Shown here: positions 1 through 64,000 of the stretch, in pieces
Layout: every line of letters begins with the position of its first letter
Position numbering within the stretch: the stretch's first letter is position 1
Assembly (NCBI RefSeq): GCF_003171715.1
Contig: NZ_QGHL01000004.1
Span: 372,001-436,000 of the forward strand
Source of the DNA: Novosphingobium meiothermophilum
GTDB taxonomy: Bacteria > Pseudomonadota > Alphaproteobacteria > Sphingomonadales > Sphingomonadaceae
DNA: 64,000 bases
Direction: 5' to 3'
The notes under the pieces: model-generated
Seen by the model: only the letters and a program-made list of their open reading frames with translations
Databases searched by the model: none
Told to the model about the DNA's origin: nothing
Program-made: the position numbers and the translations under genes

Positions 1-154
1 GCGTCATCCACGCGGCAAAGGCACTGTCGGCGGGCTTTTCGCGGTGGATCTCGCGGCGGCGCTGGTTGCACATGAAATCCACGCCCGCGCGGGTCAGCAC
101 ATCGGGCAGGGGCAGACGTTCGACGAGCGCGGCGGCAGAGGCAAGAAAGGGCAT
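1..154 (-). CDS. Partial: probable cyclopropane-fatty-acyl-phospholipid synthase, N-terminus
   Basis: Only the first 51 codons are in the window, read leftward from the ATG at 154. The visible peptide begins MPFLASAAALVERLPLPD and continues with an arginine-rich CNQRRREI segment followed by FAAWM. This spacing resembles the N-terminal helical region of cyclopropane fatty acid synthases, which methylate membrane phospholipid acyl chains using SAM. The SAM-binding core lies outside the window. The neighbouring divergent FAD oxidoreductase/DUF1365 pair often accompanies such synthases, which supports the call. It could be another methyltransferase. Confidence 0.5.
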   Translation of the reverse strand, partial: MPFLASAAALVERLPLPDVLTRAGVDFMCNQRRREIHREKPADSAFAAWMT

Positions 155-278
155 GACTCAAGGCTAGGCATTGCCGGTCGCGGTGTGTCAAGCTGTCAGC
201 ACGGGAGCGCTTCTGAACGCCTGCTGTGCCGTTAGGGACGTTGCAGCAGACCGGACATTTTTGGGGGCACAGAAACGG

Positions 279-1652
279 ATGAGCGGCAGCGATGCGCTGG
301 ACATTGCCGTGGTGGGAAGCGGGATTTCGGGGCTTTCCGCTGCATGGCTGCTGTCGCAGCGCCACCGCGTGACCGTGTTCGAGGCAGCGGACCGGCTGGG
401 CGGGCACAGCAACACGATAGAGGTGGCTGCACCTGAAGGAATCATTCCGGTCGATACCGGCTTCATCGTCTATAACGAGCGGACTTACCCCAATCTCACC
501 GCGCTCTTCGGCCATCTGGATGTGCCCACGCGCGAGACGGTTATGACCTTCGCGGTCTCGCTCGACCGGGGCAGGCTCGAATATTCCGGCGATGCGCGCG
601 GCCTGTTCGCGCAGAAGCGCAATCTCGTCTCGCCGCGTTTCTGGTCGATGCTGCGCGACATTGCCCGCTTCTACAAGGCCGCCCCGCGCGACCTTCCCGA
701 AATGGGCGACCTCGGCCTTGGGGACTATCTCGACGGGCTGGGCTGCGGCAGCGCCTTCCGCGACGATCATCTCTATCCCATGGCCGCAGCCATCTGGTCC
801 ACACCGGTGGCCGACATTCCCCGCCACCCCGCTGCCGCCTTCGTCCGCTTCTTCGAGAACCACGGCCTGCTCCAGTTTCGCGAACGCCCGCGCTGGCGCA
901 CGGTCGATGGCGGCAGTCGCGAATATGTGCGGCGGATGAGCGCCACCTTCGCCGATCGTGTGCGGCTTGAGTCTCCGGTGCGCGCGGTGCGGCGCCTGGC
1001 CGATGCCGTGGAAATCAATGCCGGCTGCGGCTGGGAGCGTTTCGATCATGTCGTCATGGCTGCCCATGCCGATCAGACCCTGGCCATGCTGGAAGATGCC
1101 GATGCGATGGAGCGCCGCCTCCTTTCCGCTTTCCCCTATCGCCGCAACGAAGCCGTGCTGCACAGCGATGCCCGCCTCATGCCGCGTCGGCGCAAGGTCT
1201 GGTCAGCGTGGAACTATGCCGCCGATTGCCCGAAGGCAGGCGAGGCGGCTGGCCAGCATGCAAGCCCGCAAAGCCAGCACGAGCTTTCGGTGACATACTG
1301 GATGAACCGGCTTCAGCCCCTGCGCACGGGGCAGGATCTCTTCGTCACGCTGAACCCGCTGACCGAGCCTGCGCCGGAAAGCGTCCACTGGCGCGGCACC
1401 TATCATCACCCCGTGTTCGATACCGCGGCCAGCGCCGCCCAGCACAAGCTCTGGTCGCTTCAGGGCAGACGACGGACATGGTTCTGCGGAGCATGGTTCG
1501 GCGCGGGCTTCCACGAGGATGGCCTGCAAGCGGGACTTGCCGTGGCAGAGCAGCTCGGCAACCTGCGCCGCCCATGGACGGTCGAGAACGAATCCGGCCG
1601 CATCCATGTTTTCCCGCGGCCAGCACCGGAACGGGTGCTTGAACCGGCATGA
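279..1652 (+). CDS. FAD-dependent amine-oxidase-like oxidoreductase
   Basis: The protein has 457 residues. The start at 279 is chosen because it places a Rossmann dinucleotide motif (G13-S-G15-I-S-G18) and an acidic FAD-ribose site (FEAADRLGG) at the usual distance from the N-terminus. The family comprises NAD(P)/FAD flavoproteins related to amine oxidases and found in cyclopropane or furan fatty acid clusters, where they probably act on lipid acyl chains. The stop overlaps the next gene's start by four bases (ATGA), so the two are translationally coupled. The substrate cannot be read from the sequence. Confidence 0.8.
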   Translation: MSGSDALDIAVVGSGISGLSAAWLLSQRHRVTVFEAADRLGGHSNTIEVAAPEGIIPVDTGFIVYNERTYPNLTALFGHLDVPTRETVMTFAVSLDRGRLEYSGDARGLFAQKRNLVSPRFWSMLRDIARFYKAAPRDLPEMGDLGLGDYLDGLGCGSAFRDDHLYPMAAAIWSTPVADIPRHPAAAFVRFFENHGLLQFRERPRWRTVDGGSREYVRRMSATFADRVRLESPVRAVRRLADAVEINAGCGWERFDHVVMAAHADQTLAMLEDADAMERRLLSAFPYRRNEAVLHSDARLMPRRRKVWSAWNYAADCPKAGEAAGQHASPQSQHELSVTYWMNRLQPLRTGQDLFVTLNPLTEPAPESVHWRGTYHHPVFDTAASAAQHKLWSLQGRRRTWFCGAWFGAGFHEDGLQAGLAVAEQLGNLRRPWTVENESGRIHVFPRPAPERVLEPA

Positions 1653-2431
1653 TCGGGCCGCCCGCGCTCTATCACGGCAATGTCCTGCACCGGCGGCTGC
1701 GGCCGTGTCTGCACACCCTGCGTTACCGGGTGTTCCACCTCTTGCTGGATATTGACCGGATCAGCGAACTGGCTGCACGGCTGCGCCTGTTCTCGCACAA
1801 CCGCTTCAATCTGATTTCCTTCCATGACCGCGACCATGCCCGCAATAGCTCGCTGCGCGATCATGCCGAAGCGCTGCTGGCAGAAGCCGGCATCGTGCCC
1901 GACGGCGGCCCCATCAGGCTGCTGACGATGCCCCGCCTGCTCGGCTATGCCTTCAATCCGCTCAGCATGTGGTTCTGCCATGGCGCCGATGGCAGCTTGC
2001 AGGCGGTGATATATGCCGTTTCGAACACCTTCGGAGAGCGGCACAACTACGTGATTCCTGCCCGCAGCGCAGCGGGGACAGGGGCAAGCGGGGCAAACGT
2101 GCTGCACCAGCAGGCAGGCAAGGCATTCCACGTATCTCCGTTCCTGCCGATGGACCTGCACTACGCCTTCCGCGTCATGCCTCCCGGCCCGCGCATCGCC
2201 ATTGGCATCAGCGTTTCGGACGGGAAGGGCCCGGTCATGGCCGCAGTCCACACGGGCCGCCGCGAGGAGCTGAGTGATCGGGCCCTTATCAAAGCGGCGG
2301 TGCGCTATCCGCTTTCAACTCTCAAGGTCACGGCCGCGATCCATTGGGAAGCGCTGCGTCTCTGGCTGAAGCGCGCGCCCTTCTTCCGCAAGCCGCCACC
2401 GCCGCCCACGCGGCTCACCGTCGGGCAATAG
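1649..2431 (+). CDS. DUF1365 family protein
   Basis: The protein has 260 residues with family-typical blocks such as ARLRLFSHNRFNLISFHDRDH and MPRLLGYAFNPLSMWFC. The start overlaps the upstream oxidoreductase by four bases. DUF1365 proteins nearly always travel with an FAD oxidoreductase and a cyclopropane-fatty-acid-synthase-like methylase, a set implicated in fatty acid modification. The biochemical role of DUF1365 itself is not established. The tail is proline-rich (KPPPPPTR). The gene is convergent with corA, with almost no gap. Confidence 0.8.
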   Translation: MIGPPALYHGNVLHRRLRPCLHTLRYRVFHLLLDIDRISELAARLRLFSHNRFNLISFHDRDHARNSSLRDHAEALLAEAGIVPDGGPIRLLTMPRLLGYAFNPLSMWFCHGADGSLQAVIYAVSNTFGERHNYVIPARSAAGTGASGANVLHQQAGKAFHVSPFLPMDLHYAFRVMPPGPRIAIGISVSDGKGPVMAAVHTGRREELSDRALIKAAVRYPLSTLKVTAAIHWEALRLWLKRAPFFRKPPPPPTRLTVGQ

Positions 2432-2434
2432 GCA

Positions 2435-3439
2435 TCACAACCAGCCGATCCGCCGGAACCGCAGCCACAGACCACCGCAGATCAGCAGGATCGCCCCCCA
2501 GACCGTGAAATAGCCATAGCGCCATTCCAGTTCGGGCATGTGGGCAAAGTTCATGCCATAGATTCCGGCAATCGCCGTGGGCACCGCCAGAATCGCCGCC
2601 CATGCGGCCAGCGCCCGCGTCATTTCGCCCTGCCGGTGCTGTTCCAGCAGGCTTGCCGTCTCCACGATGGCCGCCAGCGTCTCCTTGAGCGAGCGCATCC
2701 GCGCCATCGCCCGGCGGACATGGTCGAGCACATCGCGAAACCAGATCCTGGCGGCGGGATCGATGCACGGCAGATCAGCCTCGACCAGCCGCGCGCACAT
2801 TTCCTCCATCGGGCCGATCACGCGCTCGAACCGCCGAAGCTGGCGGCGCAGGCGGAAGATGCGGCGGATCACGGCCTGTTCGGGAAACACGTCTATGGCC
2901 GCCTCCTCCATCTCCTGCGCGATTTCCTCAAGCTGGTCGAGCAGCGGCAGATAGCCATCAACGATGAAATCGAGCACCGCATGGAGCACATAGTCCGGCC
3001 CTTCGGCCAGCCGTTCCACCTGTCCTTCCAGTTCGGCGCGCAAGGCACTGTGCGCCCGCGTGCTGCCAAAGCGCACGCTGACCAGAAAGCCCGGCCCCAC
3101 GAACAAGGCGGTTTGTCCGTAGGTGATTTCCTCGTCTGCTCCAGACTCGCCTGCACCCGGCCCACTGTTCTGCAACTGCGCGGTGCGCGCCACCACGAAC
3201 AGCCCGGAACCATAGACCTCCACCTTGGGCAACTGGCGCGGGTTCAGCGCATCTTCCACCGCCAGCGGGTGCAGGCCATACTTGCGCTGGACCATGGCCA
3301 TCTCCGCCGCATCGGGTTCGTGCAGCCCTATCCAGTCGAACGCATCGGGCGGCAGGTCGGTCTCCGGCGGCCCGGACAGATCAAGCCGATCAAGGCTGAT
3401 CCGGCCATGGCGGTAGCGGCGGGCGGCAATGATGGTCAT
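2435..3439 (-). CDS. corA: CorA-family magnesium/cobalt transporter
   Basis: The protein has 334 residues. It has a soluble N-terminal domain, a long helical stretch rich in Arg/Glu (for example RRIFRLRRQLRRFERV) and two C-terminal membrane segments. The first membrane segment ends in the CorA signature YGMN, followed by FAHMPELEW. This inner-membrane pentameric channel imports Mg2+ or related divalent ions. I start at the ATG at 3439; another in-frame ATG lies three codons upstream. The gene is divergent from the monooxygenase. Confidence 0.88.
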   Translation of the reverse strand: MTIIAARRYRHGRISLDRLDLSGPPETDLPPDAFDWIGLHEPDAAEMAMVQRKYGLHPLAVEDALNPRQLPKVEVYGSGLFVVARTAQLQNSGPGAGESGADEEITYGQTALFVGPGFLVSVRFGSTRAHSALRAELEGQVERLAEGPDYVLHAVLDFIVDGYLPLLDQLEEIAQEMEEAAIDVFPEQAVIRRIFRLRRQLRRFERVIGPMEEMCARLVEADLPCIDPAARIWFRDVLDHVRRAMARMRSLKETLAAIVETASLLEQHRQGEMTRALAAWAAILAVPTAIAGIYGMNFAHMPELEWRYGYFTVWGAILLICGGLWLRFRRIGWL

Positions 3440-3526
3440 GCCCCGCATCACTGGCAAATGCGCAAGGCTCTGGCAATCGCATGTGAAAGTGCTAACATTT
3501 CTGTAAATAGACATGGGAGAGCAGCA

Positions 3527-5062
3527 GTGGGTGCAGAGCAGACCGCCATCAGGGCGGCACAGCCTGATTACGATGTCCTCATCGTTGGCGCCGGGATTTC
3601 GGGTATCGGCATGGCCGCGCACATGCAGATGCTCTGCCCGGACCGCAGCTATGCCATCGTCGAACGCCGCGACCAGATCGGCGGCACCTGGGATCTTTTC
3701 CGTTATCCCGGTGTCCGGTCCGATTCCGACATGCATACGCTGGGCTTCGTGTTCGAGCCGTGGAAGCACGAGAAGTCGATCGCCGATGGCCCCGCGATCC
3801 TCGAATACCTCAACCGCATTGCCGACGAACGCGACATCCGCCGCCACATCCGCTTTGGCCGCAAGGTGCTCAGCGCCGACTTCGACAGCGCGGCCGCGCA
3901 GTGGGTCGTCACTCTGGAAAGCGAGGATGGCCAGCGCAGCCGGATGACCGCCCGCTGGCTCTATCTCGGTTCCGGCTACTACGATTACGACAACCCCCAC
4001 GAAGCCGAGTTTCCGGGCCGGGATGATTTCAAGGGCGAGATCGTCCATCCGCAGTTCTGGCCTGAGAACTTCGATTATGCGGGCAAGCGGGTGGTCGTGA
4101 TCGGATCGGGCGCAACTGCGGTCACGATCGTCCCGTCGATGGCCAGAACGGCGGCCCACGTCACCATGCTGCAACGCACGCCCACTTGGTATGCAACGCG
4201 CCCTGCCAAGGATGGGCTGGCCAATTTCCTGCGCAAGATCCTGCCCGAAGATCTCGCCTATCGCATCACCCGCTTCAAGAACGTGCGGCTCCAGAACTAC
4301 TTCTACAAGCGCGCTCGCACCCGGCCCGACAAGGTCCGCGCGTTCCTCACCAAGAGGCTCAAGGCGCTGCTGGGCGACAAATACGACGCCAAGGCTTTCA
4401 CCCCGCCCTACAACCCGTGGGAACAGCGGCTGTGCCTTGTGCCCGATGCCGATCTGTTCGAAGCGATCAAGGCAGGCAAGGCCAGCGTCGTGACCGACCG
4501 GATCGAGCGGTTCGACGCCACTGGTATCCTGCTCAAATCGGGCCAGCATCTCGATGCCGACGTGATCGTGACAGCAACCGGGCTGAAGATGGTCATGGCG
4601 GGCAAAATCGCGATCAGCGTCGATGGCGTTCCGGTCGATTTCGCAGAGCGCTATTACTACAAGGGCGTGATGTTCTCGAACCTGCCCAATCTGGCGGCGG
4701 TGTTCGGCTATCTCAATGCCTCGTGGACACTGCGCGCCGATATCAACGCGCGCTACATCTGCGATGTGCTCAATGCGATGAAGGCCAAGGGCGCGGACAT
4801 TGCAGTGCCGCGGCTGGCACCCAACCACGGCCTTGACGAGGACAACATCTACGACTTCTCCTCAGGCTACATCGAACGCGCACGCCACCTCCTGCCCAAG
4901 AGCGCAAGCGACATGCGCTGGCGGCTCAATCAGGATTACGTGCGCGATGTGGCGTGGATGCGCGAAGACCCGATCGAGGACGGCGTGCTGCAACTCGATC
5001 ACGCTCGCCCTGCCGTTGCCGGAACAGGACCGCACAAAGAGCATGTCCGCGCGGCGCAATAG
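3527..5062 (+). CDS. Baeyer-Villiger-type flavin monooxygenase
   Basis: The protein has about 511 residues. I chose a GTG start at 3527 because a GGGAGA ribosome site lies just upstream and the FAD Rossmann motif GAGISG falls near residue 21. The Baeyer-Villiger fingerprint is visible as FKGEIVHPQFWP at about residues 168-179 (FxGxxxHxxxWP). A second NADPH-binding motif, GSGATA, follows. Such enzymes insert oxygen next to ketones or hydroxylate small molecules with NADPH and O2. The substrate is unknown. Confidence 0.85.
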   Translation: MGAEQTAIRAAQPDYDVLIVGAGISGIGMAAHMQMLCPDRSYAIVERRDQIGGTWDLFRYPGVRSDSDMHTLGFVFEPWKHEKSIADGPAILEYLNRIADERDIRRHIRFGRKVLSADFDSAAAQWVVTLESEDGQRSRMTARWLYLGSGYYDYDNPHEAEFPGRDDFKGEIVHPQFWPENFDYAGKRVVVIGSGATAVTIVPSMARTAAHVTMLQRTPTWYATRPAKDGLANFLRKILPEDLAYRITRFKNVRLQNYFYKRARTRPDKVRAFLTKRLKALLGDKYDAKAFTPPYNPWEQRLCLVPDADLFEAIKAGKASVVTDRIERFDATGILLKSGQHLDADVIVTATGLKMVMAGKIAISVDGVPVDFAERYYYKGVMFSNLPNLAAVFGYLNASWTLRADINARYICDVLNAMKAKGADIAVPRLAPNHGLDEDNIYDFSSGYIERARHLLPKSASDMRWRLNQDYVRDVAWMREDPIEDGVLQLDHARPAVAGTGPHKEHVRAAQ

Positions 5063-5102
5063 CGCTTTTGCGGCACGGGGCCTTGGTCTATCCCTTTAGG
5101 GG

Positions 5103-5864
5103 ATGACTGACGAATCCCGCATATGGACAGCCGCGCTGGTCGTGGTCGGTGACGAGATCCTCTCCGGCCGCACCCAGGACAAGAACATCGCCCAGATCGC
5201 CACATGGCTTGGCGTGCAGGGCATCCGCCTGCGTGAAGTGCGTGTCGTCCCCGATGACATGGATGCCATCATCGAGGCGGTTAATGCGTTGCGCCAGCGC
5301 AACGATTACCTGTTCACCACAGGCGGCATCGGCCCCACACATGATGACATAACGGTCGATGCCGTGGCAGCCGCGCTGGGCGTGGACGTGGTGATCCATC
5401 CCAAGGCGCGCGCCATTCTCGAAGCCTACTATGCCCCGCGCGGGGGGCTGAACGAGGCACGTCTGCGCATGGCGCGGGTTCCCGATGGCGCAGACCTCAT
5501 CGAAAACCGCGTTTCGGGCGCGCCGGGCATCCGCATCGGCAACGTGTTCCTGATGGCAGGCGTTCCGGCGATCACGGCGCAGATGCTCGATGGCCTCACC
5601 GGCCAGCTTGAAGGCGGCCTGCCGCTCCTGTCGGCCACGGTTGGCTGCTGGGTGGCGGAAAGCGAGATTGCCGATCTCCTGCGCGAAACCGAAAAGGCTT
5701 TCGAAGGCTGCCAGATCGGCAGCTATCCCTTCTTCCGCGAAGGCCGGACCGGGGCCAACTTTGTCATCCGCTCGGTCAGCGCCGAAACGCTCGGCGCCGT
5801 TGCCAAGGCGCTGGAAGATGGCCTTGTCGCGCTTGGCCGCACGCCGGTTGCCGGGGGGATCTGA
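5103..5864 (+). CDS. CinA-like molybdopterin-binding domain protein
   Basis: The protein has 253 residues. It corresponds to the N-terminal MoaB/Mog-like domain of CinA, without the C-terminal NMN amidohydrolase domain. The start is MTDESRIWTAALVVVGDEILSGRTQDKN with the family motif GDEILSG, and TTGGIGPTHDD is the molybdopterin-binding loop. In this family the stand-alone domain is associated with ADP-ribose or CoA pyrophosphatase activity and nucleotide repair, but the function here is inferred only from similarity. It is followed by the cyclophilin gene with a four-base gap. Confidence 0.82.
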   Translation: MTDESRIWTAALVVVGDEILSGRTQDKNIAQIATWLGVQGIRLREVRVVPDDMDAIIEAVNALRQRNDYLFTTGGIGPTHDDITVDAVAAALGVDVVIHPKARAILEAYYAPRGGLNEARLRMARVPDGADLIENRVSGAPGIRIGNVFLMAGVPAITAQMLDGLTGQLEGGLPLLSATVGCWVAESEIADLLRETEKAFEGCQIGSYPFFREGRTGANFVIRSVSAETLGAVAKALEDGLVALGRTPVAGGI

Positions 5865-5868
5865 CGCC

Positions 5869-6579
5869 ATGCTCAGCCGCCGTCCTGTTCTGCTGACATC
5901 CCTGCTTGCGCCACTGGCCGTCATGCTGGTGGCGGCAGCACCTGCAAAGAAGCGCGTGGCGCCCCCTCGCGCGGCGGCGGCACCTGCCTATCCTGCGCCA
6001 TCCACCGCCCCCTTGCCCGATACCGTGCGCATCGCGCTGGATACAGAGGCTGGCCGCATCGTGGTGGCGGTCGACGTGAAGCACGCGCCTGCCAGCGCCA
6101 CCAATTTCGTGCGCTATGCCGAAACACGGCGCTTCGATGGCACAACGTTCTACCGCGCCATGCATCTCAACTGGGGCGAGCAGCCCAATGGCCTCATTCA
6201 GGCGGGCACGCGCGGTGATCCCCGGCGCAATCTGGCTCCGATCCCGCACGAGCCGACAGACCAGACCGGCATTCTCCACAAGGCCGGAACGCTTTCCATG
6301 GCCCGCTATGCGCCGGGCACGGCCACCGGCGATTTCTCGATCATGGTATCGGACCAGCCCGGCCTTGATGCCCAGCCCGATTCCGCCGATCCCGAAGCGA
6401 AGGCAGGCTATGCCGCCTTCGGTCAGGTGATCGAAGGCATGGACGTGGTGCGCGCCATCTTTGCAGCACCGATTTCGGAAACCGAAGGCGAAGGGATCAT
6501 GCGCGGCCAGATTCTGGCCCAGCCGGTGAAGATCATCACCGCCCGCCGCCTGCCTGATGATGCGCCTCCTGCGCCCTGA
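5869..6579 (+). CDS. Secreted cyclophilin-type peptidyl-prolyl isomerase
   Basis: The protein has 236 residues. It begins with an arginine-containing signal peptide (MLSRRPVLLTSLLAPLAVML) and an Ala/Pro-rich linker, then the cyclophilin domain with NFVRYAE, FDGTTFYRAM, GTLSMAR, ATGDFSIMV and FGQVIEGMDVV. It catalyses cis-trans isomerisation at proline in the periplasm. The start at 5869 is the first ATG that gives a clean signal peptide. The end overlaps the next gene by 23 bases. Confidence 0.85.
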   Translation: MLSRRPVLLTSLLAPLAVMLVAAAPAKKRVAPPRAAAAPAYPAPSTAPLPDTVRIALDTEAGRIVVAVDVKHAPASATNFVRYAETRRFDGTTFYRAMHLNWGEQPNGLIQAGTRGDPRRNLAPIPHEPTDQTGILHKAGTLSMARYAPGTATGDFSIMVSDQPGLDAQPDSADPEAKAGYAAFGQVIEGMDVVRAIFAAPISETEGEGIMRGQILAQPVKIITARRLPDDAPPAP

Positions 6580-7132
6580 GGCAGCCCTGCTGGCAGGGCT
6601 GATCCTTGGCGGCTGCACCGCGCGCGGCCTTGCCGATTTCGAACAAACGCTTGCCAGCAGCGACAGCGCAACGATCGCGCTCAGCCGATGGTGCGAAGCC
6701 CGCACCATCGCGCAGCCACCCGTCATCCGCGCCCTTGCCGACCGTCAGGCGTCCATGGCCGCCTCTCCGGCGGTGCGTGAAGCGCTTGGCCTCGGCCCCG
6801 ACGATACGGCCGCCTACCGGCACGTCAGCCTCGTCTGCGGCAACCGGGTGCTGTCCGTCGCGCACAACTGGTATGTGCCATCGCGGCTGACGACCGAAAT
6901 GAACCACAGGCTTGCAACCACCGACGCGCCCTTCGGCAAGGTCGTCGCGCCTCTGGGCTTCCGGCGGCAGCGGCTGGCCAGCCTGCGCGGCGCCATGGCC
7001 GAATGTCCGCAGGGGACGGTGCTTTCGCACCGCGCCGTCCTGCGTCTGGCGGATGGGCGCGCGATCAGTCTCGTGGTGGAATGCTATACGCGGGCGAACC
7101 TTGCGCCTGCGCCGCGCGTCAGCGGGGATTGA
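6557..7132 (+). CDS. Hypothetical lipoprotein, possible chorismate-lyase-like fold
   Basis: The protein has 191 residues with a lipobox (LILGGC) at about residues 15-20, so it is probably anchored in the outer membrane. The core has RVLSVAHNWYVPSRLT and APFGKVVAPLGFRR, a pattern loosely like chorismate lyase/UTRA proteins (substrate pocket, then a plG..l segment). I do not recognise a defined family, so a function is not assigned. It overlaps the end of the cyclophilin gene and, at its 3' end, a small minus-strand gene. Confidence 0.6.
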   Translation: MMRLLRPEAALLAGLILGGCTARGLADFEQTLASSDSATIALSRWCEARTIAQPPVIRALADRQASMAASPAVREALGLGPDDTAAYRHVSLVCGNRVLSVAHNWYVPSRLTTEMNHRLATTDAPFGKVVAPLGFRRQRLASLRGAMAECPQGTVLSHRAVLRLADGRAISLVVECYTRANLAPAPRVSGD

Positions 7133-7295
7133 CCGTCCAGTCACCCTCCGCGCCGTTTGCCGCCGCCGCGGCATAGGCTTCCAGTTCGCGCCAGTGCCGG
7201 TCCCAGCCGGGACCGCGCTTTTCCGGCGGGATCACGGCTTCCACCTGCAGGCGGGCGGCAGTAACCGGGTTTTGCGGTGCTTCAGGATCGGCCAT
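7119..7295 (-). CDS. Small conserved-looking protein, 58 aa
   Basis: The reading frame runs from the ATG at 7295 to a TGA at 7119-7121. It encodes an acidic, alanine-rich protein with three tryptophans (GWDRHWRELEAY and a C-terminal DWTVNPR). It overlaps the end of the upstream convergent gene by 14 bases. No family is recognised. Supporting it as real are the composition, the aromatic-rich core and the lack of another gene in this gap. Confidence 0.5.
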   Translation of the reverse strand: MADPEAPQNPVTAARLQVEAVIPPEKRGPGWDRHWRELEAYAAAAANGAEGDWTVNPR

Positions 7296-7325
7296 GCCTT
7301 CCGCTCTAGCCCTGTTGTCCGCACA

Positions 7326-7365
7326 GAAAAAGGGCCAGAGAGGTTTCCCTCCCCGGCCCTGTTTC
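7326..7365 (-). terminator. Rho-independent terminator of the rplK-rplA operon
   Basis: Reading the minus strand, GGGCCGGGGAGG pairs with CCTCTCTGGCCC across a GAAA-type loop, followed by TTTTTC. It lies about 30 bases after the rplA stop, where the operon should end. Confidence 0.8.
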
Positions 7366-7387
7366 CCTGTTAACGGCGTGGCTGGCG

Positions 7388-8089
7388 TCAGCCGCCGTGC
7401 ACCTGCGCCACGTCGATCTTGAGGCCCGGCCCCATCGACGAGGACAGACCCACCTTGCGCAGATACTTGCCCTTGGCGCCCGCAGGCTTGGCCTTGACGA
7501 TGGCATCGACGAATGCGTCGAAGTTGGCGCGCAGCGCCTCATCCGAGAACGAGAGCTTGCCGATGCCGCCGTGGATGATCCCGGCCTTTTCGACGCGGAA
7601 CTCGATCTGGCCGCCCTTGGCCGCCTTGACCGCTTCGGCCACGTTCGGCGTGACAGTGCCCAGCTTGGGGTTCGGCATCAGGCCCTTGGGGCCAAGCACC
7701 TTGCCCAGACGGCCGACGATGCCCATCATGTCGGGCGTCGCAATGACGCGGCCGTAATCGAGGTTGCCGGCCTGCATGTCTTCGAGCAGGTCTTCGGCGC
7801 CCACCTTGTCGGCACCGGCGGCAAGCGCGGCTTCAGCCTTGTCGCCGCGGGCGAACACGGCCACCTTCACGTCCTTGCCCGTGCCCGAAGGCAGCGTGAC
7901 CATGCCGCGCACCATCTGGTCGGCGTGGCGCGGATCGACGCCGAGGTTGAGCGAAACTTCGAGCGTTTCGTCGAACTTGGCGGACTTCAGGTCCTTGAGA
8001 AGCGCGATGGCTTCATCGACGCCATAGAGCTTCTGATTGTCACCCAGCTTGGCGGCGAGGGCCTTCTGCTTCTTGGTCTGCTTGGCCAT
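7388..8089 (-). CDS. rplA: 50S ribosomal protein L1
   Basis: The protein has 233 residues, full length for L1. It contains the L1 signature region around [19 protein letters not shown] and ends with [21 protein letters not shown]. It binds 23S rRNA at the L1 stalk and, in known systems, represses its own operon by binding mRNA. It follows rplK with a four-base gap and is closed by a terminator at about 7326-7365. Confidence 0.98.
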
Positions 8090-8093
8090 GATC

Positions 8094-8525
8094 TCAGCCC
8101 TCCACCACGGTGAGGCCCATCGCGCGTGCGGAGCCTTCGATGATCTTCGTTGCGGCGTCGATGTCGTTCGCGTTCAGATCCTTCATCTTGGCCTGGGCGA
8201 TTTCCGCCAGCTGCGAACGCTTGATCGTGCCGGCCGAAGCCTTGCCGGGGGTCTTCGAACCCGACTTGATGCCGGCGGCCTTCTTGATGAAGAACGTGGC
8301 GGGCGGAGTCTTGGTGACGAAGGTGAACGAACGGTCGGCATAGACCGTGATCACGGTGGGCAGCGGCGTGCCCTTCTCGATTTCCTGCGTGGCAGCGTTG
8401 AACTGCTTGCAGAACTCCATGATGTTGACGCCGCGCTGACCCAGCGCAGGACCGATCGGCGGAGCGGGCTTTGCTTCACCGGCTGCAACCTGCAGCTTGA
8501 TATAGCCTTCAATCTTCTTGGCCAC
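8094..8525 (-). CDS. rplK: 50S ribosomal protein L11
   Basis: The protein has 143 residues, the normal length, with the N-terminal signature [20 protein letters not shown] and a C-terminal rRNA-binding half ([14 protein letters not shown]). It forms the base of the GTPase-associated stalk. It lies between nusG and rplA in the usual secE-nusG-rplK-rplA order. A 186-base gap separates it from nusG and probably holds a leader or promoter. Confidence 0.98.
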
Positions 8526-8711
8526 GATGGCCTCCTTTCTTCCTGTCGGCAGGCCCCTTACGGGGCCGAACCTCAGAGTGAGCGGTCAATCGCCCCGGCC
8601 GGATGACCGGAACTCCCGCACGGAACCTTCCGGCGAATCGCCCGAAGGGAAGCGCGCGGATAATGCCATCCGCACGCGAAAGCAATGGATTTGGCCGAGG
8701 ATAAGGCCGCC

Positions 8712-9248
8712 TCAGCGGACCAGTTCAACCTCCTCGAAGCCCAGTTCCACCGGCGTTGCGCGGCCGAAGATGGAAACCGAAACCTTCACGCGGCTCTTGT
8801 CGAAGTCCAGTTCCTCGACCACCCCGTTGAACGAGGCAAACGGGCCTGCATTGACCTTGACCGAATCGCCGATCTCGTAATCGACCGCCACGTCCTTGCG
8901 CGGTGCCGCAGCGGCCTGTTCGACCGTTCCGAAATAGCGCGCGGCTTCCTTGTCGGAAATCGGCTGGGGCTTGTTGTTGGTGCCAAGGAAGCCCGTCACC
9001 TTCGGGGTATTCTTGACGAGGTGGTAGATGTCGTCATTCATCGTCAGCTTGGCGAGAACATAGCCGGGCATGAACTTGCGCTCGACCTGCACCTTCTTGC
9101 CGCGCTTCACTTCGGTGACGGTTTCGGTGGGCACTTCCACCGCCTCGACAAGCTGCGAAAGGCCGATGCGTTCGGCCTCGGCGATGATCGCATCGCGGAC
9201 CTTGTTCTCGAAACCGGAATAGGCGTGGATGATATACCAGCGGGCCAT
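8712..9248 (-). CDS. nusG: Transcription termination/antitermination protein NusG
   Basis: The protein has 178 residues. The start at 9248 gives the conserved MARWYIIHAYSGFENKV. The NGN domain is followed by a KOW motif (GDSVKVNAGPFASFNGVVEE) and the C-terminal ELGFEEVELVR. It links RNA polymerase to Rho and to the ribosome. It is 32 bases after secE in the same operon. Confidence 0.97.
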   Translation of the reverse strand: MARWYIIHAYSGFENKVRDAIIAEAERIGLSQLVEAVEVPTETVTEVKRGKKVQVERKFMPGYVLAKLTMNDDIYHLVKNTPKVTGFLGTNNKPQPISDKEAARYFGTVEQAAAAPRKDVAVDYEIGDSVKVNAGPFASFNGVVEELDFDKSRVKVSVSIFGRATPVELGFEEVELVR

Positions 9249-9280
9249 GACGTATTCTTTCGGATCCTGTGGGTTTGCGA

Positions 9281-9475
9281 TCAGGCGAGCGAGAGCAGGA
9301 ACTTGACGATCATGCCGAACAGCGAATCGATGCCAAGGAAGAACACCGCGAGCAGCAGCATCATGATGCCGACGAAGATCGCCGTGGTGGTGGTTTCCTG
9401 ACGGGTCGGCCAGACGACCTTGCGCGCTTCGGCCTTCACCTGATTGAAGAACTCGCCGGGGCTGGGCTTCGCCAT
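9281..9475 (-). CDS. secE: Preprotein translocase subunit SecE
   Basis: The protein has 64 residues, typical of short alphaproteobacterial SecE. It has a conserved amphipathic segment, EFFNQVKAEARKVVWPTRQE, and one membrane helix (IFVGIMMLLLAVFFLGIDSL). It is part of the SecYEG channel. In many alphaproteobacteria tRNA-Trp lies directly upstream. Here tRNA-Trp is 41.8 kb away because the phage element inserted at its 3' end. Confidence 0.95.
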   Translation of the reverse strand: MAKPSPGEFFNQVKAEARKVVWPTRQETTTTAIFVGIMMLLLAVFFLGIDSLFGMIVKFLLSLA

Positions 9476-9818
9476 TGCTCTCGTGCCTTGCTTGCTGCGG
9501 CGCGTGCCGCGTTGAAACTCGTCTCTTCCGCCTAGGGGCCAGCGCCGCCCCGGACAGGTCCGGGAGGGGCAAGCGATAACTCCGATGTCGGAAAGTCGCC
9601 CATATCTAGTCGCCAAGCCGCCCCTTGGCAAGGGTTGCGGCAATCGGCCCGATCACCTGATCGGGATCACCGCATCGGCATGGGCGCCAAGGGCAAGCGA
9701 TGAAGCGAGCCTAACTTTCGATAGGGTGAGTATCAGAACGGAACCCGTCCGGACCTTCAGGACTTGTCCTCATGCAAAGTCGCTGACTTTCCGCTCACGC
9801 AACAAAGGGTCTGAAACC
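9476..9818. other. Intergenic region upstream of secE and of a small secreted protein
   Basis: I see no convincing gene in these 343 bases. The region must hold the secE-operon promoter (leftward) and the promoter of the gene at 9819 (rightward). A hairpin-like CCGGACAGGTCCGG lies near 9550. No promoter can be assigned with confidence. Confidence 0.4.
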
Positions 9819-10001
9819 ATGAAGAAGATGCTGCTCCTCCCGCTCGCTCCGCTGCTCGCCGTTGCCGCAGCCGGCGCCGTCCATGCACAGACGGTCCCGG
9901 CCGACGGGCAGCCCCCGGTCGAAACCGAAGCGCCCAGCGACGGCGGCACTCCCACCGACCAGCCTGCCCCCACGGACGCAGGCACGACCGACGCGCAGTA
10001 A
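9819..10001 (+). CDS. Small secreted proline/threonine-rich protein, 60 aa
   Basis: It has a clear signal peptide (MKKMLLLPLAPLLAVAAAGAVHAQ) followed by a low-complexity acidic tail rich in Pro, Thr, Asp and Gly. The product is probably exported to the periplasm. No domain is recognised. A strong terminator follows, so it is a single-gene transcript between secE and the phage insertion site. Confidence 0.65.
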   Translation: MKKMLLLPLAPLLAVAAAGAVHAQTVPADGQPPVETEAPSDGGTPTDQPAPTDAGTTDAQ

Positions 10002-10029
10002 TTCCCGCGCCGACAGTTCCGAAACAAGA

Positions 10030-10064
10030 GGGGGCGGTCCGCAAGGATCGCCCCCTTCAGTTTT
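10030..10064 (+). terminator. Terminator after the small secreted protein
   Basis: GGGGGCGGTCC and GGATCGCCCCC pair around a GCAA tetraloop, followed by TTCAGTTTT. It lies 29 bases past the stop codon at 10001. Confidence 0.8.
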
Positions 10065-10152
10065 GCCCCGGCATGGCAGGATGAATGCCCCGTGCAGCGC
10101 CCGATGGCCCTTGCATCACCTGCAATACCCGGAAAACTCTCAGCGAATGGGG

Positions 10153-10176
10153 GAAGGTGGCAGGAGTGGAGGGACT
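10153..10176. repeat. attL core, 24-base direct repeat
   Basis: It begins GAAGGTGGCAGGAG and is identical to 51309-51332. The repeat is the last 19 bases of tRNA-Trp (minus strand) plus five bases beyond. The left copy is a tRNA remnant without the rest of the gene. This defines the left junction; host sequence lies to its left. Confidence 0.92.
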
Positions 10177-10208
10177 GCAAAAATCTCTATTTTTCAGCGC
10201 CATATGTT

Positions 10209-10268
10209 GGCTAACCATGTAGAATATGCCCGAGCAAATCTGCGGCGTTCAGCAGTCATGGGCTAACC
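10209..10268 (+). other. Two GGCTAACC motifs, proposed integrase arm sites (left)
   Basis: GGCTAACC occurs at 10209-10216 and 10261-10268, 33 and 85 bases inside attL. The same octamer occurs twice just inside attR, all in the same orientation. Paired short repeats flanking both att cores are characteristic of arm-type binding sites of lambda-type integrases. Binding is inferred. Confidence 0.6.
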
Positions 10269-10350
10269 TTTTCAGCCACCTGTCGCAACTAAAGAGACTG
10301 TGCGGTCTCCTACGCCTGCGCGCGGCAGGCTTAAAAAGTGCAGGGGCCTG

Positions 10351-10612
10351 TCGGGAAGCGCATTACATTCATCACATTGGCGGATTTCTGCGGGTTTGAG
10401 GCATCACAAACGGCATTACCTCAACATCACATGGTAATGAAAACGCGACATTACATCTTAGAACGAAGAAATGGCGGATTTCTGCGGGTTTCAGAAAAGG
10501 TAAGGTCACATGTAAGAATAGGTGATGTTGTGAGCATCACATTTTAATGCCGTAAAAACAGTGATTTATAGTTCTGGAAGCTAGGATGTGATGAATGTAA
10601 TGCGCTTCCCGA
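10351..10612. repeat. 262-base module with perfect 27-base terminal inverted repeats
   Basis: Bases 10351-10377 (starting TCGGGAAGCGCATTAC) and 10586-10612 are exact inverse complements. The interior is AT-richer than its surroundings and holds two copies of GGCGGATTTCTGCGGGTTT (10379-10397, 10473-10491). It also has many CATTAC/GTAATG and ATCACA/TGTGAT words. It looks like a miniature inverted-repeat element or a regulator-binding region. No target-site duplication is evident. A 69-codon frame inside (10338-10547) is not convincing, and nothing clear is seen from 10613 to 10871. Confidence 0.6.
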
Positions 10613-10871
10613 TATGACCATTTCCAAGGCGGAAAGCCGCGCTTGATCGGCTGCATCCCGCCTCCTCGTTTTCGTTCGTAGGTCTGCAATTGAACGCACT
10701 TCTCGAAAGCGCGCAGGAAGATGCCGACGGCATCAAGTCGAGGGCGATGAGCTGGAGTGTGTCAATCTGCGCAATTCCAGTGCTTGAAGCGAGGAGGCGG
10801 GGCGTGGGGGCAAGCGCAGCGCGTGGGGTCGAGGCGTGGCACCTTCGCCAATGGGGTGTTAGGGTGGCAGG

Positions 10872-11246
10872 ATGAGCGCGTTCATGACCCTTGCGGCGGC
10901 CGCCAGCGTCTGTGTGGCGCGGGTTTCTGATGGTGACAGCCTGCGGCTTTGCGATGGCGAGCGGGTGCGTCTGCTTGGCATAGACGCACCTGAGTTGAGG
11001 GGATCATCGCGCTGCTCCCCTGCGGCGCTGGCGCGGCTGCGGAACAGCCGGAACCCGCCCTGGTGCGATCATGCCAGAGGCGAGCAGGCCCGCGCCGCGC
11101 TGGCGCGTTTCATTGCAGGTGGGCCGGTCCAGATCGAGCGGCGCGGCATTGATGCTTACGGACGCACGCTGGCGCGCGTCAAAGTCAACGGCATCGACGC
11201 TGGCCGCTGGATGATGGATCAAGGACTGGCACGCGAGTGGCGCTGA
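10872..11246 (+). CDS. Staphylococcal-nuclease-like (thermonuclease family) protein
   Basis: The protein has 124 residues. The family pattern is visible: RVSDGDSLRL, VRLLGIDAPELRG, GEQARAALARFI, RRGIDAYGRTLARV and the C-terminal WMMDQGLARE. The catalytic Asp/Arg/Glu positions of SNase (the IDAPE region and the YGR segment) appear to be present. A weak hydrophobic N-terminus (MTLAAAASVCVA) may export it. It is the first gene inside attL, just before the tracrRNA terminator. Whether it serves the CRISPR module or is independent cargo is unknown. Confidence 0.8.
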   Translation: MSAFMTLAAAASVCVARVSDGDSLRLCDGERVRLLGIDAPELRGSSRCSPAALARLRNSRNPPWCDHARGEQARAALARFIAGGPVQIERRGIDAYGRTLARVKVNGIDAGRWMMDQGLAREWR

Positions 11247-11250
11247 AACA

Positions 11251-11327
11251 AAAAAGCGAGGGCCGCAGCCCCCGCCTTATTTGGTGCAGTCAAGCTGCTT
11301 GTTAACAACTGGACCTGCGATTTCTGA
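11251..11327 (-). ncRNA. tracrRNA of the type II-C CRISPR system
   Basis: The minus strand carries an anti-repeat (about 11301-11327): TTCAGAAATCGC pairs with the repeat's GCGATTTCTGAA over 12 bases, a single A bulges, and GGTCCAG pairs with CTGGACC. The closing AAC at 11301-11303 pairs with the repeat's leading GTT. Downstream come a small stem, GCAG/CTGC (11286-11298), and a strong terminator hairpin (11256-11275) followed by six U residues. The predicted RNA is about 77 nt. It is divergent from cas9. The start is inferred from the promoter at 11335-11362. Confidence 0.85.
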
Positions 11328-11334
11328 AGAGTTC

Positions 11335-11362
11335 AATATACACGAAGTTTCTCAAGATACAA
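11335..11362 (-). promoter_or_regulatory. Promoter for tracrRNA
   Basis: On the minus strand, TTGTAT (11357-11362) and TATATT (11335-11340) are separated by 16 bases, a good sigma-70-type pair. Transcription would begin at about 11327, exactly where the anti-repeat starts. Confidence 0.7.
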
Positions 11363-11390
11363 TTGATTCGCGCACGTCGCTGCGTAATTT
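11363..11390 (+). promoter_or_regulatory. Promoter for cas9-cas1-cas2
   Basis: TTGATT (11363-11368) and TAATTT (11385-11390) are spaced by 16 bases. A ribosome site AAGGAG at 11400-11405 precedes the cas9 ATG. The -35 abuts the tracrRNA -35, so the two promoters are back to back and may compete or be co-regulated. Confidence 0.55.
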
Positions 11391-11410
11391 ATACGGCGAA
11401 AGGAGTTCCT

Positions 11411-14400
11411 ATGGAGAAGCGCCTGGGACTGGATATCGGGACAAACTCGATCGGTTGGTGCCTGTATGAAGGCGACAGCATTCTCGATATCGGCGTGAGA
11501 ATCTTCTCGGACGGACGAGACCCGAAATCCGGGGCAAGTCTTGCCGTTGATCGCCGGAATGCGCGTGCCATGCGTCGGCGCCGCGATCGTTATCTTGGTC
11601 GTCGATCCGCTCTCATCAAGGCGCTCAAAGCCCATGGCCTTTTCCCCGCAGAACAGGATGCGGCAAAGGCGCTCGAACGCGAGGATCCATACAGCTTGAG
11701 GGTTCGTGCGCTCGATCATCGGCTGGATCCGCATCAGATCGGCAGGGCGATCTTTCACCTGAACCAGCGTCGTGGTTTCCGCTCTAACCGCAAGGCCGAC
11801 AGGGTATTGGGCGATCAGGAAAGCGGACTGATTTCCACCGCCACTCGTGTTCTGGATGAGGCGATGGCCAAAAGCGGCGCGCGCACCCTCGGCGAGTTTC
11901 TCGCTTCACGCGACACCCGCAGAGTGCGCATGCGGCCTGACGTCAAGGGCTATGATTTCTATCCTAATCGGCAACACTATCTCGAAGAGTTCGAGAAGAT
12001 CTGGGACGCGCAATCGCAATACCACCCCGATCTGCTGAGCCAACAGGCGAAATCCGCCATCCACCGAATCATCTTTCACCAGCGCCCGCTTAAGCCGCAG
12101 GCTGTCGGCACATGCACTTTCGCCGGGTTACACGGCATCCCTGGCGATGAAACGCGCTTGCCCAAAGCCCATCCCCTGTTCCAGCAGCGCAGGCTTTACG
12201 AGGAAGTCAACCAGCTTGAGATCGTTTGTGCAAGCGCCCCTGCCCGCAAGCTGACGCGCGACGAACGCGATGCCCTCATCCTCAAGCTGCAGGACAAAAA
12301 GAAGGTCACTTTCTCCACCCTCGCGCGCACCATAAGATTGAAGGAGGGTGAACGCTTCAACAAGGAAAGCGAGAACCGGAAGGATCTGGCAGGCGACGAA
12401 GTGCGTGCCGAGATGAGTGACAAGACGCGCTTTGGCAGGCGATGGTTTCACCTTTCCCTTGATGAGCAGTGGTCTGTTATCGACCGCTTGCTGAACGAGG
12501 AAAGCACCGAAGACCTGCTGGCCTGGCTCGAAAAGGAATGGTCGCTGCCCAGCGATGTCGCCGAGGCAGTAGCCAATGCGCATCTGCCAGACGGCCATGG
12601 CAGGTTTGGCCTTACTGCCACCGTTCGCCTGTTGGAACACCTCAAGGCTGACGTGGTGACTTATGCCGAAGCAGCAAGACGTGCAGGCTTCCACCACAGC
12701 GACTTTCGCGATGGCGCGTGCTACGATGAGCTTCCCTACTACGGGGAGATACTTTCCCGCGAGATCGCGCCAGGCAAGGACGAATACGGCGATCCGCTGG
12801 AACGGCAATGGGGCAAGATTACCAATCCCACCGTTCACATCGGACTGAACCAGTTGCGACGGCTGATCAACGCGCTTGTCAGACGGCACGGTCGTCCCGA
12901 TTTCATTTTCGTCGAACTGGCGCGTGAGCTGAAGCTGAACGAAAAGCAGAAGGCCGACCACAAGCGCCGGATCAAGCAGACAACCGATGCCGCCCGCGCC
13001 AGGGCAGAAAAGCTGCGCGAGATCGGCCAGCGCGACAGTGGCAGCAACCGGATGCTCCTGCGCATATGGGAAGAACTGAATCCCTCCAATCCACTTGACC
13101 GGCGGTGCCCCTATTGCGCCGAACCCATTTCGATCGAGATGCTGATGAGCGGATCAGCCGATATCGATCACATTGTTCCCTATTCGCGTTGCCTTGATGA
13201 CAGCGCCGCGAACAAGGTTGTCGCGCATAACCACTGCAATCGGCAGAAAGGAAACCGCACCCCATGGGAACAATGGGGGCAAACGACGCGCTGGCCCTTG
13301 ATCCAGGAGCAGGTCGCTCGCATGCATCGGTCCAAGCAATGGCGCTTTGGCCCCGATGCGATGGAACGGGTGGACCGGGATGGTGGCTTCATCGCTCGCC
13401 AGCTTACCGACACCCAGTATCTTTCGCGCATTGCGGCGCAGTATCTTTCCGCTCTCTATACACCCGATGAGGGACGGCGGGTCTATGCCGTGACTGGCCG
13501 GTTGACGGCGATGCTCCGCCGACTGTGGGGACTGAATGACATCCTGCCCGATCACAACTGGGTTCTGAACCCGCACAGCAACGCACCCAAGAACCGGCTT
13601 GATCACCGCCACCATGCCATTGATGCTGCGGTGGTTGGTGCCACAACTCCGGCAATGATCCAGCAGGTTGCTAGAGCGGCAGCACGCGCGGAAGAGCAGG
13701 ATCTTGACCGGCTCTTTGCCGATCTGCCACCGCCATGGCCAGGCTTCCGCGAGGAACTGCAGGGCCGCATCATGGCCGCTGTTGTCAGTCACAAGCCGGA
13801 TCATGGGCGCAAGGGGCGTCCCCTTCCAGGGCGAGACAGCACCTCAGGCCGCCTGCACAACGATACGGCCTATGGCTTCACCGGAAGGCGCAATGCCAAG
13901 GGCATGCCGATCGTGGTCACGCGAAAGCCGCTGCTGGCCCTCAAGCCCGAAGACCTGACCGATCCGGAAAGAATACCCGACCCGGCACTGCAGGGCGCGT
14001 TGTTTGAAGCCACGCGGGGCGCAACCGGCAAGGACTTTGAAAAGGCGCTGCGCGACTTTTCGCGAAGGGACGGCCCTTATCAGGGCATCCGGCGCATACG
14101 GTTGACCGAAGCGCTCAACGTGATTCCGATCCGTGATCGAACAGGACACGCCTATAAGGGTGTAAAGGGCGATGCCAATGCGCGTTTCGATGTCTGGCGG
14201 CTTCCTGATGGCAAATGGATCACGCGGTGGAAGGACCGGGACGGCATCGAACATTCCGGCATAGTATCGCTGTTCGATGCACATCAGCCGAGCCAAGTCT
14301 ATCACCGCCCCCACCCTGCCGCGAAGAAGGTGCTTAGCCTGCGGCAGAATGATCTCGTTGCGGTTGAACACGATGGCGACCCAGGCAAGATCATGCGTGT

Positions 14401-14599
14401 GGTCAAGTTTTCTGCCAATGGCTCGATCACCTTCGCCCCACATAACGAAGCCGGGCCGCTAAAGACGCGTGATACCGACCCTGCCGATCCGTTCCGTTAT
14501 GTCACCACTGTTGCGAGCGGACTGAAGAAGATGCGCGCGCGGCAGGTGCGGATCGACGAACTAGGAAAAGTCCACGATCCGGGGCCGCGCGAAGACTGA
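11411..14599 (+). CDS. cas9: Type II-C CRISPR-associated endonuclease Cas9
   Basis: The protein has 1062 residues, the compact size of II-C Cas9. The start at 11411 follows AAGGAG and gives MEKRLGLDIGTNSIGW with RuvC-I aspartate D8. An arginine-rich bridge helix follows (RNARAMRRRRDRYLGRR). RuvC-II is FVELAREL with E502. The HNH domain has D586-H587 in DIDHIVPYSR, flanked by CPYC and HNHCN cysteine pairs. RuvC-III is RHHAIDAAVV with H735 and D738. All catalytic residues are present, so it should be an active RNA-guided nuclease. The C-terminal third is the PAM-interacting region. It lies within the prophage, upstream of cas1-cas2. Confidence 0.97.
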   Translation: MEKRLGLDIGTNSIGWCLYEGDSILDIGVRIFSDGRDPKSGASLAVDRRNARAMRRRRDRYLGRRSALIKALKAHGLFPAEQDAAKALEREDPYSLRVRALDHRLDPHQIGRAIFHLNQRRGFRSNRKADRVLGDQESGLISTATRVLDEAMAKSGARTLGEFLASRDTRRVRMRPDVKGYDFYPNRQHYLEEFEKIWDAQSQYHPDLLSQQAKSAIHRIIFHQRPLKPQAVGTCTFAGLHGIPGDETRLPKAHPLFQQRRLYEEVNQLEIVCASAPARKLTRDERDALILKLQDKKKVTFSTLARTIRLKEGERFNKESENRKDLAGDEVRAEMSDKTRFGRRWFHLSLDEQWSVIDRLLNEESTEDLLAWLEKEWSLPSDVAEAVANAHLPDGHGRFGLTATVRLLEHLKADVVTYAEAARRAGFHHSDFRDGACYDELPYYGEILSREIAPGKDEYGDPLERQWGKITNPTVHIGLNQLRRLINALVRRHGRPDFIFVELARELKLNEKQKADHKRRIKQTTDAARARAEKLREIGQRDSGSNRMLLRIWEELNPSNPLDRRCPYCAEPISIEMLMSGSADIDHIVPYSRCLDDSAANKVVAHNHCNRQKGNRTPWEQWGQTTRWPLIQEQVARMHRSKQWRFGPDAMERVDRDGGFIARQLTDTQYLSRIAAQYLSALYTPDEGRRVYAVTGRLTAMLRRLWGLNDILPDHNWVLNPHSNAPKNRLDHRHHAIDAAVVGATTPAMIQQVARAAARAEEQDLDRLFADLPPPWPGFREELQGRIMAAVVSHKPDHGRKGRPLPGRDSTSGRLHNDTAYGFTGRRNAKGMPIVVTRKPLLALKPEDLTDPERIPDPALQGALFEATRGATGKDFEKALRDFSRRDGPYQGIRRIRLTEALNVIPIRDRTGHAYKGVKGDANARFDVWRLPDGKWITRWKDRDGIEHSGIVSLFDAHQPSQVYHRPHPAAKKVLSLRQNDLVAVEHDGDPGKIMRVVKFSANGSITFAPHNEAGPLKTRDTDPADPFRYVTTVASGLKKMRARQVRIDELGKVHDPGPRED

Positions 14600-14672
14600 A
14601 CCGGGCTGCTTAACCGGATGCCAACCTTGGCACGGCATGATCGCGTCCTGCAACCATGCGGCGGAGCAGATC

Positions 14673-15632
14673 ATGGACCGTATAGTTGACATTACTACCG
14701 ACAACGTGCACCTACGCGCGCACCGCGGCTTCGTCATCGTCATGCTTGGCGAACGGGAACTCGGCCGGATCGCTCTGGATGATGTGGCGGCCCTGATTGT
14801 CCACGCTCACGGGGTAACATGGACCACCAGCCTCGCTGTGAGACTTGCCGAACGGGGCGCGGTCATGGTCCTGTGTGCCGCCAACCATGCCCCCGTGGCT
14901 TGGATCTTGCCGGTAGAAGGGCACCACGCCCAAAATGCTCGGATGCGGGCGCAGTGGAACGCTCCACTGCCGCTCAGCAAACAGGCATGGAAGGCGCTGG
15001 TCGTTGCCAAGATCGCTTGTCAGGCCAGCCTGCTATCGGCATGCGGGCGGCAGGAAGGCGAAGCCCTTGGCCTGCTAGCGCGGCGAGTGCGCTCTGGCGA
15101 TCCCGACAATCTTGAGGCTCAGGCTGCCCGTCGTTACTGGCCAGTCCTGATGGGGCCGGACTTCCGGCGGGATCGCTCATCAGGTGGTGTGAACGCCCTC
15201 CTGAACTATGGCTACACTGTGCTTCGCGCGGCCACGGCCCGTGCGGTCCTCGCTTCCGGGTTGCACCCCACAATCGGTGTGCATCACGCCAACCGGCTGA
15301 ATACCTTTGCGCTTGCCGATGACCTGATGGAACCTTTCAGACCCTTTGTCGATGCCGTGGTTCATCAACTGGTGAATGAAGGTCAGGACGTCCTCGATGG
15401 AGCGACAAAGGCCCGACTTGCTGCCCTGCTTGCAACTGATGTTGATCTTGCGGGAATGACATCGCCCCTCTCGGTCGCCATTCAGCGCCTGGCCCAATCG
15501 CTCGCGGCAAGTTTCGAACTGGGTCGGCTGTCCCTGGCGCTCTTCACACCGCCCACGGCACTCGGTTGGCGTGCGATTTCCACCCGTCATCCTGTCGGGG
15601 AATACGTGATGCCGGAAAGGCATGATGCGTGA
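14673..15632 (+). CDS. cas1: CRISPR adaptation integrase Cas1 (type II)
   Basis: The protein has 319 residues. I start at 14673 (MDRIVDITTDNVHLRAHRGF), preceded by GGAG; an upstream in-frame ATG at 14637 would add 12 residues. The acidic catalytic set is visible: E148 in NLEAQAARRYWP, a His in GVHHANRLN (H204/H205), and Asp in ALADDLMEPFRP. Cas1 with Cas2 inserts new spacers. It starts 73 bases after cas9 and overlaps cas2 by 11 bases. The presence of adaptation genes suggests the array can be updated. Confidence 0.96.
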   Translation: MDRIVDITTDNVHLRAHRGFVIVMLGERELGRIALDDVAALIVHAHGVTWTTSLAVRLAERGAVMVLCAANHAPVAWILPVEGHHAQNARMRAQWNAPLPLSKQAWKALVVAKIACQASLLSACGRQEGEALGLLARRVRSGDPDNLEAQAARRYWPVLMGPDFRRDRSSGGVNALLNYGYTVLRAATARAVLASGLHPTIGVHHANRLNTFALADDLMEPFRPFVDAVVHQLVNEGQDVLDGATKARLAALLATDVDLAGMTSPLSVAIQRLAQSLAASFELGRLSLALFTPPTALGWRAISTRHPVGEYVMPERHDA

Positions 15633-15969
15633 GGAAGGCTCCCAACTCAGCGGGTATCGGCTGATGTGGATACTGGTGATGTTCGATCTTCCGGTGCGAA
15701 CGCGTGAAGAGGCCCGCGCGGCGACACAGTTCCGCGAGTATCTGCTTGATGAAGGCTTCGAGATGAGCCAGCTTTCTATCTACGCAAGGTTCTGCTCTGG
15801 AAAAGAACAGTTCGAAGCCCATGTGCGGCGAATCGAGTCAAACCTGCCGGAAAAAGGCGACGTGCACATTCTCAGCTTCACCGACCGACAATATGAGAAC
15901 ATCATCCGCTTCAATGGCCAAAGGCGTCGGCGCCAACGCCAAAATCCTGCTCAACTTGCACTATTCTGA
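15622..15969 (+). CDS. cas2: CRISPR adaptation protein Cas2
   Basis: The protein has 115 residues with the ferredoxin-like core MWILVMFDLPVRTREEARAA, a strand around SIYARFC, and the basic tail QRRRRQRQNPAQLALF. It overlaps cas1, indicating translational coupling. There is no csn2 or cas4 next to it, which with the Cas9 size defines subtype II-C. The array begins 72 bases after its stop. Confidence 0.95.
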   Translation: MMREEGSQLSGYRLMWILVMFDLPVRTREEARAATQFREYLLDEGFEMSQLSIYARFCSGKEQFEAHVRRIESNLPEKGDVHILSFTDRQYENIIRFNGQRRRRQRQNPAQLALF

Positions 15970-16041
15970 CGATTCGCTGCGGGATTTGCACTACTGGATG
16001 CCGATTTTTCTCTTTCCCGTCAAAGAGTTGTATCGACATCC

Positions 16042-18057
16042 AGCATAGCAGTTCAGAAATCGCGGTCCAGCGGCAACGGCGCTGACCTTTCATCAGTGCG
16101 AGATGATAGCATAGCAGTTCAGAAATCGCGGTCCAGCGGCAACGCCTGCGCGAACTGGGCCTTTGGGACGCGGAGCATAGCAGTTCAGAAATCGCGGTCC
16201 AGCGGCAACGCAGAAGGTGAGCGCCCAGATCTGATCGGCAGCATAGCAGTTCAGAAATCGCGGTCCAGCGGCAACCGAACTCCGCCCCGTCTTGTTGCAG
16301 CTGGTAGCATAGCAGTTCAGAAATCGCGGTCCAGCGGCAACTGTCGCGCGAGGGCACCTACATCGACGCCAAGCATAGCAGTTCAGAAATCGCGGTCCAG
16401 CGGCAACGGCGAACTGTTCGGCGTCCTTCCTGATCTGAGCATAGCAGTTCAGAAATCGCGGTCCAGCGGCAACGCGCCGCACGCGATGCGAATGGCATCG
16501 ATCAGCATAGCAGTTCAGAAATCGCGGTCCAGCGGCAACCGCCTGTGCCATCGGCAAAGCTCTCCACCAAGCATAGCAGTTCAGAAATCGCGGTCCAGCG
16601 GCAACCGTGGTGGCATTGTTGCCCAAGTCATAGAAGCATAGCAGTTCAGAAATCGCGGTCCAGCGGCAACATCGGAACAGATGCGTCAACACGCTGCACC
16701 AGCATAGCAGTTCAGAAATCGCGGTCCAGCGGCAACTGAAGTGCCCCATGGGCCTGCATGGCGTGGAGCATAGCAGTTCAGAAATCGCGGTCCAGCGGCA
16801 ACTCAGCACGCCCGTGCTGTCCAGATCACCAAAGCATAGCAGTTCAGAAATCGCGGTCCAGCGGCAACTGGCGATGTCGGCTTCGGCCTGCTTCGCGTAG
16901 CATAGCAGTTCAGAAATCGCGGTCCAGCGGCAACGGCAGGAAAAGTTGGCCAAGGAGCAGGAGCAGCATAGCAGTTCAGAAATCGCGGTCCAGCGGCAAC
17001 TCTCGCCGAAACCTTGCTGCATGACCGGCTTAGCATAGCAGTTCAGAAATCGCGGTCCAGCGGCAACGCACGAATGGCCGCACGCTACGCGGCTTGGAGC
17101 ATAGCAGTTCAGAAATCGCGGTCCAGCGGCAACGATCCGATCTATGTGGAGTGATGGCGTGACAGCATAGCAGTTCAGAAATCGCGGTCCAGCGGCAACT
17201 GCGTGGCTGAAACTGTCGAGGATCAGCACAGCATAGCAGTTCAGAAATCGCGGTCCAGCGGCAACTGTCGCCGAAACCTTGCTGCATGACCGGCTAGCAT
17301 AGCAGTTCAGAAATCGCGGTCCAGCGGCAACTGTGTCTATCAAGACTGTCGGAACTTTATAAGCATAGCAGTTCAGAAATCGCGGTCCAGCGGCAACGAA
17401 AGAACTGCATCATGACAATCCATTCAAAGCATAGCAGTTCAGAAATCGCGGTCCAGCGGCAACTTGGCATTGCCGGAAACTCCAAGCCGCCCGAGCATAG
17501 CAGTTCAGAAATCGCGGTCCAGCGGCAACTTGTCGCGGGTCATATCAATGCCCGATGGAAGCATAGCAGTTCAGAAATCGCGGTCCAGCGGCAACAAGCG
17601 CAGCTCCGGAGCGTGCTGGAGGATAAGCATAGCAGTTCAGAAATCGCGGTCCAGCGGCAACTGCTTGGGGATTGCCGGTGATGAGGCCCACAGCATAGCA
17701 GTTCAGAAATCGCGGTCCAGCGGCAACTCCACCTGATAGCGGCGGATGGCATCGGCTAGCATAGCAGTTCAGAAATCGCGGTCCAGCGGCAACTGATGCA
17801 GGCACCCTGTCCGGTTCCGGCTAAGCATAGCAGTTCAGAAATCGCGGTCCAGCGGCAACGGCCGGAGGTGAGGAAACCATCGCGGCCGTAGCATAGCAGT
17901 TCAGAAATCGCGGTCCAGCGGCAACGTTTCGTCGGCAGAAAGATAGACCGACTGGAGCATAGCAGTTCAGAAATCGCGGTCCAGCGGCAACTGCAGCGGC
18001 CAATGCAGCGTCCAGTGCAGCAGCATAGCAGTTCAGAAATCGCGGTCCAGCGGCAAC
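16042..18057 (-). CRISPR. CRISPR array, 31 repeats of 36 bases and 30 spacers
   Basis: All 31 repeats read identically on the plus strand, AGCATAGCAGTTCAGAAATC then GCGGTCCAGCGGCAAC. Spacers are 30 bases, except spacer 9 (29) and spacer 15 (31). In the crRNA sense the repeat starts GTTGCCGCTGG on the minus strand, matching the tracrRNA anti-repeat, so the array is expressed leftward toward cas2. The repeat ends TGCTATGCT, an extended -10-like sequence as in other II-C arrays that carry a promoter in every repeat. The lack of any degenerate repeat indicates a young or actively maintained array. Spacers 1, 3 and 7 resemble genes of this prophage. Confidence 0.98.
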
Positions 18058-18146
18058 CTGGCGGCTCCCAAGTGGTGGCGTCCACTTCGACCCGAACGTC
18101 TGATTATGGCCGGTTGATGGCGGGGGGCGCCCCCCGCGACCTTTCG
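18058..18146 (-). promoter_or_regulatory. Candidate CRISPR leader and palindromic terminator
   Basis: By the repeat orientation, the leader should lie here. The segment contains a perfect self-complementary GCGGGGGGCGCCCCCCGC at about 18120-18137, which could terminate dam transcription before it runs into the array. No clear promoter is seen. Confidence 0.4.
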
Positions 18147-18956
18147 TCAGTTCGAGATGATCACCTCGCCGGCTATTTTCGAATTGTCCATGCCGCCCAC
18201 CTGATAACGCACTTTCGCCTCTTCGATCGCGAAGCCATCGAATATTCGCCGCACTGCTGGATGATCGTTGAGCGACAGGATGAACCGCCCGCGAATGGCT
18301 CGCAGCTTGTCGGCCATCACCTCGAACTCATCGCGCCCGAACATGTCGCGGCCATAGTCGGTCTCGCAGCCGTAGTAGGGCGGATCTAGATAGAACAGAG
18401 TCCCCGGACGGTCATACCGATCGATGAACTCCCGCCATGGCAGCCGCTCGATGATGACCCCGGCGAGCCTCTCATGGACCGCCTCGATCATTGGCGCGAT
18501 CTTGGTTACATCGAAGCGCGCGCCGCTGCCCAGCACAACGCCGAAGCCGCGCCCGTTCACTTTCCCGCCAAAGGCAAGCCGCTGGAGATAAAGGAACCGC
18601 GCCGAACGCTGCATGTCGGTCAGAGATGCCGGGTTCATGGCCAAAAGCTTCTCAAAGCCCGCGCGGCTCGTGATCTGGAAGCGCATCATATCAAGGAATG
18701 GCACGTAATGGTGCTGCACCACCCGGAAGAATGTCGCCACGTCCTCTGACCAGTCATTAATGACCTCACCTTTCGGCCTGCGATCGCGCCGCAGGAAAAC
18801 GCCGCCCATCCCTACAAAGACTTCAGCGTAGGTCTGGTGGGGCACGGCGTTGATCCGCTGCACCAGGCGCCGGGCCAGATTGCGCTTTCCGCCGATATAG
18901 GGCGCAAGCGGCCTGACCGGCGCTACTGGCAAAAGGTCTGGATACTCTTTCAACAT
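18147..18956 (-). CDS. Phage DNA adenine methyltransferase, D12 (Dam) class
   Basis: The protein has 269 residues. The SAM-binding motif is PYIGGK at residues 19-24 and the catalytic motif is DPPYYG from D191. The C-terminus is GEVIISN. It probably methylates adenine in phage or host DNA, protecting against restriction or tuning expression. It lies between the array and the portal gene on the minus strand, separated from the portal by about 170 bases that include a GC-rich hairpin (CCCCCGCCTTGGCGGGGG). The final codons and stop are the match site for CRISPR spacer 1. Confidence 0.88.
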   Translation of the reverse strand: MLKEYPDLLPVAPVRPLAPYIGGKRNLARRLVQRINAVPHQTYAEVFVGMGGVFLRRDRRPKGEVINDWSEDVATFFRVVQHHYVPFLDMMRFQITSRAGFEKLLAMNPASLTDMQRSARFLYLQRLAFGGKVNGRGFGVVLGSGARFDVTKIAPMIEAVHERLAGVIIERLPWREFIDRYDRPGTLFYLDPPYYGCETDYGRDMFGRDEFEVMADKLRAIRGRFILSLNDHPAVRRIFDGFAIEEAKVRYQVGGMDNSKIAGEVIISN

Positions 18957-19128
18957 GGAACTGGACTCCGTCTTAATGTTCTTTATCCGTTCCACTCCCG
19001 GCCGGGAGGCGGGACGGATCGATTCGGCCGCATGACGCGTCCGGACCGTTCGGTTCGCGGCGGAAGTCCAGTCCGCCGGGAGGGGCTGGTTCCAGCAGCC
19101 CTTCCCCCGCCTTGGCGGGGGTGCTCCC

Positions 19129-20208
19129 CTATCCCGCCGCCAGCGCAATCGCGGGCCGTTCGAAGCGCACGGCTTCCACGCCCAGCCATTCGTTGATCGC
19201 CAGCATCCGGCGCTGGATGGGAAGGATTTCCATTTCATAGAACACGGCCGCCGCATCGTTCACGTTGCCGAAGCCGCCGGTGTTCTTGGGCACGATCCCC
19301 AGAAGCTGCGGCGGCACGCGGTGGGCGGCCAGGAGGTCTTCGGCGGTCACGCTCTTGATGTTCAGGAACTCGTCCTTCGATCCCACTTCGGCGATGGGCA
19401 GCAGCTTGATGCCATCGGGCTTGCCCTTGGGCGAATGGATGAACAGGTTGCGGAAATTGCCCATGCCCTTGGCCCCGCGCAGCGCCTTGCGCACGGCCTC
19501 GATGCTGGCATCGCTCATCCCTTCGTCGGAAAGGTAGAGGATGAAGCCCGCGTGGCTTCCGTTGAGGTAATAGCGCCGCCGGAAGATCGTCGCTGCCTCG
19601 TTCAGCAGGCCCGATTGCAGCGCCGATAGATATTCGGGCATTCCGTAGATTTCCTGCATGGGATCAGGTTCTTTGAGGTGCAGGATCGTGCCCGGCCGGT
19701 ATTCGGTGGCATCGCTGATCCACCCGGTGCGCGGCACCCAGAAGAACTGCCCCGGCGCCAGCCCCACCCGCGTCCATGCCGCCTTGGAACAGCGCAGGCC
19801 CAGCGGCCTTCCGGCCAGATTGTCGGCGCGTTCGAGATAGGCATTGCCCATCACCAGCCAGTCGAGCGCGAACAGCTCGAACTCGGCCATGGAAAACCAG
19901 CGCGAAGGCACGAAGCTGGCGGTGAGCAGGTTGCGCTTCAAGAGGATCGCGCTCTGGTGATGGGGGGCCATGCGATAGGCGCGGCCAAGCCCGGCAAGGC
20001 TGACGGGCGGTTCATACCAGCGGTTGTTGTGCGCCACCTCGAACATGTCGAAGATTTCGCGCCGGTCGATCACGCTTTCCGGATCGCCGAAGGTGAAGGC
20101 CACCTCGCGCGCGGGTTCAGGTGTCACGGCAGGAAGGCTTCCGGCCGGAGCTGCGGCCAGATTTCCGGCCAGATGTCCGGCAGGCGGCGCGGTTTCGGTT
20201 TCAGGCAT
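19129..20208 (-). CDS. Q: Phage portal protein, P2 gpQ family
   Basis: The protein has 359 residues, close to P2 Q. Family blocks are visible: NNRWYEPPVSLAGLGRAYRM, HHQSAILLKRN, LNGSHAGFILYLSDE and LLAAHRVPPQLLGIVP. It forms the dodecameric DNA entry ring at one capsid vertex. The start at 20208 overlaps the terminase stop by eight bases. It is transcribed leftward with the terminase, away from the capsid genes, as in P2. Confidence 0.93.
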   Translation of the reverse strand: MPETETAPPAGHLAGNLAAAPAGSLPAVTPEPAREVAFTFGDPESVIDRREIFDMFEVAHNNRWYEPPVSLAGLGRAYRMAPHHQSAILLKRNLLTASFVPSRWFSMAEFELFALDWLVMGNAYLERADNLAGRPLGLRCSKAAWTRVGLAPGQFFWVPRTGWISDATEYRPGTILHLKEPDPMQEIYGMPEYLSALQSGLLNEAATIFRRRYYLNGSHAGFILYLSDEGMSDASIEAVRKALRGAKGMGNFRNLFIHSPKGKPDGIKLLPIAEVGSKDEFLNIKSVTAEDLLAAHRVPPQLLGIVPKNTGGFGNVNDAAAVFYEMEILPIQRRMLAINEWLGVEAVRFERPAIALAAG

Positions 20209-22096
20209 CGTCGAAGATCTCCACGGTGGTCCCGCCGCTGGCAGGCTCGGTAATGTCAAGCGGTTCGAAAGCGAGCGCGTGCATCACCGCCCAGGCCAGA
20301 TCGGCGTGGCCGGTATCGCCCGCGCGGCTCGCCACGTATGTCACCTGGGTGCCGCCGCGCGTGATTTCGGGGCGGATCGCCATGAAGGCCTGCATCAGGT
20401 CCAGCCACCCGGCATCGAACTCAAGCCTGCCCGATGAGATGACGTTCTTGGCCTTCAGCACCATCTGGGTCTTGGTGGCCACCGAATAGGTGATGGCGTG
20501 GGCCATGGGGAACCACTTGCTCACCAGCTGGTGAACCGCCTTGCCCGCGCCGGTCACATCGATGCCGATCTTGGTGACGTTGTATTTGTCGTGCATCTCG
20601 CGCACGGCTTCGGCCTGCGCGGCGAAATCCAGCCCCTTGAGGCGCTTCTTTTCCAGCACGCGGAACTTGGCGCCGATCTTTGCCGGGGCCGCCACGGCCA
20701 CCAGCGCGGCATCATCGCCGGTTCCGCTCTCGCTGGCATTGGGATCGTATCCCAGCCAGACCTCGCCTTCATAGGGGCGCAGGGCATAGGGCTGGAAGTC
20801 ATGCGCCCAGGCATCCCAGCTATCGACCATGCAGCGCCGCATGAGCTGGAAGGGAAACATGCTCTGGCTGTCGTCCAGGAAAACGCAGCGGAACAGGTTG
20901 TCGAACTCTTCCAGCGAATACTGCTGCTGAAGCTGCGCGGGATCGACCAGATCGAAGCCTGCCTCAACCGCATCGTGGATCGTCACGATCTGGCGCCACA
21001 CGCCATCGGCGCCAAGCTGCCCCTCCTTCAGCGCTTCGTGGCTGATGTCGATCTGCACCTGATCGGCCTTGGGCCGCCTGCGGTTGTATCGCGCGCCGCT
21101 CCACAGCGGATAGGCTTCGTGCGCCAGGGTGCTGGGGGTGGAAAACAGGGTGATCGAATATTGCTTCTGCGTGGCCATGGCGCTCGCCACTTTGAACAGT
21201 TCTTCAAAGCCATAGATCCAGAAGCACTCGTCGATGATGACATCGCCGTGATAGCCCTGCGCGGTGCGATAGTTCGTGCCCAGGAAGTGCAGCTCAAAGG
21301 GGTCCAATGCCTCGATGGGATCACCTTCGGCGCTCCCTGGCACGGCACCTCTTTGCACCACGATGGGATCGCCCTTGAGTGTGACGCCGCACACCTTCTG
21401 CACCCACTGCACGATATAGGCGCGGAAGATGTTGGCCTGGGCGCGGCTTGCCGAGATGAAGATCTGGTTCTTGCCGGTTTCCAGCCCCACCAGAAAGCGC
21501 TCGCGCGCGAAATACCAGGTGGCCCCGATCTGCCGCGATTTCAGGATCATGCGCGTGCGGAACGCGGTGCTGGTCAGCAGCCATCCCTTCTGCCGGCCAT
21601 GAAGCTGGCCTTCCATGTCGGCGCGCAGCCTTGCCGCCATTTCCGGCGTGATAAGGTTCTTCGCCTCCTGCTTCTTCGCGTTCGCGGCGCGCGCGCCATG
21701 GCGGCGCTTCGGGTTCAGATCGGCCTCGTTGCCGCCTTCGCGATAGCGTTCAATGCGGGCCAGGCGCTCCATCTGGCGGCCCAGCAGGTCGATCTCCTTG
21801 TAATCGCTGCCGGTTTTCTTGTCCTTGTCGATCAGCGCCAGATAGCGTTCCAGCGTGCCTTCGGCCGCCCGCGCGATCGGCGGGGCATCATCCCACTTGT
21901 GCCGCGTCTTCCAGCTTGCCACGGTCGAATAGGGCACGGCCAGTTCATCGGCGATTTGCTGCATGGTCCAGTGCCGCCAGTAGAGCGCGCGCGCCTTCAG
22001 CCGGGTGTGCTCGCCCGGCCCGCGCGGCGCACGCCCTGCCTCATCCCCGCCGGATGGGGCCTGCGCCAATTGATCCTGGTCTTCGCGCTGCTCCAT
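20201..22096 (-). CDS. P: Terminase large subunit (ATPase), P2 gpP family
   Basis: The protein has 631 residues. An N-terminal helix-turn-helix-like segment (MQQIADELAVPYSTVASWK) is followed by the ATPase core with Walker-A-like SRQIGAT and Walker B DVIIDEC, then FSTPSTLAHEAYPLWSG. The C-terminal nuclease region contains GYDPNASESGTGDDA. It packages DNA into the prohead with the M-type subunit. The start at 22096 is the most likely. A proposed late-promoter activator site lies upstream at 22144-22166. Confidence 0.93.
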   Translation of the reverse strand: MEQREDQDQLAQAPSGGDEAGRAPRGPGEHTRLKARALYWRHWTMQQIADELAVPYSTVASWKTRHKWDDAPPIARAAEGTLERYLALIDKDKKTGSDYKEIDLLGRQMERLARIERYREGGNEADLNPKRRHGARAANAKKQEAKNLITPEMAARLRADMEGQLHGRQKGWLLTSTAFRTRMILKSRQIGATWYFARERFLVGLETGKNQIFISASRAQANIFRAYIVQWVQKVCGVTLKGDPIVVQRGAVPGSAEGDPIEALDPFELHFLGTNYRTAQGYHGDVIIDECFWIYGFEELFKVASAMATQKQYSITLFSTPSTLAHEAYPLWSGARYNRRRPKADQVQIDISHEALKEGQLGADGVWRQIVTIHDAVEAGFDLVDPAQLQQQYSLEEFDNLFRCVFLDDSQSMFPFQLMRRCMVDSWDAWAHDFQPYALRPYEGEVWLGYDPNASESGTGDDAALVAVAAPAKIGAKFRVLEKKRLKGLDFAAQAEAVREMHDKYNVTKIGIDVTGAGKAVHQLVSKWFPMAHAITYSVATKTQMVLKAKNVISSGRLEFDAGWLDLMQAFMAIRPEITRGGTQVTYVASRAGDTGHADLAWAVMHALAFEPLDITEPASGGTTVEIFDDA

Positions 22097-22143
22097 GGCG
22101 GTGCACGCTATGGCGCTTGGCCGCGCCCGCGCGCCCCCGCCGT

Positions 22144-22166
22144 GTTGTGACCCTGGCGCGCACAAC
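22144..22166. promoter_or_regulatory. Proposed Ogr-type activator dyad, site A
   Basis: GTTGTG, an 11-base spacer, then CACAAC. The same dyad with identical spacing recurs before other late operons. P2 late promoters carry a TGT...ACA dyad at about -55 bound by Ogr. This copy lies between the divergent terminase and scaffold genes and could serve both. Confidence 0.6.
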
Positions 22167-22275
22167 GCGCCCGCGTTGCGAATAGGCCAGCGCGCCCGTC
22201 TTTTGTGGACCTGTCAGATCAGCCGGAAGCGCCCGCACGAGCGACCGGCCCCACCAAAGGACCGGAGCCGAAGCA

Positions 22276-23193
22276 ATGGCGAAGACGCGATTTTACCGGG
22301 TGGCCGTGGAAGGCCAGACCACCGATGGCCGCACCATCGAACGCCAGTGGCTGATTGATGCCGCCGCCACCTATAACCGCGAAACCTATGCCGCGCGGAT
22401 CAACATGGAGCACGTGCGCGGCATCACCGCGGACAAGCCCTTCAAGGCCTATGGCGATGTGCTCAGCCTCAAGACCGAGGAAGTCGAGATCGAGCTGGCG
22501 GGCCGGAAGGAAAAGCGCCTCGCGCTCTTTGCCGAACTCGACGTGACCGACGAACTGCTGGCCATCAACAAGGACCGGCAGAAGCTCTACACCTCGATCG
22601 AGATCAACCCCAACTTCGCCCAGACCGGGAAGGCCTATCTCGTCGGCCTTGCCGTGACCGACAGCCCCGCCAGCCTCGGCACCGAGATGCTCCAGTTTGC
22701 CGCCAGCCAGGGCGAAAACAACCCGCTGGCCGCGCGCAAGCAGGACAAGGGCAATCTCTTCACCGCCGCGACCGAGTTCGAGATCGTGCTGGCAGAAGAG
22801 CCTGCTGAAAATCCTGATCCAACCGGCGTCTTCGCCTCGATCAAGGCGTTCTTCGATGGGCTGGTCAAGCCTGCCGCGCAGGCCCCTGCCGCCCCGGCGC
22901 CAGCGGATGCCCCGGCTGCCCCTGCCCCGGCTGAACCTGCGCCCGCCGCCCCTGCCCCAGATGCCGCCAGCTTCGCCGCCATCGGCGCGCTGATGACGCA
23001 GATGGCCACCAGCATGACCGAACTGGCGAATGGCACCAAGGCCGAAATCGCCAGGCTCACCGCCGATGTGAAGGCCCTGGCCGAAAAGCTCGAAGGCACC
23101 CCTGCCGCCGTCCCCGGCACGAATGCGCAGGGCTTTGTCCAGCGCGCCGCCGCCACCGGGGGCAACGTCAACGCCGCCCGGACCGATTGCTGA
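22276..23193 (+). CDS. O: Capsid scaffolding protein/prohead protease, P2 gpO family
   Basis: The protein has 305 residues. The N-terminal protease-like domain contains YAARINMEHVRGI and YTSIEINPNF, then VGLAVTDSPASLGTEMLQF, a hallmark of gpO. A long Ala/Pro linker (about residues 195-235) leads to a coiled C-terminal scaffold segment (AEIARLTADVKALAEKL). It guides capsid assembly and cleaves head proteins. It is the first gene of the rightward head operon. Confidence 0.93.
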   Translation: MAKTRFYRVAVEGQTTDGRTIERQWLIDAAATYNRETYAARINMEHVRGITADKPFKAYGDVLSLKTEEVEIELAGRKEKRLALFAELDVTDELLAINKDRQKLYTSIEINPNFAQTGKAYLVGLAVTDSPASLGTEMLQFAASQGENNPLAARKQDKGNLFTAATEFEIVLAEEPAENPDPTGVFASIKAFFDGLVKPAAQAPAAPAPADAPAAPAPAEPAPAAPAPDAASFAAIGALMTQMATSMTELANGTKAEIARLTADVKALAEKLEGTPAAVPGTNAQGFVQRAAATGGNVNAARTDC

Positions 23194-23255
23194 TCGGCCC
23201 GGCGCCCATTTCCCGAAACCCGCGCCCACCCCTCCCCCAGATTTGAGGAAATCCC

Positions 23256-24287
23256 ATGAAGAACGAAACCAGGGCCAGGTTCAACGCGATGGTCGGCCAG
23301 ATCGCGCTGCTCAACGGCATCGATGCCGCCACCGCGCAGACCACCAAGTTCACGGTCGAACCTTCGGTGCAGCAGCGCCTTGAGCAGCGCATCCAGGACA
23401 GCAGCCAGTTCCTGTCGATGATCAACATCGCGCCGGTCGATGAGATGCAGGGCGAACTGATCGGCCTGGGCATCGGCTCCACCATCGCGGGCCGCACCAA
23501 TACGGCTGCGGGCAACCGCCGCAACGGCATCGATCCTTCGGCGATGGACGGCCGCACCTATACCTGCGTGCAGACCAACTTCGACGTGTCCGCCCGCTAT
23601 GCCAAGGTCGACATGTGGGCCAAGTTCCCCGATTTCGAGACGATCTGGCGCGATAACGTGGTGCAGCGCATCGCGCTTGACCGCATCCTGATCGGCTTCA
23701 ACGGCACCAGCGCGGCGGCCGCCACCGATCGCGATGCCAATCCCGCGCTTCAGGATGTGAACGTGGGATGGCTCCAGAAGATGCGCCTTGAAAACGCCGC
23801 CCGTGTCATGGACGAAGGCAGCGATCTGGCGGGCAAGGTCACCTATGGCAGCCATGCCGATGCCGATTACAGGACGCTTGATGCGCTGGTCTGGGATGCC
23901 AAGGAAACGCTCCTGGCCGAATGGGCGAAGAACGATACCGAACTGGTGGCCATCGTCGGCAGCGATCTGCTGCACGACAAGTATTTCCCCATGGTCAACG
24001 CCGATGAAAAGCCCACCGAGCAGCTCGCCCGCGATGTCATCATGAGCACGAAGCGCCTCGGCGGCCTTCCCGCCATGCGCGTGCCGGGCTTCCCCGGCGG
24101 CACGGTGCTCATCACCCGGCCCGATAACCTCTCGATCTACTATCAGGATGGCAAGCGCCGCCGCCTGATCAAGGACGAGCCGGAATACGACCGCGTGACC
24201 GATTATCAGTCCTCTAACGAGGCCTACGTGATCGAAAACCTCGAATATGCCTGCATGGTGGAAAACATCGAGGCGCACGACGCATAA
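23256..24287 (+). CDS. N: Major capsid protein, P2 gpN family
   Basis: The protein has 343 residues, similar to P2 N. Typical segments are SSQFLSMINIAPVDEMQGE, YAKVDMWAKFPDF, GVGWLQ-like NVGWLQKMR and GGLPAMRVPGFPGGT. It forms the icosahedral shell. It is 62 bases after the scaffold gene. Confidence 0.94.
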   Translation: MKNETRARFNAMVGQIALLNGIDAATAQTTKFTVEPSVQQRLEQRIQDSSQFLSMINIAPVDEMQGELIGLGIGSTIAGRTNTAAGNRRNGIDPSAMDGRTYTCVQTNFDVSARYAKVDMWAKFPDFETIWRDNVVQRIALDRILIGFNGTSAAAATDRDANPALQDVNVGWLQKMRLENAARVMDEGSDLAGKVTYGSHADADYRTLDALVWDAKETLLAEWAKNDTELVAIVGSDLLHDKYFPMVNADEKPTEQLARDVIMSTKRLGGLPAMRVPGFPGGTVLITRPDNLSIYYQDGKRRRLIKDEPEYDRVTDYQSSNEAYVIENLEYACMVENIEAHDA

Positions 24288-24364
24288 AAGCCCCCGTGCC
24301 CGGCCTGCTCCTCCTGGCGGGCCGGGCATCCCCCTTTTCGCCGCAGAAACGGAAAGCCGCAGCC

Positions 24365-25180
24365 ATGATTTCGCCCGCCAAGGCCAGCTTCCAGCGCAAG
24401 CTCGCATCGCAGGCCAGCCCGATCCCCGGCGCGATCCCCGGCCCGGAGCCGCGCCGGGATGCGATCTGGCGCGATGGCTTTCCGGACCCTGCCCCGGCCC
24501 GCCCCATGCCCGAAAGCGGCCCGGTGGCATCCGAATATCAGCAGCTTCTGGCCGCGCTCCAGCTTGACATGAACCGCCTGCGCCAGATCCAGAGCACCGA
24601 ACGCAAGATCGAGGCCAAGCGCACCATGATCGGCCAGTATCTGCCCTGGGTGGAAGGCGCGCTCGCCGCCAGCCCGCCCGCGCAGGATGAAATCGTGGGC
24701 AACATGCTGATCTGGGCGCTCGATATTGCCGACTGGACCCTCGCCTTCCGCCTTGCCGCGCATGTGCTGGGGCATGGCCTTGCCCTGCCCGAACGCTATC
24801 GCCGCACCCCGGCCACGCTGATTGCCGAAGAGGTGGCCGAGGCGGGCCTTGCCCCGCGCGCGGCCAATGCCCCGGCGCCGATCAGCCGCGAATGGCTCCA
24901 GCGCTTTGCCGCCCTGGTTGAAGGGCACGATATTTTCGATCAGGTCCGCGCCAAGCTGGCCAAGGCCATCGGCCTTGCCCTGGCGGCAGAGGCCGAAGCC
25001 TTCGATCCGGCCGCGCCCAGCGCGCTGGCGGGCGGGCGGGCGGCGCTTCTGGCGCAGGCCCGCGCCAGCTTTGCCCAGGCGCTCGCCCTCGATCGGGGGG
25101 CAGGCGTCAAGAAACTGATCGAAGCGATTGATCGCGAACTGAAAAAGGCACCCCAACCCGCACCCGAACCCGAACCCTGA
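24365..25180 (+). CDS. M: Terminase small/endonuclease subunit, P2 gpM family
   Basis: The protein has 271 residues. MISPAKASFQRKL at the N-terminus is characteristic, followed by a helical region and LIWALDIADWTLAFRLAAHVL. In P2, M cuts the cos ends together with P. The start at 24365 is supported by the conserved N-terminus. The C-terminus is an acidic Pro/Glu tail. Confidence 0.9.
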   Translation: MISPAKASFQRKLASQASPIPGAIPGPEPRRDAIWRDGFPDPAPARPMPESGPVASEYQQLLAALQLDMNRLRQIQSTERKIEAKRTMIGQYLPWVEGALAASPPAQDEIVGNMLIWALDIADWTLAFRLAAHVLGHGLALPERYRRTPATLIAEEVAEAGLAPRAANAPAPISREWLQRFAALVEGHDIFDQVRAKLAKAIGLALAAEAEAFDPAAPSALAGGRAALLAQARASFAQALALDRGAGVKKLIEAIDRELKKAPQPAPEPEP

Positions 25181-25334
25181 TTGACGAGCTGCGCCACCCG
25201 CGCCGGGGGCGGGCGAGGGCCGAAGGCATCCGCCGCAAGGCCGCTCAACCTCACCCCCGTTAATTGATGGTCGACCGCACTAATGTCCGCTTCGCGGCCA
25301 TGCCGGCGGTCTCCGCTGGAACTGGAACCCGAAG

Positions 25335-25808
25335 ATGACCTTCGTCGCGCTGCCACCATCGCCCGCATCGCCCCCGGCCTCGGTCGTGGCGGGCGATGGC
25401 TGGTATCCCGATATCGATGTCACCGCCATGCGCCAGGCGCTGCGCCTGTCCGATCAGGTCACGCACGCGCGGCTTGTCGGCGCGATCGAGGGCGCGCTGC
25501 TGACAGTCGAAGGGGAACTGGCGCTCTGGCGCGCCTCGCGCGAGGCCGACAGCCATGAAGCGCTGGCCGAGGTGGAGCCGGAACGCACCATCGGCGGCGA
25601 GCACCGGCTGACCGTGCTCTATACCCGCGCGGTGCGCTTTCACGCGGCGGCCGAACTGGCAGAGCTGCACCGCGATCTGTCCGCCACCACCGATGGCCAG
25701 ACCCGCGCCGAACCCCGGATGTTCACGGCCGAGGATTACCGCAAGCTCGCCACCCAGGCCGTGCGCGATATCCTGGGCGTGCCGCGCGTGGCCGTGGAGC
25801 TGATCTGA
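25335..25808 (+). CDS. L: Head completion/stabilisation protein, P2 gpL family
   Basis: The protein has 157 residues. The segments WYPDIDVTAMRQALRLSDQVT, RLVGAIEGALLTVEGELALW and ARDILGV-like AVRDILGVPRVAVEL match gpL, which closes the filled head. It sits in the expected O-N-M-L order. Its stop overlaps the next ATG. Confidence 0.9.
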   Translation: MTFVALPPSPASPPASVVAGDGWYPDIDVTAMRQALRLSDQVTHARLVGAIEGALLTVEGELALWRASREADSHEALAEVEPERTIGGEHRLTVLYTRAVRFHAAAELAELHRDLSATTDGQTRAEPRMFTAEDYRKLATQAVRDILGVPRVAVELI

Positions 25809-26095
25809 TGATGATCCGCTTCTGCGATGATTGCGCCCATGGCCTGCCGCCCCCGCCGGGGCCTTCGGGCGGAACCTTTCTCTGCGCGCGGCCCGTCAAT
25901 GCGGTGGGCGGCCTTTCCCGGCACGATGGCCCGCGCCGGGGCGGGGCGCGCCGCGCGCTGATGGTGCCGGCCGATCAGGAACGCACTGGCCATCGCACCC
26001 AGCGCGGCCGCGAAAAGTGCGGGCCGCCGGGCCGGTTCTGGCGCAGCCGCCGCACCGGAACGCCGCAGGGAGGCGATCCATGCCCCGCACCGTGA
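25808..26095 (+). CDS. Small cysteine-containing hypothetical protein, 95 aa
   Basis: The frame starts at the ATG overlapping the gpL stop. The N-terminus MMIRFCDDCAHG and a later FLCARP suggest a small zinc-binding fold. The rest is Arg/Gly/Pro-rich. The last 16 bases overlap tail gene X. No family is recognised. The position is conserved in style with small uncharacterised genes between L and X. Confidence 0.45.
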   Translation: MMIRFCDDCAHGLPPPPGPSGGTFLCARPVNAVGGLSRHDGPRRGGARRALMVPADQERTGHRTQRGREKCGPPGRFWRSRRTGTPQGGDPCPAP

Positions 26096-26322
26096 CCGCG
26101 CGCCAGGGCGATACGATCGATGCCATTTGCTGGCGCGTGCTGGGCACCACGGCGGGCGGCGTGGTCGAAGCCGCGCTCGATGCCAATCCGGGGCTGGCCG
26201 TGCTGGGGCCGTTCCTGCCCGAAGGCACAGCCGTGATCCTGCCCGATCTGCCCGGCACCGATGCTGCGGGAACCATCCCGGTGCCCGTGCCGGTTCTCGC
26301 AACCGTGAACCTGTGGGACTGA
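26080..26322 (+). CDS. X: Phage tail protein X
   Basis: The protein has 80 residues. It is a LysM-like fold with VTARQGDTIDAICWRVLG and a pattern ending in LPDLP. P2 X is a small tail component. The frame overlaps the preceding gene and stops on the ATG of the following one. Confidence 0.85.
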   Translation: MPRTVTARQGDTIDAICWRVLGTTAGGVVEAALDANPGLAVLGPFLPEGTAVILPDLPGTDAAGTIPVPVPVLATVNLWD

Positions 26323-26531
26323 TGATGGAAAGCACGATCCTATCGCAGATCATCACCAATTTCGGCCCTTCCGGGGCCTTTGTCGGCTATCTCATCTGGC
26401 AGCAGATGCGGCGCGACAAGATTGATGGCGAGCGCGTGGAAACCGACAAGGAACTGGCCACGGCGCTCGCCAACCTCACGAACGCGATCAACGCCAGCAC
26501 CGGCGCCAGCAGCGAAGGAAAGGGCCGGTGA
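26322..26531 (+). CDS. Small membrane protein, candidate holin
   Basis: The protein has 69 residues. One hydrophobic helix (NFGPSGAFVGYLIWQQM) is followed by a charged, helical tail. The position after X is where P2-type phages place holin Y. It has a single clear membrane segment rather than the three of P2 Y, so the holin role is only inferred. Two in-frame ATGs (26322, 26325) are possible. Confidence 0.55.
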   Translation: MMESTILSQIITNFGPSGAFVGYLIWQQMRRDKIDGERVETDKELATALANLTNAINASTGASSEGKGR

Positions 26532-26695
26532 TGGCCGCCCCTGCTGATCGCGCCGCATCCGGACGCGCGCTGAAAGCTGCCGTGGCGGGGCTGACGCTGG
26601 CCGTGGCCGCGCTGGATGCCGCCCCTGCCCGAAAGAGCGCATCGCCCCCGCCCCGGCCGGGCCGCGCCGCGCGCCGCGTGAAAGGCACTGCCTGA
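26531..26695 (+). CDS. Small protein with one hydrophobic helix, 54 aa
   Basis: The frame is linked by ATGA-type overlaps to genes on both sides. It reads MAAPADRAASGRALKAAVAG followed by LTLAVAALDAAPA and a basic Pro/Arg-rich tail. It is too short to classify. Overlaps on both ends and shared composition support translation. It may be part of the lysis cassette. Confidence 0.45.
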   Translation: MAAPADRAASGRALKAAVAGLTLAVAALDAAPARKSASPPPRPGRAARRVKGTA

Positions 26696-27204
26696 TGAAG
26701 AAGCCCGCCCTGCTGCGCGCCGCGATCACCGCGCTGTTCCCCGATTACGCGCGCGATCCTGATAAGCTCGCGCTCTGGGTGGAAACCGGGCAGGTGCGCG
26801 CGGGGTGCAATGGCCAGCGCGGCTTCGCGCTGGAATACCAGCTCACGCTGGTGGCCGAAGATTTCACCCACGCGCCCGAAGCGCTGTTCTTCGCCGTGGT
26901 CGATTGGCTGCGCAGCCAGCAGCCCGATGTGACCCAGCCCAATGCCCCCGGCTTCGCCTTCGAGGTGGACGTGCTGGATGAACGCACCTTCGATGTGAAG
27001 ATGGTGCTGCCCCTGCGCGAAATCGTCACCGCCGCCGCGGCGGGGGATGGCGCATGGCATCTGGAAGTGCAGGATGAAGCCCCGCTTTTCCCCGATGCCG
27101 AACCGCTGCGCAGCGGTGCCGGTCCCATCACCTCGCTATGGACCCGCGCCAATGGCGCGGCGCCCGTGCAGGTCGCGCCCGTCCCCGGCGCGGCTGCGCC
27201 CTGA
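26695..27204 (+). CDS. R: Tail completion protein, P2 gpR family
   Basis: The protein has 169 residues. The opening MKKPALLRAAITALFPDYARDP and LALWVETGQVR, then LVAEDFTHAPEALFFAVVDWL, match gpR. It acts with S at the tail end that joins the head. It starts on the previous stop codon. Confidence 0.88.
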   Translation: MKKPALLRAAITALFPDYARDPDKLALWVETGQVRAGCNGQRGFALEYQLTLVAEDFTHAPEALFFAVVDWLRSQQPDVTQPNAPGFAFEVDVLDERTFDVKMVLPLREIVTAAAAGDGAWHLEVQDEAPLFPDAEPLRSGAGPITSLWTRANGAAPVQVAPVPGAAAP

Positions 27205-27219
27205 TCGAAAGGATCAGGC

Positions 27220-27723
27220 ATGGCCGATGATCTGGCCGAACTGGAACCCTTCCTCGCCGCGTATCTCAACCGGCTTGGCCCCGCCCAGCGGCGCAAGGTT
27301 CTGCGCAAGATCGGCGAGGAAACCCGCCGCCTGAATGCCCGCCGCATCGCCGCCAACGTGCAGCCCGATGGCAGCGCCATGGCGCCGCGCAAGAAGCGCA
27401 AGCGGATGAAGGACCGCAAGGGCCGCATCCGCCGCACCGCGAAGATGTTTCCGAAGATCAGGCTGGCCCGAAGCCTCAAGGTTCTAACTTCACAGGATCA
27501 TGTTGAAGTCGGCTATGGCTGGAACCGCTTCACGAACTATATCGCTTTGATCCATCAGGAAGGCCGCACTGTGCCGATTGGCCGGATTGGGGCCAACACG
27601 GGCGGCGGATCAACGGCAGGCAGGAAAATCTACGCAACCTATCCCGAACGCCGCCTGCTGGGCTTCGGCCCGGAAGACCTGGAAGCGATAACCGACGCCG
27701 CGCTGAAGATGCTGGAAGGCTAG
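27220..27723 (+). CDS. S: Tail completion/virion morphogenesis protein, P2 gpS family
   Basis: The protein has 167 residues. The segments LAELEPFLAAYLNRLGPAQR, LNARRIAANVQPDGSAMAPRK and VGYGWNRFTNYIALIHQEG are typical. The gene ends convergently with a minus-strand operon, overlapping it by four bases. Confidence 0.88.
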   Translation: MADDLAELEPFLAAYLNRLGPAQRRKVLRKIGEETRRLNARRIAANVQPDGSAMAPRKKRKRMKDRKGRIRRTAKMFPKIRLARSLKVLTSQDHVEVGYGWNRFTNYIALIHQEGRTVPIGRIGANTGGGSTAGRKIYATYPERRLLGFGPEDLEAITDAALKMLEG

Positions 27724-27959
27724 ACCCCGTCATCCATTTCCATGTCATCATCGGCAAAGGCCCCGCAGAACGCCGTGGCCGGATCGGCGATGCGGGTCTG
27801 GTCGATCATGTCGGGCCAGGTGAACAGTTCAAGATCGGGATCGATATTCCCGAAGCGGCTGACAGGCAGGGCCGCCATGTCATCGGCCAGCGTGCGGCAG
27901 GGCCGCGTCGGAAGCCGCAGCTTCAGATGATGGCGGATCACCAGGTCGGCGCGCTTCAT
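27720..27959 (-). CDS. Hypothetical protein, 79 aa, third gene of a small reversed operon
   Basis: The protein begins MKRADLVIRHHLKLRLPTRP and has a central VSRFGNIDPDLELFTWPDM and an acidic C-terminus (DDDMEMDD). It overlaps the upstream gene by four bases. No family is recognised. The operon sits against the direction of the late genes and is preceded by repeated GATACGTATC-like operators, so it may be expressed in the lysogen. Confidence 0.5.
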   Translation of the reverse strand: MKRADLVIRHHLKLRLPTRPCRTLADDMAALPVSRFGNIDPDLELFTWPDMIDQTRIADPATAFCGAFADDDMEMDDGV

Positions 27960-28300
27960 GCCGCCTTCTCCAGCCCGGCATGGCCGGTCTCGATCAGCGC
28001 CAGTTCCACGCGGGCAAGCCGCAGTTCGGCCAGATGGTAGATGCTGCCCAGATCATCGAGCGAAAGGGCGCGATCATGGACATCCAGCGCGCCCAGCTCG
28101 GCCCGCACGCGGCCGACTGCCTCGCGCAGCGGGCATGGCGCCATGATGTCGATCGCTTCGTCCAGATCGAGCCGCACCACGTCGAGATCCAGCGCATGGC
28201 CCATGCGCGGCGTGTCCAGGCAGTTTTCGGCCATGCGGAACAGGCTTGCGCGTGCCGCGCCGATCAGGGCCAGCGGGTCCACCGCGTAACGCGCGCCCAT
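27956..28300 (-). CDS. Hypothetical helical protein, 114 aa
   Basis: The start at 28300 gives MGARYAVDPLALIGAARASL. The protein is helical, with heptad-like stretches and no membrane segment. It sits in the middle of a three-gene reversed operon, overlapping its neighbours at both ends. The function is unknown. It may be a lysogeny-expressed accessory gene. Confidence 0.5.
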   Translation of the reverse strand: MGARYAVDPLALIGAARASLFRMAENCLDTPRMGHALDLDVVRLDLDEAIDIMAPCPLREAVGRVRAELGALDVHDRALSLDDLGSIYHLAELRLARVELALIETGHAGLEKAA

Positions 28301-28440
28301 CACAGCGCGCTCCCGTCGGGCGCATGTTCTGCCCACAGGCGGCGCAGCAGGTCTTCGCGGCTGAGGCGCAGTTTCGCGGTCTGATGCGGATTTTGCGCTG
28401 CCTTTGCGCGCGAAGCGGGTGTATAGGGCGTCTTAGCCAT
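28300..28440 (-). CDS. Small basic protein, 46 aa
   Basis: The start ATG is at 28440. The protein is MAKTPYTPASRAKAAQNPHQ followed by AKLRLSREDLLRRLWAEHA. The first half is basic and the second half is a helix. It is the first gene of the reversed operon, just downstream of the operator cluster at 28508-28558. Confidence 0.5.
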   Translation of the reverse strand: MAKTPYTPASRAKAAQNPHQTAKLRLSREDLLRRLWAEHAPDGSAL

Positions 28441-28507
28441 TGACCTGATCTCCGTGTGATCGGTTGAGGTTAGACCGGGGTGGTAGCTTCCGACTTCCAC
28501 CCCGGTT

Positions 28508-28558
28508 GATACGTTAGATACGTATTCTTGCATTCACTGTCAACGGGTGATACGTATC
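28508..28558. promoter_or_regulatory. Operator cluster of GATACGT repeats
   Basis: There are three copies: GATACGTTAG (28508-28517), GATACGTATT (28517-28526) and the perfect palindrome GATACGTATC (28549-28558). They lie in the divergent gap between the reversed operon and a small DNA-binding-type gene. I infer binding by that gene's product. Confidence 0.55.
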
Positions 28559-28564
28559 GCACGT

Positions 28565-28720
28565 ATGAAAAAGCCTAGCCCAATGCAGCGCTTTGAAATG
28601 AAAGCGCCTTCCGAATGGTTCGACCGCGTTGACCAGTGGCGTGCAACGCAACCCGGCCTTCCCCCTCGCGCAGAGGCCATCCGCCGCCTCGTGGAAAAAG
28701 GCCTGAAAGCCCCTGACTAG
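28565..28720 (+). CDS. Probable ribbon-helix-helix DNA-binding protein, 51 aa
   Basis: The protein has a short strand followed by two helices: MKKPSPMQRFEMKAPSEWFD, then a PRAEAIRRLVEKGL helix. This is the layout of Arc/CopG-type repressors. It is divergent from the 28440 operon, with the palindromic operators just upstream of its ATG. It is probably an autoregulator of the divergent operon. Confidence 0.6.
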   Translation: MKKPSPMQRFEMKAPSEWFDRVDQWRATQPGLPPRAEAIRRLVEKGLKAPD

Positions 28721-28827
28721 AGGCCGCACCCCAGAGGCAGGCGCAACGCCTGCCTGCCTCGGATACGTGGATCGGCTATGAGGTTGCGGTCGGCTTCGAA
28801 GGCACCGTCGAAGGCTGCTTACTATAG

Positions 28828-28855
28828 TTGACATTCCCGCCACATCGTCTATTAT
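28828..28855 (+). promoter_or_regulatory. Promoter and operator of the toxin-antitoxin pair
   Basis: TTGACA (28828-28833) and TATTAT (28850-28855) have a 16-base spacer, the best sigma-70 match in the element. Direct repeats CTATAGTTGACAT and TTATAGTGAACAT overlap both boxes and are plausible antitoxin operators. The toxin ATG at 28863 is almost leaderless. Confidence 0.7.
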
Positions 28856-28862
28856 AGTGAAC

Positions 28863-29153
28863 ATGAGGGCGGTCAAGACAACTGAGCAGTTCGATCGATG
28901 GATGGAGGGGTTGAAGGACCGCGCCGCCGTTGCTCGCATTCGCATCCGGATTGATCGTCTGGCGCTGGGCAATCCCGGCCTTTGCCGCAACCTGAAGGGT
29001 GGTGTCAGCGAACTGAAGGTGGATTTCGGGCCGGGCTACCGGATCTATTTCACCGAACGCGCGGGCGAACTGGTGATTTTGTTGTGTGGCGGCACGAAGA
29101 AGGGGCAGGACGGCGATATCGCCCTTGCCATCCAGCTTGCGAAAGAAGTCTGA
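28863..29153 (+). CDS. Type II toxin, RelE/HigB family
   Basis: The protein has 96 residues. The family pattern is DRWMEGLKDRAAVARIRIRI, GVSELKVDFGPGYRIYF and LVILLCGGTKKGQDGDI. It is probably a ribosome-dependent mRNA interferase. I start at the ATG at 28863 (a GTG lies two codons upstream). The gene is followed by its antitoxin in the toxin-first order of HigBA-type pairs. Confidence 0.88.
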   Translation: MRAVKTTEQFDRWMEGLKDRAAVARIRIRIDRLALGNPGLCRNLKGGVSELKVDFGPGYRIYFTERAGELVILLCGGTKKGQDGDIALAIQLAKEV

Positions 29154-29155
29154 TC

Positions 29156-29443
29156 ATGGCGCTTGAACTGAAAACCTATGATGTCGCAGAGCATCTCACC
29201 AGCGAAGAGGAAATCCGTCTCTATCTCGATGCCGCGTTCGAGGATGGCGATGCCGCGATCATCGCCAATGCGCTGGGCAACGTGGCGCGCGCGCGCGGCA
29301 TGACGCGCATCGCCAGCGAGGCCGGCATCAGCCGTGCAGGGCTTTACAAGGCCGTGGGCGAAAACGGCAATCCATCGCTGCAAACGCTGGTTGCCCTGCT
29401 GCGTGCATTCGGCATGAAACTGAAGGTCGAATCGGCCCGATGA
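29156..29443 (+). CDS. HigA-type antitoxin with helix-turn-helix
   Basis: The protein has 95 residues. KTYDVAEHLTSEEEI at the N-terminus and a helix-turn-helix (MTRIASEAGISRAGLYKAVG) fit the addiction-module antidote family. The gene starts two bases after the toxin stop. The pair likely stabilises the prophage or acts in defence. A hairpin terminator follows at 29469-29497. Confidence 0.88.
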   Translation: MALELKTYDVAEHLTSEEEIRLYLDAAFEDGDAAIIANALGNVARARGMTRIASEAGISRAGLYKAVGENGNPSLQTLVALLRAFGMKLKVESAR

Positions 29444-29468
29444 TCGGTGGTTTACGCCCAATGAAAAT

Positions 29469-29497
29469 GGGCGCGCCGGTCCGGATGCGGCGCGCCC
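29469..29497 (+). terminator. Terminator after the toxin-antitoxin pair
   Basis: GGGCGCGCCG pairs perfectly with CGGCGCGCCC across a nine-base loop, followed by TTCCTT. It may act in both directions because the spanin gene converges on it. Confidence 0.65.
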
Positions 29498-29534
29498 TTC
29501 CTTCGTATCCTTGCGGGGGATTATCCCTGCGCGC

Positions 29535-30080
29535 TCATCGCTCCGGCGCGCGGTCGTCCTCGCGCGGCAGGGTCTGTGCCCAGTTGTGGGCGGCCACGGC
29601 ATAGGTCACGGCGGCGGTGCAGGCCTGCAGATCAGCACGGCTGACAGCCACGAAGGGATCGGCGGGCAGCTTTGCAGGAAGCCCGGCACTGCCACCTGGG
29701 GCGGCGGCAGGGGCTTGGCTGGCCGCGCTTCGATCACTTTCGGGCCGCAGCCCGCCAGCGGGGCAGCGATTGCTGCCAGCATAAGCGCTGCCAGCAGCCA
29801 GCGCGCGCGCAAGATCGTGGGCATAATCGGTTTCGCTCCTTTTCGCATTGGCGGCGCTGCGCCGCTCCTCTGCCGCATTGACGGCGGCCTGCGCTGCGCC
29901 CGCTTCGGCCTGCGCACGCCGGATGGCGGCCAGATCGGCGCGGCAGGCGGCCAGCCCTGCCCTGATCCCGCCGCCCAGAACCGGCAGCCCGTGGATCTCG
30001 ATCAGCAGGCCCGCGCACCACAGCGCCAGGGCGCCAGCCAGCGCGCGCCACAGGTTGCGCTTCAGCCACGCCTCGATCAT
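29535..30080 (-). CDS. Rz-like i-spanin
   Basis: The protein has 181 residues with an N-terminal membrane anchor (LWRALAGALALWCAGLLIEI) and a long periplasmic Ala/Arg-rich helical region (AAIRRAQAEAGAAQAAVNAAEE). The layout is that of an inner-membrane spanin. A second lipoprotein gene is nested inside it in another frame, the classic Rz/Rz1 arrangement. It overlaps the endolysin gene by four bases. Confidence 0.75.
   Translation of the reverse strand: MIEAWLKRNLWRALAGALALWCAGLLIEIHGLPVLGGGIRAGLAACRADLAAIRRAQAEAGAAQAAVNAAEERRSAANAKRSETDYAHDLARALAAGSAYAGSNRCPAGGLRPESDRSAASQAPAAAPGGSAGLPAKLPADPFVAVSRADLQACTAAVTYAVAAHNWAQTLPREDDRAPER
29606..29824 (-). CDS. Rz1-like o-spanin lipoprotein, embedded in the Rz gene
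   Basis: The protein has 72 residues. MPTILRARWLLAALMLAAIA is followed by lipobox LAGC, then a proline-rich periplasmic segment (RPAKPLPPPQV). It lies wholly inside the i-spanin gene in a shifted frame. Together the two would fuse inner and outer membranes at lysis. Confidence 0.72.
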   Translation of the reverse strand: MPTILRARWLLAALMLAAIAAPLAGCGPKVIEARPAKPLPPPQVAVPGFLQSCPPIPSWLSAVLICRPAPPP

Positions 30081-30529
30081 GCCACGATCCCCGGCAGATA
30101 GGTGGTCTGCCCGCTTGCCGTCCGCCGCGCTGTCAGCGTCTGGTTGCGGGCGCGGCGCGCGGAAAAGCTGGCATGAACCCACCCGGCCTCGCCAAACTCG
30201 TAGATGAGCTGGTCGAACCGCAGGTTCTGTTCGATCCAGCGGCACACCGCGATGTTGGAAATGCCCGCCACGGTGAAATCGGCCGCTTCGCCCAGGCTGT
30301 GCTGGCTGCTGGCGCTGCCGCCGATCGCGCGGTTCAGCGCCGGGCTGCGATAGCCGCTGGTGACGATCACCGGCCGCCCATAATGCGCGCGCACCGGCTC
30401 AAGCACCTCGGCGCACAGCAGGCGCAGCGCCGCGATCACCGGCGGCGGGGCCGTATTGTCGATCCCGCGCCGCACGGCCGTGGCCGAACGGGTCATCTCG
30501 GCAAGCGTGAAATGGGGCGAAAGGTTCAT
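30077..30529 (-). CDS. Endolysin, peptidase M15 family
   Basis: The protein has 150 residues. The zinc-peptidase motifs are visible: SSQHSLGEAADF (HxxGxxxD) and WVHASF. The start is MNLSPHFTLAEMTRSATAVR, typical of phage D-Ala-D-Ala carboxypeptidase-like lysins. It cleaves peptidoglycan cross-links. A longer start at 30565 is possible. It is first in a reversed lysis cassette, with Ogr-like site B about 80 bases upstream. Confidence 0.88.
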   Translation of the reverse strand: MNLSPHFTLAEMTRSATAVRRGIDNTAPPPVIAALRLLCAEVLEPVRAHYGRPVIVTSGYRSPALNRAIGGSASSQHSLGEAADFTVAGISNIAVCRWIEQNLRFDQLIYEFGEAGWVHASFSARRARNQTLTARRTASGQTTYLPGIVA

Positions 30530-30598
30530 GATCCGGGCGGCTCCCATGATGACACGGCCCACCATGCCCCCCGCGTGCGCGCCGATCAGCGCCCCGGC

Positions 30599-30621
30599 GT
30601 TGTCAGCCCGAAGCCGACAAC
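30599..30621. promoter_or_regulatory. Proposed Ogr-type activator dyad, site B
   Basis: GTTGTC, an 11-base spacer, then GACAAC. Its centre is about 81 bases upstream of the endolysin ATG, so a -55 position would place transcription start near 30555, just before that gene. Confidence 0.55.
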
Positions 30622-30642
30622 GCGGGGGCGGGCAGTTTCACA

Positions 30643-30954
30643 TCACAGCCCAGCCCCCATTACAAACAAGGCATCAACCTGTTCCGCGCTTAATCCGATG
30701 ACCGGTGCGAGCATTTGCACAAGCGAACTGTCGCGCCTGACATCTGCGGCATATTCCCACTCGATCCGCGCCGCTTCGCCTTCAACGCCGCTCTGGGCCG
30801 CGATTGCGGCATCCACCACTTCCAGCAAACCGGCGCGCAGCAGCGCAAGGCGTGCCTGCCGCATCGAGATGGCTTCTGGAACTGCCGCCTGAGCATCAAC
30901 CGTTATACGTTCGATCTCACCCGTGGCCGCGTCTATCCTGATCGCGTTGCCCAT
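30643..30954 (-). CDS. Hypothetical protein, possible tail-fibre-associated, 103 aa
   Basis: The start is MGNAIRIDAATGEIERITV; the rest is helical (MRQARLALLRAGLLEVVDAA). It begins three bases beyond the fibre gene stop and is probably co-transcribed with it. Short proteins of this kind after fibre genes are often assembly factors, but no specific similarity is claimed. Confidence 0.55.
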   Translation of the reverse strand: MGNAIRIDAATGEIERITVDAQAAVPEAISMRQARLALLRAGLLEVVDAAIAAQSGVEGEAARIEWEYAADVRRDSSLVQMLAPVIGLSAEQVDALFVMGAGL

Positions 30955-30956
30955 GC

Positions 30957-32525
30957 CTATCTCCCCAGCAGCCGGATCGTCCCGGCATCGAAATTGCCCG
31001 CGCCTGTTGCAATGCGGATGGCATCGATCCCGCCGTTGCAGCGCCACGCCGAATTTGCCGCAGCAAGCGATGCGGCCTGGCCCAGGTCATTGATCGTGGT
31101 GGGGCCGCTGGCCGAAAGACCGGCATTCGCACGGAAATTCGGAATTATTCGTCCGCCGTGCAAAACCGCAGTGGCAGCGACAGAATTGGTGATGACATAT
31201 GCGTTGCCAAACGTGCTTCCATTGGCCGAGATTGCGATGGAGAAAGTGGTGTTTGAACCGCTGTCGTGGCTCAAGCCTTCAAAAACGATCAGCAGGTCGT
31301 TGTAGACTGTCGTTTTTAGATTGGCGAAGTCTACGCTGGAGACGCCGGTTGGCGTTACGCTGGCAATTTCTGTCCATTCACTGGCTCCGCCGCCGCCGTT
31401 AGCACTTAGGACGCCGGATGACAGTGACAGCCCTGTTCCTACACTGATCTCCTCGATGGCGCCGGTGCTGGCCGTGCTACGGCCCAGAAGCCGCGCAGTC
31501 GCCATTGTCAGCCCGCTGGAACCAACAGCCCCGGATGCCGCGGCGCCAAGATTGGTTCGCGCACCGCTTGCTGTTGTCGCCCCAGTGCCTCCACTGGCAA
31601 GCGCCAGCGTTCCACCAAGCGTCAAAGTGCCGCTGCTGGTTATAGGGCTTCCAGAGAATGTCAGGCCAGTGGAACCACCCGATGCGGCGACGCTCGTAAC
31701 CGTTCCGGTGGCAGGCGTAACCCATCCGGTATTGTAATCTGCCGCCGTCAGCTTCGCCAGCACCTGGCCGGTGCTGCCACCGGTCGGCACCCCTTGCCCT
31801 GCCGGTCCCTGCGGGCCGGTATCGCCGGTATCACCTTTCGGCCCTTGCGGTCCCGCCGGTCCCTGCGGGCCTGTATCGCCGGTATCACCTTTCGGCCCCT
31901 GCGGTCCTGCCGGTCCCTGCGGGCCGGTATCGCCGGTATCACCCTTCGGCCCCTGCGGCCCTGCTGGCCCTTGCGGCCCGGTATCACCGGTATCGCCCTT
32001 CGGTCCCTGCGGCCCTGCTGGCCCTTGCGGCCCGGTATCACCGGTATCGCCCTTCGGTCCCTGCGGCCCTGCTGGCCCTTGCGGCCCGGTATCGCCGGTA
32101 TCACCCTTCGGTCCCTGCGGCCCTGCTGGCCCTTGCGGCCCGGTATCGCCGGTATCGCCCTTCGGTCCCTGCGGCCCTGCTGGTCCCTGCGGTCCGGTAT
32201 CGCCGGTATCACCCTTCGGCCCTTGCGGTCCTGCCGGTCCCTGCGGGCCGGTATCGCCGGTATCACCCTTCGGCCCTTGCGGCCCTGCCGGTCCCTGCGG
32301 GCCGGTATCGCCGGTATCACCTTTCGGCCCTTGCGGTCCTGCCGGTCCCTTCGGGGCGATGACGGCAGGTATCGAGTCTGGATCGGGCCTGCGCGGCGCA
32401 GGACGGAATATCGCAGCTTCCGGGCCGAACCATGCGGTCGCAATGGCGCGTTCAGGCGCGAACCAGCGGGTGAGGACTGGCGCGCCCCCGGCATCGATGG
32501 CCGCTCCCGTGAAGCCCGGCGTCAT
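30957..32525 (-). CDS. Collagen-like tail fibre protein
   Basis: The protein has 522 residues. I use the ATG at 32525, which overlaps the upstream stop as ATGA. After a short N-terminal region ([22 protein letters not shown]) come about ten copies of an 18-residue Gly-X-Y unit ([18 protein letters not shown]). A serine/threonine/glycine-rich stalk and a C-terminal globular domain ending [17 protein letters not shown] follow. It probably forms a trimeric receptor-binding fibre. The last 60 bases contain the near-match to CRISPR spacer 7. Confidence 0.85.
31800..32345 (-). repeat. 54-base tandem repeats encoding the collagen-like stalk
   Basis: About ten consecutive 54-base units vary mostly at third codon positions (GCCGGTATCACC or similar recurs every 54 bases). 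They encode Gly-X-Y triplets. Repeat number could change by slippage or recombination and so change fibre length. Confidence 0.9.
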
Positions 32526-32872
32526 CCACACACGCTTTCCGCCAGGCGCACGAAGGCAGGCCCGGATATCGCCACGACTGCGCCATCGCGCAGAAAGCGC
32601 AGATCGGCCGCATAATGCCCCGGATCAAGGCTTGCGCTTACCTCTGCCGGGATAGTCAGGAACCATCGCGCAGGATCATCTCCGACCGCTGCGGTGAAGC
32701 TCACCGCAAATGCCGCCACCACCGGCGCTTCTGCCGGAGGAACGATCTGCCCGGTCGTTCGCTTGAGCAAGGCTTCGACCACAAGGCCATCGGGATCTCC
32801 GGAGATAACCTCGTGGCCGACGATGATCGGCTCGCCCCTGCGAAACAGAAAGATCGGAACGCTGCTCATCAT
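32522..32872 (-). CDS. Hypothetical phage structural protein, 116 aa
   Basis: The protein begins [20 protein letters not shown] and ends in VRLAESVCG. It appears beta-rich, with a pattern ([24 protein letters not shown]) common in small baseplate or fibre-associated proteins. It precedes and overlaps the collagen fibre gene and is probably its partner or anchor. Confidence 0.6.
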
Positions 32873-32957
32873 GGTTTCCCCTTCGGCATGGCAGTGCTGC
32901 CATGGTCCGCTTCGGCCCGATCATGGCGCTGACCGGCACATTGCGCATCGCGGCCGT

Positions 32958-32980
32958 GTTGTGGCGCGCTCAGCTACAGC
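32958..32980. promoter_or_regulatory. Proposed Ogr-type activator dyad, site C (imperfect)
   Basis: GTTGTG, an 11-base spacer, then TACAGC, two mismatches from the perfect arm. It lies between the reversed fibre operon and baseplate gene J, at suitable distances for promoters in both directions. Confidence 0.45.
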
Positions 32981-33057
32981 GCGCGGGCGTTGCGCCTGCG
33001 CGCAGACCGCCGCCACCTGCCATCGCAGTTCATTGGACACGCGCCGCCGGAGGAATG

Positions 33058-33972
33058 ATGTCGGGACAATCGCAGAACAGCTTCACTGGGGTTGATCTTT
33101 CACGCCTGCCGCCCCCCCAGGCGATCGAGGAGCTGGATTTCGAAACGCTGCGCAGCCAGTGGCTGGCCCAGTTCCTTGATATGGCTGCGCAGGCGGGCAT
33201 CACCTTCGATGCCACCTTGGAAAGCGATCCGGTCATCAAGCTGATCGAATTGGGCGCCTATCGAGAAATGATCTGGCGCGCGGCCCGCAATGCGGGCCTT
33301 AGGTCGGTGATGGTCGCCTATGCGCAGGGCGCAGATCTGGATCAGCTTGGCGCCCTGCTGGGCGTGAAGCGGGAAATCATCGTGGCGGCCGACCCGGCCA
33401 ATGGCGTGGCTGCCGTGACCGAGACCGACGAGGATTTTCGCCGCCGTCTTGTCCTGGCACCAGAGGGATATTCGGTTGCTGGCCCGCGCGGTGCCTATAT
33501 CTTCCACGCGCTTTCGGCTGATCCGGATGTGCTCGATGCCAGCGCCATCAGTCCCGCCCCTGGCGAGGTGGTTGTCACGGTGCTTTCCCGAACAGGAGAT
33601 GGAGAGGCAGCCCCTGCCCTCATCGAGAAGGTCGAGGATGCGCTGTCGGCTGACACGATCCGGCCCATCACTGATCTTGTGACGGTTCAATCTGCCCAGA
33701 TCGTTGCCTTTTCGATCACTGCCACGCTGGTTTTCAGGCCCGGCCCGGACAAAAGTCTTGTGCAGGCCAACGCCGCCGCATCGCTGGATGCCTTCATCGC
33801 TTCGGCGCGCGGCATCGGGCGGACCGTAACGCGCGCGGGGATCATCGGGGCGCTTATGGTTGAAGGGATGCACAATGTCCTGCTCACCGCGCCCGCCGCG
33901 GATATCCCCATCAGCAATGTCGAAGCGCCGCACTGCACATCGGTGACGCTTGTCGATGGCGGATACGCATGA
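33058..33972 (+). CDS. J: Baseplate assembly protein J
   Basis: The protein has 304 residues. GGAGG at 33049-33053 favours the second of two tandem ATGs (33055, 33058). The segments AIEELDFETLRSQWLAQF, GADLDQLGALLGVKRE, DFRRRLVLAPEGYSVAGPRG and APGEVVVTVLSRTGDG are typical of gpJ. It forms the baseplate wedge. The next gene overlaps it by four bases. Confidence 0.92.
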   Translation: MSGQSQNSFTGVDLSRLPPPQAIEELDFETLRSQWLAQFLDMAAQAGITFDATLESDPVIKLIELGAYREMIWRAARNAGLRSVMVAYAQGADLDQLGALLGVKREIIVAADPANGVAAVTETDEDFRRRLVLAPEGYSVAGPRGAYIFHALSADPDVLDASAISPAPGEVVVTVLSRTGDGEAAPALIEKVEDALSADTIRPITDLVTVQSAQIVAFSITATLVFRPGPDKSLVQANAAASLDAFIASARGIGRTVTRAGIIGALMVEGMHNVLLTAPAADIPISNVEAPHCTSVTLVDGGYA

Positions 33973-34544
33973 TGCCTGCCCCGAACAACCATGCGTGCAT
34001 CAGCTTGCTTCCGCCCAACGCAACCCCGCTCGAACGCGTGTTTGATGCCCTGTTACAAAGCCGGATCGGCGCCATCGAAACCGCCTATCGGGCCTTCTGG
34101 TCGCCGGCGGATTGCCCCGCCGCCATGCTCCCATGGCTTGCCTGGGCGGTCTCGGTGGATGAATGGGATCCGGCCTGGAGCGAGAATGTGCGCCGCGCCC
34201 AGATTGCCCGCGCCATCCCTGCCCAGCGCCGGAAGGGCACGGCTTCAAGCGTCAAGACCATCATATCTGGTCTCGGCGGCACCGTTTCGCTGAAGGAATG
34301 GTGGGAGATGGACCCGCCCGCCGATCCACATACCTTCAACCTGGCAGTATCGCTTTCCAGCGGTTCCGGACCGCCCAGCGCGGCATTCATTGATGGAGTG
34401 ATCCGCGCGGTCGAAGCCGCCAAGCCGCTGCGCAGCCACTTCACCTTTTCGCTCTCGCAGAACTTCAATGGCTCGATCGGGCTGCGCGGCGGCGTGCGTG
34501 CTGCCGTGCTGGTCCGTGTCTCGATGACCGCACCGTCAGCGTGA
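33969..34544 (+). CDS. I: Tail/baseplate protein I
   Basis: The protein has 191 residues. LLPPNATPLERVFDALLQSR, LPWLAWAVSVDEWDPAWSE and RRKGTASSVKTIISGLGG match gpI. It connects baseplate and fibres. It overlaps J by four bases, matching P2 order J-I-H. Confidence 0.92.
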   Translation: MMPAPNNHACISLLPPNATPLERVFDALLQSRIGAIETAYRAFWSPADCPAAMLPWLAWAVSVDEWDPAWSENVRRAQIARAIPAQRRKGTASSVKTIISGLGGTVSLKEWWEMDPPADPHTFNLAVSLSSGSGPPSAAFIDGVIRAVEAAKPLRSHFTFSLSQNFNGSIGLRGGVRAAVLVRVSMTAPSA

Positions 34545-34619
34545 TGGCTGCCTGATGCCTTATCCCTTCGCACGCGCCATTCGGCCCATTCATGATCCCT
34601 CTTTCTGGAGCACCGTGCC

Positions 34620-35660
34620 ATGTCTCTCAATCTGGTTGTGACCACGGCGGGCCGCGCGGCCCTGGTCAACGCGGCGAACAACGGCACCCTTCCGGTGACG
34701 ATTGCGCAGATCGGCATTTCGGCCACTTTCACCGCCCCCGTGCCGACGCTTTCGGCGCTGCCATCCGAAATCAAGCGCCTTTCGGCCATTGCCGGTGAAG
34801 TCATCGCCGATGATACCCTTCACGTGACGATGCGCGATGAAAGCAGCGATACCTATGCCCTGCGAAGTCTGGCTCTTTATCTTGCCGATGGAACCCTGTT
34901 CGCCTGCACAGGTCAGACTGATCCCATTCTGAACAAGACAGCATCCTCGGTCGCGCTCGCCGCGTTCGATATCGTCTTTGCCGATATTAACGCGGCCAGC
35001 ATCACATTCGGATCGACCGATTTCATGCTGCCTTCGGCCACCACCGAACGGCAGGGTATTGTTGAACTGGCGACCAACGCCGAAGCGCAGACCGGCACTG
35101 ACAGCGCCCGCGCGCTTACGCCTGCGGCTGCGCGTTCGGCCATTCTGGGATGGCTGCTCAGCGTCGATGGCGCGGGCAGCGGCCTCGATGCCGATCTGCT
35201 CGATGGGCAAAGCTCCGAGTTCTATACCAACATCCCGGCGCGCCTCGGCTATGTGCCGCTCAATTCCAGCGTGTTTACAGCGGCGAACATCCTGGCGCTG
35301 CTGCTTAATGTCGATGGCGCGGGCAGCGGCCTCGATGCCGATCTGCTCGATGGACACAACTCTTCGGCATTTCGGCGCGTTGCTTCCTCCAGCATCACCG
35401 AAAACGGCGGCTATCTGGTCTATTCGGATGGCCTTAAGGAAACCTGGGGGTTCCTTGATGTTCCAGCCAACGCATTTGCCACATACCTGGTGCCTGTCCC
35501 GCATTCGAGCTGGATCAACCCTGTCGCCGGTGTCGGGATCTTTGCCGCAAACAACGCCGAAGAGAACACCGGGATTTCCTCGGTCACGCTTTCGGGTGTA
35601 ACCGTTTATAATGCAGAGAACTATAGCCTAAGGGTCTATATCCAGACCAAGGGCGTCTGA
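34620..35660 (+). CDS. H: Tail fibre protein H
   Basis: The protein has 346 residues. The conserved N-terminal fibre domain (MSLNLVVTTAGRAALVNAAN, TIAQIGIS) attaches to the baseplate. QGIVELATNAEAQTGTDSARALTP is a typical repeat of the central shaft, followed by two copies of VDGAGSGLDADLLDG. The short C-terminus is presumably the receptor-binding tip. This is shorter than P2 H. It is a second fibre in addition to the reversed collagen-like gene. Confidence 0.88.
   Translation: MSLNLVVTTAGRAALVNAANNGTLPVTIAQIGISATFTAPVPTLSALPSEIKRLSAIAGEVIADDTLHVTMRDESSDTYALRSLALYLADGTLFACTGQTDPILNKTASSVALAAFDIVFADINAASITFGSTDFMLPSATTERQGIVELATNAEAQTGTDSARALTPAAARSAILGWLLSVDGAGSGLDADLLDGQSSEFYTNIPARLGYVPLNSSVFTAANILALLLNVDGAGSGLDADLLDGHNSSAFRRVASSSITENGGYLVYSDGLKETWGFLDVPANAFATYLVPVPHSSWINPVAGVGIFAANNAEENTGISSVTLSGVTVYNAENYSLRVYIQTKGV
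35163..35353 (+). repeat. 44-base direct repeat within fibre gene H
   Basis: Bases 35163-35206 and 35310-35353 are identical and encode the same VDGAGSGLDADLLDG unit. They offer a site for in-frame deletion or duplication of 147 bases (49 codons). Confidence 0.85.
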
Positions 35661-35704
35661 TCCGGCCACTGGCGCACCATCGGGCCATCCTGCCACCCGC
35701 GCGC

Positions 35705-35727
35705 GTTGTGGCAGGTGCGCGCACAAC
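35705..35727. promoter_or_regulatory. Proposed Ogr-type activator dyad, site D
   Basis: GTTGTG, 11 bases, CACAAC: identical arms and spacing to site A, with flanking GCGC on both sides. It precedes gene V. The predicted start of transcription would be close to the V start codon, so the true start of V may be further in or the spacing may differ. Confidence 0.5.
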
Positions 35728-35772
35728 GCGCACCGGGTGGCGCGGCGCGCGGCGCGCGGCATGGTCTGCGCC

Positions 35773-36348
35773 ATGCCACGCACACCCGAAGATGCCCCCA
35801 CCGATGCCGATGCCCTGATCCGGGTAGGGCGGATCGCGTCGGTCGATCCGGCGGCGGGCACCTGCACGGTCAGGCTGGATGATGCGGGCACCGGCGGCGA
35901 TGATGCCATCAGCCCGCCCCTGCGCTGGCTGCACCCGCGCATGGGCGATGTGCGCGCCTGGCTGCCGCCGGCGGTGGGCGAACAGGGCCTGCTGCTGTGC
36001 CCCGGCGGCGAACTGGCGGGCGCAGTCTTCGTGGGCGGGCTGCATTGCAATGCCTTCCCCCCTCCCACCGATCAACCGGTGGCGCTGCTGCGCTTCAGCG
36101 ATGGCGCGGCCATCAGCTATGATCCCGAAGCGCACGAGCTGCGCCTTGAACTGCCATCGGGCGCCACCACGGTGCTAATCAGCGATGGCGGGATCGATCT
36201 GCAAGGCGATGTGGCGATCACCGGCGCGCTTTCGGTAAGCCAGACCGTGACCGCCAGCGATGACGTGATCGGCGGCGGGAAAAGCCTGAAGGATCATCGC
36301 CACACCGGCGTTGCCGCAGGCGCTGCGCAAAGCGGGCCTCCGGCATGA
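35773..36348 (+). CDS. V: Baseplate spike/assembly protein V
   Basis: The protein has 191 residues from the ATG at 35773 (another at 35761 is possible). The OB-fold start LIRVGRIASVDPAAGTCTVR and PAVGEQGLLLCPGGEL match gpV. Repeated beta segments follow (GGIDLQGDVAITGALSVSQ), with a C-terminal KDHRHTG spike tip. It punctures the outer membrane. It overlaps W by four bases. Confidence 0.9.
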   Translation: MPRTPEDAPTDADALIRVGRIASVDPAAGTCTVRLDDAGTGGDDAISPPLRWLHPRMGDVRAWLPPAVGEQGLLLCPGGELAGAVFVGGLHCNAFPPPTDQPVALLRFSDGAAISYDPEAHELRLELPSGATTVLISDGGIDLQGDVAITGALSVSQTVTASDDVIGGGKSLKDHRHTGVAAGAAQSGPPA

Positions 36349-36719
36349 GTTCGGCCAGCCTTTCCGGCATGTCGCGCGATCGCGGCACGGCGCTTTCGGG
36401 CGACGATCACCTTGCCCAGTCCATCGCCGATATCATCACCACGCCGCTGGGCAGCCGGGTGATGCGGCGCGATTACGGCTGCCTGCTGTTCGATCTGATC
36501 GACCGCCCGCTGGGACCGGCCACCGCGCTTCTGTGTTCAATGGCCATCGCCATTGCGCTGGCGCGCTGGGAACCGCGCCTCACCCTCACCCAGGTGCAGA
36601 TCGGCGGCGATCTGGCGCAGGGGCAGGCCGTGGTCACGATTTCCGGCATCCGCACCCAGGGCGCGGCCAATGCGCTGACCCGCCTGACCATTCCGATCGC
36701 CCGCAGAAACACGAGCTGA
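36345..36719 (+). CDS. W: Baseplate wedge protein W (gp25-like)
   Basis: The protein has 124 residues. HLAQSIADIITTPLGSRVMR and RDYGCLLFDLIDRP are the gp25/lysozyme-like signature of sheath-initiating baseplate proteins. It lies here after H and V rather than before J as in P2, so the baseplate module is rearranged. Confidence 0.9.
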   Translation: MSSASLSGMSRDRGTALSGDDHLAQSIADIITTPLGSRVMRRDYGCLLFDLIDRPLGPATALLCSMAIAIALARWEPRLTLTQVQIGGDLAQGQAVVTISGIRTQGAANALTRLTIPIARRNTS

Positions 36720-36834
36720 ACCATCATCCCCGAACCGGCGGCGAAGCCCGCCGCAAGCCCGGCGGCATGATGACGCAGTCGGCATTAGTCCGGGCGAAAG
36801 CCAAACGCCCGGTTGACCAAACAAGGAGCATTTC

Positions 36835-37998
36835 ATGCACGGCATCAAGACCAATGTGCTGACCACCGGCACCCGCCCGATCTCTCCCGTGGCCACCGGG
36901 GTGATCGGCCTTGTCTGCACCGCCAGCGCTGCCGCCGGGGCGGCCACCGCCGCGCTTGATGCGGCCTTTCCGGTCAACACCCCGGTGCTTGTCACCGATG
37001 TGCGGCGCGCCATTGCCGATGCGGGCACGGGCGGCACGCTGCGCCCGGCGCTTGAGGCGATCTACGATCAGGCCAGCCCCTTCGTGGTGGTGGTGCGCGT
37101 GCCGATCGACAACGATGACCAGGATGATGCCGTGATCGGTTCGGCGGGCGATTATTCGGGCCTTCATGCCCTGCTGGCGGCAGAAGCCGCCACTGGCCAG
37201 CGCCCCCGCGTGATCGGCGCGCCGGGGCTTGACACTGAACAGGTGCTGGCCGCGCTGATCCCGGTGGCGAAGAAGCTGCGCGGCATGGTCTATGCCGCAG
37301 CGCAAGGCGATACCGTGGCCGAAGCGGCGGCCTATCGCGCCGATTTCTCCGCGCGCGAACTGATGCTGATCTGGCCGAACTGGACCGGCGATTTTTCGGG
37401 CGATGCGGTGGCCCGCGCGCTGGGCCTGCGCGCCCGGATCGATGAGGAAACGGGCTGGCACAAGACCATCTCGAATGTCGAGGTGCTGGGCGTCACCGGC
37501 GTTTCGAAAAGCCTGTTCTTCGATATTCAGGATCCCACCACCGATGTTTCGGCGCTCAACGATGCGCAGATCACCACGCTGGTGCGCAGCCCGGCGGGCG
37601 GGTTCATCTACTGGGGCAACCGCACCTGCGCCGCCGAACCGCTGTTCTCCTTCGAAAGCGCGGTGCGCACCAGCCAAGTGCTTCAGGATGAAATCGCCGC
37701 CGGGCTGATGTGGGCGGCCGACAAGCCGCTGACCGCGTTCCTGGTGAAGGACGTAATCGAGACGATCAATGCCCGCCTGCGCGCGCTGGTGGCGCAGCAG
37801 CGCCTGATCGGCGGGCGGGCATGGTTCGATGAAGCGCTCAACGATGCGGCCGATCTCGCCGCAGGCAAGCTGGTGATCGACTATGAGTTCACGCCTGCTG
37901 CCCCGCTTGAAGGGCTGGAACTGAACCAGCGCATCACCGATCGCTACTATGCCGATCTTTTGCAGCAGCTTGGCGGGCTGCAATCGCAGGGCGCCTGA
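36835..37998 (+). CDS. FI: Contractile tail sheath protein FI
   Basis: The protein has 387 residues, close to P2 FI. The signature regions are PISPVATGVIGLVCTA, FPVNTPVLVTDVRRAI and the C-terminal sheath fold FTPAAPLEGLELNQRITDRY. A strong AAGGAG ribosome site precedes it. The 115-base leader resembles the leader of the tube gene. Confidence 0.94.
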   Translation: MHGIKTNVLTTGTRPISPVATGVIGLVCTASAAAGAATAALDAAFPVNTPVLVTDVRRAIADAGTGGTLRPALEAIYDQASPFVVVVRVPIDNDDQDDAVIGSAGDYSGLHALLAAEAATGQRPRVIGAPGLDTEQVLAALIPVAKKLRGMVYAAAQGDTVAEAAAYRADFSARELMLIWPNWTGDFSGDAVARALGLRARIDEETGWHKTISNVEVLGVTGVSKSLFFDIQDPTTDVSALNDAQITTLVRSPAGGFIYWGNRTCAAEPLFSFESAVRTSQVLQDEIAAGLMWAADKPLTAFLVKDVIETINARLRALVAQQRLIGGRAWFDEALNDAADLAAGKLVIDYEFTPAAPLEGLELNQRITDRYYADLLQQLGGLQSQGA

Positions 37999-38036
37999 CT
38001 TTCCCCTTCGCCGGAACCGGCGGCGCGAGCCGCCCA

Positions 38037-38707
38037 GGAAACCGGCGGCATGAACGCGAAGCGGGCATCAGCCCGGTTGACCACAAAGGAACTGCACCAT
38101 GGGCTTTCCGGCAAAACTCAAGGACATGAACTTTTTCGAGAATGGCACCAGCTACAAGGGGCGCGTCACCGAAGTGACCCTGCCCAAGCTGGCGCTGAAA
38201 CTGGAAGATTACCGCGCGGGCGGCATGGCAGGCCCGGTGCCGGTGGATTTCGGGCTGGAAAAGATCGAGCTGGAGTTCAAGGCAGGCGGCCTTGTGCGCG
38301 ACTTGTTCCGCCAGTTCGGCGCGGGCGCGGCGGATGCCACGCTCAACCGCTTTGCCGGGGCCTATCAGGATGATGCCACCGGGCAGGTGGTATCGTGCGA
38401 AATCATCACGCGCGGGCGCACCATGGAAATCGACATGGGCAGCGCCAAGCCCGGCGATGATACCGAACAGACCTTCAAGGCCGTGTGCAGCTACTACAAG
38501 CTCCAGGTCGATGGCGCGGTATGGATCGAGATCGACATGATCGGCGGGATTTTCCGCGTCTTCGGGCAGGACCGCCGCGCTGCCATTCGCGCCGCCATCG
38601 GCGCCTGACGTGCTTCCTGCCGGTGGTTCAGCGGGGGCCACCGGCAGGGAGACCTTCCTGAGGTCAACCGGACTGATGCCGCCTTCGGCGTCATGCCGCC
38701 GGTTTCC
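38037..38707. repeat. Imperfect 46-base inverted repeats flanking the tail tube gene
   Basis: Bases 38037-38082 and the reverse complement of 38662-38707 agree at 40 of 46 positions (words GGTCAACCGG, CTGATGCC, CATGCCGCCGGTTTCC). A related direct copy lies before the sheath gene at about 36764-36825. They bracket the tube gene exactly. Confidence 0.7.
38099..38608 (+). CDS. FII: Tail tube protein FII
   Basis: The protein has 169 residues. MGFPAKLKDMNFFENGTSYK, VTLPKLALKLEDYRAGGMAG and VSCEIITRGRTMEIDMGSAK match P2-type tubes. It builds the inner tube within the sheath. AAAGGAACTGCACC precedes the ATG. Confidence 0.93.
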   Translation: MGFPAKLKDMNFFENGTSYKGRVTEVTLPKLALKLEDYRAGGMAGPVPVDFGLEKIELEFKAGGLVRDLFRQFGAGAADATLNRFAGAYQDDATGQVVSCEIITRGRTMEIDMGSAKPGDDTEQTFKAVCSYYKLQVDGAVWIEIDMIGGIFRVFGQDRRAAIRAAIGA

Positions 38708-38745
38708 GGAAATCCCCGCAATGTTGAGCAGAAAGGCCCCCGCCG

Positions 38746-39096
38746 ATGACCGATGCCGATGCCACCCCCCAGGCAGATGCCGCCGCGCAGACCGTGAAGA
38801 TCAGGCTGAACACGCCGATCCGGCGCGCGGGCGGCGATATTGCCGAGATCACCCTGCGCAAGCCCAAGGCGGGCGCGCTGCGCGGGCTGAAGATCGAGGA
38901 TGTTTATCAGACCGATGTCAACGCGCTGATCGTGCTGGTGCCGCGCATTTCCGAACCCGCGCTGATCGCCGCCGAGATCGAGGACATGGAAAGCGATGAC
39001 CTGATCGAGCTGGCGGGCGCGGTGAAGGGTTTTTTTATGAGCGCCGAGATGAAGGCGGCCATCAACCGGCTGCTTGGGGTTCCATCGGCGAAGTGA
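38746..39096 (+). CDS. E: Tail assembly protein E
   Basis: The protein has 116 residues. KIRLNTPIRRAGGDIAEITL and LKIEDVYQTDVNALIVLVPR are typical of gpE-type tape-measure chaperones. Near the end, GGT TTT TTT ATG holds a run of seven T residues (39030-39036) where ribosomes can slip back one base into the E' frame. The unshifted product continues KGFFMSAEMKAA to the stop. Confidence 0.9.
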   Translation: MTDADATPQADAAAQTVKIRLNTPIRRAGGDIAEITLRKPKAGALRGLKIEDVYQTDVNALIVLVPRISEPALIAAEIEDMESDDLIELAGAVKGFFMSAEMKAAINRLLGVPSAK

Positions 39097-39212
39097 TTGC
39101 CGATGTCGCCGCCGTGTTTCACTGGCCGCTTTCGGAACTGGCCGGAATGGACCTTGAAGAACTGATCTACTGGCAGGCGCGCGCCGTGGACCGCCTGCCC
39201 CGGATGGACTGA
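39036..39212 (+). CDS. E': E' extension, reached by -1 frameshift from E
   Basis: From the slippery run the -1 frame stays open for 58 codons and contains VAAVFHWPLSELAGMDLEEL and YWQARAVDRL, the conserved GpE' pattern. As in P2, the fused E-E' protein is expected to act with E in tape-measure folding. No separate start with a good ribosome site is seen, which supports frameshifting. Confidence 0.85.
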   Translation, partial: YERRDEGGHQPAAWGSIGEVIADVAAVFHWPLSELAGMDLEELIYWQARAVDRLPRMD

Positions 39213-39248
39213 ACCGGCGGCCCTGCCGCGCTGCATCGGAGCGAAGCC

Positions 39249-41015
39249 ATGTCGAACAAGCTCAATCTGCTGGTCCAGTTCACCGGGATCGACAAGCTTT
39301 CAGGCGGCCTCAGGAACATCATCGGGGCGAGCCGCGCGGGCAACCAGTCCATCCGCGCGCTTCAGGACCAGGCGCGCGGCCTCAAGACCGAACTGAAGGC
39401 CGTGGGCCGCGACATGGCGGGCGCCAGCGGCAACGTGACCAACCTTGTGAACCACCAGAACCGGCTCGAAGCCCAGCTAGCCGAAGTAAACCGCGAGCTT
39501 GACCGGCAGAAGGACCGGCTCACCCGCATTGCCCGGATCGAGGGCCGCTTTTCCGGCATTGCCGCCGCTGCCGGAAAGGCCGGCGCTGCCGCCTCTGTCG
39601 CCGTCACCGCGCCGCTCGTCGCCTTCGGGCGGCAGGCCTTCATTGCCGCCATGGACGCCGAGGAACTGAAAAGCGCCTTCCATGTCACCTTCGGGGCGAA
39701 CGGGGCGATGATGGAAGCCTGGGCGCAGCGCACCGGCGATGCCATCGGCCGCACCAATGTGGAACTGATGCAGGCGGCCAATACCTTCGGCATCTTCTTC
39801 AATCAGGCCGATCCGGCACGGTCTGCGGCAATGAGCCAGCAGTTCGCCATGCTCGCGCAGGATCTGGCCAGCTTCTACAATGTCGATCCGGGCACCGCCC
39901 TGCAAAAGCTGCGATCGGGCCTCACCGGCGAAAGCGAGCCGCTGCGCGATTTCGGCGTGTTCATGACCGAGGCTGCGGTCAAGGCGCAGGCGCTGAAGAT
40001 GGGGCTGGTGCCGCTGAACGGTGAACTCACCGAACAGCAGAAGATCATGGCGCGCGCGGGCCTCATCATGGCGCAGACCGCCAATGCCCAGGGCGATCTG
40101 GCGCGCACGTCGGGCAGCACATCAAACCAGCTTCGCGCCGGGCAATCGGCGTGGTCCAATCTCTTGCTGGTGATCGGGCAGGAACTGATCCCGGCACTCA
40201 CCCCGGCGATCCAGACTTTCACCAGCCTGATCCGCCAGTTTTCGGCCATGTCTCCCGGCACGCGCAAATGGGTGGTGGTGCTGGGCGCGGCGGCCGCTGT
40301 GCTGGGTCCGGTGCTGATCGGCGTGGCGGGGGTGGCATCGGCCATTGCCACGCTGGCGCCGGTGGTGGTGGCGGTGGGCGGCGCGTTCAGCGCGGCCCTG
40401 CCGATCATCGGCGGGGCCATGGCGGGCATTGCCGGGGCCATCAGCCTGCCGGTGATCCTGATCGGCGCGGCCATCGCCGGGCTGGCCTGGCTGGTCTATT
40501 CCAACTGGGAAACGATCAAGGGCTGGTTCAGCGCGGGCGCGGACGCCGTGGAAGGCGCGCTTTCAGCCCTGCCTGATCGCTTGCGCACCATCGGCAGGTT
40601 GATGATGGATGGCCTCCTGCTGGCCATCAATCCCATGGCGCTCGCCGCCAAGCTCATCACCGTGGCGAAGAACGGCATGACCGCTTTCAAGAACTATCTC
40701 GGCATCAAAAGCCCTTCACGCCTGATGATGCAGATGGGCGGGCACATGACCGCTGGCCTTGGCATGGGGCTGGAACAGGGCGGCGGGCGGCCCGTGCGCG
40801 CCATGGGCCGCATGGCGGGCGCCGGGGCCATGGCGCTGGCATCGCCCGCGCCTGCGCGCGTGGCCGCCGCTGCGCCCCCGGCAGCGGCCAAGGTGGAAAT
40901 CCACGTGCACCAGCAGCCCGGCGAAGATGCGAACGCGCTGGCGCAGCGCGTGGCCAGGCTGGTGGAACAGGCCCAGCGCGGCAAGGGCCTGCGCAGCTTC
41001 GAGGACCGGCTCTGA
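39249..41015 (+). CDS. T: Tail tape measure protein T
   Basis: The protein has 588 residues. An N-terminal coiled region (RALQDQARGLKTELKAVGRD) leads to a tape-measure domain with FHVTFGANGAMMEAWAQ and FNQADPARSAAMSQQFAMLA. Four or so hydrophobic segments around residues 350-420 follow, then a C-terminal IKSPSRLMMQMGGHMTAGL motif. Its length implies a shorter tail than that of P2, whose T has about 815 residues. Confidence 0.92.
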   Translation: MSNKLNLLVQFTGIDKLSGGLRNIIGASRAGNQSIRALQDQARGLKTELKAVGRDMAGASGNVTNLVNHQNRLEAQLAEVNRELDRQKDRLTRIARIEGRFSGIAAAAGKAGAAASVAVTAPLVAFGRQAFIAAMDAEELKSAFHVTFGANGAMMEAWAQRTGDAIGRTNVELMQAANTFGIFFNQADPARSAAMSQQFAMLAQDLASFYNVDPGTALQKLRSGLTGESEPLRDFGVFMTEAAVKAQALKMGLVPLNGELTEQQKIMARAGLIMAQTANAQGDLARTSGSTSNQLRAGQSAWSNLLLVIGQELIPALTPAIQTFTSLIRQFSAMSPGTRKWVVVLGAAAAVLGPVLIGVAGVASAIATLAPVVVAVGGAFSAALPIIGGAMAGIAGAISLPVILIGAAIAGLAWLVYSNWETIKGWFSAGADAVEGALSALPDRLRTIGRLMMDGLLLAINPMALAAKLITVAKNGMTAFKNYLGIKSPSRLMMQMGGHMTAGLGMGLEQGGGRPVRAMGRMAGAGAMALASPAPARVAAAAPPAAAKVEIHVHQQPGEDANALAQRVARLVEQAQRGKGLRSFEDRL

Positions 41016-41046
41016 CCCATGGCCGAAGAACAGGAGGCATAACCCC

Positions 41047-41430
41047 ATGCAGCAGCAGCTCGCCGCCATCGGCATGTTCGCCTTCACCACCAGCAGCGCG
41101 CTCTTCGATGCGCTGGATCGCAGCCGCGAATGGCGGCACGAACGCACCGACCGTTTCGGCGCCATGGCCGCCAGCCAGTTCACCGGCCCCGGTGCGGACA
41201 GGATCACCCTTTCCGGGCGGCTCGTGCCCGAAGTGCTGGGCCGCTTCGGCGCGCTGGAAACGCTGGCCGAAATGGCCGAAACCGGCGATGCCTGGCCGTT
41301 CATGGATGGGCAGGGCCGCGTGCTGGGCCATTTCACGATTGACCGGATTTCCGAACGCAAGGACAACCTGGTGGAAGATGGCCGCGCCCGCGTGAACGAG
41401 TTCACCATCGAACTGACGCGGGTGGCCTGA
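41047..41430 (+). CDS. U: Tail terminator protein U
   Basis: The protein has 127 residues. MQQQLAAIGMFAFTTSSALF, REWRHERTDRFGA and DRITLSGRLVPEVLGRF match gpU, which caps the tail tube. Its stop overlaps the D start. Confidence 0.92.
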   Translation: MQQQLAAIGMFAFTTSSALFDALDRSREWRHERTDRFGAMAASQFTGPGADRITLSGRLVPEVLGRFGALETLAEMAETGDAWPFMDGQGRVLGHFTIDRISERKDNLVEDGRARVNEFTIELTRVA

Positions 41431-42488
41431 TGGCCAGCATTCCTTTCGAAGCCCTGCCGCCTGACACGCGCCCGCAATCCGGTTCGGGCTATGTCCAGCC
41501 CAAGGCCGCGTGGCGCGTCATGCTGGGCGCGGATGACCTGACGCAGAAGCTGGCCCCCGTGCTGGTTTCGCTGCGCCTTTCCGAACGCGATGGCGAAGAG
41601 GCCGATCAGCTTGAAATCGTGCTGGATGATGCGCAGGGCCGCGTGGCCATTCCGCCCGAAGGCGCGCGGCTGCGCGTGTGGCTGGGCTGGGAACGCGGCA
41701 CCGATGTTGTGCCGGGCCTGATCGACAAGGGCAGCTTCGTGGTGGATGAAGCCAGCTGGAGCGGCCCGCCCGATCGCATCACCCTGACGGCGCGCAGCGC
41801 CGATCTGGCCGAAAGCTTCCGCAAGCGGCAGAACCGGGTGTGGAAGGATACCACCATCGGCGCCATCGTGGCCGCGATTGCCGCCGATCATGGCCTGATC
41901 GCCAGGGTGCATCCCGATCTTTCGGGCATTGCCATTGCCGTGGCCGAACAGGCGGGGAAAAGCCCGATGCAGTTCCTGCGCGATCTGGCCCGCCGCCACG
42001 ATGCCGCCGCCACCACCAAGGCGGGTTGCCTGATCTTTTCGCCCAAGGGCGCGGCCACCACGCCTTCGGGCGCGGCCATCCCCGCGCTCACCCTCACCCG
42101 CAGCCGGTGCAGCAGCGCGGAATGGCGGCGCGCCGCGCGCGAACGCGCGCAGGACGGGGCCGAAGCGCAATGGCACGATGCCGATCAGGGCCAGCGCCGC
42201 ACCGCCAGCACCGGCGGAAAGAACCCCAAGCGGCTGAAAAAGACCTATGCCACCCAGGCCGATGCCCGCGCGGCGGCCGAGGCGGAAAGCAAACGGCTGA
42301 AACGCGCCGCCGCCACGCTTTCGGCCAGCCTTGCCTGGGGCGATCCGCGCCTTTCGCCGGGGGTGCAGGTGGCCGCCAGTGGCTTCAAGCCCCAGATCGA
42401 CCAGACCCGCTGGCTGATTTCCAGCGCCGAACACACGATGGACGCAGGCGGCCTGAAAACCCGGATCGAGATGGAAGTGGCGGCTTAG
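41430..42488 (+). CDS. D: Tail hub/late control protein D
   Basis: The protein has 352 residues. LRLSERDGEEADQLEIVLDD, FVVDEASWSGPPDRITLTAR and KSPMQFLRDLARRHDA are typical of gpD, a gp27-like hub protein. It is the last gene of the rightward structural operon and converges on a minus-strand lipoprotein gene. Confidence 0.92.
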   Translation: MASIPFEALPPDTRPQSGSGYVQPKAAWRVMLGADDLTQKLAPVLVSLRLSERDGEEADQLEIVLDDAQGRVAIPPEGARLRVWLGWERGTDVVPGLIDKGSFVVDEASWSGPPDRITLTARSADLAESFRKRQNRVWKDTTIGAIVAAIAADHGLIARVHPDLSGIAIAVAEQAGKSPMQFLRDLARRHDAAATTKAGCLIFSPKGAATTPSGAAIPALTLTRSRCSSAEWRRAARERAQDGAEAQWHDADQGQRRTASTGGKNPKRLKKTYATQADARAAAEAESKRLKRAAATLSASLAWGDPRLSPGVQVAASGFKPQIDQTRWLISSAEHTMDAGGLKTRIEMEVAA

Positions 42489-42913
42489 GGCGAGGCTGGC
42501 GTTCCGGCACCCGCGAAATCCCGGTCATTGGCCACGCGCCGCGTTTCGATTTCCGGGCCGTTGCCTTCCTCGGCCACCGTCACGATACGCTCGCCGGTCT
42601 GCCCGCCTGCGGCGATGCAGGCGGCAATCGCAAAGACCTCATCCTTTTCGGCAGGCTTGAGCATGTCCCATGCCGCACGGGCAACGCCGGGCTTCGCCCC
42701 GCCGTGCTTCCACACGCCGAGATCGCGGTAATGCGCCATGCGCTCCATGCAGGCAGCAGACCGGGCGGCCTGCGCCTCTGCCTCAAGCGGCCCGGAAAGA
42801 CGCCGCCCCTCGGTTTCAACCGAAGCACCATCAGACCCGCCTGGCGCAGCGCCACCACAGGAAGCCACGGCTGCCGCAGCAGCGAATGCGAACAGGACGG
42901 GGATTGTCTTCAT
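42485..42913 (-). CDS. Lipoprotein next to the repressor, possible lysogenic conversion gene
   Basis: The protein has 142 residues. A signal peptide with lipobox VASC sits at about residues 16-19, followed by CMERMAHYRDLGVWKHGG. Downstream of the repressor on the same strand (15-base gap), it may be co-expressed in lysogens. A surface lipoprotein expressed from a prophage could exclude other phages, but no family is recognised. Confidence 0.6.
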   Translation of the reverse strand: MKTIPVLFAFAAAAAVASCGGAAPGGSDGASVETEGRRLSGPLEAEAQAARSAACMERMAHYRDLGVWKHGGAKPGVARAAWDMLKPAEKDEVFAIAACIAAGGQTGERIVTVAEEGNGPEIETRRVANDRDFAGAGTPASP

Positions 42914-42928
42914 GATCGCTATGCTCGT

Positions 42929-43618
42929 TCAGATCTTCCGCATCACCGCGACGACCCGGCCGATAAGCGTAAGTTCGCCGTCATAGGCCACCTCTTCGGG
43001 CACGCTGGGATTGTCGCTCATGATGCGCACGCCGCCATCCTTCGTGGGGCGCAGGCGCTTGATCATGCCCAGCCCGCAAAAGGTTATCGCCCAGATCTGA
43101 TCGGCCATGGTCAGCCGGTCGATCGAGGTATCGATGATCAGCACATCGCCGGGGGCAAGCGTCGGCTGCATCGAGTCGCCCACGCCTTGCGCGAAGAACA
43201 GCTTCGAGGCGGGCGAGGCCGTGAACTGGCGCAGCCATCCGGCCGGAAAGAACTGGGTCACTTCCTCGACCACCATGTCGAGGTAGGACGCGCCCATCCC
43301 ATAGGCGAGATCGATCTGCCGCACTGGCACAAGGCCCGCTTCCATGGCCAGATCATCGAAGCTGGCTGCTGCGGGCGATGCCCGCCTGTCCGGCCCTGTG
43401 CCAGCCTCATCGGCATTCATCGCCTCGGCTTCGCCCGAAAGGTATTCCGGAGAGCATTTCAGCGCCTTGGCAATGGCATAGATATGCGCGGTCTCGCGCG
43501 CATGGCCGGTGGCCAGCTTGTTGACCATCGAGGAACTGATGTTCGCCGCGCGCGCGAGCGCGGACTGGCTCAATCCGCGCAATTGCATTGCCGCCTTTAG
43601 GCGTTCCGGCACGATCAT
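42929..43618 (-). CDS. CI-like phage repressor with S24 peptidase domain
   Basis: The protein has 229 residues. The N-terminal helix-turn-helix is ERLKAAMQLRGLSQSALARA, followed by NISSSMVNKLATGH. The C-terminal LexA/CI-type domain has VGDSMQPTL (catalytic serine) and GMIKRLRP (catalytic lysine). It is expected to maintain lysogeny and to self-cleave after DNA damage. It is divergent from the Cro-like gene across an operator region. The segment ADQIWAITFC (43076-43105) is the near-match of CRISPR spacer 3. Confidence 0.9.
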   Translation of the reverse strand: MIVPERLKAAMQLRGLSQSALARAANISSSMVNKLATGHARETAHIYAIAKALKCSPEYLSGEAEAMNADEAGTGPDRRASPAAASFDDLAMEAGLVPVRQIDLAYGMGASYLDMVVEEVTQFFPAGWLRQFTASPASKLFFAQGVGDSMQPTLAPGDVLIIDTSIDRLTMADQIWAITFCGLGMIKRLRPTKDGGVRIMSDNPSVPEEVAYDGELTLIGRVVAVMRKI

Positions 43619-43630
43619 GCGCGCACTCTA

Positions 43631-43714
43631 CAACCACGGTTGCAATTAGACACTGTGAAATTGGTGGTTGACTGCCACTCTGGTAATCGGCATATCTGCC
43701 ACCATGGTTGCAGA
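43631..43714. promoter_or_regulatory. Lysogeny switch operators
   Basis: Repeated, partly palindromic motifs lie between the repressor and the Cro-like gene: CAACCACGGTTG (43631-43642), TTGGTGGTTGAC (about 43661-43672) and CCACCATGGTTG (about 43700-43711). These fit binding by the CI-like and Cro-like proteins. Confidence 0.55.
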
Positions 43715-43715
43715 C

Positions 43716-44030
43716 ATGACGCCTTACGAAGCCCTGATGGCCGCAGTTGACCAGGCAGGTTCACAATCCGCCCTCGCGCGGCTTGTCGGCTGCTCCAGCA
43801 CGGCGGTCTGGAAATGGGTCCAGAGTTCCAAGCGGATGCCCGCAGAGTTCGTCCTGAAAGCCGAAGCCGCCACCGGTATCTCGCGCCATCTTCTTCGCCC
43901 CGATATCTATCCCCTCGAAGTCCTCCATGCGCCGCCTGCATGGCATGGCCTAGACCGGGGCGAGGCGCATGTCTCTTTCCAAAACGGCAGCGTTTTGCAG
44001 CGCGGCGACGCCATGGGAGCCGGTGCATGA
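43716..44030 (+). CDS. Cro/YdaS-like regulator
   Basis: The protein has about 104 residues from the ATG at 43716, chosen because the upstream ATG at 43704 lies in the operator. The segment GSQSALARLVGCSSTAVWKW is a helix-turn-helix of the YdaS type. It is probably the lytic-side repressor. It overlaps the next gene by four bases. Confidence 0.75.
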   Translation: MTPYEALMAAVDQAGSQSALARLVGCSSTAVWKWVQSSKRMPAEFVLKAEAATGISRHLLRPDIYPLEVLHAPPAWHGLDRGEAHVSFQNGSVLQRGDAMGAGA

Positions 44031-44482
44031 CCAAGCGCCGCGAGCCGCTGACCTTTCATCGCGCGCTCACCGTGGTGGCGGCACGCATCGGGTGGGATCG
44101 CTGCTCGATGATCACCGGGCGCAGCGAGCGCCAGGTGCGCAACTGGTCTGATCCCGATGCCGACAGCGAGATTTCCATCCTCGATGCCCTGCGGCTCGAC
44201 AAGGCGTTCATCGCATCGGGCGGCGATCATGCCCCCTTCGGCCAGGTCTATGCCGCGCTGCTGGATATTGCCGCCGCGCCCGCCGATGCCGATCTGGTGC
44301 GCGTGGCCGCTGAAGCCGCCAAGGAAAGCGGCGAGGCGGTTTCCGCCCTGATCGAGGCCGCATCATCGCCCTGCCCCGATCTGCGCCGCCGCGCCCGGAA
44401 GGAAGGCGAAGAGGCCGTGGCCGCCATCACCCGCGGGCTGGCCGCGCTCGACCGGCAGGAACCGGCAGGAGAGCGCGGATGA
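44027..44482 (+). CDS. Phage regulatory protein, CII-like
   Basis: The protein has 151 residues. It opens MTKRREPLTFHRALTVVAAR and contains GRSERQVRNWSDPDADSEIS, a DNA-binding motif typical of phage CII-type regulators. It lies in the early operon between the Cro-like gene and the Ogr-like gene. The direction of its effect is not predictable. Confidence 0.65.
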   Translation: MTKRREPLTFHRALTVVAARIGWDRCSMITGRSERQVRNWSDPDADSEISILDALRLDKAFIASGGDHAPFGQVYAALLDIAAAPADADLVRVAAEAAKESGEAVSALIEAASSPCPDLRRRARKEGEEAVAAITRGLAALDRQEPAGERG

Positions 44483-44904
44483 CCATGCGCCCTGCCACCC
44501 CTCCGGCCCCATCCTCGGCCCCTTCTTCGGCCCAGTCCGGGCCGCTGCCCAACGATATTGCCGACCGGCCCTATCGTTCGGGCCATGTCAGGTGCCCGCA
44601 CTGCGAATGCGTGGGCCTGCGCCGGTCATCGCGCGCCGTGACCCCGCAGCACCGCCAGATCTACTACCAGTGCAGCAACGTGCTGTGCGGCCATACCTGG
44701 CTGGCCACGCTGTCCTATGAATACGGCATCGTGCCCAGCGCCATCCCCGATCCGCGCGTAACCCTGCCGCTGCGGCCCATGCCGCGCCAGCAGGTGCTGG
44801 AACTGCTGCGCGAAGCCGATGCCGATCAGCCCGATCTCTTTCCGGCCCAGGGCGGCCATGATGGCGCTGCCGATCCCGCGCCGCCGGGCGCCGACACGAG
44901 CTGA
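44479..44904 (+). CDS. ogr: Ogr/Delta-family late transcription activator
   Basis: The protein has 141 residues. The zinc-finger signature is RCPHC, a spacer with HRQIYYQCSNVLCGHTWLA, and SYEYGI. Ogr/Delta proteins bind TGT...ACA dyads at about -55 of late promoters and contact RNA polymerase. Here the gene is in the early operon rather than after D, so late expression is probably tied directly to early transcription. Extra Pro/Ala-rich ends make it longer than P2 Ogr (72 residues). Confidence 0.85.
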   Translation: MTMRPATPPAPSSAPSSAQSGPLPNDIADRPYRSGHVRCPHCECVGLRRSSRAVTPQHRQIYYQCSNVLCGHTWLATLSYEYGIVPSAIPDPRVTLPLRPMPRQQVLELLREADADQPDLFPAQGGHDGAADPAPPGADTS

Positions 44905-45017
44905 CCGCTCTTTCGCACCCCGCCAATAACACACCTCCCCGCACGATCCCCCCGCTGCGCCCTTCGGAAAGCGTTTTTCCGGATGCGCCGCCGCCTTGCC
45001 TGAAAGGATCAAAGCCC

Positions 45018-45317
45018 ATGCCTTCGCCCACCCACTCCCGCACCCGCACAAGGGCGGCCTGCCTCGCTTCGGCAGAGCGCGATGTGCGCGCCGCGCTGTT
45101 CACCGTCAGGCTTGATGGCGGTGCGGTGATCGAGGTGGAACATGCCGATCTGCATCTGGCCGCGCGCAAGGCCCTGATCGAACGTGTGCGCCGCGCCGAA
45201 GTGGCGGAGAATGCGGGCGCGCTGGGGCTGATTGCCGGGGCCTTCCTGCTGCTGTGGATGGCCGTTCGCAGCCTGCCTTCCCTCCTTCCGGCCCTTGGGG
45301 CGGGGGTGATCCAGTGA
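45018..45317 (+). CDS. Small membrane protein, 99 aa
   Basis: The protein has a soluble first half with FTVRLDGGAVIEVEHADLHL and a C-terminal membrane helix (AGALGLIAGAFLLLWMAVRS). The family is unknown. Its stop overlaps the next start. It may be an early-expressed membrane-acting phage protein. Confidence 0.55.
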   Translation: MPSPTHSRTRTRAACLASAERDVRAALFTVRLDGGAVIEVEHADLHLAARKALIERVRRAEVAENAGALGLIAGAFLLLWMAVRSLPSLLPALGAGVIQ

Positions 45318-45682
45318 GCGCGCCGGACAAGCCGGATGGCCCGATCCCCGAAGCCCCGCCCCCCTCTGGCCCGATCTGGCGCGAGCCTGATCCTGATTTC
45401 GTCACCGTCGCCCCGTTCTGCTTCAACCGGCCCGATGGCGTGCATTTCTGCATGGCGCGGCAAACGCTGGTGGGCAGCGTGGGCGGCCTGATCCGCATCA
45501 TGATGGACCGGCCAGTGGATGAAACGCATCTTGGCCTGTTCATCGAGATGACGCCCGCAGGCATTCGCCGCTTTGCCGCCGATCTGGCCCAGGTGGCCGA
45601 TGCGGTCGAAGCCAGCCACGCCGCCGCCGCCAACGCCCAGCTCGCCGCCGCCCTCGCCGCCCGCCCCGATCCGGCGGGCTGA
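45314..45682 (+). CDS. Hypothetical protein, 122 aa
   Basis: A GTG start at 45314 overlaps the previous stop. The protein has a proline-rich N-terminus, then FVTVAPFCFNRPDGVHFC and a helical alanine-rich C-terminus. No family is recognised. It lies directly upstream of the primase-helicase gene. Confidence 0.55.
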   Translation: MSAPDKPDGPIPEAPPPSGPIWREPDPDFVTVAPFCFNRPDGVHFCMARQTLVGSVGGLIRIMMDRPVDETHLGLFIEMTPAGIRRFAADLAQVADAVEASHAAAANAQLAAALAARPDPAG

Positions 45683-45740
45683 TCGGGCCGCCAGATCAGG
45701 GCCAGATCGGCTCTTGTCCTTCCGAAAGTCCCCCGTTTTC

Positions 45741-48470
45741 ATGCGCGAAGATATCCGCACAGAAGTTCTGGCCTCTATCCGGCGCGATTACCATTTTGCC
45801 GAACCGCGCGGCGAATGGCTCCAGAAGGGAAAATGCCCCAATTGCGGCCGCAAGGAGCTGTTCACCAGCGTCAGGAAGCCCTGGGTGCTGCGATGCAGCC
45901 GCCAGAACCGCTGCGGGTGGGAAGGCGAGGTGCGCGACCTTTACCCCGAAATCTTCGACAACTGGTCAAACCGCCACGAGGCGACCGAAGCCAATCCCCA
46001 TGCCGCTGCCGATGCCTATCTCCTGCACGCGCGCGGGCTTGATCTGCGCCTGCTGCGCGGCGCCTATACCCAGGAAAGCTACTTCGACCGGGACAAGAAC
46101 ATCGCCAGCGCCACGGTGCGCTTCGATCTGCCCGGCGGTTCATGGTGGGAAAGGCTGATCGATCAGCCCGGCCGGTTCGATCGCAAGGCCCGCTTCGCCC
46201 CCGGAAAATCCTATTCCGGGCAGGTGTGGATACCGCGTGATGTCACACTGGATCAGTTGAGCGGCGCAAAGGAAATCTGGATCGCCGAAGGCATCTTCGA
46301 TTGCAGCGCGCTGTGGCAGGCGTTCAGCGGATCGGAACTGGCAGAAAAGGGCCTGTTTGCCGTTTCGGCCATGTCGGTGAGCAACTGGCCGGAAAAGTTC
46401 CTTGATGAGCTTCGCAAGGCCATTGCCAATGGCCCTGCGCCCACGCACCAGCCCCGGCTGATCTTCGCCTTCGATGTGGGCAAGGCCGGCGCCGATTACA
46501 GCCGAAAATACGTGAAGCGCGCGCGCGATGAAGGCTGGGAGGCCAGCGCGGCCCAGCCCCGCCCGGAAGGCGAGGACGACAAGCTCGACTGGAACAACCT
46601 GCTTGTCCGCGACCGGCTGACAGAAAAGCACCTGGCCGAATACCGCGCCAATGGCGAAGTGCTGGTGGCCACCGATGCCTTCGAAAAGGCGTTCAAGCTG
46701 TGGCAGCAGAAGGGCGGCAATGTCGGCCAGTTTCCCTTCATTTTCAATTCCGAAACCTACTGGGCCGAGTTCAGCCACCGCAAGATCGATGAAGTCGTCA
46801 AGGAGCTTCAGGAAAACCCGGCCTACGAAGGAAAAGACCCGAGGGAAGTAAGGCAGGAAGCCGCCGAGCAGGTGGGCACGATCAAGCGGATCTGCACGGC
46901 CGCTTTCCGCACCCTCTATTTCCAGCGAAACCCCGCCACCGAGGAAAGCCACTACTACATCCGCATCGATTTCCCCACCGATCGGCACGAGGTGAAGGCC
47001 CCCTTTTCCGGCGGCGCGCTTTCGGCCTCGGCCGAGTTCAAGAAGCGGCTGATCTCGGTGGCGCCAGGCGCGCTATGGCTGGGCAGCGGCGAACAGCTTG
47101 ACCGGATCGTGGGCACCCAGACCAGGCGGATCAAGACGGTCGAAACGCTCGATTTCACCGGTTACGACCGCAAGCGCGAAGTCTATGTCCTGGGCGATTA
47201 TGCCGTGCGGCGGGGCCGGGTCTTCCGCCTGAACGACGAGGATTTCTTCGATTTCGGCGATTGCGCGCTGAAACTCGCCACGACCGAGCGCCTGCTGGAA
47301 ATCGAATACGACGCCGAAGCCCGCCCGGTGAGCTGGTTTCCCGTGCTGATCGAAGCCTTCGGCATGAACGGCCTTGTCACCTGCGCCTATTGGATCATGT
47401 CGCTCTTTGCCGAACAGATCCGCGCATCGACCAAGAGCCTTGCTTTCCTCGAAATGTCGGGCCTGCCCGGCACGGGCAAATCCACCGTGCTGGAGTTCCT
47501 CTGGAAAACGGCGGGGCGTGAAAACTACGAAGGTTTCGATCCCACCAAAGGCACGGCGGCCGCCATCGCACGAAATCTGGGCAAGGTATCGAACCTGCCT
47601 GTCGTGCTGATCGAGGGGGACCGTAACGAAGCGGTGCACCATTCGAAGAAGTTCGAATGGGAGGAACTCAAAAGCCTCTACAACGGCCGCGCCACCCGTT
47701 CGCGCGGGGTCAAGAACGGCGGCATGGAAACCTTCGAGCCGCTCTTTCGCGGATCGATCATCATTGCCCAGAACGATCCCGTCAGCGCCTCGCCCGCGGT
47801 GCTCGAACGCATCATGTCGCTGCACTTCGACAAGTCGGGCTTTTCCGAAGCCACCCGCGCCGCAGCCGAAAGGCTGGAACGCTGGCCCGCCGAAGAGCTT
47901 TCGGGCTTCATCCTTTTCGCGCTGCGCCACGAAGAACAGTTCATGAAGGCCTGGGCCGATGCCTATGCCCGCTACCAGGGCGAACTGCAGGCCGCATCGG
48001 GCGTCAACAATATCCGCCTGCTGCGCAACCATGCCCAGCTTGCCGCCGCGCTCACCGCCATGCGCCAGTTCCTGCCCGTCAGCGATGGCCTCCACGCGGC
48101 GGGGCTGAAGTTCATTGCCGAGATGACCGCCGCCCGCCAGCGCGTGGTGTCGAGCGAACATCCGGTGGTCGAAAAGTTCTGGCAGATTTTCGATTACCTG
48201 GTCGAGATCGAGACCGAGAGCCAGCGCGAGGAACGGCCACTTAATAACCATCGAAAGGCCGATGAATACATCGCCGTCAGCCTGCCCCAGTTCTTCGAAC
48301 GCTGCCGCGCGCACGGGCAGGTGCCGCCCACCGAAGACGATCTGCGCCGCCACCTGAAAACCTCCAAGGGCCGCAAGTTCGTGGCCTGCAAGCCGGTCAA
48401 CGCGCCCGGCGGAAAGCATTTCTACTGCTGGGTATTCACCCGCCCCCTCTCCGAAACCGCGATCATCTGA
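45741..48470 (+). CDS. Phage DNA primase-helicase
   Basis: The protein has 909 residues. A CHC2-like zinc-binding start (C32-x2-C35, then CSRQNRCGW) is followed by a Toprim-like region (EIWIAEGIFDCSALWQ, LIFAFDVGKAGADY). A helicase domain has Walker A GLPGTGKST (from G574) and an acidic Walker B region (VVLIEGDRNE). It primes and unwinds phage DNA. P2 itself uses the rolling-circle nickase A; no gpA homologue is seen, so replication here is probably theta type or satellite-like. Confidence 0.85.
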   Translation: MREDIRTEVLASIRRDYHFAEPRGEWLQKGKCPNCGRKELFTSVRKPWVLRCSRQNRCGWEGEVRDLYPEIFDNWSNRHEATEANPHAAADAYLLHARGLDLRLLRGAYTQESYFDRDKNIASATVRFDLPGGSWWERLIDQPGRFDRKARFAPGKSYSGQVWIPRDVTLDQLSGAKEIWIAEGIFDCSALWQAFSGSELAEKGLFAVSAMSVSNWPEKFLDELRKAIANGPAPTHQPRLIFAFDVGKAGADYSRKYVKRARDEGWEASAAQPRPEGEDDKLDWNNLLVRDRLTEKHLAEYRANGEVLVATDAFEKAFKLWQQKGGNVGQFPFIFNSETYWAEFSHRKIDEVVKELQENPAYEGKDPREVRQEAAEQVGTIKRICTAAFRTLYFQRNPATEESHYYIRIDFPTDRHEVKAPFSGGALSASAEFKKRLISVAPGALWLGSGEQLDRIVGTQTRRIKTVETLDFTGYDRKREVYVLGDYAVRRGRVFRLNDEDFFDFGDCALKLATTERLLEIEYDAEARPVSWFPVLIEAFGMNGLVTCAYWIMSLFAEQIRASTKSLAFLEMSGLPGTGKSTVLEFLWKTAGRENYEGFDPTKGTAAAIARNLGKVSNLPVVLIEGDRNEAVHHSKKFEWEELKSLYNGRATRSRGVKNGGMETFEPLFRGSIIIAQNDPVSASPAVLERIMSLHFDKSGFSEATRAAAERLERWPAEELSGFILFALRHEEQFMKAWADAYARYQGELQAASGVNNIRLLRNHAQLAAALTAMRQFLPVSDGLHAAGLKFIAEMTAARQRVVSSEHPVVEKFWQIFDYLVEIETESQREERPLNNHRKADEYIAVSLPQFFERCRAHGQVPPTEDDLRRHLKTSKGRKFVACKPVNAPGGKHFYCWVFTRPLSETAII

Positions 48471-48481
48471 AAGGACGTGCC

Positions 48482-48817
48482 ATGAAGCGCAAGCCCGTCT
48501 CGCTTCCCCAGGTTGCCAGCTTCGAATGCTCGGAATGCGGCGCCGTCCACCACAGCCGCGATGCGAAGGCCCCGGTGGGCTGGACCCAGCGGCACGGCGC
48601 CATCTGGTGCACCGATTGCACTCGCTCCGGCATCGCCACCCGCATTGTCGGCCGGTCCCGCCCGTCTTCTTCGCCATCGGACAAGGTGCGCCTGCGCGGC
48701 GAAGTCCTCGCCCTGCTCCGGCGCGGCGCGGCGCTCATGCCCGCAGGCAGCGCCCAGCGCGCCGAATGGGTGCGCGAAGTCAACGATCTGATTGCCCGCC
48801 AGCAGAGGGCGGCATGA
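48482..48817 (+). CDS. Small zinc-finger-like protein, 111 aa
   Basis: The protein has cysteine pairs FECSECGAVHHSRDA and IWCTDCTRSG, a likely four-cysteine zinc site. A helical C-terminus follows. It is 12 bases after the primase. The function is unknown, perhaps nucleic-acid binding. Confidence 0.6.
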   Translation: MKRKPVSLPQVASFECSECGAVHHSRDAKAPVGWTQRHGAIWCTDCTRSGIATRIVGRSRPSSSPSDKVRLRGEVLALLRRGAALMPAGSAQRAEWVREVNDLIARQQRAA

Positions 48818-49320
48818 TGGACCCGATAAACGCCCGCACCGGCGAGGTGGTCATCGCGGGCGATCCTGCCGCACTCGATCACTGGGCTGAAACCCCGCTC
48901 TATGCCTGGGACTATGCCGCCCTGCTCGAACAGGCCGAAGGCGCCCTGGCGCGCCGCCGCGAAGGCTACCCCAAGCTCATCGAACGCGGTGCGATGGACG
49001 CAGGCGATGCTGACGAAGATATCGCCGCCTGGGAACTGATCTCGGCGGAATGGCGCTGGATCGTCGATGGCAGCGGCGCCCTGCCGCCACCCTCCAGCCT
49101 CGATCAGCGCCTCGCCGCCATCGATCTCGCGATCGAACGGGTGGGCACCGAACTGCGCCGGGGCAACCGCGCGCATGAGGTGTTCCGCCAGTCGCACCTC
49201 CTGCAGGCCATGCGCTGGCATCTCGAACGCCTGCACGAAGGCGCACCCGCCGTTCACCGCTTCGCCCGCCTCACCCGTGAAATCCGCGCCGAAATCGCCG
49301 CAGAAAGGAAAGCCGCATGA
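48814..49320 (+). CDS. Hypothetical helical protein, 168 aa
   Basis: It overlaps both neighbours by four bases. It opens MMDPINARTGEVVIAGDPAA, and long helices follow (RVGTELRRGNRAHEVFRQSH). No family is recognised; it is an early gene. Confidence 0.6.
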   Translation: MMDPINARTGEVVIAGDPAALDHWAETPLYAWDYAALLEQAEGALARRREGYPKLIERGAMDAGDADEDIAAWELISAEWRWIVDGSGALPPPSSLDQRLAAIDLAIERVGTELRRGNRAHEVFRQSHLLQAMRWHLERLHEGAPAVHRFARLTREIRAEIAAERKAA

Positions 49321-49427
49321 TCTGGAAGCATATCTCGCCGCCATCGCGCGAAACCCTCCTGGTTATCGCGCTGCACCTGGGCGGCGCTGCACTCGGCATG
49401 ATGATCGGATGGCTCCACCATGGCTGA
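49317..49427 (+). CDS. Very small membrane protein, 36 aa
   Basis: The frame runs ATG to TGA with four- and eight-base overlaps on each side. It encodes one membrane helix (TLLVIALHLGGAALGMMIGW). The tight coupling supports translation. Confidence 0.5.
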   Translation: MIWKHISPPSRETLLVIALHLGGAALGMMIGWLHHG

Positions 49428-49692
49428 TGATCGCGCGCGCCCTGCCCGCTCACCCGTGGCACGCTGGATGCCGGTGCCCGATCAGGTGCGCCGTCTGGCC
49501 GAACTCGATGCCATCCGCCTCGAACGCCCGCTTACCGCCGCTGAACAGGCCGAAGCCGATACGCTCACCAACCGGGCCTATCACCGCCAGTGGGGCGCCC
49601 ATCAGCGCGAGCGCGAGGCGATGATCGAACAGCGGCTTGCGCGGCAGGCTGCGCGGAAATGCGCCAGCGGGATGATCGGCGATGCCGCGTAA
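49420..49692 (+). CDS. Hypothetical early protein, 90 aa
   Basis: The protein has a Pro/Arg-rich start (MADDRARPARSPVARWMPVP), then a helical region (VRRLAELDAIRLERPLTAAE) and an Arg/Gln-rich end. It overlaps the genes on both sides. The function is unknown. Confidence 0.55.
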   Translation: MADDRARPARSPVARWMPVPDQVRRLAELDAIRLERPLTAAEQAEADTLTNRAYHRQWGAHQREREAMIEQRLARQAARKCASGMIGDAA

Positions 49693-49927
49693 GCCAACCA
49701 GTCTGGCCGAACGCTACCGCACCCACCGCGCGGCCTTCGAACTCGCGCAGCAATTGGGCTGCACCCCGAAGGAAGCCGAAGCCGAAATTGCCCGCCGCGC
49801 CGCGCGCCAGCGCTGGCTGCGAACCCTCGCCCGGCTCGAAGCCCTCAAGAACCGGCGCGGCACGCCCCAGCCCATCCACGGTGCAGACCCAGAACCGCCC
49901 CCACAGCCCTGGTGGCTGCGCGATTGA
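49682..49927 (+). CDS. Small basic hypothetical protein, 81 aa
   Basis: MPRKPTSLAERYRTHRAAFE is followed by LAQQLGCTPKEAEAEIARR, which has a helix-turn-helix-like spacing. A DNA-binding or excisionase role is possible but unproven. Confidence 0.5.
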   Translation: MPRKPTSLAERYRTHRAAFELAQQLGCTPKEAEAEIARRAARQRWLRTLARLEALKNRRGTPQPIHGADPEPPPQPWWLRD

Positions 49928-49977
49928 CCACCCACCCGCGATCCCATGCAAGTATCTGCTATGAAAGGACATCCGGC

Positions 49978-50193
49978 ATGAGCGCCCGCGCACGCATCCT
50001 CCAGGCCGATGTGACCCGCGCCGTCAGGGGCGCGCGCGATGGCGGCGTCGATATAGGCAGCATCCGCATCATGCCCGATGGCGAGATCGTGATAGTCTCG
50101 AAAGCCTGCGCCGAGTCGTTCCGCCTCAGCGCAACAGCAAACCCGCTCGACGAAGTTCTGCTCCATGCCGCGCAAGGAAAAACTGCCCGCTAA
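49978..50193 (+). CDS. Small hypothetical protein before the integrase, 71 aa
   Basis: AAAGGA lies nine bases before the ATG at 49978. The sequence is RARILQADVTRAVRGARDGG, then VDIGSIRIMPDGEIVIVSKA. It overlaps the integrase by 29 bases. Its size and position fit a directionality factor or a small regulator, but no family is recognised. Confidence 0.55.
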   Translation: MSARARILQADVTRAVRGARDGGVDIGSIRIMPDGEIVIVSKACAESFRLSATANPLDEVLLHAAQGKTAR

Positions 50194-51289
50194 CGTCTCC
50201 AGCTTCGTCGATCGCCATGGCAAACGGCGCTACCGCTGGCGCAAGGCGGGCAGGCAGCACTATTTCAAGGCCCACCCCAATTCGGCCGAGGGCCGGGCCG
50301 AGCTTGAGGCGTTCCTTGCCGACCTGCCCTTGCGGGCCACATCACAGCCTGCCCACGGCACCGTCGCCTGGGCCGCTGCCCGCTATTTCGCCTCGGCCAC
50401 CTTTCGCGGCGGAAAGTCCGCCCAGACCGAGCGCACCGCCCGGCTGATCCTCAACAGGTTCATTGGCGAATACGGCAAGTATCGCATCGCCGACTGGCGC
50501 TTCGATCACATCGAAGCCGTGCTCATGAAAGCGGCGCAGAAGCGTCCGGATGAAAAGGGCCGGATGATTGGCGGCCCCAGTGCGGCCAACAACCTGCGGC
50601 GCGAACTCAAGGGCCTGTTCGATTATGCCATCAAGGTCCTTCATCTTGATCGCCCCAATCCGGTCGATCAGGCCGCCGCGATTGCCGTGCCGCGCCGGGG
50701 CTTCCACACCTGGACCGATGCCGAGATCGAACAGTATCGTGATTTCTGGCCGCTCGGCACCAAGGCGCGTCTGGCGCTTGAGATATTCCTCTGGACGGCC
50801 CAACGCCGCGGCGATGCCTCGAAGTTCGGCCACCGGCACGTGGTGGACGGACAGATAGAGGTCACGCCCGCGAAAACCGGAAACTCCACTGGCGTAACCG
50901 TCTGGCTCCCCGCCGCGCCCCAGCTCCTCGAAGCCATCGCAGCAATGCCGGTCACGGGCACCGAGACCTTCCTCGTCACCGATTACGGTAAACCCTTCTC
51001 GGTCGCCGGGCTGGGCAACAAGATGCGCGAATGGTGCACCAGGGCTGGCTTGCCCCACTGCTCGGCCCACGGCCTGCGCAAAGCCGCCGCCAGAAGAAGC
51101 GCCGAAACCGGCGCCACCAATCAGGAACTGAAGGCCCTCGGAGGCTGGACCACCGACCGCCAGGTGGCGATCTACACGCAGGACGCCAACAAAAAAGCCC
51201 TCGCAAAGAGGGCCATGACACCGGTAATCGAACTCGATCTGGCTAACCGCTCAAGAAAGCGTCAGGCTAACCCGCCTCCAAACACCTGA
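50165..51289 (+). CDS. int: Tyrosine-recombinase integrase
   Basis: The protein has 374 residues. Catalytic residues are visible: R214 (TAQRRGD), K237 (PAKTG), H302-x-x-R305 (AHGLRKAA), W328 (GGWTTDRQ) and Y337 (IYTQDA). The N-terminal part holds arm- and core-binding domains. It sits against attR and tRNA-Trp, so it is the enzyme that integrates the element. Two proposed arm sites lie inside its last codons. Confidence 0.95.
   Translation: MPRKEKLPANVSSFVDRHGKRRYRWRKAGRQHYFKAHPNSAEGRAELEAFLADLPLRATSQPAHGTVAWAAARYFASATFRGGKSAQTERTARLILNRFIGEYGKYRIADWRFDHIEAVLMKAAQKRPDEKGRMIGGPSAANNLRRELKGLFDYAIKVLHLDRPNPVDQAAAIAVPRRGFHTWTDAEIEQYRDFWPLGTKARLALEIFLWTAQRRGDASKFGHRHVVDGQIEVTPAKTGNSTGVTVWLPAAPQLLEAIAAMPVTGTETFLVTDYGKPFSVAGLGNKMREWCTRAGLPHCSAHGLRKAAARRSAETGATNQELKALGGWTTDRQVAIYTQDANKKALAKRAMTPVIELDLANRSRKRQANPPPNT
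51241..51272 (+). other. Two GGCTAACC motifs, proposed integrase arm sites (right)
   Basis: Copies lie at 51241-51248 and 51265-51272, 61 and 37 bases from the attR core and inside the end of int. They match the two copies near attL. Confidence 0.6.
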
Positions 51290-51308
51290 AAAACATAAGT
51301 TTTCATAA

Positions 51309-51332
51309 GAAGGTGGCAGGAGTGGAGGGACT
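51309..51332. repeat. attR core, 24-base direct repeat
   Basis: It is identical to 10153-10176 and overlaps the 3' end of tRNA-Trp, whose sequence is kept intact. The flanking bases differ on both sides, so 24 bases is the full shared length. Confidence 0.92.
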
Positions 51333-51389
51333 CGAACCCCCGGCCCTCGGTTTTGGAGACCGATGCTCTACCAACTGAGCTACACTCCT
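51314..51389 (-). tRNA. tRNA-Trp (CCA anticodon)
   Basis: The length is 76 bases including the encoded CCA end. The acceptor stem is AGGAGTG/CACTCCT, the anticodon loop contains CTCCAAA (anticodon CCA), and the T-arm is GGGGGTTCGAGTCCC. In related genomes it precedes secE, which is now at the other end of the element. Confidence 0.97.
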
Positions 51390-51455
51390 GTGCTGGCTGG
51401 CCCCTTATAGGGTTGACGCAAGGGATGCAACCGACCGAAACAGATATTCGCAGAT

Positions 51456-52232
51456 ATGGCTCGCCAAGACCCCCACTCGATCCCGCCGGAGCTTCTGCTC
51501 AAGGCTTACCGTGCCGGGATTTTCCCGATGGCGGACAGCCGGGACGATCCTGAGGTTTTCTGGGTGGAGCCGCGGATGCGGGCAATCCTGCCGCTCGACG
51601 GCTTTCATCTGTCCAGATCACTGGCGCGCACATTGCGGCGCGAACGCTTCAGCGTGACCTGCAACGCCGCTTTCGAAGCGGTGATCGATGCCTGCGCCGC
51701 GCCGCGTCCCGGTGCCGAGGAAAGCTGGATCAGCGCGCGCATCCGCGAAAGCTATATCGGCCTGTTCGAACATGGCCATGCGCATTCGATCGAATGCTGG
51801 CGCGAAGGGCGGCTTGTGGGCGGCCTTTATGGCGTGGGCTTTGCCAGGGTATTCTGCGGCGAATCGATGTTCAGCCGCGAATCGGATGCATCAAAGGTCG
51901 CGCTGGCATGGCTGGTCGCTGCGCTGCGGCGGATCGGCGCCGAACTGCTCGATTGCCAGTTCAGCACATCGCACCTTGCTTCGCTGGGCGCGGTTGAGAT
52001 CCCGCAGAGCCAGTATCTGCAACTGCTTTCGGCAGCGCAGCGGCGCTATTCCGACGGGGAAATTGCCGCGGCACGCGCGCTGGCCGAAGCCGTCGGCGAG
52101 GGGCTGGCTGCTGGCGAGGGAGCCGCCGCGCCGCTGGCGCTGCCCGCAGGCTTTGCCGCGCTGCGCGCCGGGGCGATGGGCTCTTCCTCGCCGGGGAAGT
52201 TCATCGCGCAGTCCTTGACCCAGACGTCATAG
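51456..52232 (+). CDS. aat: Leucyl/phenylalanyl-tRNA-protein transferase
   Basis: The protein has 258 residues. The signature regions are [52 protein letters not shown] and [15 protein letters not shown]. It adds Leu or Phe to N-terminal Lys/Arg to mark proteins for ClpAP. The 3' end overlaps the convergent DUF2155 gene by about 190 bases; the Ala-rich tail after residue 200 is less conserved. Confidence 0.93.
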
Positions 52233-52687
52233 ACCGGATGCTCCACCACGTTGAGTGAAGGCGAATTGACAAACAGCCACCCGGAAAAAACCTTGCGCCA
52301 GGCCGGTGCGCGGTTGCTTGCGGTGGCCTCCTCAACGAAGACCTGCACAAACGCGCCGGTTTCCTGCGGCGATTCCCAAGGGGCGGTCTTCTCGCAGGTT
52401 GCCAGCTTGATGATGACGTTGCCGAGGCGCCGCGATTCGCCGCTCTTCAGCACCATGTCTTGCGTGATGTTGTTGCGCTTGTTCAGAAAGCCCAGCGTTG
52501 CCACCCGGTCCCTGACCGGCGTGCCATAGTCGCTTTCAACCGCAACGCCCGATGCGGCGGCAACAACCGCGCCGGTTTCGGTCGCCTCTGGCGGGGGCGA
52601 AGCGGCCTTGTTGCCCTCGCAGCCAGCAAGGGCAAGCGCGCCGGTCATCAGCAGCGCGGTGCCAAGCGCCGTGCGGCCCATGCGCAT
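52046..52687 (-). CDS. DUF2155 lipoprotein
   Basis: The protein has 213 residues. Lipobox LAGC is at the N-terminus. The DUF2155 core includes [40 protein letters not shown] and [23 protein letters not shown]. The Ala/Pro/Ser-rich tail is in the overlap with aat. The family sits next to NDUFA12 in many alphaproteobacteria; its role is unknown. Confidence 0.85.
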
Positions 52688-52722
52688 TCGCGTGCGCCCT
52701 GCCGGCAGCGCGCGCGGCGGCA

Positions 52723-53136
52723 TCAGGCTTCCGGCGACCAGGCTTCGTAATCGCCGGTGGCAGCGGCCCGCTTGCCGCCGCGTTCAAGCGCGCCGCGCGG
52801 GCGATAGGCCCGGACCGTGCCGGTGGCATTGGGCGTATATTCGGCTTCCCAGATGCGCGGCGGCGGCAGGTTGCTTTCCGGCACGCCATCAAAGCTGCCA
52901 TGAAGCCAGCCGTGCCATTCGGCAGGAACGCGGCTGGCATCGTTGGAACCGTTGTAGATCACCCAGCGGCGTTCGCGCCCGGCAAAGGGATGCCCTTTCG
53001 GATAGGGCTTCTTTGCGCGGTAATAGCGATTGCCCTGCGCATCGGTGCCCACCAGTTCGCCGTTGCGCGCACTGTCAAGCATGGTGCCGAAGGTGGCGCC
53101 GTTCCACCACGTGAAGATCTTGCCGAGGATGCTCAT
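52723..53136 (-). CDS. NADH:ubiquinone oxidoreductase subunit NDUFA12
   Basis: The protein has 137 residues. GELVGTDAQGNRYYRAKKP, RRWVIYNGSNDASRVPAEWH and GWLHGSFD match the complex I accessory subunit shared by alphaproteobacteria and mitochondria. It supports the alphaproteobacterial assignment. Confidence 0.93.
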   Translation of the reverse strand: MSILGKIFTWWNGATFGTMLDSARNGELVGTDAQGNRYYRAKKPYPKGHPFAGRERRWVIYNGSNDASRVPAEWHGWLHGSFDGVPESNLPPPRIWEAEYTPNATGTVRAYRPRGALERGGKRAAATGDYEAWSPEA

Positions 53137-53225
53137 GATACCTGCCGTTGATGTAAGGCGCGCTTAGCCGCTGAGGGGGGGAGTCGGCAAGCGGGTAGAT
53201 GCCATGCCGCCGCGCTTTGGGCTCA

Positions 53226-53747
53226 TCACCATTCAACCTTGTCGCCGGGCTTGATGCCAAGCCTTGCGGCAAGACCGCCGTTGATCTCGAATACGGCCAG
53301 CGTCGGCCCCGCCGCAGGCAGCGGCGTCTCGTCATAAGGCACGGCGTTGGCGGCAATGTTCATGATCCGCCCGTCCAGCCCGATGAAGATGATATCCAGC
53401 GGGATCACCGTGTTGCGCATCCAGAAGGCGGCCCGGTCGGGCGGATTGCGCGGGAAGATCATCCCCTCGTCGTCACCCATCTGCGTGCGGAACATCAACC
53501 CGCGCGCCTGCGCCTGCGGGCTGCGCGCCACTTCGGCCCTGAAGGCGTGGCGGATCTTTCCGGAAAGAACCGTGACCGGCACGATCTCAAGCCCTGAGAC
53601 CGGATGGACAGCTGCGGATCTTGCCGCATCCGCAGCCTTGGTCCCCGCTCCTGCCGCACCCGGCGAGCATCCCGTCACCAGCACCAGTGCAGCCAGAGCG
53701 GTGTTGAGGGCGAGTCTTCGGGCGGGAGTTCTAGTCACCGGCTTCAT
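53226..53747 (-). CDS. DUF192 family secreted protein
   Basis: The protein has 173 residues. A lipobox-like VTGC follows the signal peptide. The core ARSPQAQARGLMFRTQMGDD, AFWMRNTVIPLDIIFIGLDG and INGGLAARLGIKPGDKV is typical of DUF192. The function is unknown. It overlaps the recX stop. Confidence 0.9.
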   Translation of the reverse strand: MKPVTRTPARRLALNTALAALVLVTGCSPGAAGAGTKAADAARSAAVHPVSGLEIVPVTVLSGKIRHAFRAEVARSPQAQARGLMFRTQMGDDEGMIFPRNPPDRAAFWMRNTVIPLDIIFIGLDGRIMNIAANAVPYDETPLPAAGPTLAVFEINGGLAARLGIKPGDKVEW

Positions 53748-54327
53748 CGATCCATTCTTCCAGCATTTGCGCGTTCACGGCATTCACCACCGCGCGCGCA
53801 TGTGCAAGGGGGTGCCCGGCCCGCAACAGCGCGGCAAGCTGTTTTTCCCGAACCGCCGGGTCAGGCCGCACATCAGGACTTGCCAGACCGAACGGTCCGA
53901 AGCGCCGCTTGCGCGCCATGACCACCGCCGCGCGCCTGCGCTCGGCCTCGCTGCCGCGCGCATCCTCGCGAAGGGATTCGGCAATGCCCGCCGCGCTCAA
54001 CGCCTGATCGATCCGGCGCGCGCCGAACCCGCGCCGCATCAGCCCTTGCGCCTTGCCCAGGGCAAAACTGGCATCGTCGACATAGCCGAGCGCCACGAAG
54101 CGCGCGACGAGCGCCGTCACATCGGGCGGCCCATCGCCTTCCCATCCCCGTTCGCGCAGCTTGCGCCTCAGATAGGCGCCCAGCTTGCCCGCACTGGTGG
54201 CAAAGCGCGCCACATAGGCAAGCGCCATCTGCTCAAGCCCCGGCGCATCCAGAGGCCGCGGCGCGCGCGCCTGCCGCCTTGCACCTGCTGCGCGCCGAGA
54301 CCGGTCATGCTGCGAATTGTGATCCAT
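53731..54327 (-). CDS. recX: Regulatory protein RecX
   Basis: The protein has 198 residues. It has the helical repeats of RecX: ALAYVARFATSAGKLGAYLR, DDASFALGKAQGLMRRGFGA and RIDQALSAAGI. It modulates RecA filaments. I use the ATG at 54327; another lies six codons upstream. Confidence 0.88.
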   Translation of the reverse strand: MDHNSQHDRSRRAAGARRQARAPRPLDAPGLEQMALAYVARFATSAGKLGAYLRRKLRERGWEGDGPPDVTALVARFVALGYVDDASFALGKAQGLMRRGFGARRIDQALSAAGIAESLREDARGSEAERRRAAVVMARKRRFGPFGLASPDVRPDPAVREKQLAALLRAGHPLAHARAVVNAVNAQMLEEWIDEAGD

Positions 54328-54475
54328 TCGCCACATTCGTGCCACAGTCGCGGCTAAATGAGAACGGCCATGCCGCGACGCATATTGTCCTGGCGCCGCG
54401 GAGCAGTCATGGGCCGTTCATCCCGCGTCCCCGATCGGACGGCGGGACGACAGAAGAGAATAATCGGGGTATCGC

Positions 54476-56233
54476 ATGACCGTTTCGGACGCCATCGCTG
54501 ACAAGGCGGTTCTCGTTCCCACACCGAACATCGACGTCCAGCCGCGTCGCTATGCCGATTTCGAGACATTCTGCGACGCACTGGACTATGCCGCCAAGGG
54601 TGTGCTGGGCTTCAACTTCCACGATCCGCGCGGCACGCTGATCCGTCCCTACCCTTATTCCGAGCTGCGCGCCGATGCGCTGGTCGCGGCGCGCAGGCTT
54701 ATGGCCATGGGCGTTGCGCCGGGTGATCGGGTGGCGCTCGTGGCGGAAACAGGGCCGGATTTCGCCGCCATCTTCTGCGGGGCGATGTATGCCGGGGCAT
54801 GGCCCGTGCCGCTGCCCCTGCCCACCAGCTTCGGCGGCAAGGAAAGCTACATCGACCAGCTTGCCGTGCAGCTTTCCAGCTCTGACCCGAAAATGCTCGT
54901 CTATCCCGGCGAGATCGCCGAAATGGCGGGCGCCGCCGCCGCCCGGCAGGGCTGCGCCGGTCTTTCATGGGACGAGTTTCATGCCGGCGATACTTCCGAA
55001 GCGCCCCTGCCCAAGCCCGATCCCGATGCGATCAGCTATCTCCAGTATTCCAGCGGCTCCACCCGCTTCCCGCATGGCGTGGCCGTAACCCACCGGGCGC
55101 TGCTGGCCAATCTGGCCGGTCATTCGCACGGCATGAAGATCGACAATCCCGACCGCTGCGTTTCGTGGCTGCCGTGGTATCACGACATGGGCCTGGTCGG
55201 CTGCTTCCTTTCGCCCATTGCCAACGGGGTTTCGGTCGATTTCCTCAAGACCGAGGATTTTGCCCGGCGTCCGCTGGCATGGCTCGATCTCATCAGCCGC
55301 AACACCGGCACCACGCTCTCCTATTCGCCCACTTTCGGCTATGACATCTGCGCGCGCCGCATTTCCAGCCAGACCCATGTGGCCGACCGGTTCGACCTTT
55401 CGCGCTGGCGCGTGGCGGGCAACGGCGCGGACATGATCCGGCCCGACGTGATGCAGGGCTTCGTCAATGCCTTTGCCGATGCCGGGTTCAAGGCCGAAGC
55501 CTTCCTGCCCAGCTATGGCCTTGCCGAGGCCACGCTTGCCGTCACCATCATGCCGCCGGGCGAGGGCATCCGCGTCGAACTGGTCGAGGAAGAGCGTCTT
55601 TCCGGCACCCCGCGCGATCTTTCGCGCCCCGCCCGCTATCGCGCCATGGTCAACTGCGGCGTGCCCGTGCGCGGCATGGAAGTGGCCATCCGCGGCGAAA
55701 ACGGCCAGCAGCTTGCCCACCATCACATCGGCAAGGTCTGGTGCCGCGGCTCTTCGGTCATGCACTCCTATTTCCGCGATCCCGAAGCAACCGATGCCTG
55801 CATGGTCGATGGCTGGCTCGATACCGGCGACATGGGCTATGTCGACGAGAACGGCTATCTGTTCATCGTCGGCCGCGCCAAGGACATGATCATCATCAAC
55901 GGCAAGAACCACTGGCCGCAGGATATCGAATGGGCGGTGGAACAGCTTCCCGGCTTCCATCAGGGCGATATCGCGGCCTTCTCGGTCGAAACCGAAAATG
56001 GCGAGGAAGCGCCCGCCGTGCTGGTGCATTGCCGCGTCTCCGATCCCGCGGAACGGGTGAAGCTGCGCGACCAGATCCGCGACAAGGTGCGCTCGATCAC
56101 CGGCATGAACTGCGTGGTCGAACTCGTTCCCCCGCGCACACTGCCGCGCACCAGTTCCGGCAAGCTGAGCCGCGCCAAGGCCAAGAAGCTCTATCTGGCC
56201 GGACAGATCACGCCCTATCCGCTCGCGGCGTGA
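54476..56233 (+). CDS. Fatty acyl-AMP ligase
   Basis: The protein has 585 residues. The AMP-binding motif is LQYSSGSTRFPHG, followed by SWLPWYHDMGLVGCFLSPI, YGLAEATLAV, GWLDTGDMGYVDENGYLFI and GRAKDMIIINGKNHWPQDIE. This family activates fatty acids to acyl-adenylates for acyl carrier proteins rather than CoA. It is a single gene with no polyketide synthase next to it. Confidence 0.9.
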   Translation: MTVSDAIADKAVLVPTPNIDVQPRRYADFETFCDALDYAAKGVLGFNFHDPRGTLIRPYPYSELRADALVAARRLMAMGVAPGDRVALVAETGPDFAAIFCGAMYAGAWPVPLPLPTSFGGKESYIDQLAVQLSSSDPKMLVYPGEIAEMAGAAAARQGCAGLSWDEFHAGDTSEAPLPKPDPDAISYLQYSSGSTRFPHGVAVTHRALLANLAGHSHGMKIDNPDRCVSWLPWYHDMGLVGCFLSPIANGVSVDFLKTEDFARRPLAWLDLISRNTGTTLSYSPTFGYDICARRISSQTHVADRFDLSRWRVAGNGADMIRPDVMQGFVNAFADAGFKAEAFLPSYGLAEATLAVTIMPPGEGIRVELVEEERLSGTPRDLSRPARYRAMVNCGVPVRGMEVAIRGENGQQLAHHHIGKVWCRGSSVMHSYFRDPEATDACMVDGWLDTGDMGYVDENGYLFIVGRAKDMIIINGKNHWPQDIEWAVEQLPGFHQGDIAAFSVETENGEEAPAVLVHCRVSDPAERVKLRDQIRDKVRSITGMNCVVELVPPRTLPRTSSGKLSRAKAKKLYLAGQITPYPLAA

Positions 56234-56234
56234 A

Positions 56235-56267
56235 GGCAAAAACGCCGCCGGGGTAGAGGCGTTTTGC
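56235..56267 (+). terminator. Terminator-like hairpin after the acyl-AMP ligase
   Basis: GGCAAAAACGCC pairs with GGCGTTTTGCC across a short loop, just after the stop codon. The U tract is within the stem rather than after it, so it is a moderate candidate. Confidence 0.5.
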
Positions 56268-56342
56268 CCCTTCCCCAAGCGGCCGATTAAGGTCATGCTC
56301 TGTTCCGGAAAGCTCCACGTCCGATTGGAGCCGGGAGAGAGA

Positions 56343-58277
56343 ATGCCTTCATCCGGATTGCGGCGCGCACTTGTGTGCAGCGCACTCATGATGTTTGCAC
56401 GTCCTGCGGTGGCAGACGAGCCGACCGAAGCAACGCGCAAGGCGCAGGCCGCCGCGCTGGCACAACTGCCCATGGCCGACCGCCGCGATTTCGATTTCGC
56501 CGCGCGCGGCTTCATTGCCACGCGCAAGGATCCGGTGATCCGCGATGCCGCAGGCAAGCCGGTCTGGAACACCGCCGCCTTCGCCTTTGCCAAGGGCGAT
56601 GCTCCGCCCAGCGTGAACCCCAGCCTGTGGCGCCATGCCCGGCTCATGGGCCAGGCCGGACTGTTCAAGGTCACGGACCGCATATGGCAGGTGCGCGGGT
56701 TCGATGTGGCCAACATCACCTTCGTGCGCGGTGACAGGGGCTGGATCGTGATCGATCCCCTCACCGCCACCGAAACGGCGGCCGCCGCCTATGATCTCGT
56801 GGCGGAAAAGGTCGCAAGGCTGCCTGTGACCGCCATGATCTACACCCACAGCCACGTCGATCATTTCGGCGGCGCTGCGGGTCTGGCAGCGGTGATGGAC
56901 AAGGACGCCCCGATCCTTGCCCCGCAAGGATTCCTGCGCGCTGCCGTCAGCGAGAATGTCATTGCCGGGCCTGCCATGGGCCGCCGTGCGGGCTATCAGT
57001 TCGGCCTTGGCCTGCCCAAGGGGCCGGAAGGATCGATGGGTTCGGGCATCGGCATGGGGGTGGCGGGCGGCACGCGCAGTCTGGTGCCGCCAACCCGCGA
57101 GATTGCCGATACGGGGACCGAACTGGTCCTCGATGGCGTGCGAATTCGCTTTCAGCTGACCCCCGGCACCGAAGCACCAGCGGAAATGAACCTCGGCTTT
57201 CCTGACTGGAAAGTGGCCGATCTGGCCGAGAACGCCAACGCCACCCAGCACAACATCCTGACACCGCGCGGCGCGGTGATCCGCGATGCCAAGGCATGGG
57301 CGCAGGGACTGACCGAGGCGATGGACTTCTTTGCGGGCGCCGAAGTGCTCATCACCAGCCATGGCTGGCCGCGCTTCGGCGCAGACGCGATCACCGATTA
57401 TCTGGGCAAGCACCGCGATGCCTACGCCTATCTTCACGATCAGACGGTGCGGCTCATCAACAAGGGCATGACCGGGCCGGAGATCGCCGCAACCCTTACC
57501 CTCCCGCCCGCTCTGGCGCAGGAATGGTATGACCGGCCCTATTACGGTTCATACAGCTTCAATGCGCGCGCGGTCTATCAGTTCTACATGGGCTGGTATG
57601 ATGGCAATCCGGTGCATCTTGCCCCTCTGCCGCCCGAAACCGGTGCAAAGCGCTATGTCGAGGCCATGGGCGGGGCGCAGCGGGTCATGGCGCTGGCGCA
57701 GGATGCGTTCACGAAGGGAGATTACGCCTGGGCCGCCGAACTGCTCGACAAGGTGATCTTTGCCGATGCCACCAATGCACCGGCCAAGGCACAGCTTGCC
57801 CGCACCTACCGCCAGCTTGGCTACCAGAGCGAGAACGCGCTGTGGCGCAACATCTATCTGACAGGCGCAGACGAACTTGAGCGCGGCGTAACCATGCAGG
57901 ACCCGACCGGCGGATCGGACATGGCAAAGCTGCTTCCCCCATCCGATCTTTTCGATGTCATGGCCGTTCGTCTCGATCCGGCCAAAGCCGGAACGCAAGC
58001 GCTGTCGCTGGGGTTTGTCTTTGCCGATCGCAAGGCGGAATATACCATCACGGTCGCCAAGGGCGTCCTGATCCACCGCCCCGGTCTGCGCGCAGGGCGC
58101 AATGCCACCCTGACGGTGAATTACCCCGATCTGCTCGATGCGCTTTTCGCAGGAACGCCGCTTGCCGCAAAGATTCAGTCCGGTGCGGCCAAGATCGAAG
58201 GGGATCCGGCTGTCTTTGCCCGCCTTGCAAGCTGGCTCGACAAGCCGGACCCCGCCTTCGCTATCGTGACGCCTTAA
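56343..58277 (+). CDS. SdsA-type alkylsulfatase, metallo-beta-lactamase fold
   Basis: The protein has 644 residues. After a signal peptide come the zinc motif THSHVDHFGG (from H169) and the characteristic ATQHNILTPRGA and YHDQTVRLINKGM-like segments. A dimerisation domain and a C-terminal SCP2-like lipid-binding domain follow. It hydrolyses alkyl sulfates such as SDS in the periplasm. I start at the ATG at 56343, after GGGAGAGA. Confidence 0.88.
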   Translation: MPSSGLRRALVCSALMMFARPAVADEPTEATRKAQAAALAQLPMADRRDFDFAARGFIATRKDPVIRDAAGKPVWNTAAFAFAKGDAPPSVNPSLWRHARLMGQAGLFKVTDRIWQVRGFDVANITFVRGDRGWIVIDPLTATETAAAAYDLVAEKVARLPVTAMIYTHSHVDHFGGAAGLAAVMDKDAPILAPQGFLRAAVSENVIAGPAMGRRAGYQFGLGLPKGPEGSMGSGIGMGVAGGTRSLVPPTREIADTGTELVLDGVRIRFQLTPGTEAPAEMNLGFPDWKVADLAENANATQHNILTPRGAVIRDAKAWAQGLTEAMDFFAGAEVLITSHGWPRFGADAITDYLGKHRDAYAYLHDQTVRLINKGMTGPEIAATLTLPPALAQEWYDRPYYGSYSFNARAVYQFYMGWYDGNPVHLAPLPPETGAKRYVEAMGGAQRVMALAQDAFTKGDYAWAAELLDKVIFADATNAPAKAQLARTYRQLGYQSENALWRNIYLTGADELERGVTMQDPTGGSDMAKLLPPSDLFDVMAVRLDPAKAGTQALSLGFVFADRKAEYTITVAKGVLIHRPGLRAGRNATLTVNYPDLLDALFAGTPLAAKIQSGAAKIEGDPAVFARLASWLDKPDPAFAIVTP

Positions 58278-58657
58278 TCGACCGGCTTCTTGAGATAGGC
58301 AATCACATTGGCACGGTCAGCCGCATTGGGAAGACCGGCAAAAGCCATCGAAGTGCCGGGAACGACGGCCGCGGGCTTGGTCAGCCACTTGTCGAGCGTG
58401 GCTTCATCCCACTTCAGGTTGGCCTTCTGCATGGCGGCCGAATACTTGAAACCTGCTGCCGAACCGGACTTGCGGCCAACTACACCGGCAAGGTTCGGGC
58501 CCATCTTGGCGGGAGCGCCAGCCTTCACCGCATGGCATGCCACGCAGCGCATGAACACCTTCTTGCCTGCGGCTGCGTCCTGCGCAAAGGCGTTGCCTCC
58601 CGCCAGCATCGAGGCGGCCACCGCGAAAACTGCAAACCCCTTGAACTTGTTCATCAT
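58274..58657 (-). CDS. Soluble cytochrome c, class I
   Basis: The protein has 127 residues. A signal peptide precedes the heme motif CVACH and GPNLAGVVGRKSGSAAGFKY; the axial methionine is in GTSMAF. It is a small periplasmic electron carrier, convergent with the sulfatase and overlapping it by four bases. Confidence 0.93.
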   Translation of the reverse strand: MMNKFKGFAVFAVAASMLAGGNAFAQDAAAGKKVFMRCVACHAVKAGAPAKMGPNLAGVVGRKSGSAAGFKYSAAMQKANLKWDEATLDKWLTKPAAVVPGTSMAFAGLPNAADRANVIAYLKKPVD

Positions 58658-58817
58658 CGAATCCCTGCCCTGTTCAAACTCTCGCCAACAGCGCCATGCC
58701 AACGCGCTGACATGTCCCTGATCGGATCGTCGCGCTTTATCGCGGCTGAACGGATTTGCACCATAGCCAAAAGGGAGCAGACCCGTAAAAAGGTGCCAAA
58801 CCCCGCCAGGTGAACAG

Positions 58818-60215
58818 ATGCAGACTGCCGCCACGCCCCGTCCCGTGCCTCAGGGCTTCATGCAGGCGCTCGAAGCCCGCTTCGGCCCGGCGTGCGAGAC
58901 GGGCCTTGCCGCCCGCGCGCACCACGGCGCCAGCGAATCGCAATACCAGACCCTGCTGCCCGATGCCGTCGTGTTTGCACAAAACACGCAGGACGTGGTC
59001 GATTGCGTAAACCTTTGCCGCGCTGCGGGCGTGGCCATCGTGCCCTATGGCGCGGGCACCTCGCTTGAAGGACACACGCTGCCGGTCGAGGGCGGCGTCA
59101 GCCTCGATCTGTCGCGCATGGACCGGGTGCTCGCGGTCAGCCACGCTGATTTCGACTGCATCGTGCAGCCCGGTATCCGGCGCGAGGCGCTGAACACGCA
59201 CTTGCGCGATACCGGTCTGTTCTTCCCGATCGATCCGGGCGCCAACGCCACCATCGGTGGCATGGCATCCACCCGCGCATCGGGCACCAATGCCGTTCGC
59301 TATGGCACCATGCGCGAAGCCGTGCTGGGCCTCGAAGTCGTCACGCCGCAGGGCAAGATCATCCGCACCGGGCGGCGGGCCAAGAAATCGGCGGCGGGGT
59401 ATGATCTGACGCGGCTTTACATCGGCGCGGAAGGCACGCTGGGAATCATCACCGCCATCACGCTGCGGCTCCACCCCGTGCCTGAGGCAATCCTTTCCGC
59501 CACCTGCACGTTCGAAAGCCTTGCCGGCGCGGTGGAAACCGTGGTGCAGGCGTTCCATTGCGGCGTGCCGATGGCGCGCATTGAACTGCTCGATGCCATG
59601 CAGGTGCGCGCTGTAAACCTGCGCTCGAAACTGGGCCTGCCCGAAGCGCCCACCCTCTTTTTCGAGTTTCACGGCAGCGAAGCGGGCGTTGCCGAACAGG
59701 TGGAAACCGTCCGCGCGCTCGCCACTGCCAATGGCGGCGGGGCATTTGCGTGGGCCACCCTTGCCGAAGAGCGCAACCGCCTGTGGCGGGCACGGCACGA
59801 GGCCTATTATGCTGCCGTGAACCTGCGTCCCGGCGCCATCGGCCTCACCACCGATGTCTGCGTGCCCATGAGCCGCCTTGCCGAATGCATTCTGGCCACC
59901 CGCGCCGAGCTTGACCAGTGCCCGGTGCCTGCCACCATCGTCGGCCATGTCGGAGACGGCAACTTCCACCTCATCTTCTCGATCGACCCCGAAGCGCCCG
60001 AAGAAATGGCTGCGGTCGAAGCGCTCAACCAGCGCATGGTGAAGCGAGCGCTGGCCATGGACGGCACCTGCACCGGAGAGCACGGCGTGGGGCTGGGCAA
60101 GCAGCACTGCCTTGTCGATGAACTGGGCGAAGACGCGGTGGACCTGATGCGCACCCTGAAGCGCGCGCTCGATCCCGATAACCTGCTCAATCCGGGCAAG
60201 ATATTCCGAAGCTGA
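58818..60215 (+). CDS. FAD-linked oxidase, D-lactate dehydrogenase/glycolate oxidase family
   Basis: The protein has 465 residues. An FAD-binding PCMH domain (VPYGAGTSLEGHTLPVEGGV, DPGANATIGGMASTRASGTN) and a C-terminal domain (GHVGDGNFHLIFSID, CTGEHGVGLGKQHCL) mark this family. It oxidises 2-hydroxy acids such as D-lactate. It lies near a cytochrome c gene that could accept electrons, which is only suggestive. Confidence 0.88.
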   Translation: MQTAATPRPVPQGFMQALEARFGPACETGLAARAHHGASESQYQTLLPDAVVFAQNTQDVVDCVNLCRAAGVAIVPYGAGTSLEGHTLPVEGGVSLDLSRMDRVLAVSHADFDCIVQPGIRREALNTHLRDTGLFFPIDPGANATIGGMASTRASGTNAVRYGTMREAVLGLEVVTPQGKIIRTGRRAKKSAAGYDLTRLYIGAEGTLGIITAITLRLHPVPEAILSATCTFESLAGAVETVVQAFHCGVPMARIELLDAMQVRAVNLRSKLGLPEAPTLFFEFHGSEAGVAEQVETVRALATANGGGAFAWATLAEERNRLWRARHEAYYAAVNLRPGAIGLTTDVCVPMSRLAECILATRAELDQCPVPATIVGHVGDGNFHLIFSIDPEAPEEMAAVEALNQRMVKRALAMDGTCTGEHGVGLGKQHCLVDELGEDAVDLMRTLKRALDPDNLLNPGKIFRS

Positions 60216-60267
60216 ACGCACTGGCACCGGCGCACCCAGACGCATCTGGCGCCTGCGAAGGGAGCGC

Positions 60268-60341
60268 TGGAGCGGGTGAAGGGAATCGAACCCTCGTCGT
60301 AAGCTTGGGAAGCTTCTGCTCTACCATTGAGCTACACCCGC
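60268..60341 (-). tRNA. tRNA-Gly (CCC anticodon)
   Basis: The length is 74 bases with encoded CCA. The acceptor stem is GCGGGTG/CACCCGC, the anticodon loop TTCCCAA gives CCC, and the T-arm is GAGGGTTCGATTCCCTT. The outermost anticodon-stem pair looks weak. The next 290 bases (to 60631) show no clear gene. Confidence 0.9.
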
Positions 60342-60631
60342 GGCGGGCCGGTCTGGCACGTGCCGGATGGTGGCGGAGCAACGCCCGCCAATGTGTCGCG
60401 CCCTGCCACGATCAGGGGGCGCTCGTCAACAGGATCGATGGCCGTCCATCGCTGCCGACAAGGCCGGTTTTCAACAAGGTCGGTTTCATTTGCGACGATC
60501 TGGCATGACAGGCAGGTTGCCATGATGGGCCTCAGTGCGCCACAAGCCTGCCGTTTCCGGCAAGGCGCATCTCGCCGTGCCGGGCAAGGCCGCCAAGCTA
60601 TCAATCCACCAATGTTGCCAGAGGATCCTGC

Positions 60632-62467
60632 ATGAAACCTGTCATCGCCGCCAGTCTTGCGGCGCTTGCCTGCGCGCTGGCCGCGCCCCTTGCCGCATCT
60701 GCGCAGACTGCGCCCATGGCCGCACCGGCCAGTGCCGCAATCACCGAAGACGCGCGCCTTACCGCCTTCCTCGATGCCGAGTTTGCCGCTTGGGTCAGGC
60801 TTCAGCCCCAGCTTGCAACGCGCCTTGGCATGAAGGAGGGCGGCGACAAGTGGAACGACATCAGTGACGCCGCTGCCGATGCCGAGGTGGCATGGCGGCA
60901 GGACAGCGTGGCACGGATGCGCGCGCAGTTCGACCGGGCGAGACTTTCTCCCGAAGCGCAGGTGAACTTCGATATATGGGCGCTTGAGGCAGATCGTGCC
61001 GCCCTTGCCAACAAGGACCGCATGTTCCGCCCGCCGCTCTACTCGCGGCTCTATTCAGTGCACAGCCAGTTGCCCGATTTCCTCGTCAACACGCACACCG
61101 TGGCCGACGTGACGGACCTGAAGAACTACATCGCCCGCCTGCGCGGCATTCCCGCCGTGCTTGATGTGGCGATCGCGCGCACCGTGGCGAGCGAGGCCGC
61201 CGGGATCCGCGCGCCCCGTTTCCAGGTGGAGACGGTGATTTCGGGGAGCGAAAAGCTTGTCAGCGGCGCTCCCTTCGACAAGGGCCCCGATGCCGCGCTG
61301 TGGGCAGACGTCAAGGCCAAGACTGCCGCACTCGTCAAGAACGGCAAGCTGGAGCAGGCCGAGGCGGACAAGCTTCTGGCGCAGGCACGGCAGGCGATCC
61401 TTGCGCTGAAGCCTGCCTATGGCCGCGTGATCGCGTGGGGCAAGGCCAGCCTGCCCAAGGCCCCCGGCGGCCGGGTTGGCGCGGTTTCGCTGCCCGGCGG
61501 CGCGGCGTTCTATGCCAATGCGCTGAAACTCAACACCACGACCGATCTTTCCGCCGAGGAGATCCACCGCATCGGCCGCGCCGAAGTCGCCCGGATCGAG
61601 GCCGAGCAGGATGCCCTTGCGCGGCAGGCGGGCCTTGCCGACCGAAATGCCTTCTATGCCGAACGGGCAAGGCTCTATCCTCCCAAGCCCTATGACGATG
61701 CCGCCCGCGCGGCCTATCTTGCCGAAGCCAACGCCTTCGTCGCCAAGACCCGCTCGATGCTGGCACCCTATTTTGGCACGCTGCCCGCCTATGGCATCGA
61801 AGTGGTGCGCGAACCCGCCTTTTCCGAAGTGCCGGGCGGCGCCGCCCATGCCTCTGCGCCCAGCCCCGACGGTTCGCGGCCTGCGCGCACTTTTGTCCAC
61901 CTCGTCGGTGATACCGAGGACCCGGCGGCACTCTATACGCTGATGTGCCACGAAGCCGTTCCCGGCCACAACATGCAGGGCGATATCCAGGTGCGCCAGA
62001 AGGGCGGGCCGAAGTTCCGCGCCGTCACCGGCTATGTCGCCTTCAGCGAGGGCTGGGCGCTCTATGCCGAGGCGCTGTGCAAGGAAATGGGTGCGTTTCC
62101 CGATATTGCCGCCGATTTCATGCGGCTTGATGCCGAACTGTTCCGGGCCGCACGTCTGGTTGTCGATACCGGCATTCATGCCATGGGCTGGACCGAGGAC
62201 GAGGCCGTGGCCTACATGAACCAGACCGGCCGCCAGCCGATGGAAACCGCGCGTTCCGAAGTGCGCCGCTACATCACGCTGCCGGGACAGGCCACCGGCT
62301 ACAAGATCGGGATGCTCAAGATCATGGAACTGCGCCGCAAGGCCGAATCCGCGCTGGGTGACAGGTTCGATATCAGGGCGTTCCACGATCTGCTGATCGC
62401 ATCGGGATCGCAGCCGCTGTCGATTCTCGAACGCCGGGTCGACGACTGGATCGCAAGCAAGACCTGA
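60632..62467 (+). CDS. DUF885 family secreted protein, probable metallopeptidase
   Basis: The protein has 611 residues. It has a signal peptide (ASLAALACALAAPLAASAQ) and the family motif MCHEAVPGHNMQGD, a zinc-binding HExxPGH-type site. YVAFSEGWALYAEALCKEMG and PGQATGYKIGMLKI follow. It is periplasmic or surface-bound, and its substrate is unknown. Confidence 0.9.
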   Translation: MKPVIAASLAALACALAAPLAASAQTAPMAAPASAAITEDARLTAFLDAEFAAWVRLQPQLATRLGMKEGGDKWNDISDAAADAEVAWRQDSVARMRAQFDRARLSPEAQVNFDIWALEADRAALANKDRMFRPPLYSRLYSVHSQLPDFLVNTHTVADVTDLKNYIARLRGIPAVLDVAIARTVASEAAGIRAPRFQVETVISGSEKLVSGAPFDKGPDAALWADVKAKTAALVKNGKLEQAEADKLLAQARQAILALKPAYGRVIAWGKASLPKAPGGRVGAVSLPGGAAFYANALKLNTTTDLSAEEIHRIGRAEVARIEAEQDALARQAGLADRNAFYAERARLYPPKPYDDAARAAYLAEANAFVAKTRSMLAPYFGTLPAYGIEVVREPAFSEVPGGAAHASAPSPDGSRPARTFVHLVGDTEDPAALYTLMCHEAVPGHNMQGDIQVRQKGGPKFRAVTGYVAFSEGWALYAEALCKEMGAFPDIAADFMRLDAELFRAARLVVDTGIHAMGWTEDEAVAYMNQTGRQPMETARSEVRRYITLPGQATGYKIGMLKIMELRRKAESALGDRFDIRAFHDLLIASGSQPLSILERRVDDWIASKT

Positions 62468-62524
62468 TCCGCTTCGCCATCGGGGAGCCGCGCAGCCCAT
62501 GGCCCGTCGCGGCTCCCTCGACCT

Positions 62525-63883
62525 TCAGGTCCACCATTCAAGGCTGATGGCGATGGCCGATGCAGCAGCGGCCACCAGCAGCGGCGCGGCGGCGCGCATG
62601 CCATGTCTGCCGCCGCCAAGCGCAAGGGCCATGAAGCCCTTGAGCACCGTGTTGGCAATGACCGGCCCGGCCAGCACGATCCCAGCCAGTTCATCGCCAA
62701 GGGCGGCACGCGGCAGACCCGAAAGGGTGAGCACGGCGGCATCGACATCCATCATCCCCGTCAGCGCCAGCAGCAAGGCCATGCCCTGCCCGCCGAACTG
62801 CGCCAGCGCCCAGCGCGCCACCAGCGAAAGCACCGCCACGAACCCTGCAAGGATAAGCGCGGGGCGGAAGTCGAACGGGTTGCCAAGGTTCAGACAGCCC
62901 CGCGCGGGCGCTGCCTGCCGCCGCCAGGCAAGCGCGGCCATGCCGACCGCGGCGATCACCGCGGGGGCCAGCGCCAGCGCCAGACTGGGCCATGCACGCG
63001 GGACCAGCACGAGGGTGAGCACCTGCACGCGGATGAACATGACCACCGACGCCAGGGCAATTCCGGCAATGAGAGCCCCCCGCGCCTCCGGTTCGGTCTG
63101 AAGCCGCCGTGCATAGGCGGCCGTCACCGCAGTCGATGAAACCAGCGCCCCGGTAAGCGCGACGATCATGATGCCGCGCCCCTGACCCCGCCCCTGCCCC
63201 CGCCCCTCACCCTGCTCTTCACCTTGGCCCATCCTGCGCGCCAGCACATAGCCCACGAAGGAGAGGCCCGTGACCATAACCACCACCATCCAGATCTTGC
63301 GGGGATTCCACGCCCCGTAAGGTCCGAACTCGGCATCGGGCAGAAGCGGCAGAACCACCAGCGCCACCAGCAGGAAGCGGGCAACGGCCTCGATCTCGCG
63401 TTCATCAAGGCCGCGCAGCAAGGCGTGCAGGGTATGGCGCGCGCGCAGCAGCGCAAAGCTGGCTGCCGCCGTGCCAAGGCCAAGCATGGGGGACAGGCGC
63501 GTGGCCACGCAGCCGATCGCCAGCGTCAGCACGGCGGCAAGCGCGCTGGTGGCCGAAAGCTGATCCCCGCGCACCGCGCTTCGATAGCCGCTGGCGATGA
63601 CAAGCGCTGCCCCACCCAGCAGGACCGCCATAGCCGCATCCGGGAGAAGGCCGGAAAGACCGCCGATCAGGCCAAGAATGCCGAAGGTGCGGATACCTGC
63701 CACCCGCCCGCCTGCGGGCTTCTCGCGCTGGGTCCAGCCACGTTCGACACCCACGATCAGCCCGGCCAGCACCGCAGCCGCAAGACCGGCAAGCGGCTGG
63801 CCAGAATGCATCTGGTCCGAGAGGATCTGGCCCGAAAGCAGCTCGGTCGGCGCGGCTGTGACTGGCTGGACGAAATCGGGCAA
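62525..63883 (-). CDS. MgtC/SapB and DUF4010 membrane protein
   Basis: The protein has 452 residues with about twelve membrane segments. The N-terminal MgtC-like domain has LAAAVLAGLIVGVERGWTQR and AGIRTFGILGLIGGL; the C-terminal DUF4010 half has LTGMMDVDAAVLTLSGL. A Gly/Gln/Glu/Arg-rich loop (QGEEQGEGRGQGRGQGRG) is in the middle. The transport substrate is unknown. The last 117 bases of the window hold no clear gene. Confidence 0.88.
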   Translation of the reverse strand: MPDFVQPVTAAPTELLSGQILSDQMHSGQPLAGLAAAVLAGLIVGVERGWTQREKPAGGRVAGIRTFGILGLIGGLSGLLPDAAMAVLLGGAALVIASGYRSAVRGDQLSATSALAAVLTLAIGCVATRLSPMLGLGTAAASFALLRARHTLHALLRGLDEREIEAVARFLLVALVVLPLLPDAEFGPYGAWNPRKIWMVVVMVTGLSFVGYVLARRMGQGEEQGEGRGQGRGQGRGIMIVALTGALVSSTAVTAAYARRLQTEPEARGALIAGIALASVVMFIRVQVLTLVLVPRAWPSLALALAPAVIAAVGMAALAWRRQAAPARGCLNLGNPFDFRPALILAGFVAVLSLVARWALAQFGGQGMALLLALTGMMDVDAAVLTLSGLPRAALGDELAGIVLAGPVIANTVLKGFMALALGGGRHGMRAAAPLLVAAAASAIAISLEWWT

Positions 63884-64000
63884 GCAGGCACTCCCTCCGC
63901 CCGGCGAAAGCGGGCCGGGCCTGTGCGCCCTGCCCTGCGCGATCCGCCCTGCGCGATCCGCGTATGGCCGGGACTCTGCAACTGGTGGATCATCCGGGGA

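Follow-up and report, generated by a model that had tools for sequence, protein, structure and literature searches.

The window, that is, the whole stretch of 64,000 nucleotides analysed here, raises the question of whether a Cas9-type CRISPR-Cas set lying between two phage attachment repeats is part of the phage, and, if so, what it might do for its carrier.

The prophage and its CRISPR-Cas block

A P2-like prophage of ca 41 kb is bounded by exact 24-bp direct repeats at tRNA-Trp. The repeat, GAAGGTGGCAGGAGTGGAGGGACT, is found at 10153-10176 (attL core) and at 51309-51332 (attR core), and the latter copy overlaps the 3' end of the tRNA-Trp gene that constitutes the attachment site (51314..51389, minus strand; ARAGORN, Rfam). 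The gene of a tyrosine integrase (50165..51289, plus strand; PF00589, phrog_1) is located at this far end. The repeat overlapping tRNA-Trp and the distal integrase had both been proposed in an earlier note on this DNA, and both are borne out: what is found is a P2-like phage integrated at its att site together with its integrase. The vacant chromosomal site is seen in another genome (G108), where tRNA-Trp, secE and nusG lie together and have the same outer neighbours. We have also searched the prophage for a third att copy, which could have formed a second pair separating the cas genes from the phage, and none is present, the closest internal match having 8 mismatches out of 24.

The gene content is that of a P2-type phage, with contractile sheath, portal, terminase and capsid homologues. 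Going from the left, a gene for an SNase-like nuclease (10872..11246, plus strand; PF00565) is followed, on the other side of the CRISPR-Cas block, by a Dam-type (D12-class) adenine methyltransferase gene (18147..18956, minus strand; phrog_56, PF02086), the portal gene (P2 Q; 19129..20208, minus strand; phrog_68) and the gene of the large terminase subunit (P2 P; 20201..22096, minus strand). The scaffold, capsid, small terminase subunit, head completion, tail X and tail terminator/completion genes are at 22276..27723 (plus strand), an endolysin gene at 30077..30565 (minus strand; phrog_894), and the baseplate, fibre, spike, sheath, tape measure, U and D tail genes at 33058..42488 (plus strand). 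Next come an S24/CI-type repressor gene (42929..43528, minus strand; PF00717, phrog_4), a transcriptional regulator family gene (44638..44904, plus strand; phrog_603), which we take to be an Ogr/Delta-like late activator, and a gene at the position of P2 gene A that encodes a replication protein or primase (45741..48470, plus strand; phrog_1139). The genes for head, tail, lysis, control and integration are open. The terminase matched 336 records of the phage collection, every one of them below 60% identity.

The block itself comprises 6.9 kb (11247..18139, with a 2-bp GA ambiguity at the edges), as delimited by the rebuilt junction and by its GC content of 0.588, compared to 0.652 for the remaining phage. 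It contains cas9 of type II-C (11411..14599, plus strand, 1062 aa), cas1 (14673..15632, plus strand) and cas2 (15625..15969, plus strand), all recognised by both Pfam and PADLOC, and an array of 31 identical repeats and 30 spacers (16042..18057). Neither csn2 nor cas4 is found in the block, and the sole further gene call is a 44-aa ORF overlapping the end of cas2. Cas9 has its RuvC and HNH sites, its residues D8, E502 and H587 and its HHxxD motif are invariant in an alignment of eight Cas9 proteins, this one included, and the Cas1 motifs are present. The earlier note is thus confirmed as to the three genes, the 30-spacer array and the conserved catalytic residues.

Its tracrRNA can be maintained as a prediction. 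An RNA with anti-repeat, nexus and terminator hairpin is predicted at 11247..11350 (minus strand, start uncertain) from sequence and fold, with a 12-base exact anti-repeat core and a fold z-score of −3.21, but it has no match in Rfam at gathering scores, where the only matches are two tRNAs. The enzyme motifs and the predicted tracrRNA look intact. Adaptation and interference by the system, and excision of the prophage, are inferred.

The earlier note had located the set between attL and the portal gene. It is indeed within the prophage, but the SNase-like gene sits between attL and cas9, and dam adjoins the array, with the portal gene only thereafter. That the block lies inside the phage is seen from the relatives L163 and L053, in which SNase and dam are direct neighbours and cas genes are absent between them. 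L163 (SNase homologue of 65% identity) has 22 of the 24 att bases, with secE-nusG alongside the attachment core, and in L053 the SNase homologue (77%) is directly beside dam. The cas genes have no match in any of the 15 P2-like viral loci L052-L066, nor in any of the 34 P2-like loci represented among L139-L173, for which chosen genes were displayed; several of these comparison loci stop short of dam or end at it, and a few prophages are represented twice, from two sources. Drawn as a circle, the phage has the block between its replication and portal genes, a position at which relatives carry other cargo beside dam: in L167 this is a TIR-domain protein, and in L166 a protein of 772 aa that matches nothing in Pfam or PADLOC. 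Only the 2 bp GA are common to both edges of the block, whose ends are not linked by any direct repeat of at least 9 bp. The proposal that the set is carried inside a P2-type prophage is accordingly supported, and can be specified as an insert between two phage genes.

Spacer 1 and the vacant junction

What is new here is that spacer 1, the one closest to cas2 (16078..16107, minus strand), by its sequence reads the vacant insertion site of the block itself, which the block splits. When the flanks are joined without the block (11244-11246 to 18138-18140), spacer 1 agrees with them at 28 of 30 bases, including all 14 bases on the PAM side, and the block is inserted within what would be its own recognition site. 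Each of the 29 other spacers has at least 8 mismatches to the joined flanks, and 20 shuffles taken through the same join search gave at least 11. Cas9 is expected to cut 3 nt from the PAM side, and the insertion point is 5 bp from the cut site expected in the target of spacer 1. Compared to the junction of L053, spacer 1 has 6 mismatches. This was the one real relative junction obtained in the pattern search of IMG/VR, where patterns require exact matches; L176 also matched the junction pattern, but the 601 bases of it that were inspected by eye look unrelated to SNase-dam.

Two other spacers match the phage itself imperfectly. Spacer 3 (16210..16239, minus strand) matches the repressor gene of its own phage at 43076-43105 with 3 mismatches, and that of one relative, found by the IMG/VR pattern search, with 5; spacer 7 (16474..16503, minus strand) matches the tail region at 31000 with 6. 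Eight of these nine own-phage mismatches fall in the PAM-side 12 bases (3/3 for spacer 3, 5/6 for spacer 7). In total, the phage body has five spacer matches at up to 8 mismatches, whereas 50 shuffled sets gave 0.18 per set; at this threshold, 25 of the 30 spacers do not match their own phage. The matches of spacers 13 and 26 (7 and 8 mismatches) are weak and were set aside. No perfect protospacer was found: spacers 1 and 3 have no match at up to 3 mismatches in the 194 other genus genomes, and the IMG/VR patterns of spacers 15 and 19 returned only their own array. The 3' flanks of the matches differ (ACTCGC, AGGGGC, GGGCTG, GGGCAA, GATCCA), and a PAM consensus was dropped, the matches being few and too imperfect.

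Judging by the direction of the repeat and of the predicted tracrRNA, we assume minus-strand transcription of the array, which puts spacer 1 at its 3' end. At the 5' edge there is a perfect GC palindrome (18120..18137) without a T-run, both judged by eye, which is a possible insulator. Excerpts of PMC12638026 and PMC12080349 report that II-C arrays gain their spacers at the 3' end, and spacer 1 is probably the most recent of the array. In favour of this, nine of the 17 other arrays parsed have a cas-distal decayed end repeat. The point is uncertain, because II-C arrays may form groups with different acquisition ends (PMC12638026, in excerpt) and because in L036 the broken repeat is the one towards cas2.

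The role of the block and its alternatives

We consider it probable that the II-C block between SNase and dam acts as an adaptive superinfection barrier against block-free sister phages. In the lysogen, the prophage would express Cas9, the dual RNA and Cas1-Cas2, and incoming P2-like relatives would be cut at the vacant junction by spacer 1, and in the repressor gene or the tail genes by spacers 3 and 7, respectively. The block would thus likely attack sister phages without the system while sparing its own carrier, because the carrier's junction is split and the mismatches of the remaining near-matches lie mainly on the PAM side. The source of spacer 1 would have been a sister phage, and the site concerned is one at which carrier and block-free relatives are never alike. 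A block that splits its own target would be a simple answer to the problem of how a prophage of 41 kb, with its complete and probably adaptive Cas9 set, could turn on its sisters without self-killing. The block-bearing phage is known from one genome.

An account to which we give somewhat less than even chances is ordinary cargo immunity, in which the block was picked up in a cargo slot as a general defence and the junction spacer is a chance acquisition. It overlaps with the barrier and differs from it only on the part of spacer 1. The varied cargo of the dam-side slot speaks for it, as do the spacers without own-phage match and the targets of chromosomal arrays. Namely, P2-like loci are matched by 28 of 333 spacers in the chromosomal II-C arrays of the family (summed over 15 other arrays; shuffled ca 6.7), and by 4 of 30 in the prophage array (shuffled 0), or 3 of 30 with the own phage excluded. 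The idea that P2-like targeting marks phage-borne arrays is thereby rejected, chromosomal arrays doing so at a similar rate, and judged by these matches P2 targeting alone is not special. What this account leaves to chance is that spacer 1 spans the insertion point; the probability that some spacer does so is 1.3-2.5%, even if all 30 spacers came from such phages and were drawn evenly over the phage.

An unlikely option is that the block is a homing element guided by RNA, of natural origin. Here, when a cell is infected by both kinds of phage, Cas9 would cut block-free sisters at the vacant site and repair from the carrier would copy the 6.9-kb block into them, as a gene drive evolved by a phage. 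Homing endonuclease genes split their own recognition site and thereby protect the carrier; the block resembles them in this respect, with a guide RNA instead of a fixed-site protein, and in a single occurrence. Since the same element was not found at the same site in several relatives, this phage being the only one with it among the genomes and viral contigs searched, we have not classified the block as a homing element. Natural Cas9 homing between phages becomes directly testable in the laboratory.

Still more doubtful is capture at a cut site, where an outside locus already bearing spacer 1 cut the SNase-dam junction and was pasted in during repair, giving an escape phage that carries its attacker. 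The distance of 5 bp to the expected cut, the edges sharing GA only without linking repeats of at least 9 bp, and the deviating GC content would all fit. Against this stand the two mismatches between spacer 1 and its own flanks, and the failure to find a donor locus in 298 family and 195 genus genomes.

It is very improbable that the locus is a misassembly or a dead remnant of phage and CRISPR, as its occurrence in one genome might suggest, given the open phage genes, the conserved catalytic residues, the 31 identical repeats, and the match of spacer 1, from which an earlier adjacency of SNase and dam is predicted independently. Least credible of all is a separate island or chromosomal locus brought between the att repeats by nested integration or recombination, for which the lower GC content and the lack of P2-like structural genes near most related cas loci could be cited, but which is contradicted by phage genes on both sides that are adjacent in relatives and by the lack of an internal att copy.

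Known systems and relatives of the Cas9

The novelty suspected in the earlier note stands so far: no earlier description of a full II-C set on a P2-like phage was found in the open-access papers searched. According to excerpts of PMC9122126, E. coli P2-like phages have a defence-gene hotspot between A and Q, in which the P2 and P4 families carry short systems, without larger ones such as CRISPR-Cas. The phage type, the location between replication and portal genes and the variable defence cargo are the same here, whereas what is carried is a II-C set that includes adaptation genes. CRISPR systems are described in excerpts of PMC11656645 as rare in phages below 200 kb, ICP1 being the only such phage with CRISPR studied experimentally for antidefence. 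Its type I-F system likewise has adaptation genes and an array, but is directed at the host-borne anti-phage island PLE, while the present system is of type II-C, on an integrated phage, with sister phages as the identifiable matches. The mini-arrays of the archaeal viruses SPV1 and SPV2 (same excerpts) likewise consist of spacers on a virus, directed at close relatives within the same cell, but use host Cas proteins, whereas here the cas genes are carried by the phage. Finally, CampyICE1 has, in excerpts of PMC8743540, a II-C Cas9 on an integrating element that is aimed at competitors; that element is an ICE whose Cas9 stands alone and whose targets are plasmids, in contrast to the cas1, cas2 and P2-like phage matches found here.

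A chromosomal copy of the cas block without the phage, which would have spoken against the earlier note, was sought among the 298 family genomes, a set drawn from a larger group, and the 195 genus genomes, and none was found, the best other Cas9 having 74-75% identity in the family sample and 64% in the genus. Of the 41 other genomes with a Cas9 match, 15 gave fragments or remote matches; in the 26 with context, some of which end at contig ends, 24 related cas loci have no P2-like structural gene nearby. The genome G014 (75% Cas9) has no P2-like gene match in 20 kb, and L192, with an SNase-like gene (35%) near Cas9 and no P2-like structural gene, was not counted. In the phage collection, Cas9 matched three records, all below 27% identity. 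A single Cas9 query of IMG/VR gave no relative, and the only one found there with a Cas9 alignment is L205, a Mu-like viral contig (33%). We have not counted it as phage-borne: the cas9 match begins at residue 24, directly beside the phage repressor, and the Mu-like phage has therefore most likely inserted into a host cas9.

Prophage and CRISPR-Cas insert

The P2-like prophage (10153-51332) is bounded by exact 24-bp repeats at 10153-10176 and 51309-51332, the second copy being the 3' end of tRNA-Trp, and attR directly adjoins the integrase gene. By simple arithmetic, an exact 24-base repeat would arise by chance in 64 kb about once per tens of thousands of such windows. Genome G108 has a vacant chromosomal site: secE and nusG come after tRNA-Trp, and the same outer genes precede it, with no gap. 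The prophage's P2-like genes for head, tail and lysis, for the repressor and late activator, and for replication and integration are open. It also carries a toxin-antitoxin-like pair (Gp49-like protein and HI1420-type antidote, 28857-29443) and, in the tail region, a repeat of 54-nt period with ten overlapping copies (31688-32443).

The CRISPR block (6.9 kb, 11247-18139) lies between an SNase-like gene (10872-11246, plus strand) and dam (18147-18956, minus strand). The earlier note had placed the cas set inside the prophage, and this is borne out by two relatives in which SNase and dam are adjacent without cas genes. In the first, L163 from a Novosphingobium MAG, the attachment core matches at 22 of 24 bases and is located near secE and nusG, and SNase and dam overlap at their stop codons, no cas gene being present. 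The second, the IMG/VR contig L053, has 7 bases between the two genes. No internal att copy was found between attL and attR, and there is thus no second att pair splitting the cas block from the phage. Judged from these comparisons, the block sits inside the phage. Cas genes were found in none of 15 P2-like viral loci (L052-L066) and in none of 34 P2-like loci with listed matches among L139-L173; across the two sets, several loci end before the slot and a few prophages are counted twice. The covered stretch of L163 ends before the tRNA end and shares the left-end repeats of the prophage. At that end of the prophage, near-identical 23-bp repeats (10378 and 10472) are embedded in an extended, imperfect inverted repeat close to attL (10338-10612); they may be arm sites for the integrase or an origin. 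In Sphingomonas sp. IC081, a gene for a TIR-domain protein fills the cargo slot beside dam in a further P2-like prophage (L167, 14124-16694).

An IMG/VR record of the same prophage, L051, starts at cas2 (window position 15622 onwards) and, from its length, should end at the integrase stop; it has thus lost cas9 and cas1 through an automated boundary. Such provirus trimming may hide further phage-borne CRISPR sets.

Cas9, Cas1 and Cas2 were matched by Pfam and PADLOC models. The Cas9 catalytic residues are intact, as previously claimed, with D8, E502, H587 and the HHxxD motif invariant in all eight aligned Cas9s, including the present one, and the array (16042-18057) indeed has 30 spacers, between 31 identical repeats. 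The predicted tracrRNA, on the minus strand between SNase and cas9, contains a 12-base exact anti-repeat core and folds into a stable nexus-terminator (z -3.21); it has no Rfam match. The portal gene had been named as the neighbour of the array, but a Dam-type methyltransferase gene intervenes and the portal is one gene further. The GC content is 0.588 for the block vs 0.652 for the phage. Spacers 15 and 19 (17001-17031 and 17266-17295) differ at just 2 positions, as though they came from two related targets.

Spacer 1 and the vacant junction

Spacer 1 (16078-16107, cas2-proximal) reads in the order SNase end, short gap, dam end. When the block's own flanks are joined, a 30-base site is formed that has 2 mismatches to spacer 1, the PAM-side 14 bases being identical. 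At the same joins the other 29 spacers have at least 8 mismatches on both strands, and 20 shuffles of spacer 1 at least 11. The L053 junction differs from spacer 1 by 6 mismatches. Since spacer 1 matches the joined flanks, the block lies within the predicted target of its own spacer. Cas9 cuts 3 nt from the PAM, and with this assumption the insertion point is 5 bp from the expected cut.

It is important to distinguish this from the targeting of P2-like phages as such. In the family's chromosomal II-C arrays, 28 of 333 spacers likewise have P2-like matches at up to 7 mismatches (shuffled sum ca 6.7), and this targeting is therefore a general trait of these systems. For the prophage array the count is 4 of 30 (shuffled 0), falling to 3 of 30 when the own phage is left out. 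The special feature here is instead the junction spacer, for which the probability by chance is 1.3-2.5%, assuming that all 30 spacers are drawn evenly from such phages.

Spacer 1 is probably the 3'-most and newest spacer, since the array is taken to be transcribed from the minus strand. According to two papers (PMC12638026, PMC12080349), II-C arrays gain spacers at the 3' end while the first, oldest repeat decays; the former adds that II-C may comprise groups differing in acquisition end. Nine of 17 other related arrays that were parsed have their decayed end repeat on the cas-distal side (L033, L034, L035, L042, L043, L048, L049, L050 and L191), with weak decay in L042 (2 mismatches) and a second, internal broken repeat in L035, whereas in L036 the broken repeat is on the cas2 side.

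Other spacers and a possible mechanism

Five of the 30 spacers match the own phage body at up to 8 mismatches, compared to an average of 0.18 per set in 50 shuffled sets. Spacer 3 matches the repressor gene, spacer 7 the tail region and spacer 1 dam, while 13 and 26 are weaker. Self-cutting at the spacer 3 and spacer 7 sites is unlikely, because the mismatches cluster in the PAM-side 12 bases (3 of 3 and 5 of 6, respectively). Spacer 3 also matches, with 5 mismatches, the repressor region of L166, a Novosphingobium capsulatum prophage; the same match is carried by the IMG/VR locus L180, which looks like a copy of it. No perfect protospacer turned up for spacers 1 and 3 in the 194 other genus genomes or, with spacers 15 and 19 added, in IMG/VR pattern searches.

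In the lysogen, the block would guard host and prophage against P2-like sister phages, and spacer 1 should not direct cutting of the own phage, whose matching site is split by the block. The phage repressor should already block phages of the same immunity, so CRISPR would widen the cover to sister phages with other repressors. As a bold extension, one can speculate that a sister phage cut at the vacant site, with a donor copy present, could have the block copied across by homing.

Known cases and related Cas9 loci

The E. coli P2 hotspots are described as carrying short defence systems without CRISPR-Cas (PMC9122126), and a 2024 review states that CRISPR is rarely encoded by phages below 200 kb (PMC11656645). 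The closest II-C case found on an integrating element is CampyICE1 (PMC8743540). The earlier note's view that such a phage had not been described agrees with the titles and abstract openings listed in searches of mainly open-access literature, where neither a P2-like phage with such a CRISPR set nor a self-site spacer appears.

Of the 298 family genomes 27 gave Cas9 matches, as did 17 of the 195 genus genomes; both counts include the own genome and remote matches. P2-like structural genes are near cas in two of 26 contexts of up to 20 kb each, from 41 other matching genomes. The first is in G032, whose Cas9 (74%) is among the two nearest, with the cas block between a tRNA-Asn integrase fragment and the P2 U and D genes; this locus (L031, G032:C13:42179-62178) looks like a decayed P2-like prophage. 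It has a 20-repeat array and a Doc-like toxin. In G342 (62% Cas9), the cas block separates the P2 R, S, J and I genes and a dam fragment from W and D, and 80 kb gave no hit to a portal, terminase or capsid gene. The locus (L195, G342:C1:3446016-3466015), with cas9-cas1-cas2 and a 52-repeat array among P2-like tail genes, looks like a decayed, CRISPR-bearing element, either defective or resembling a tailocin. Both contexts point to repeated entry of this Cas9 group into P2-like elements. At a further locus, L205 (9750-13036), a II-C cas9 without its N-terminus lies beside a Mu-like phage, which appears to have inserted into the gene.
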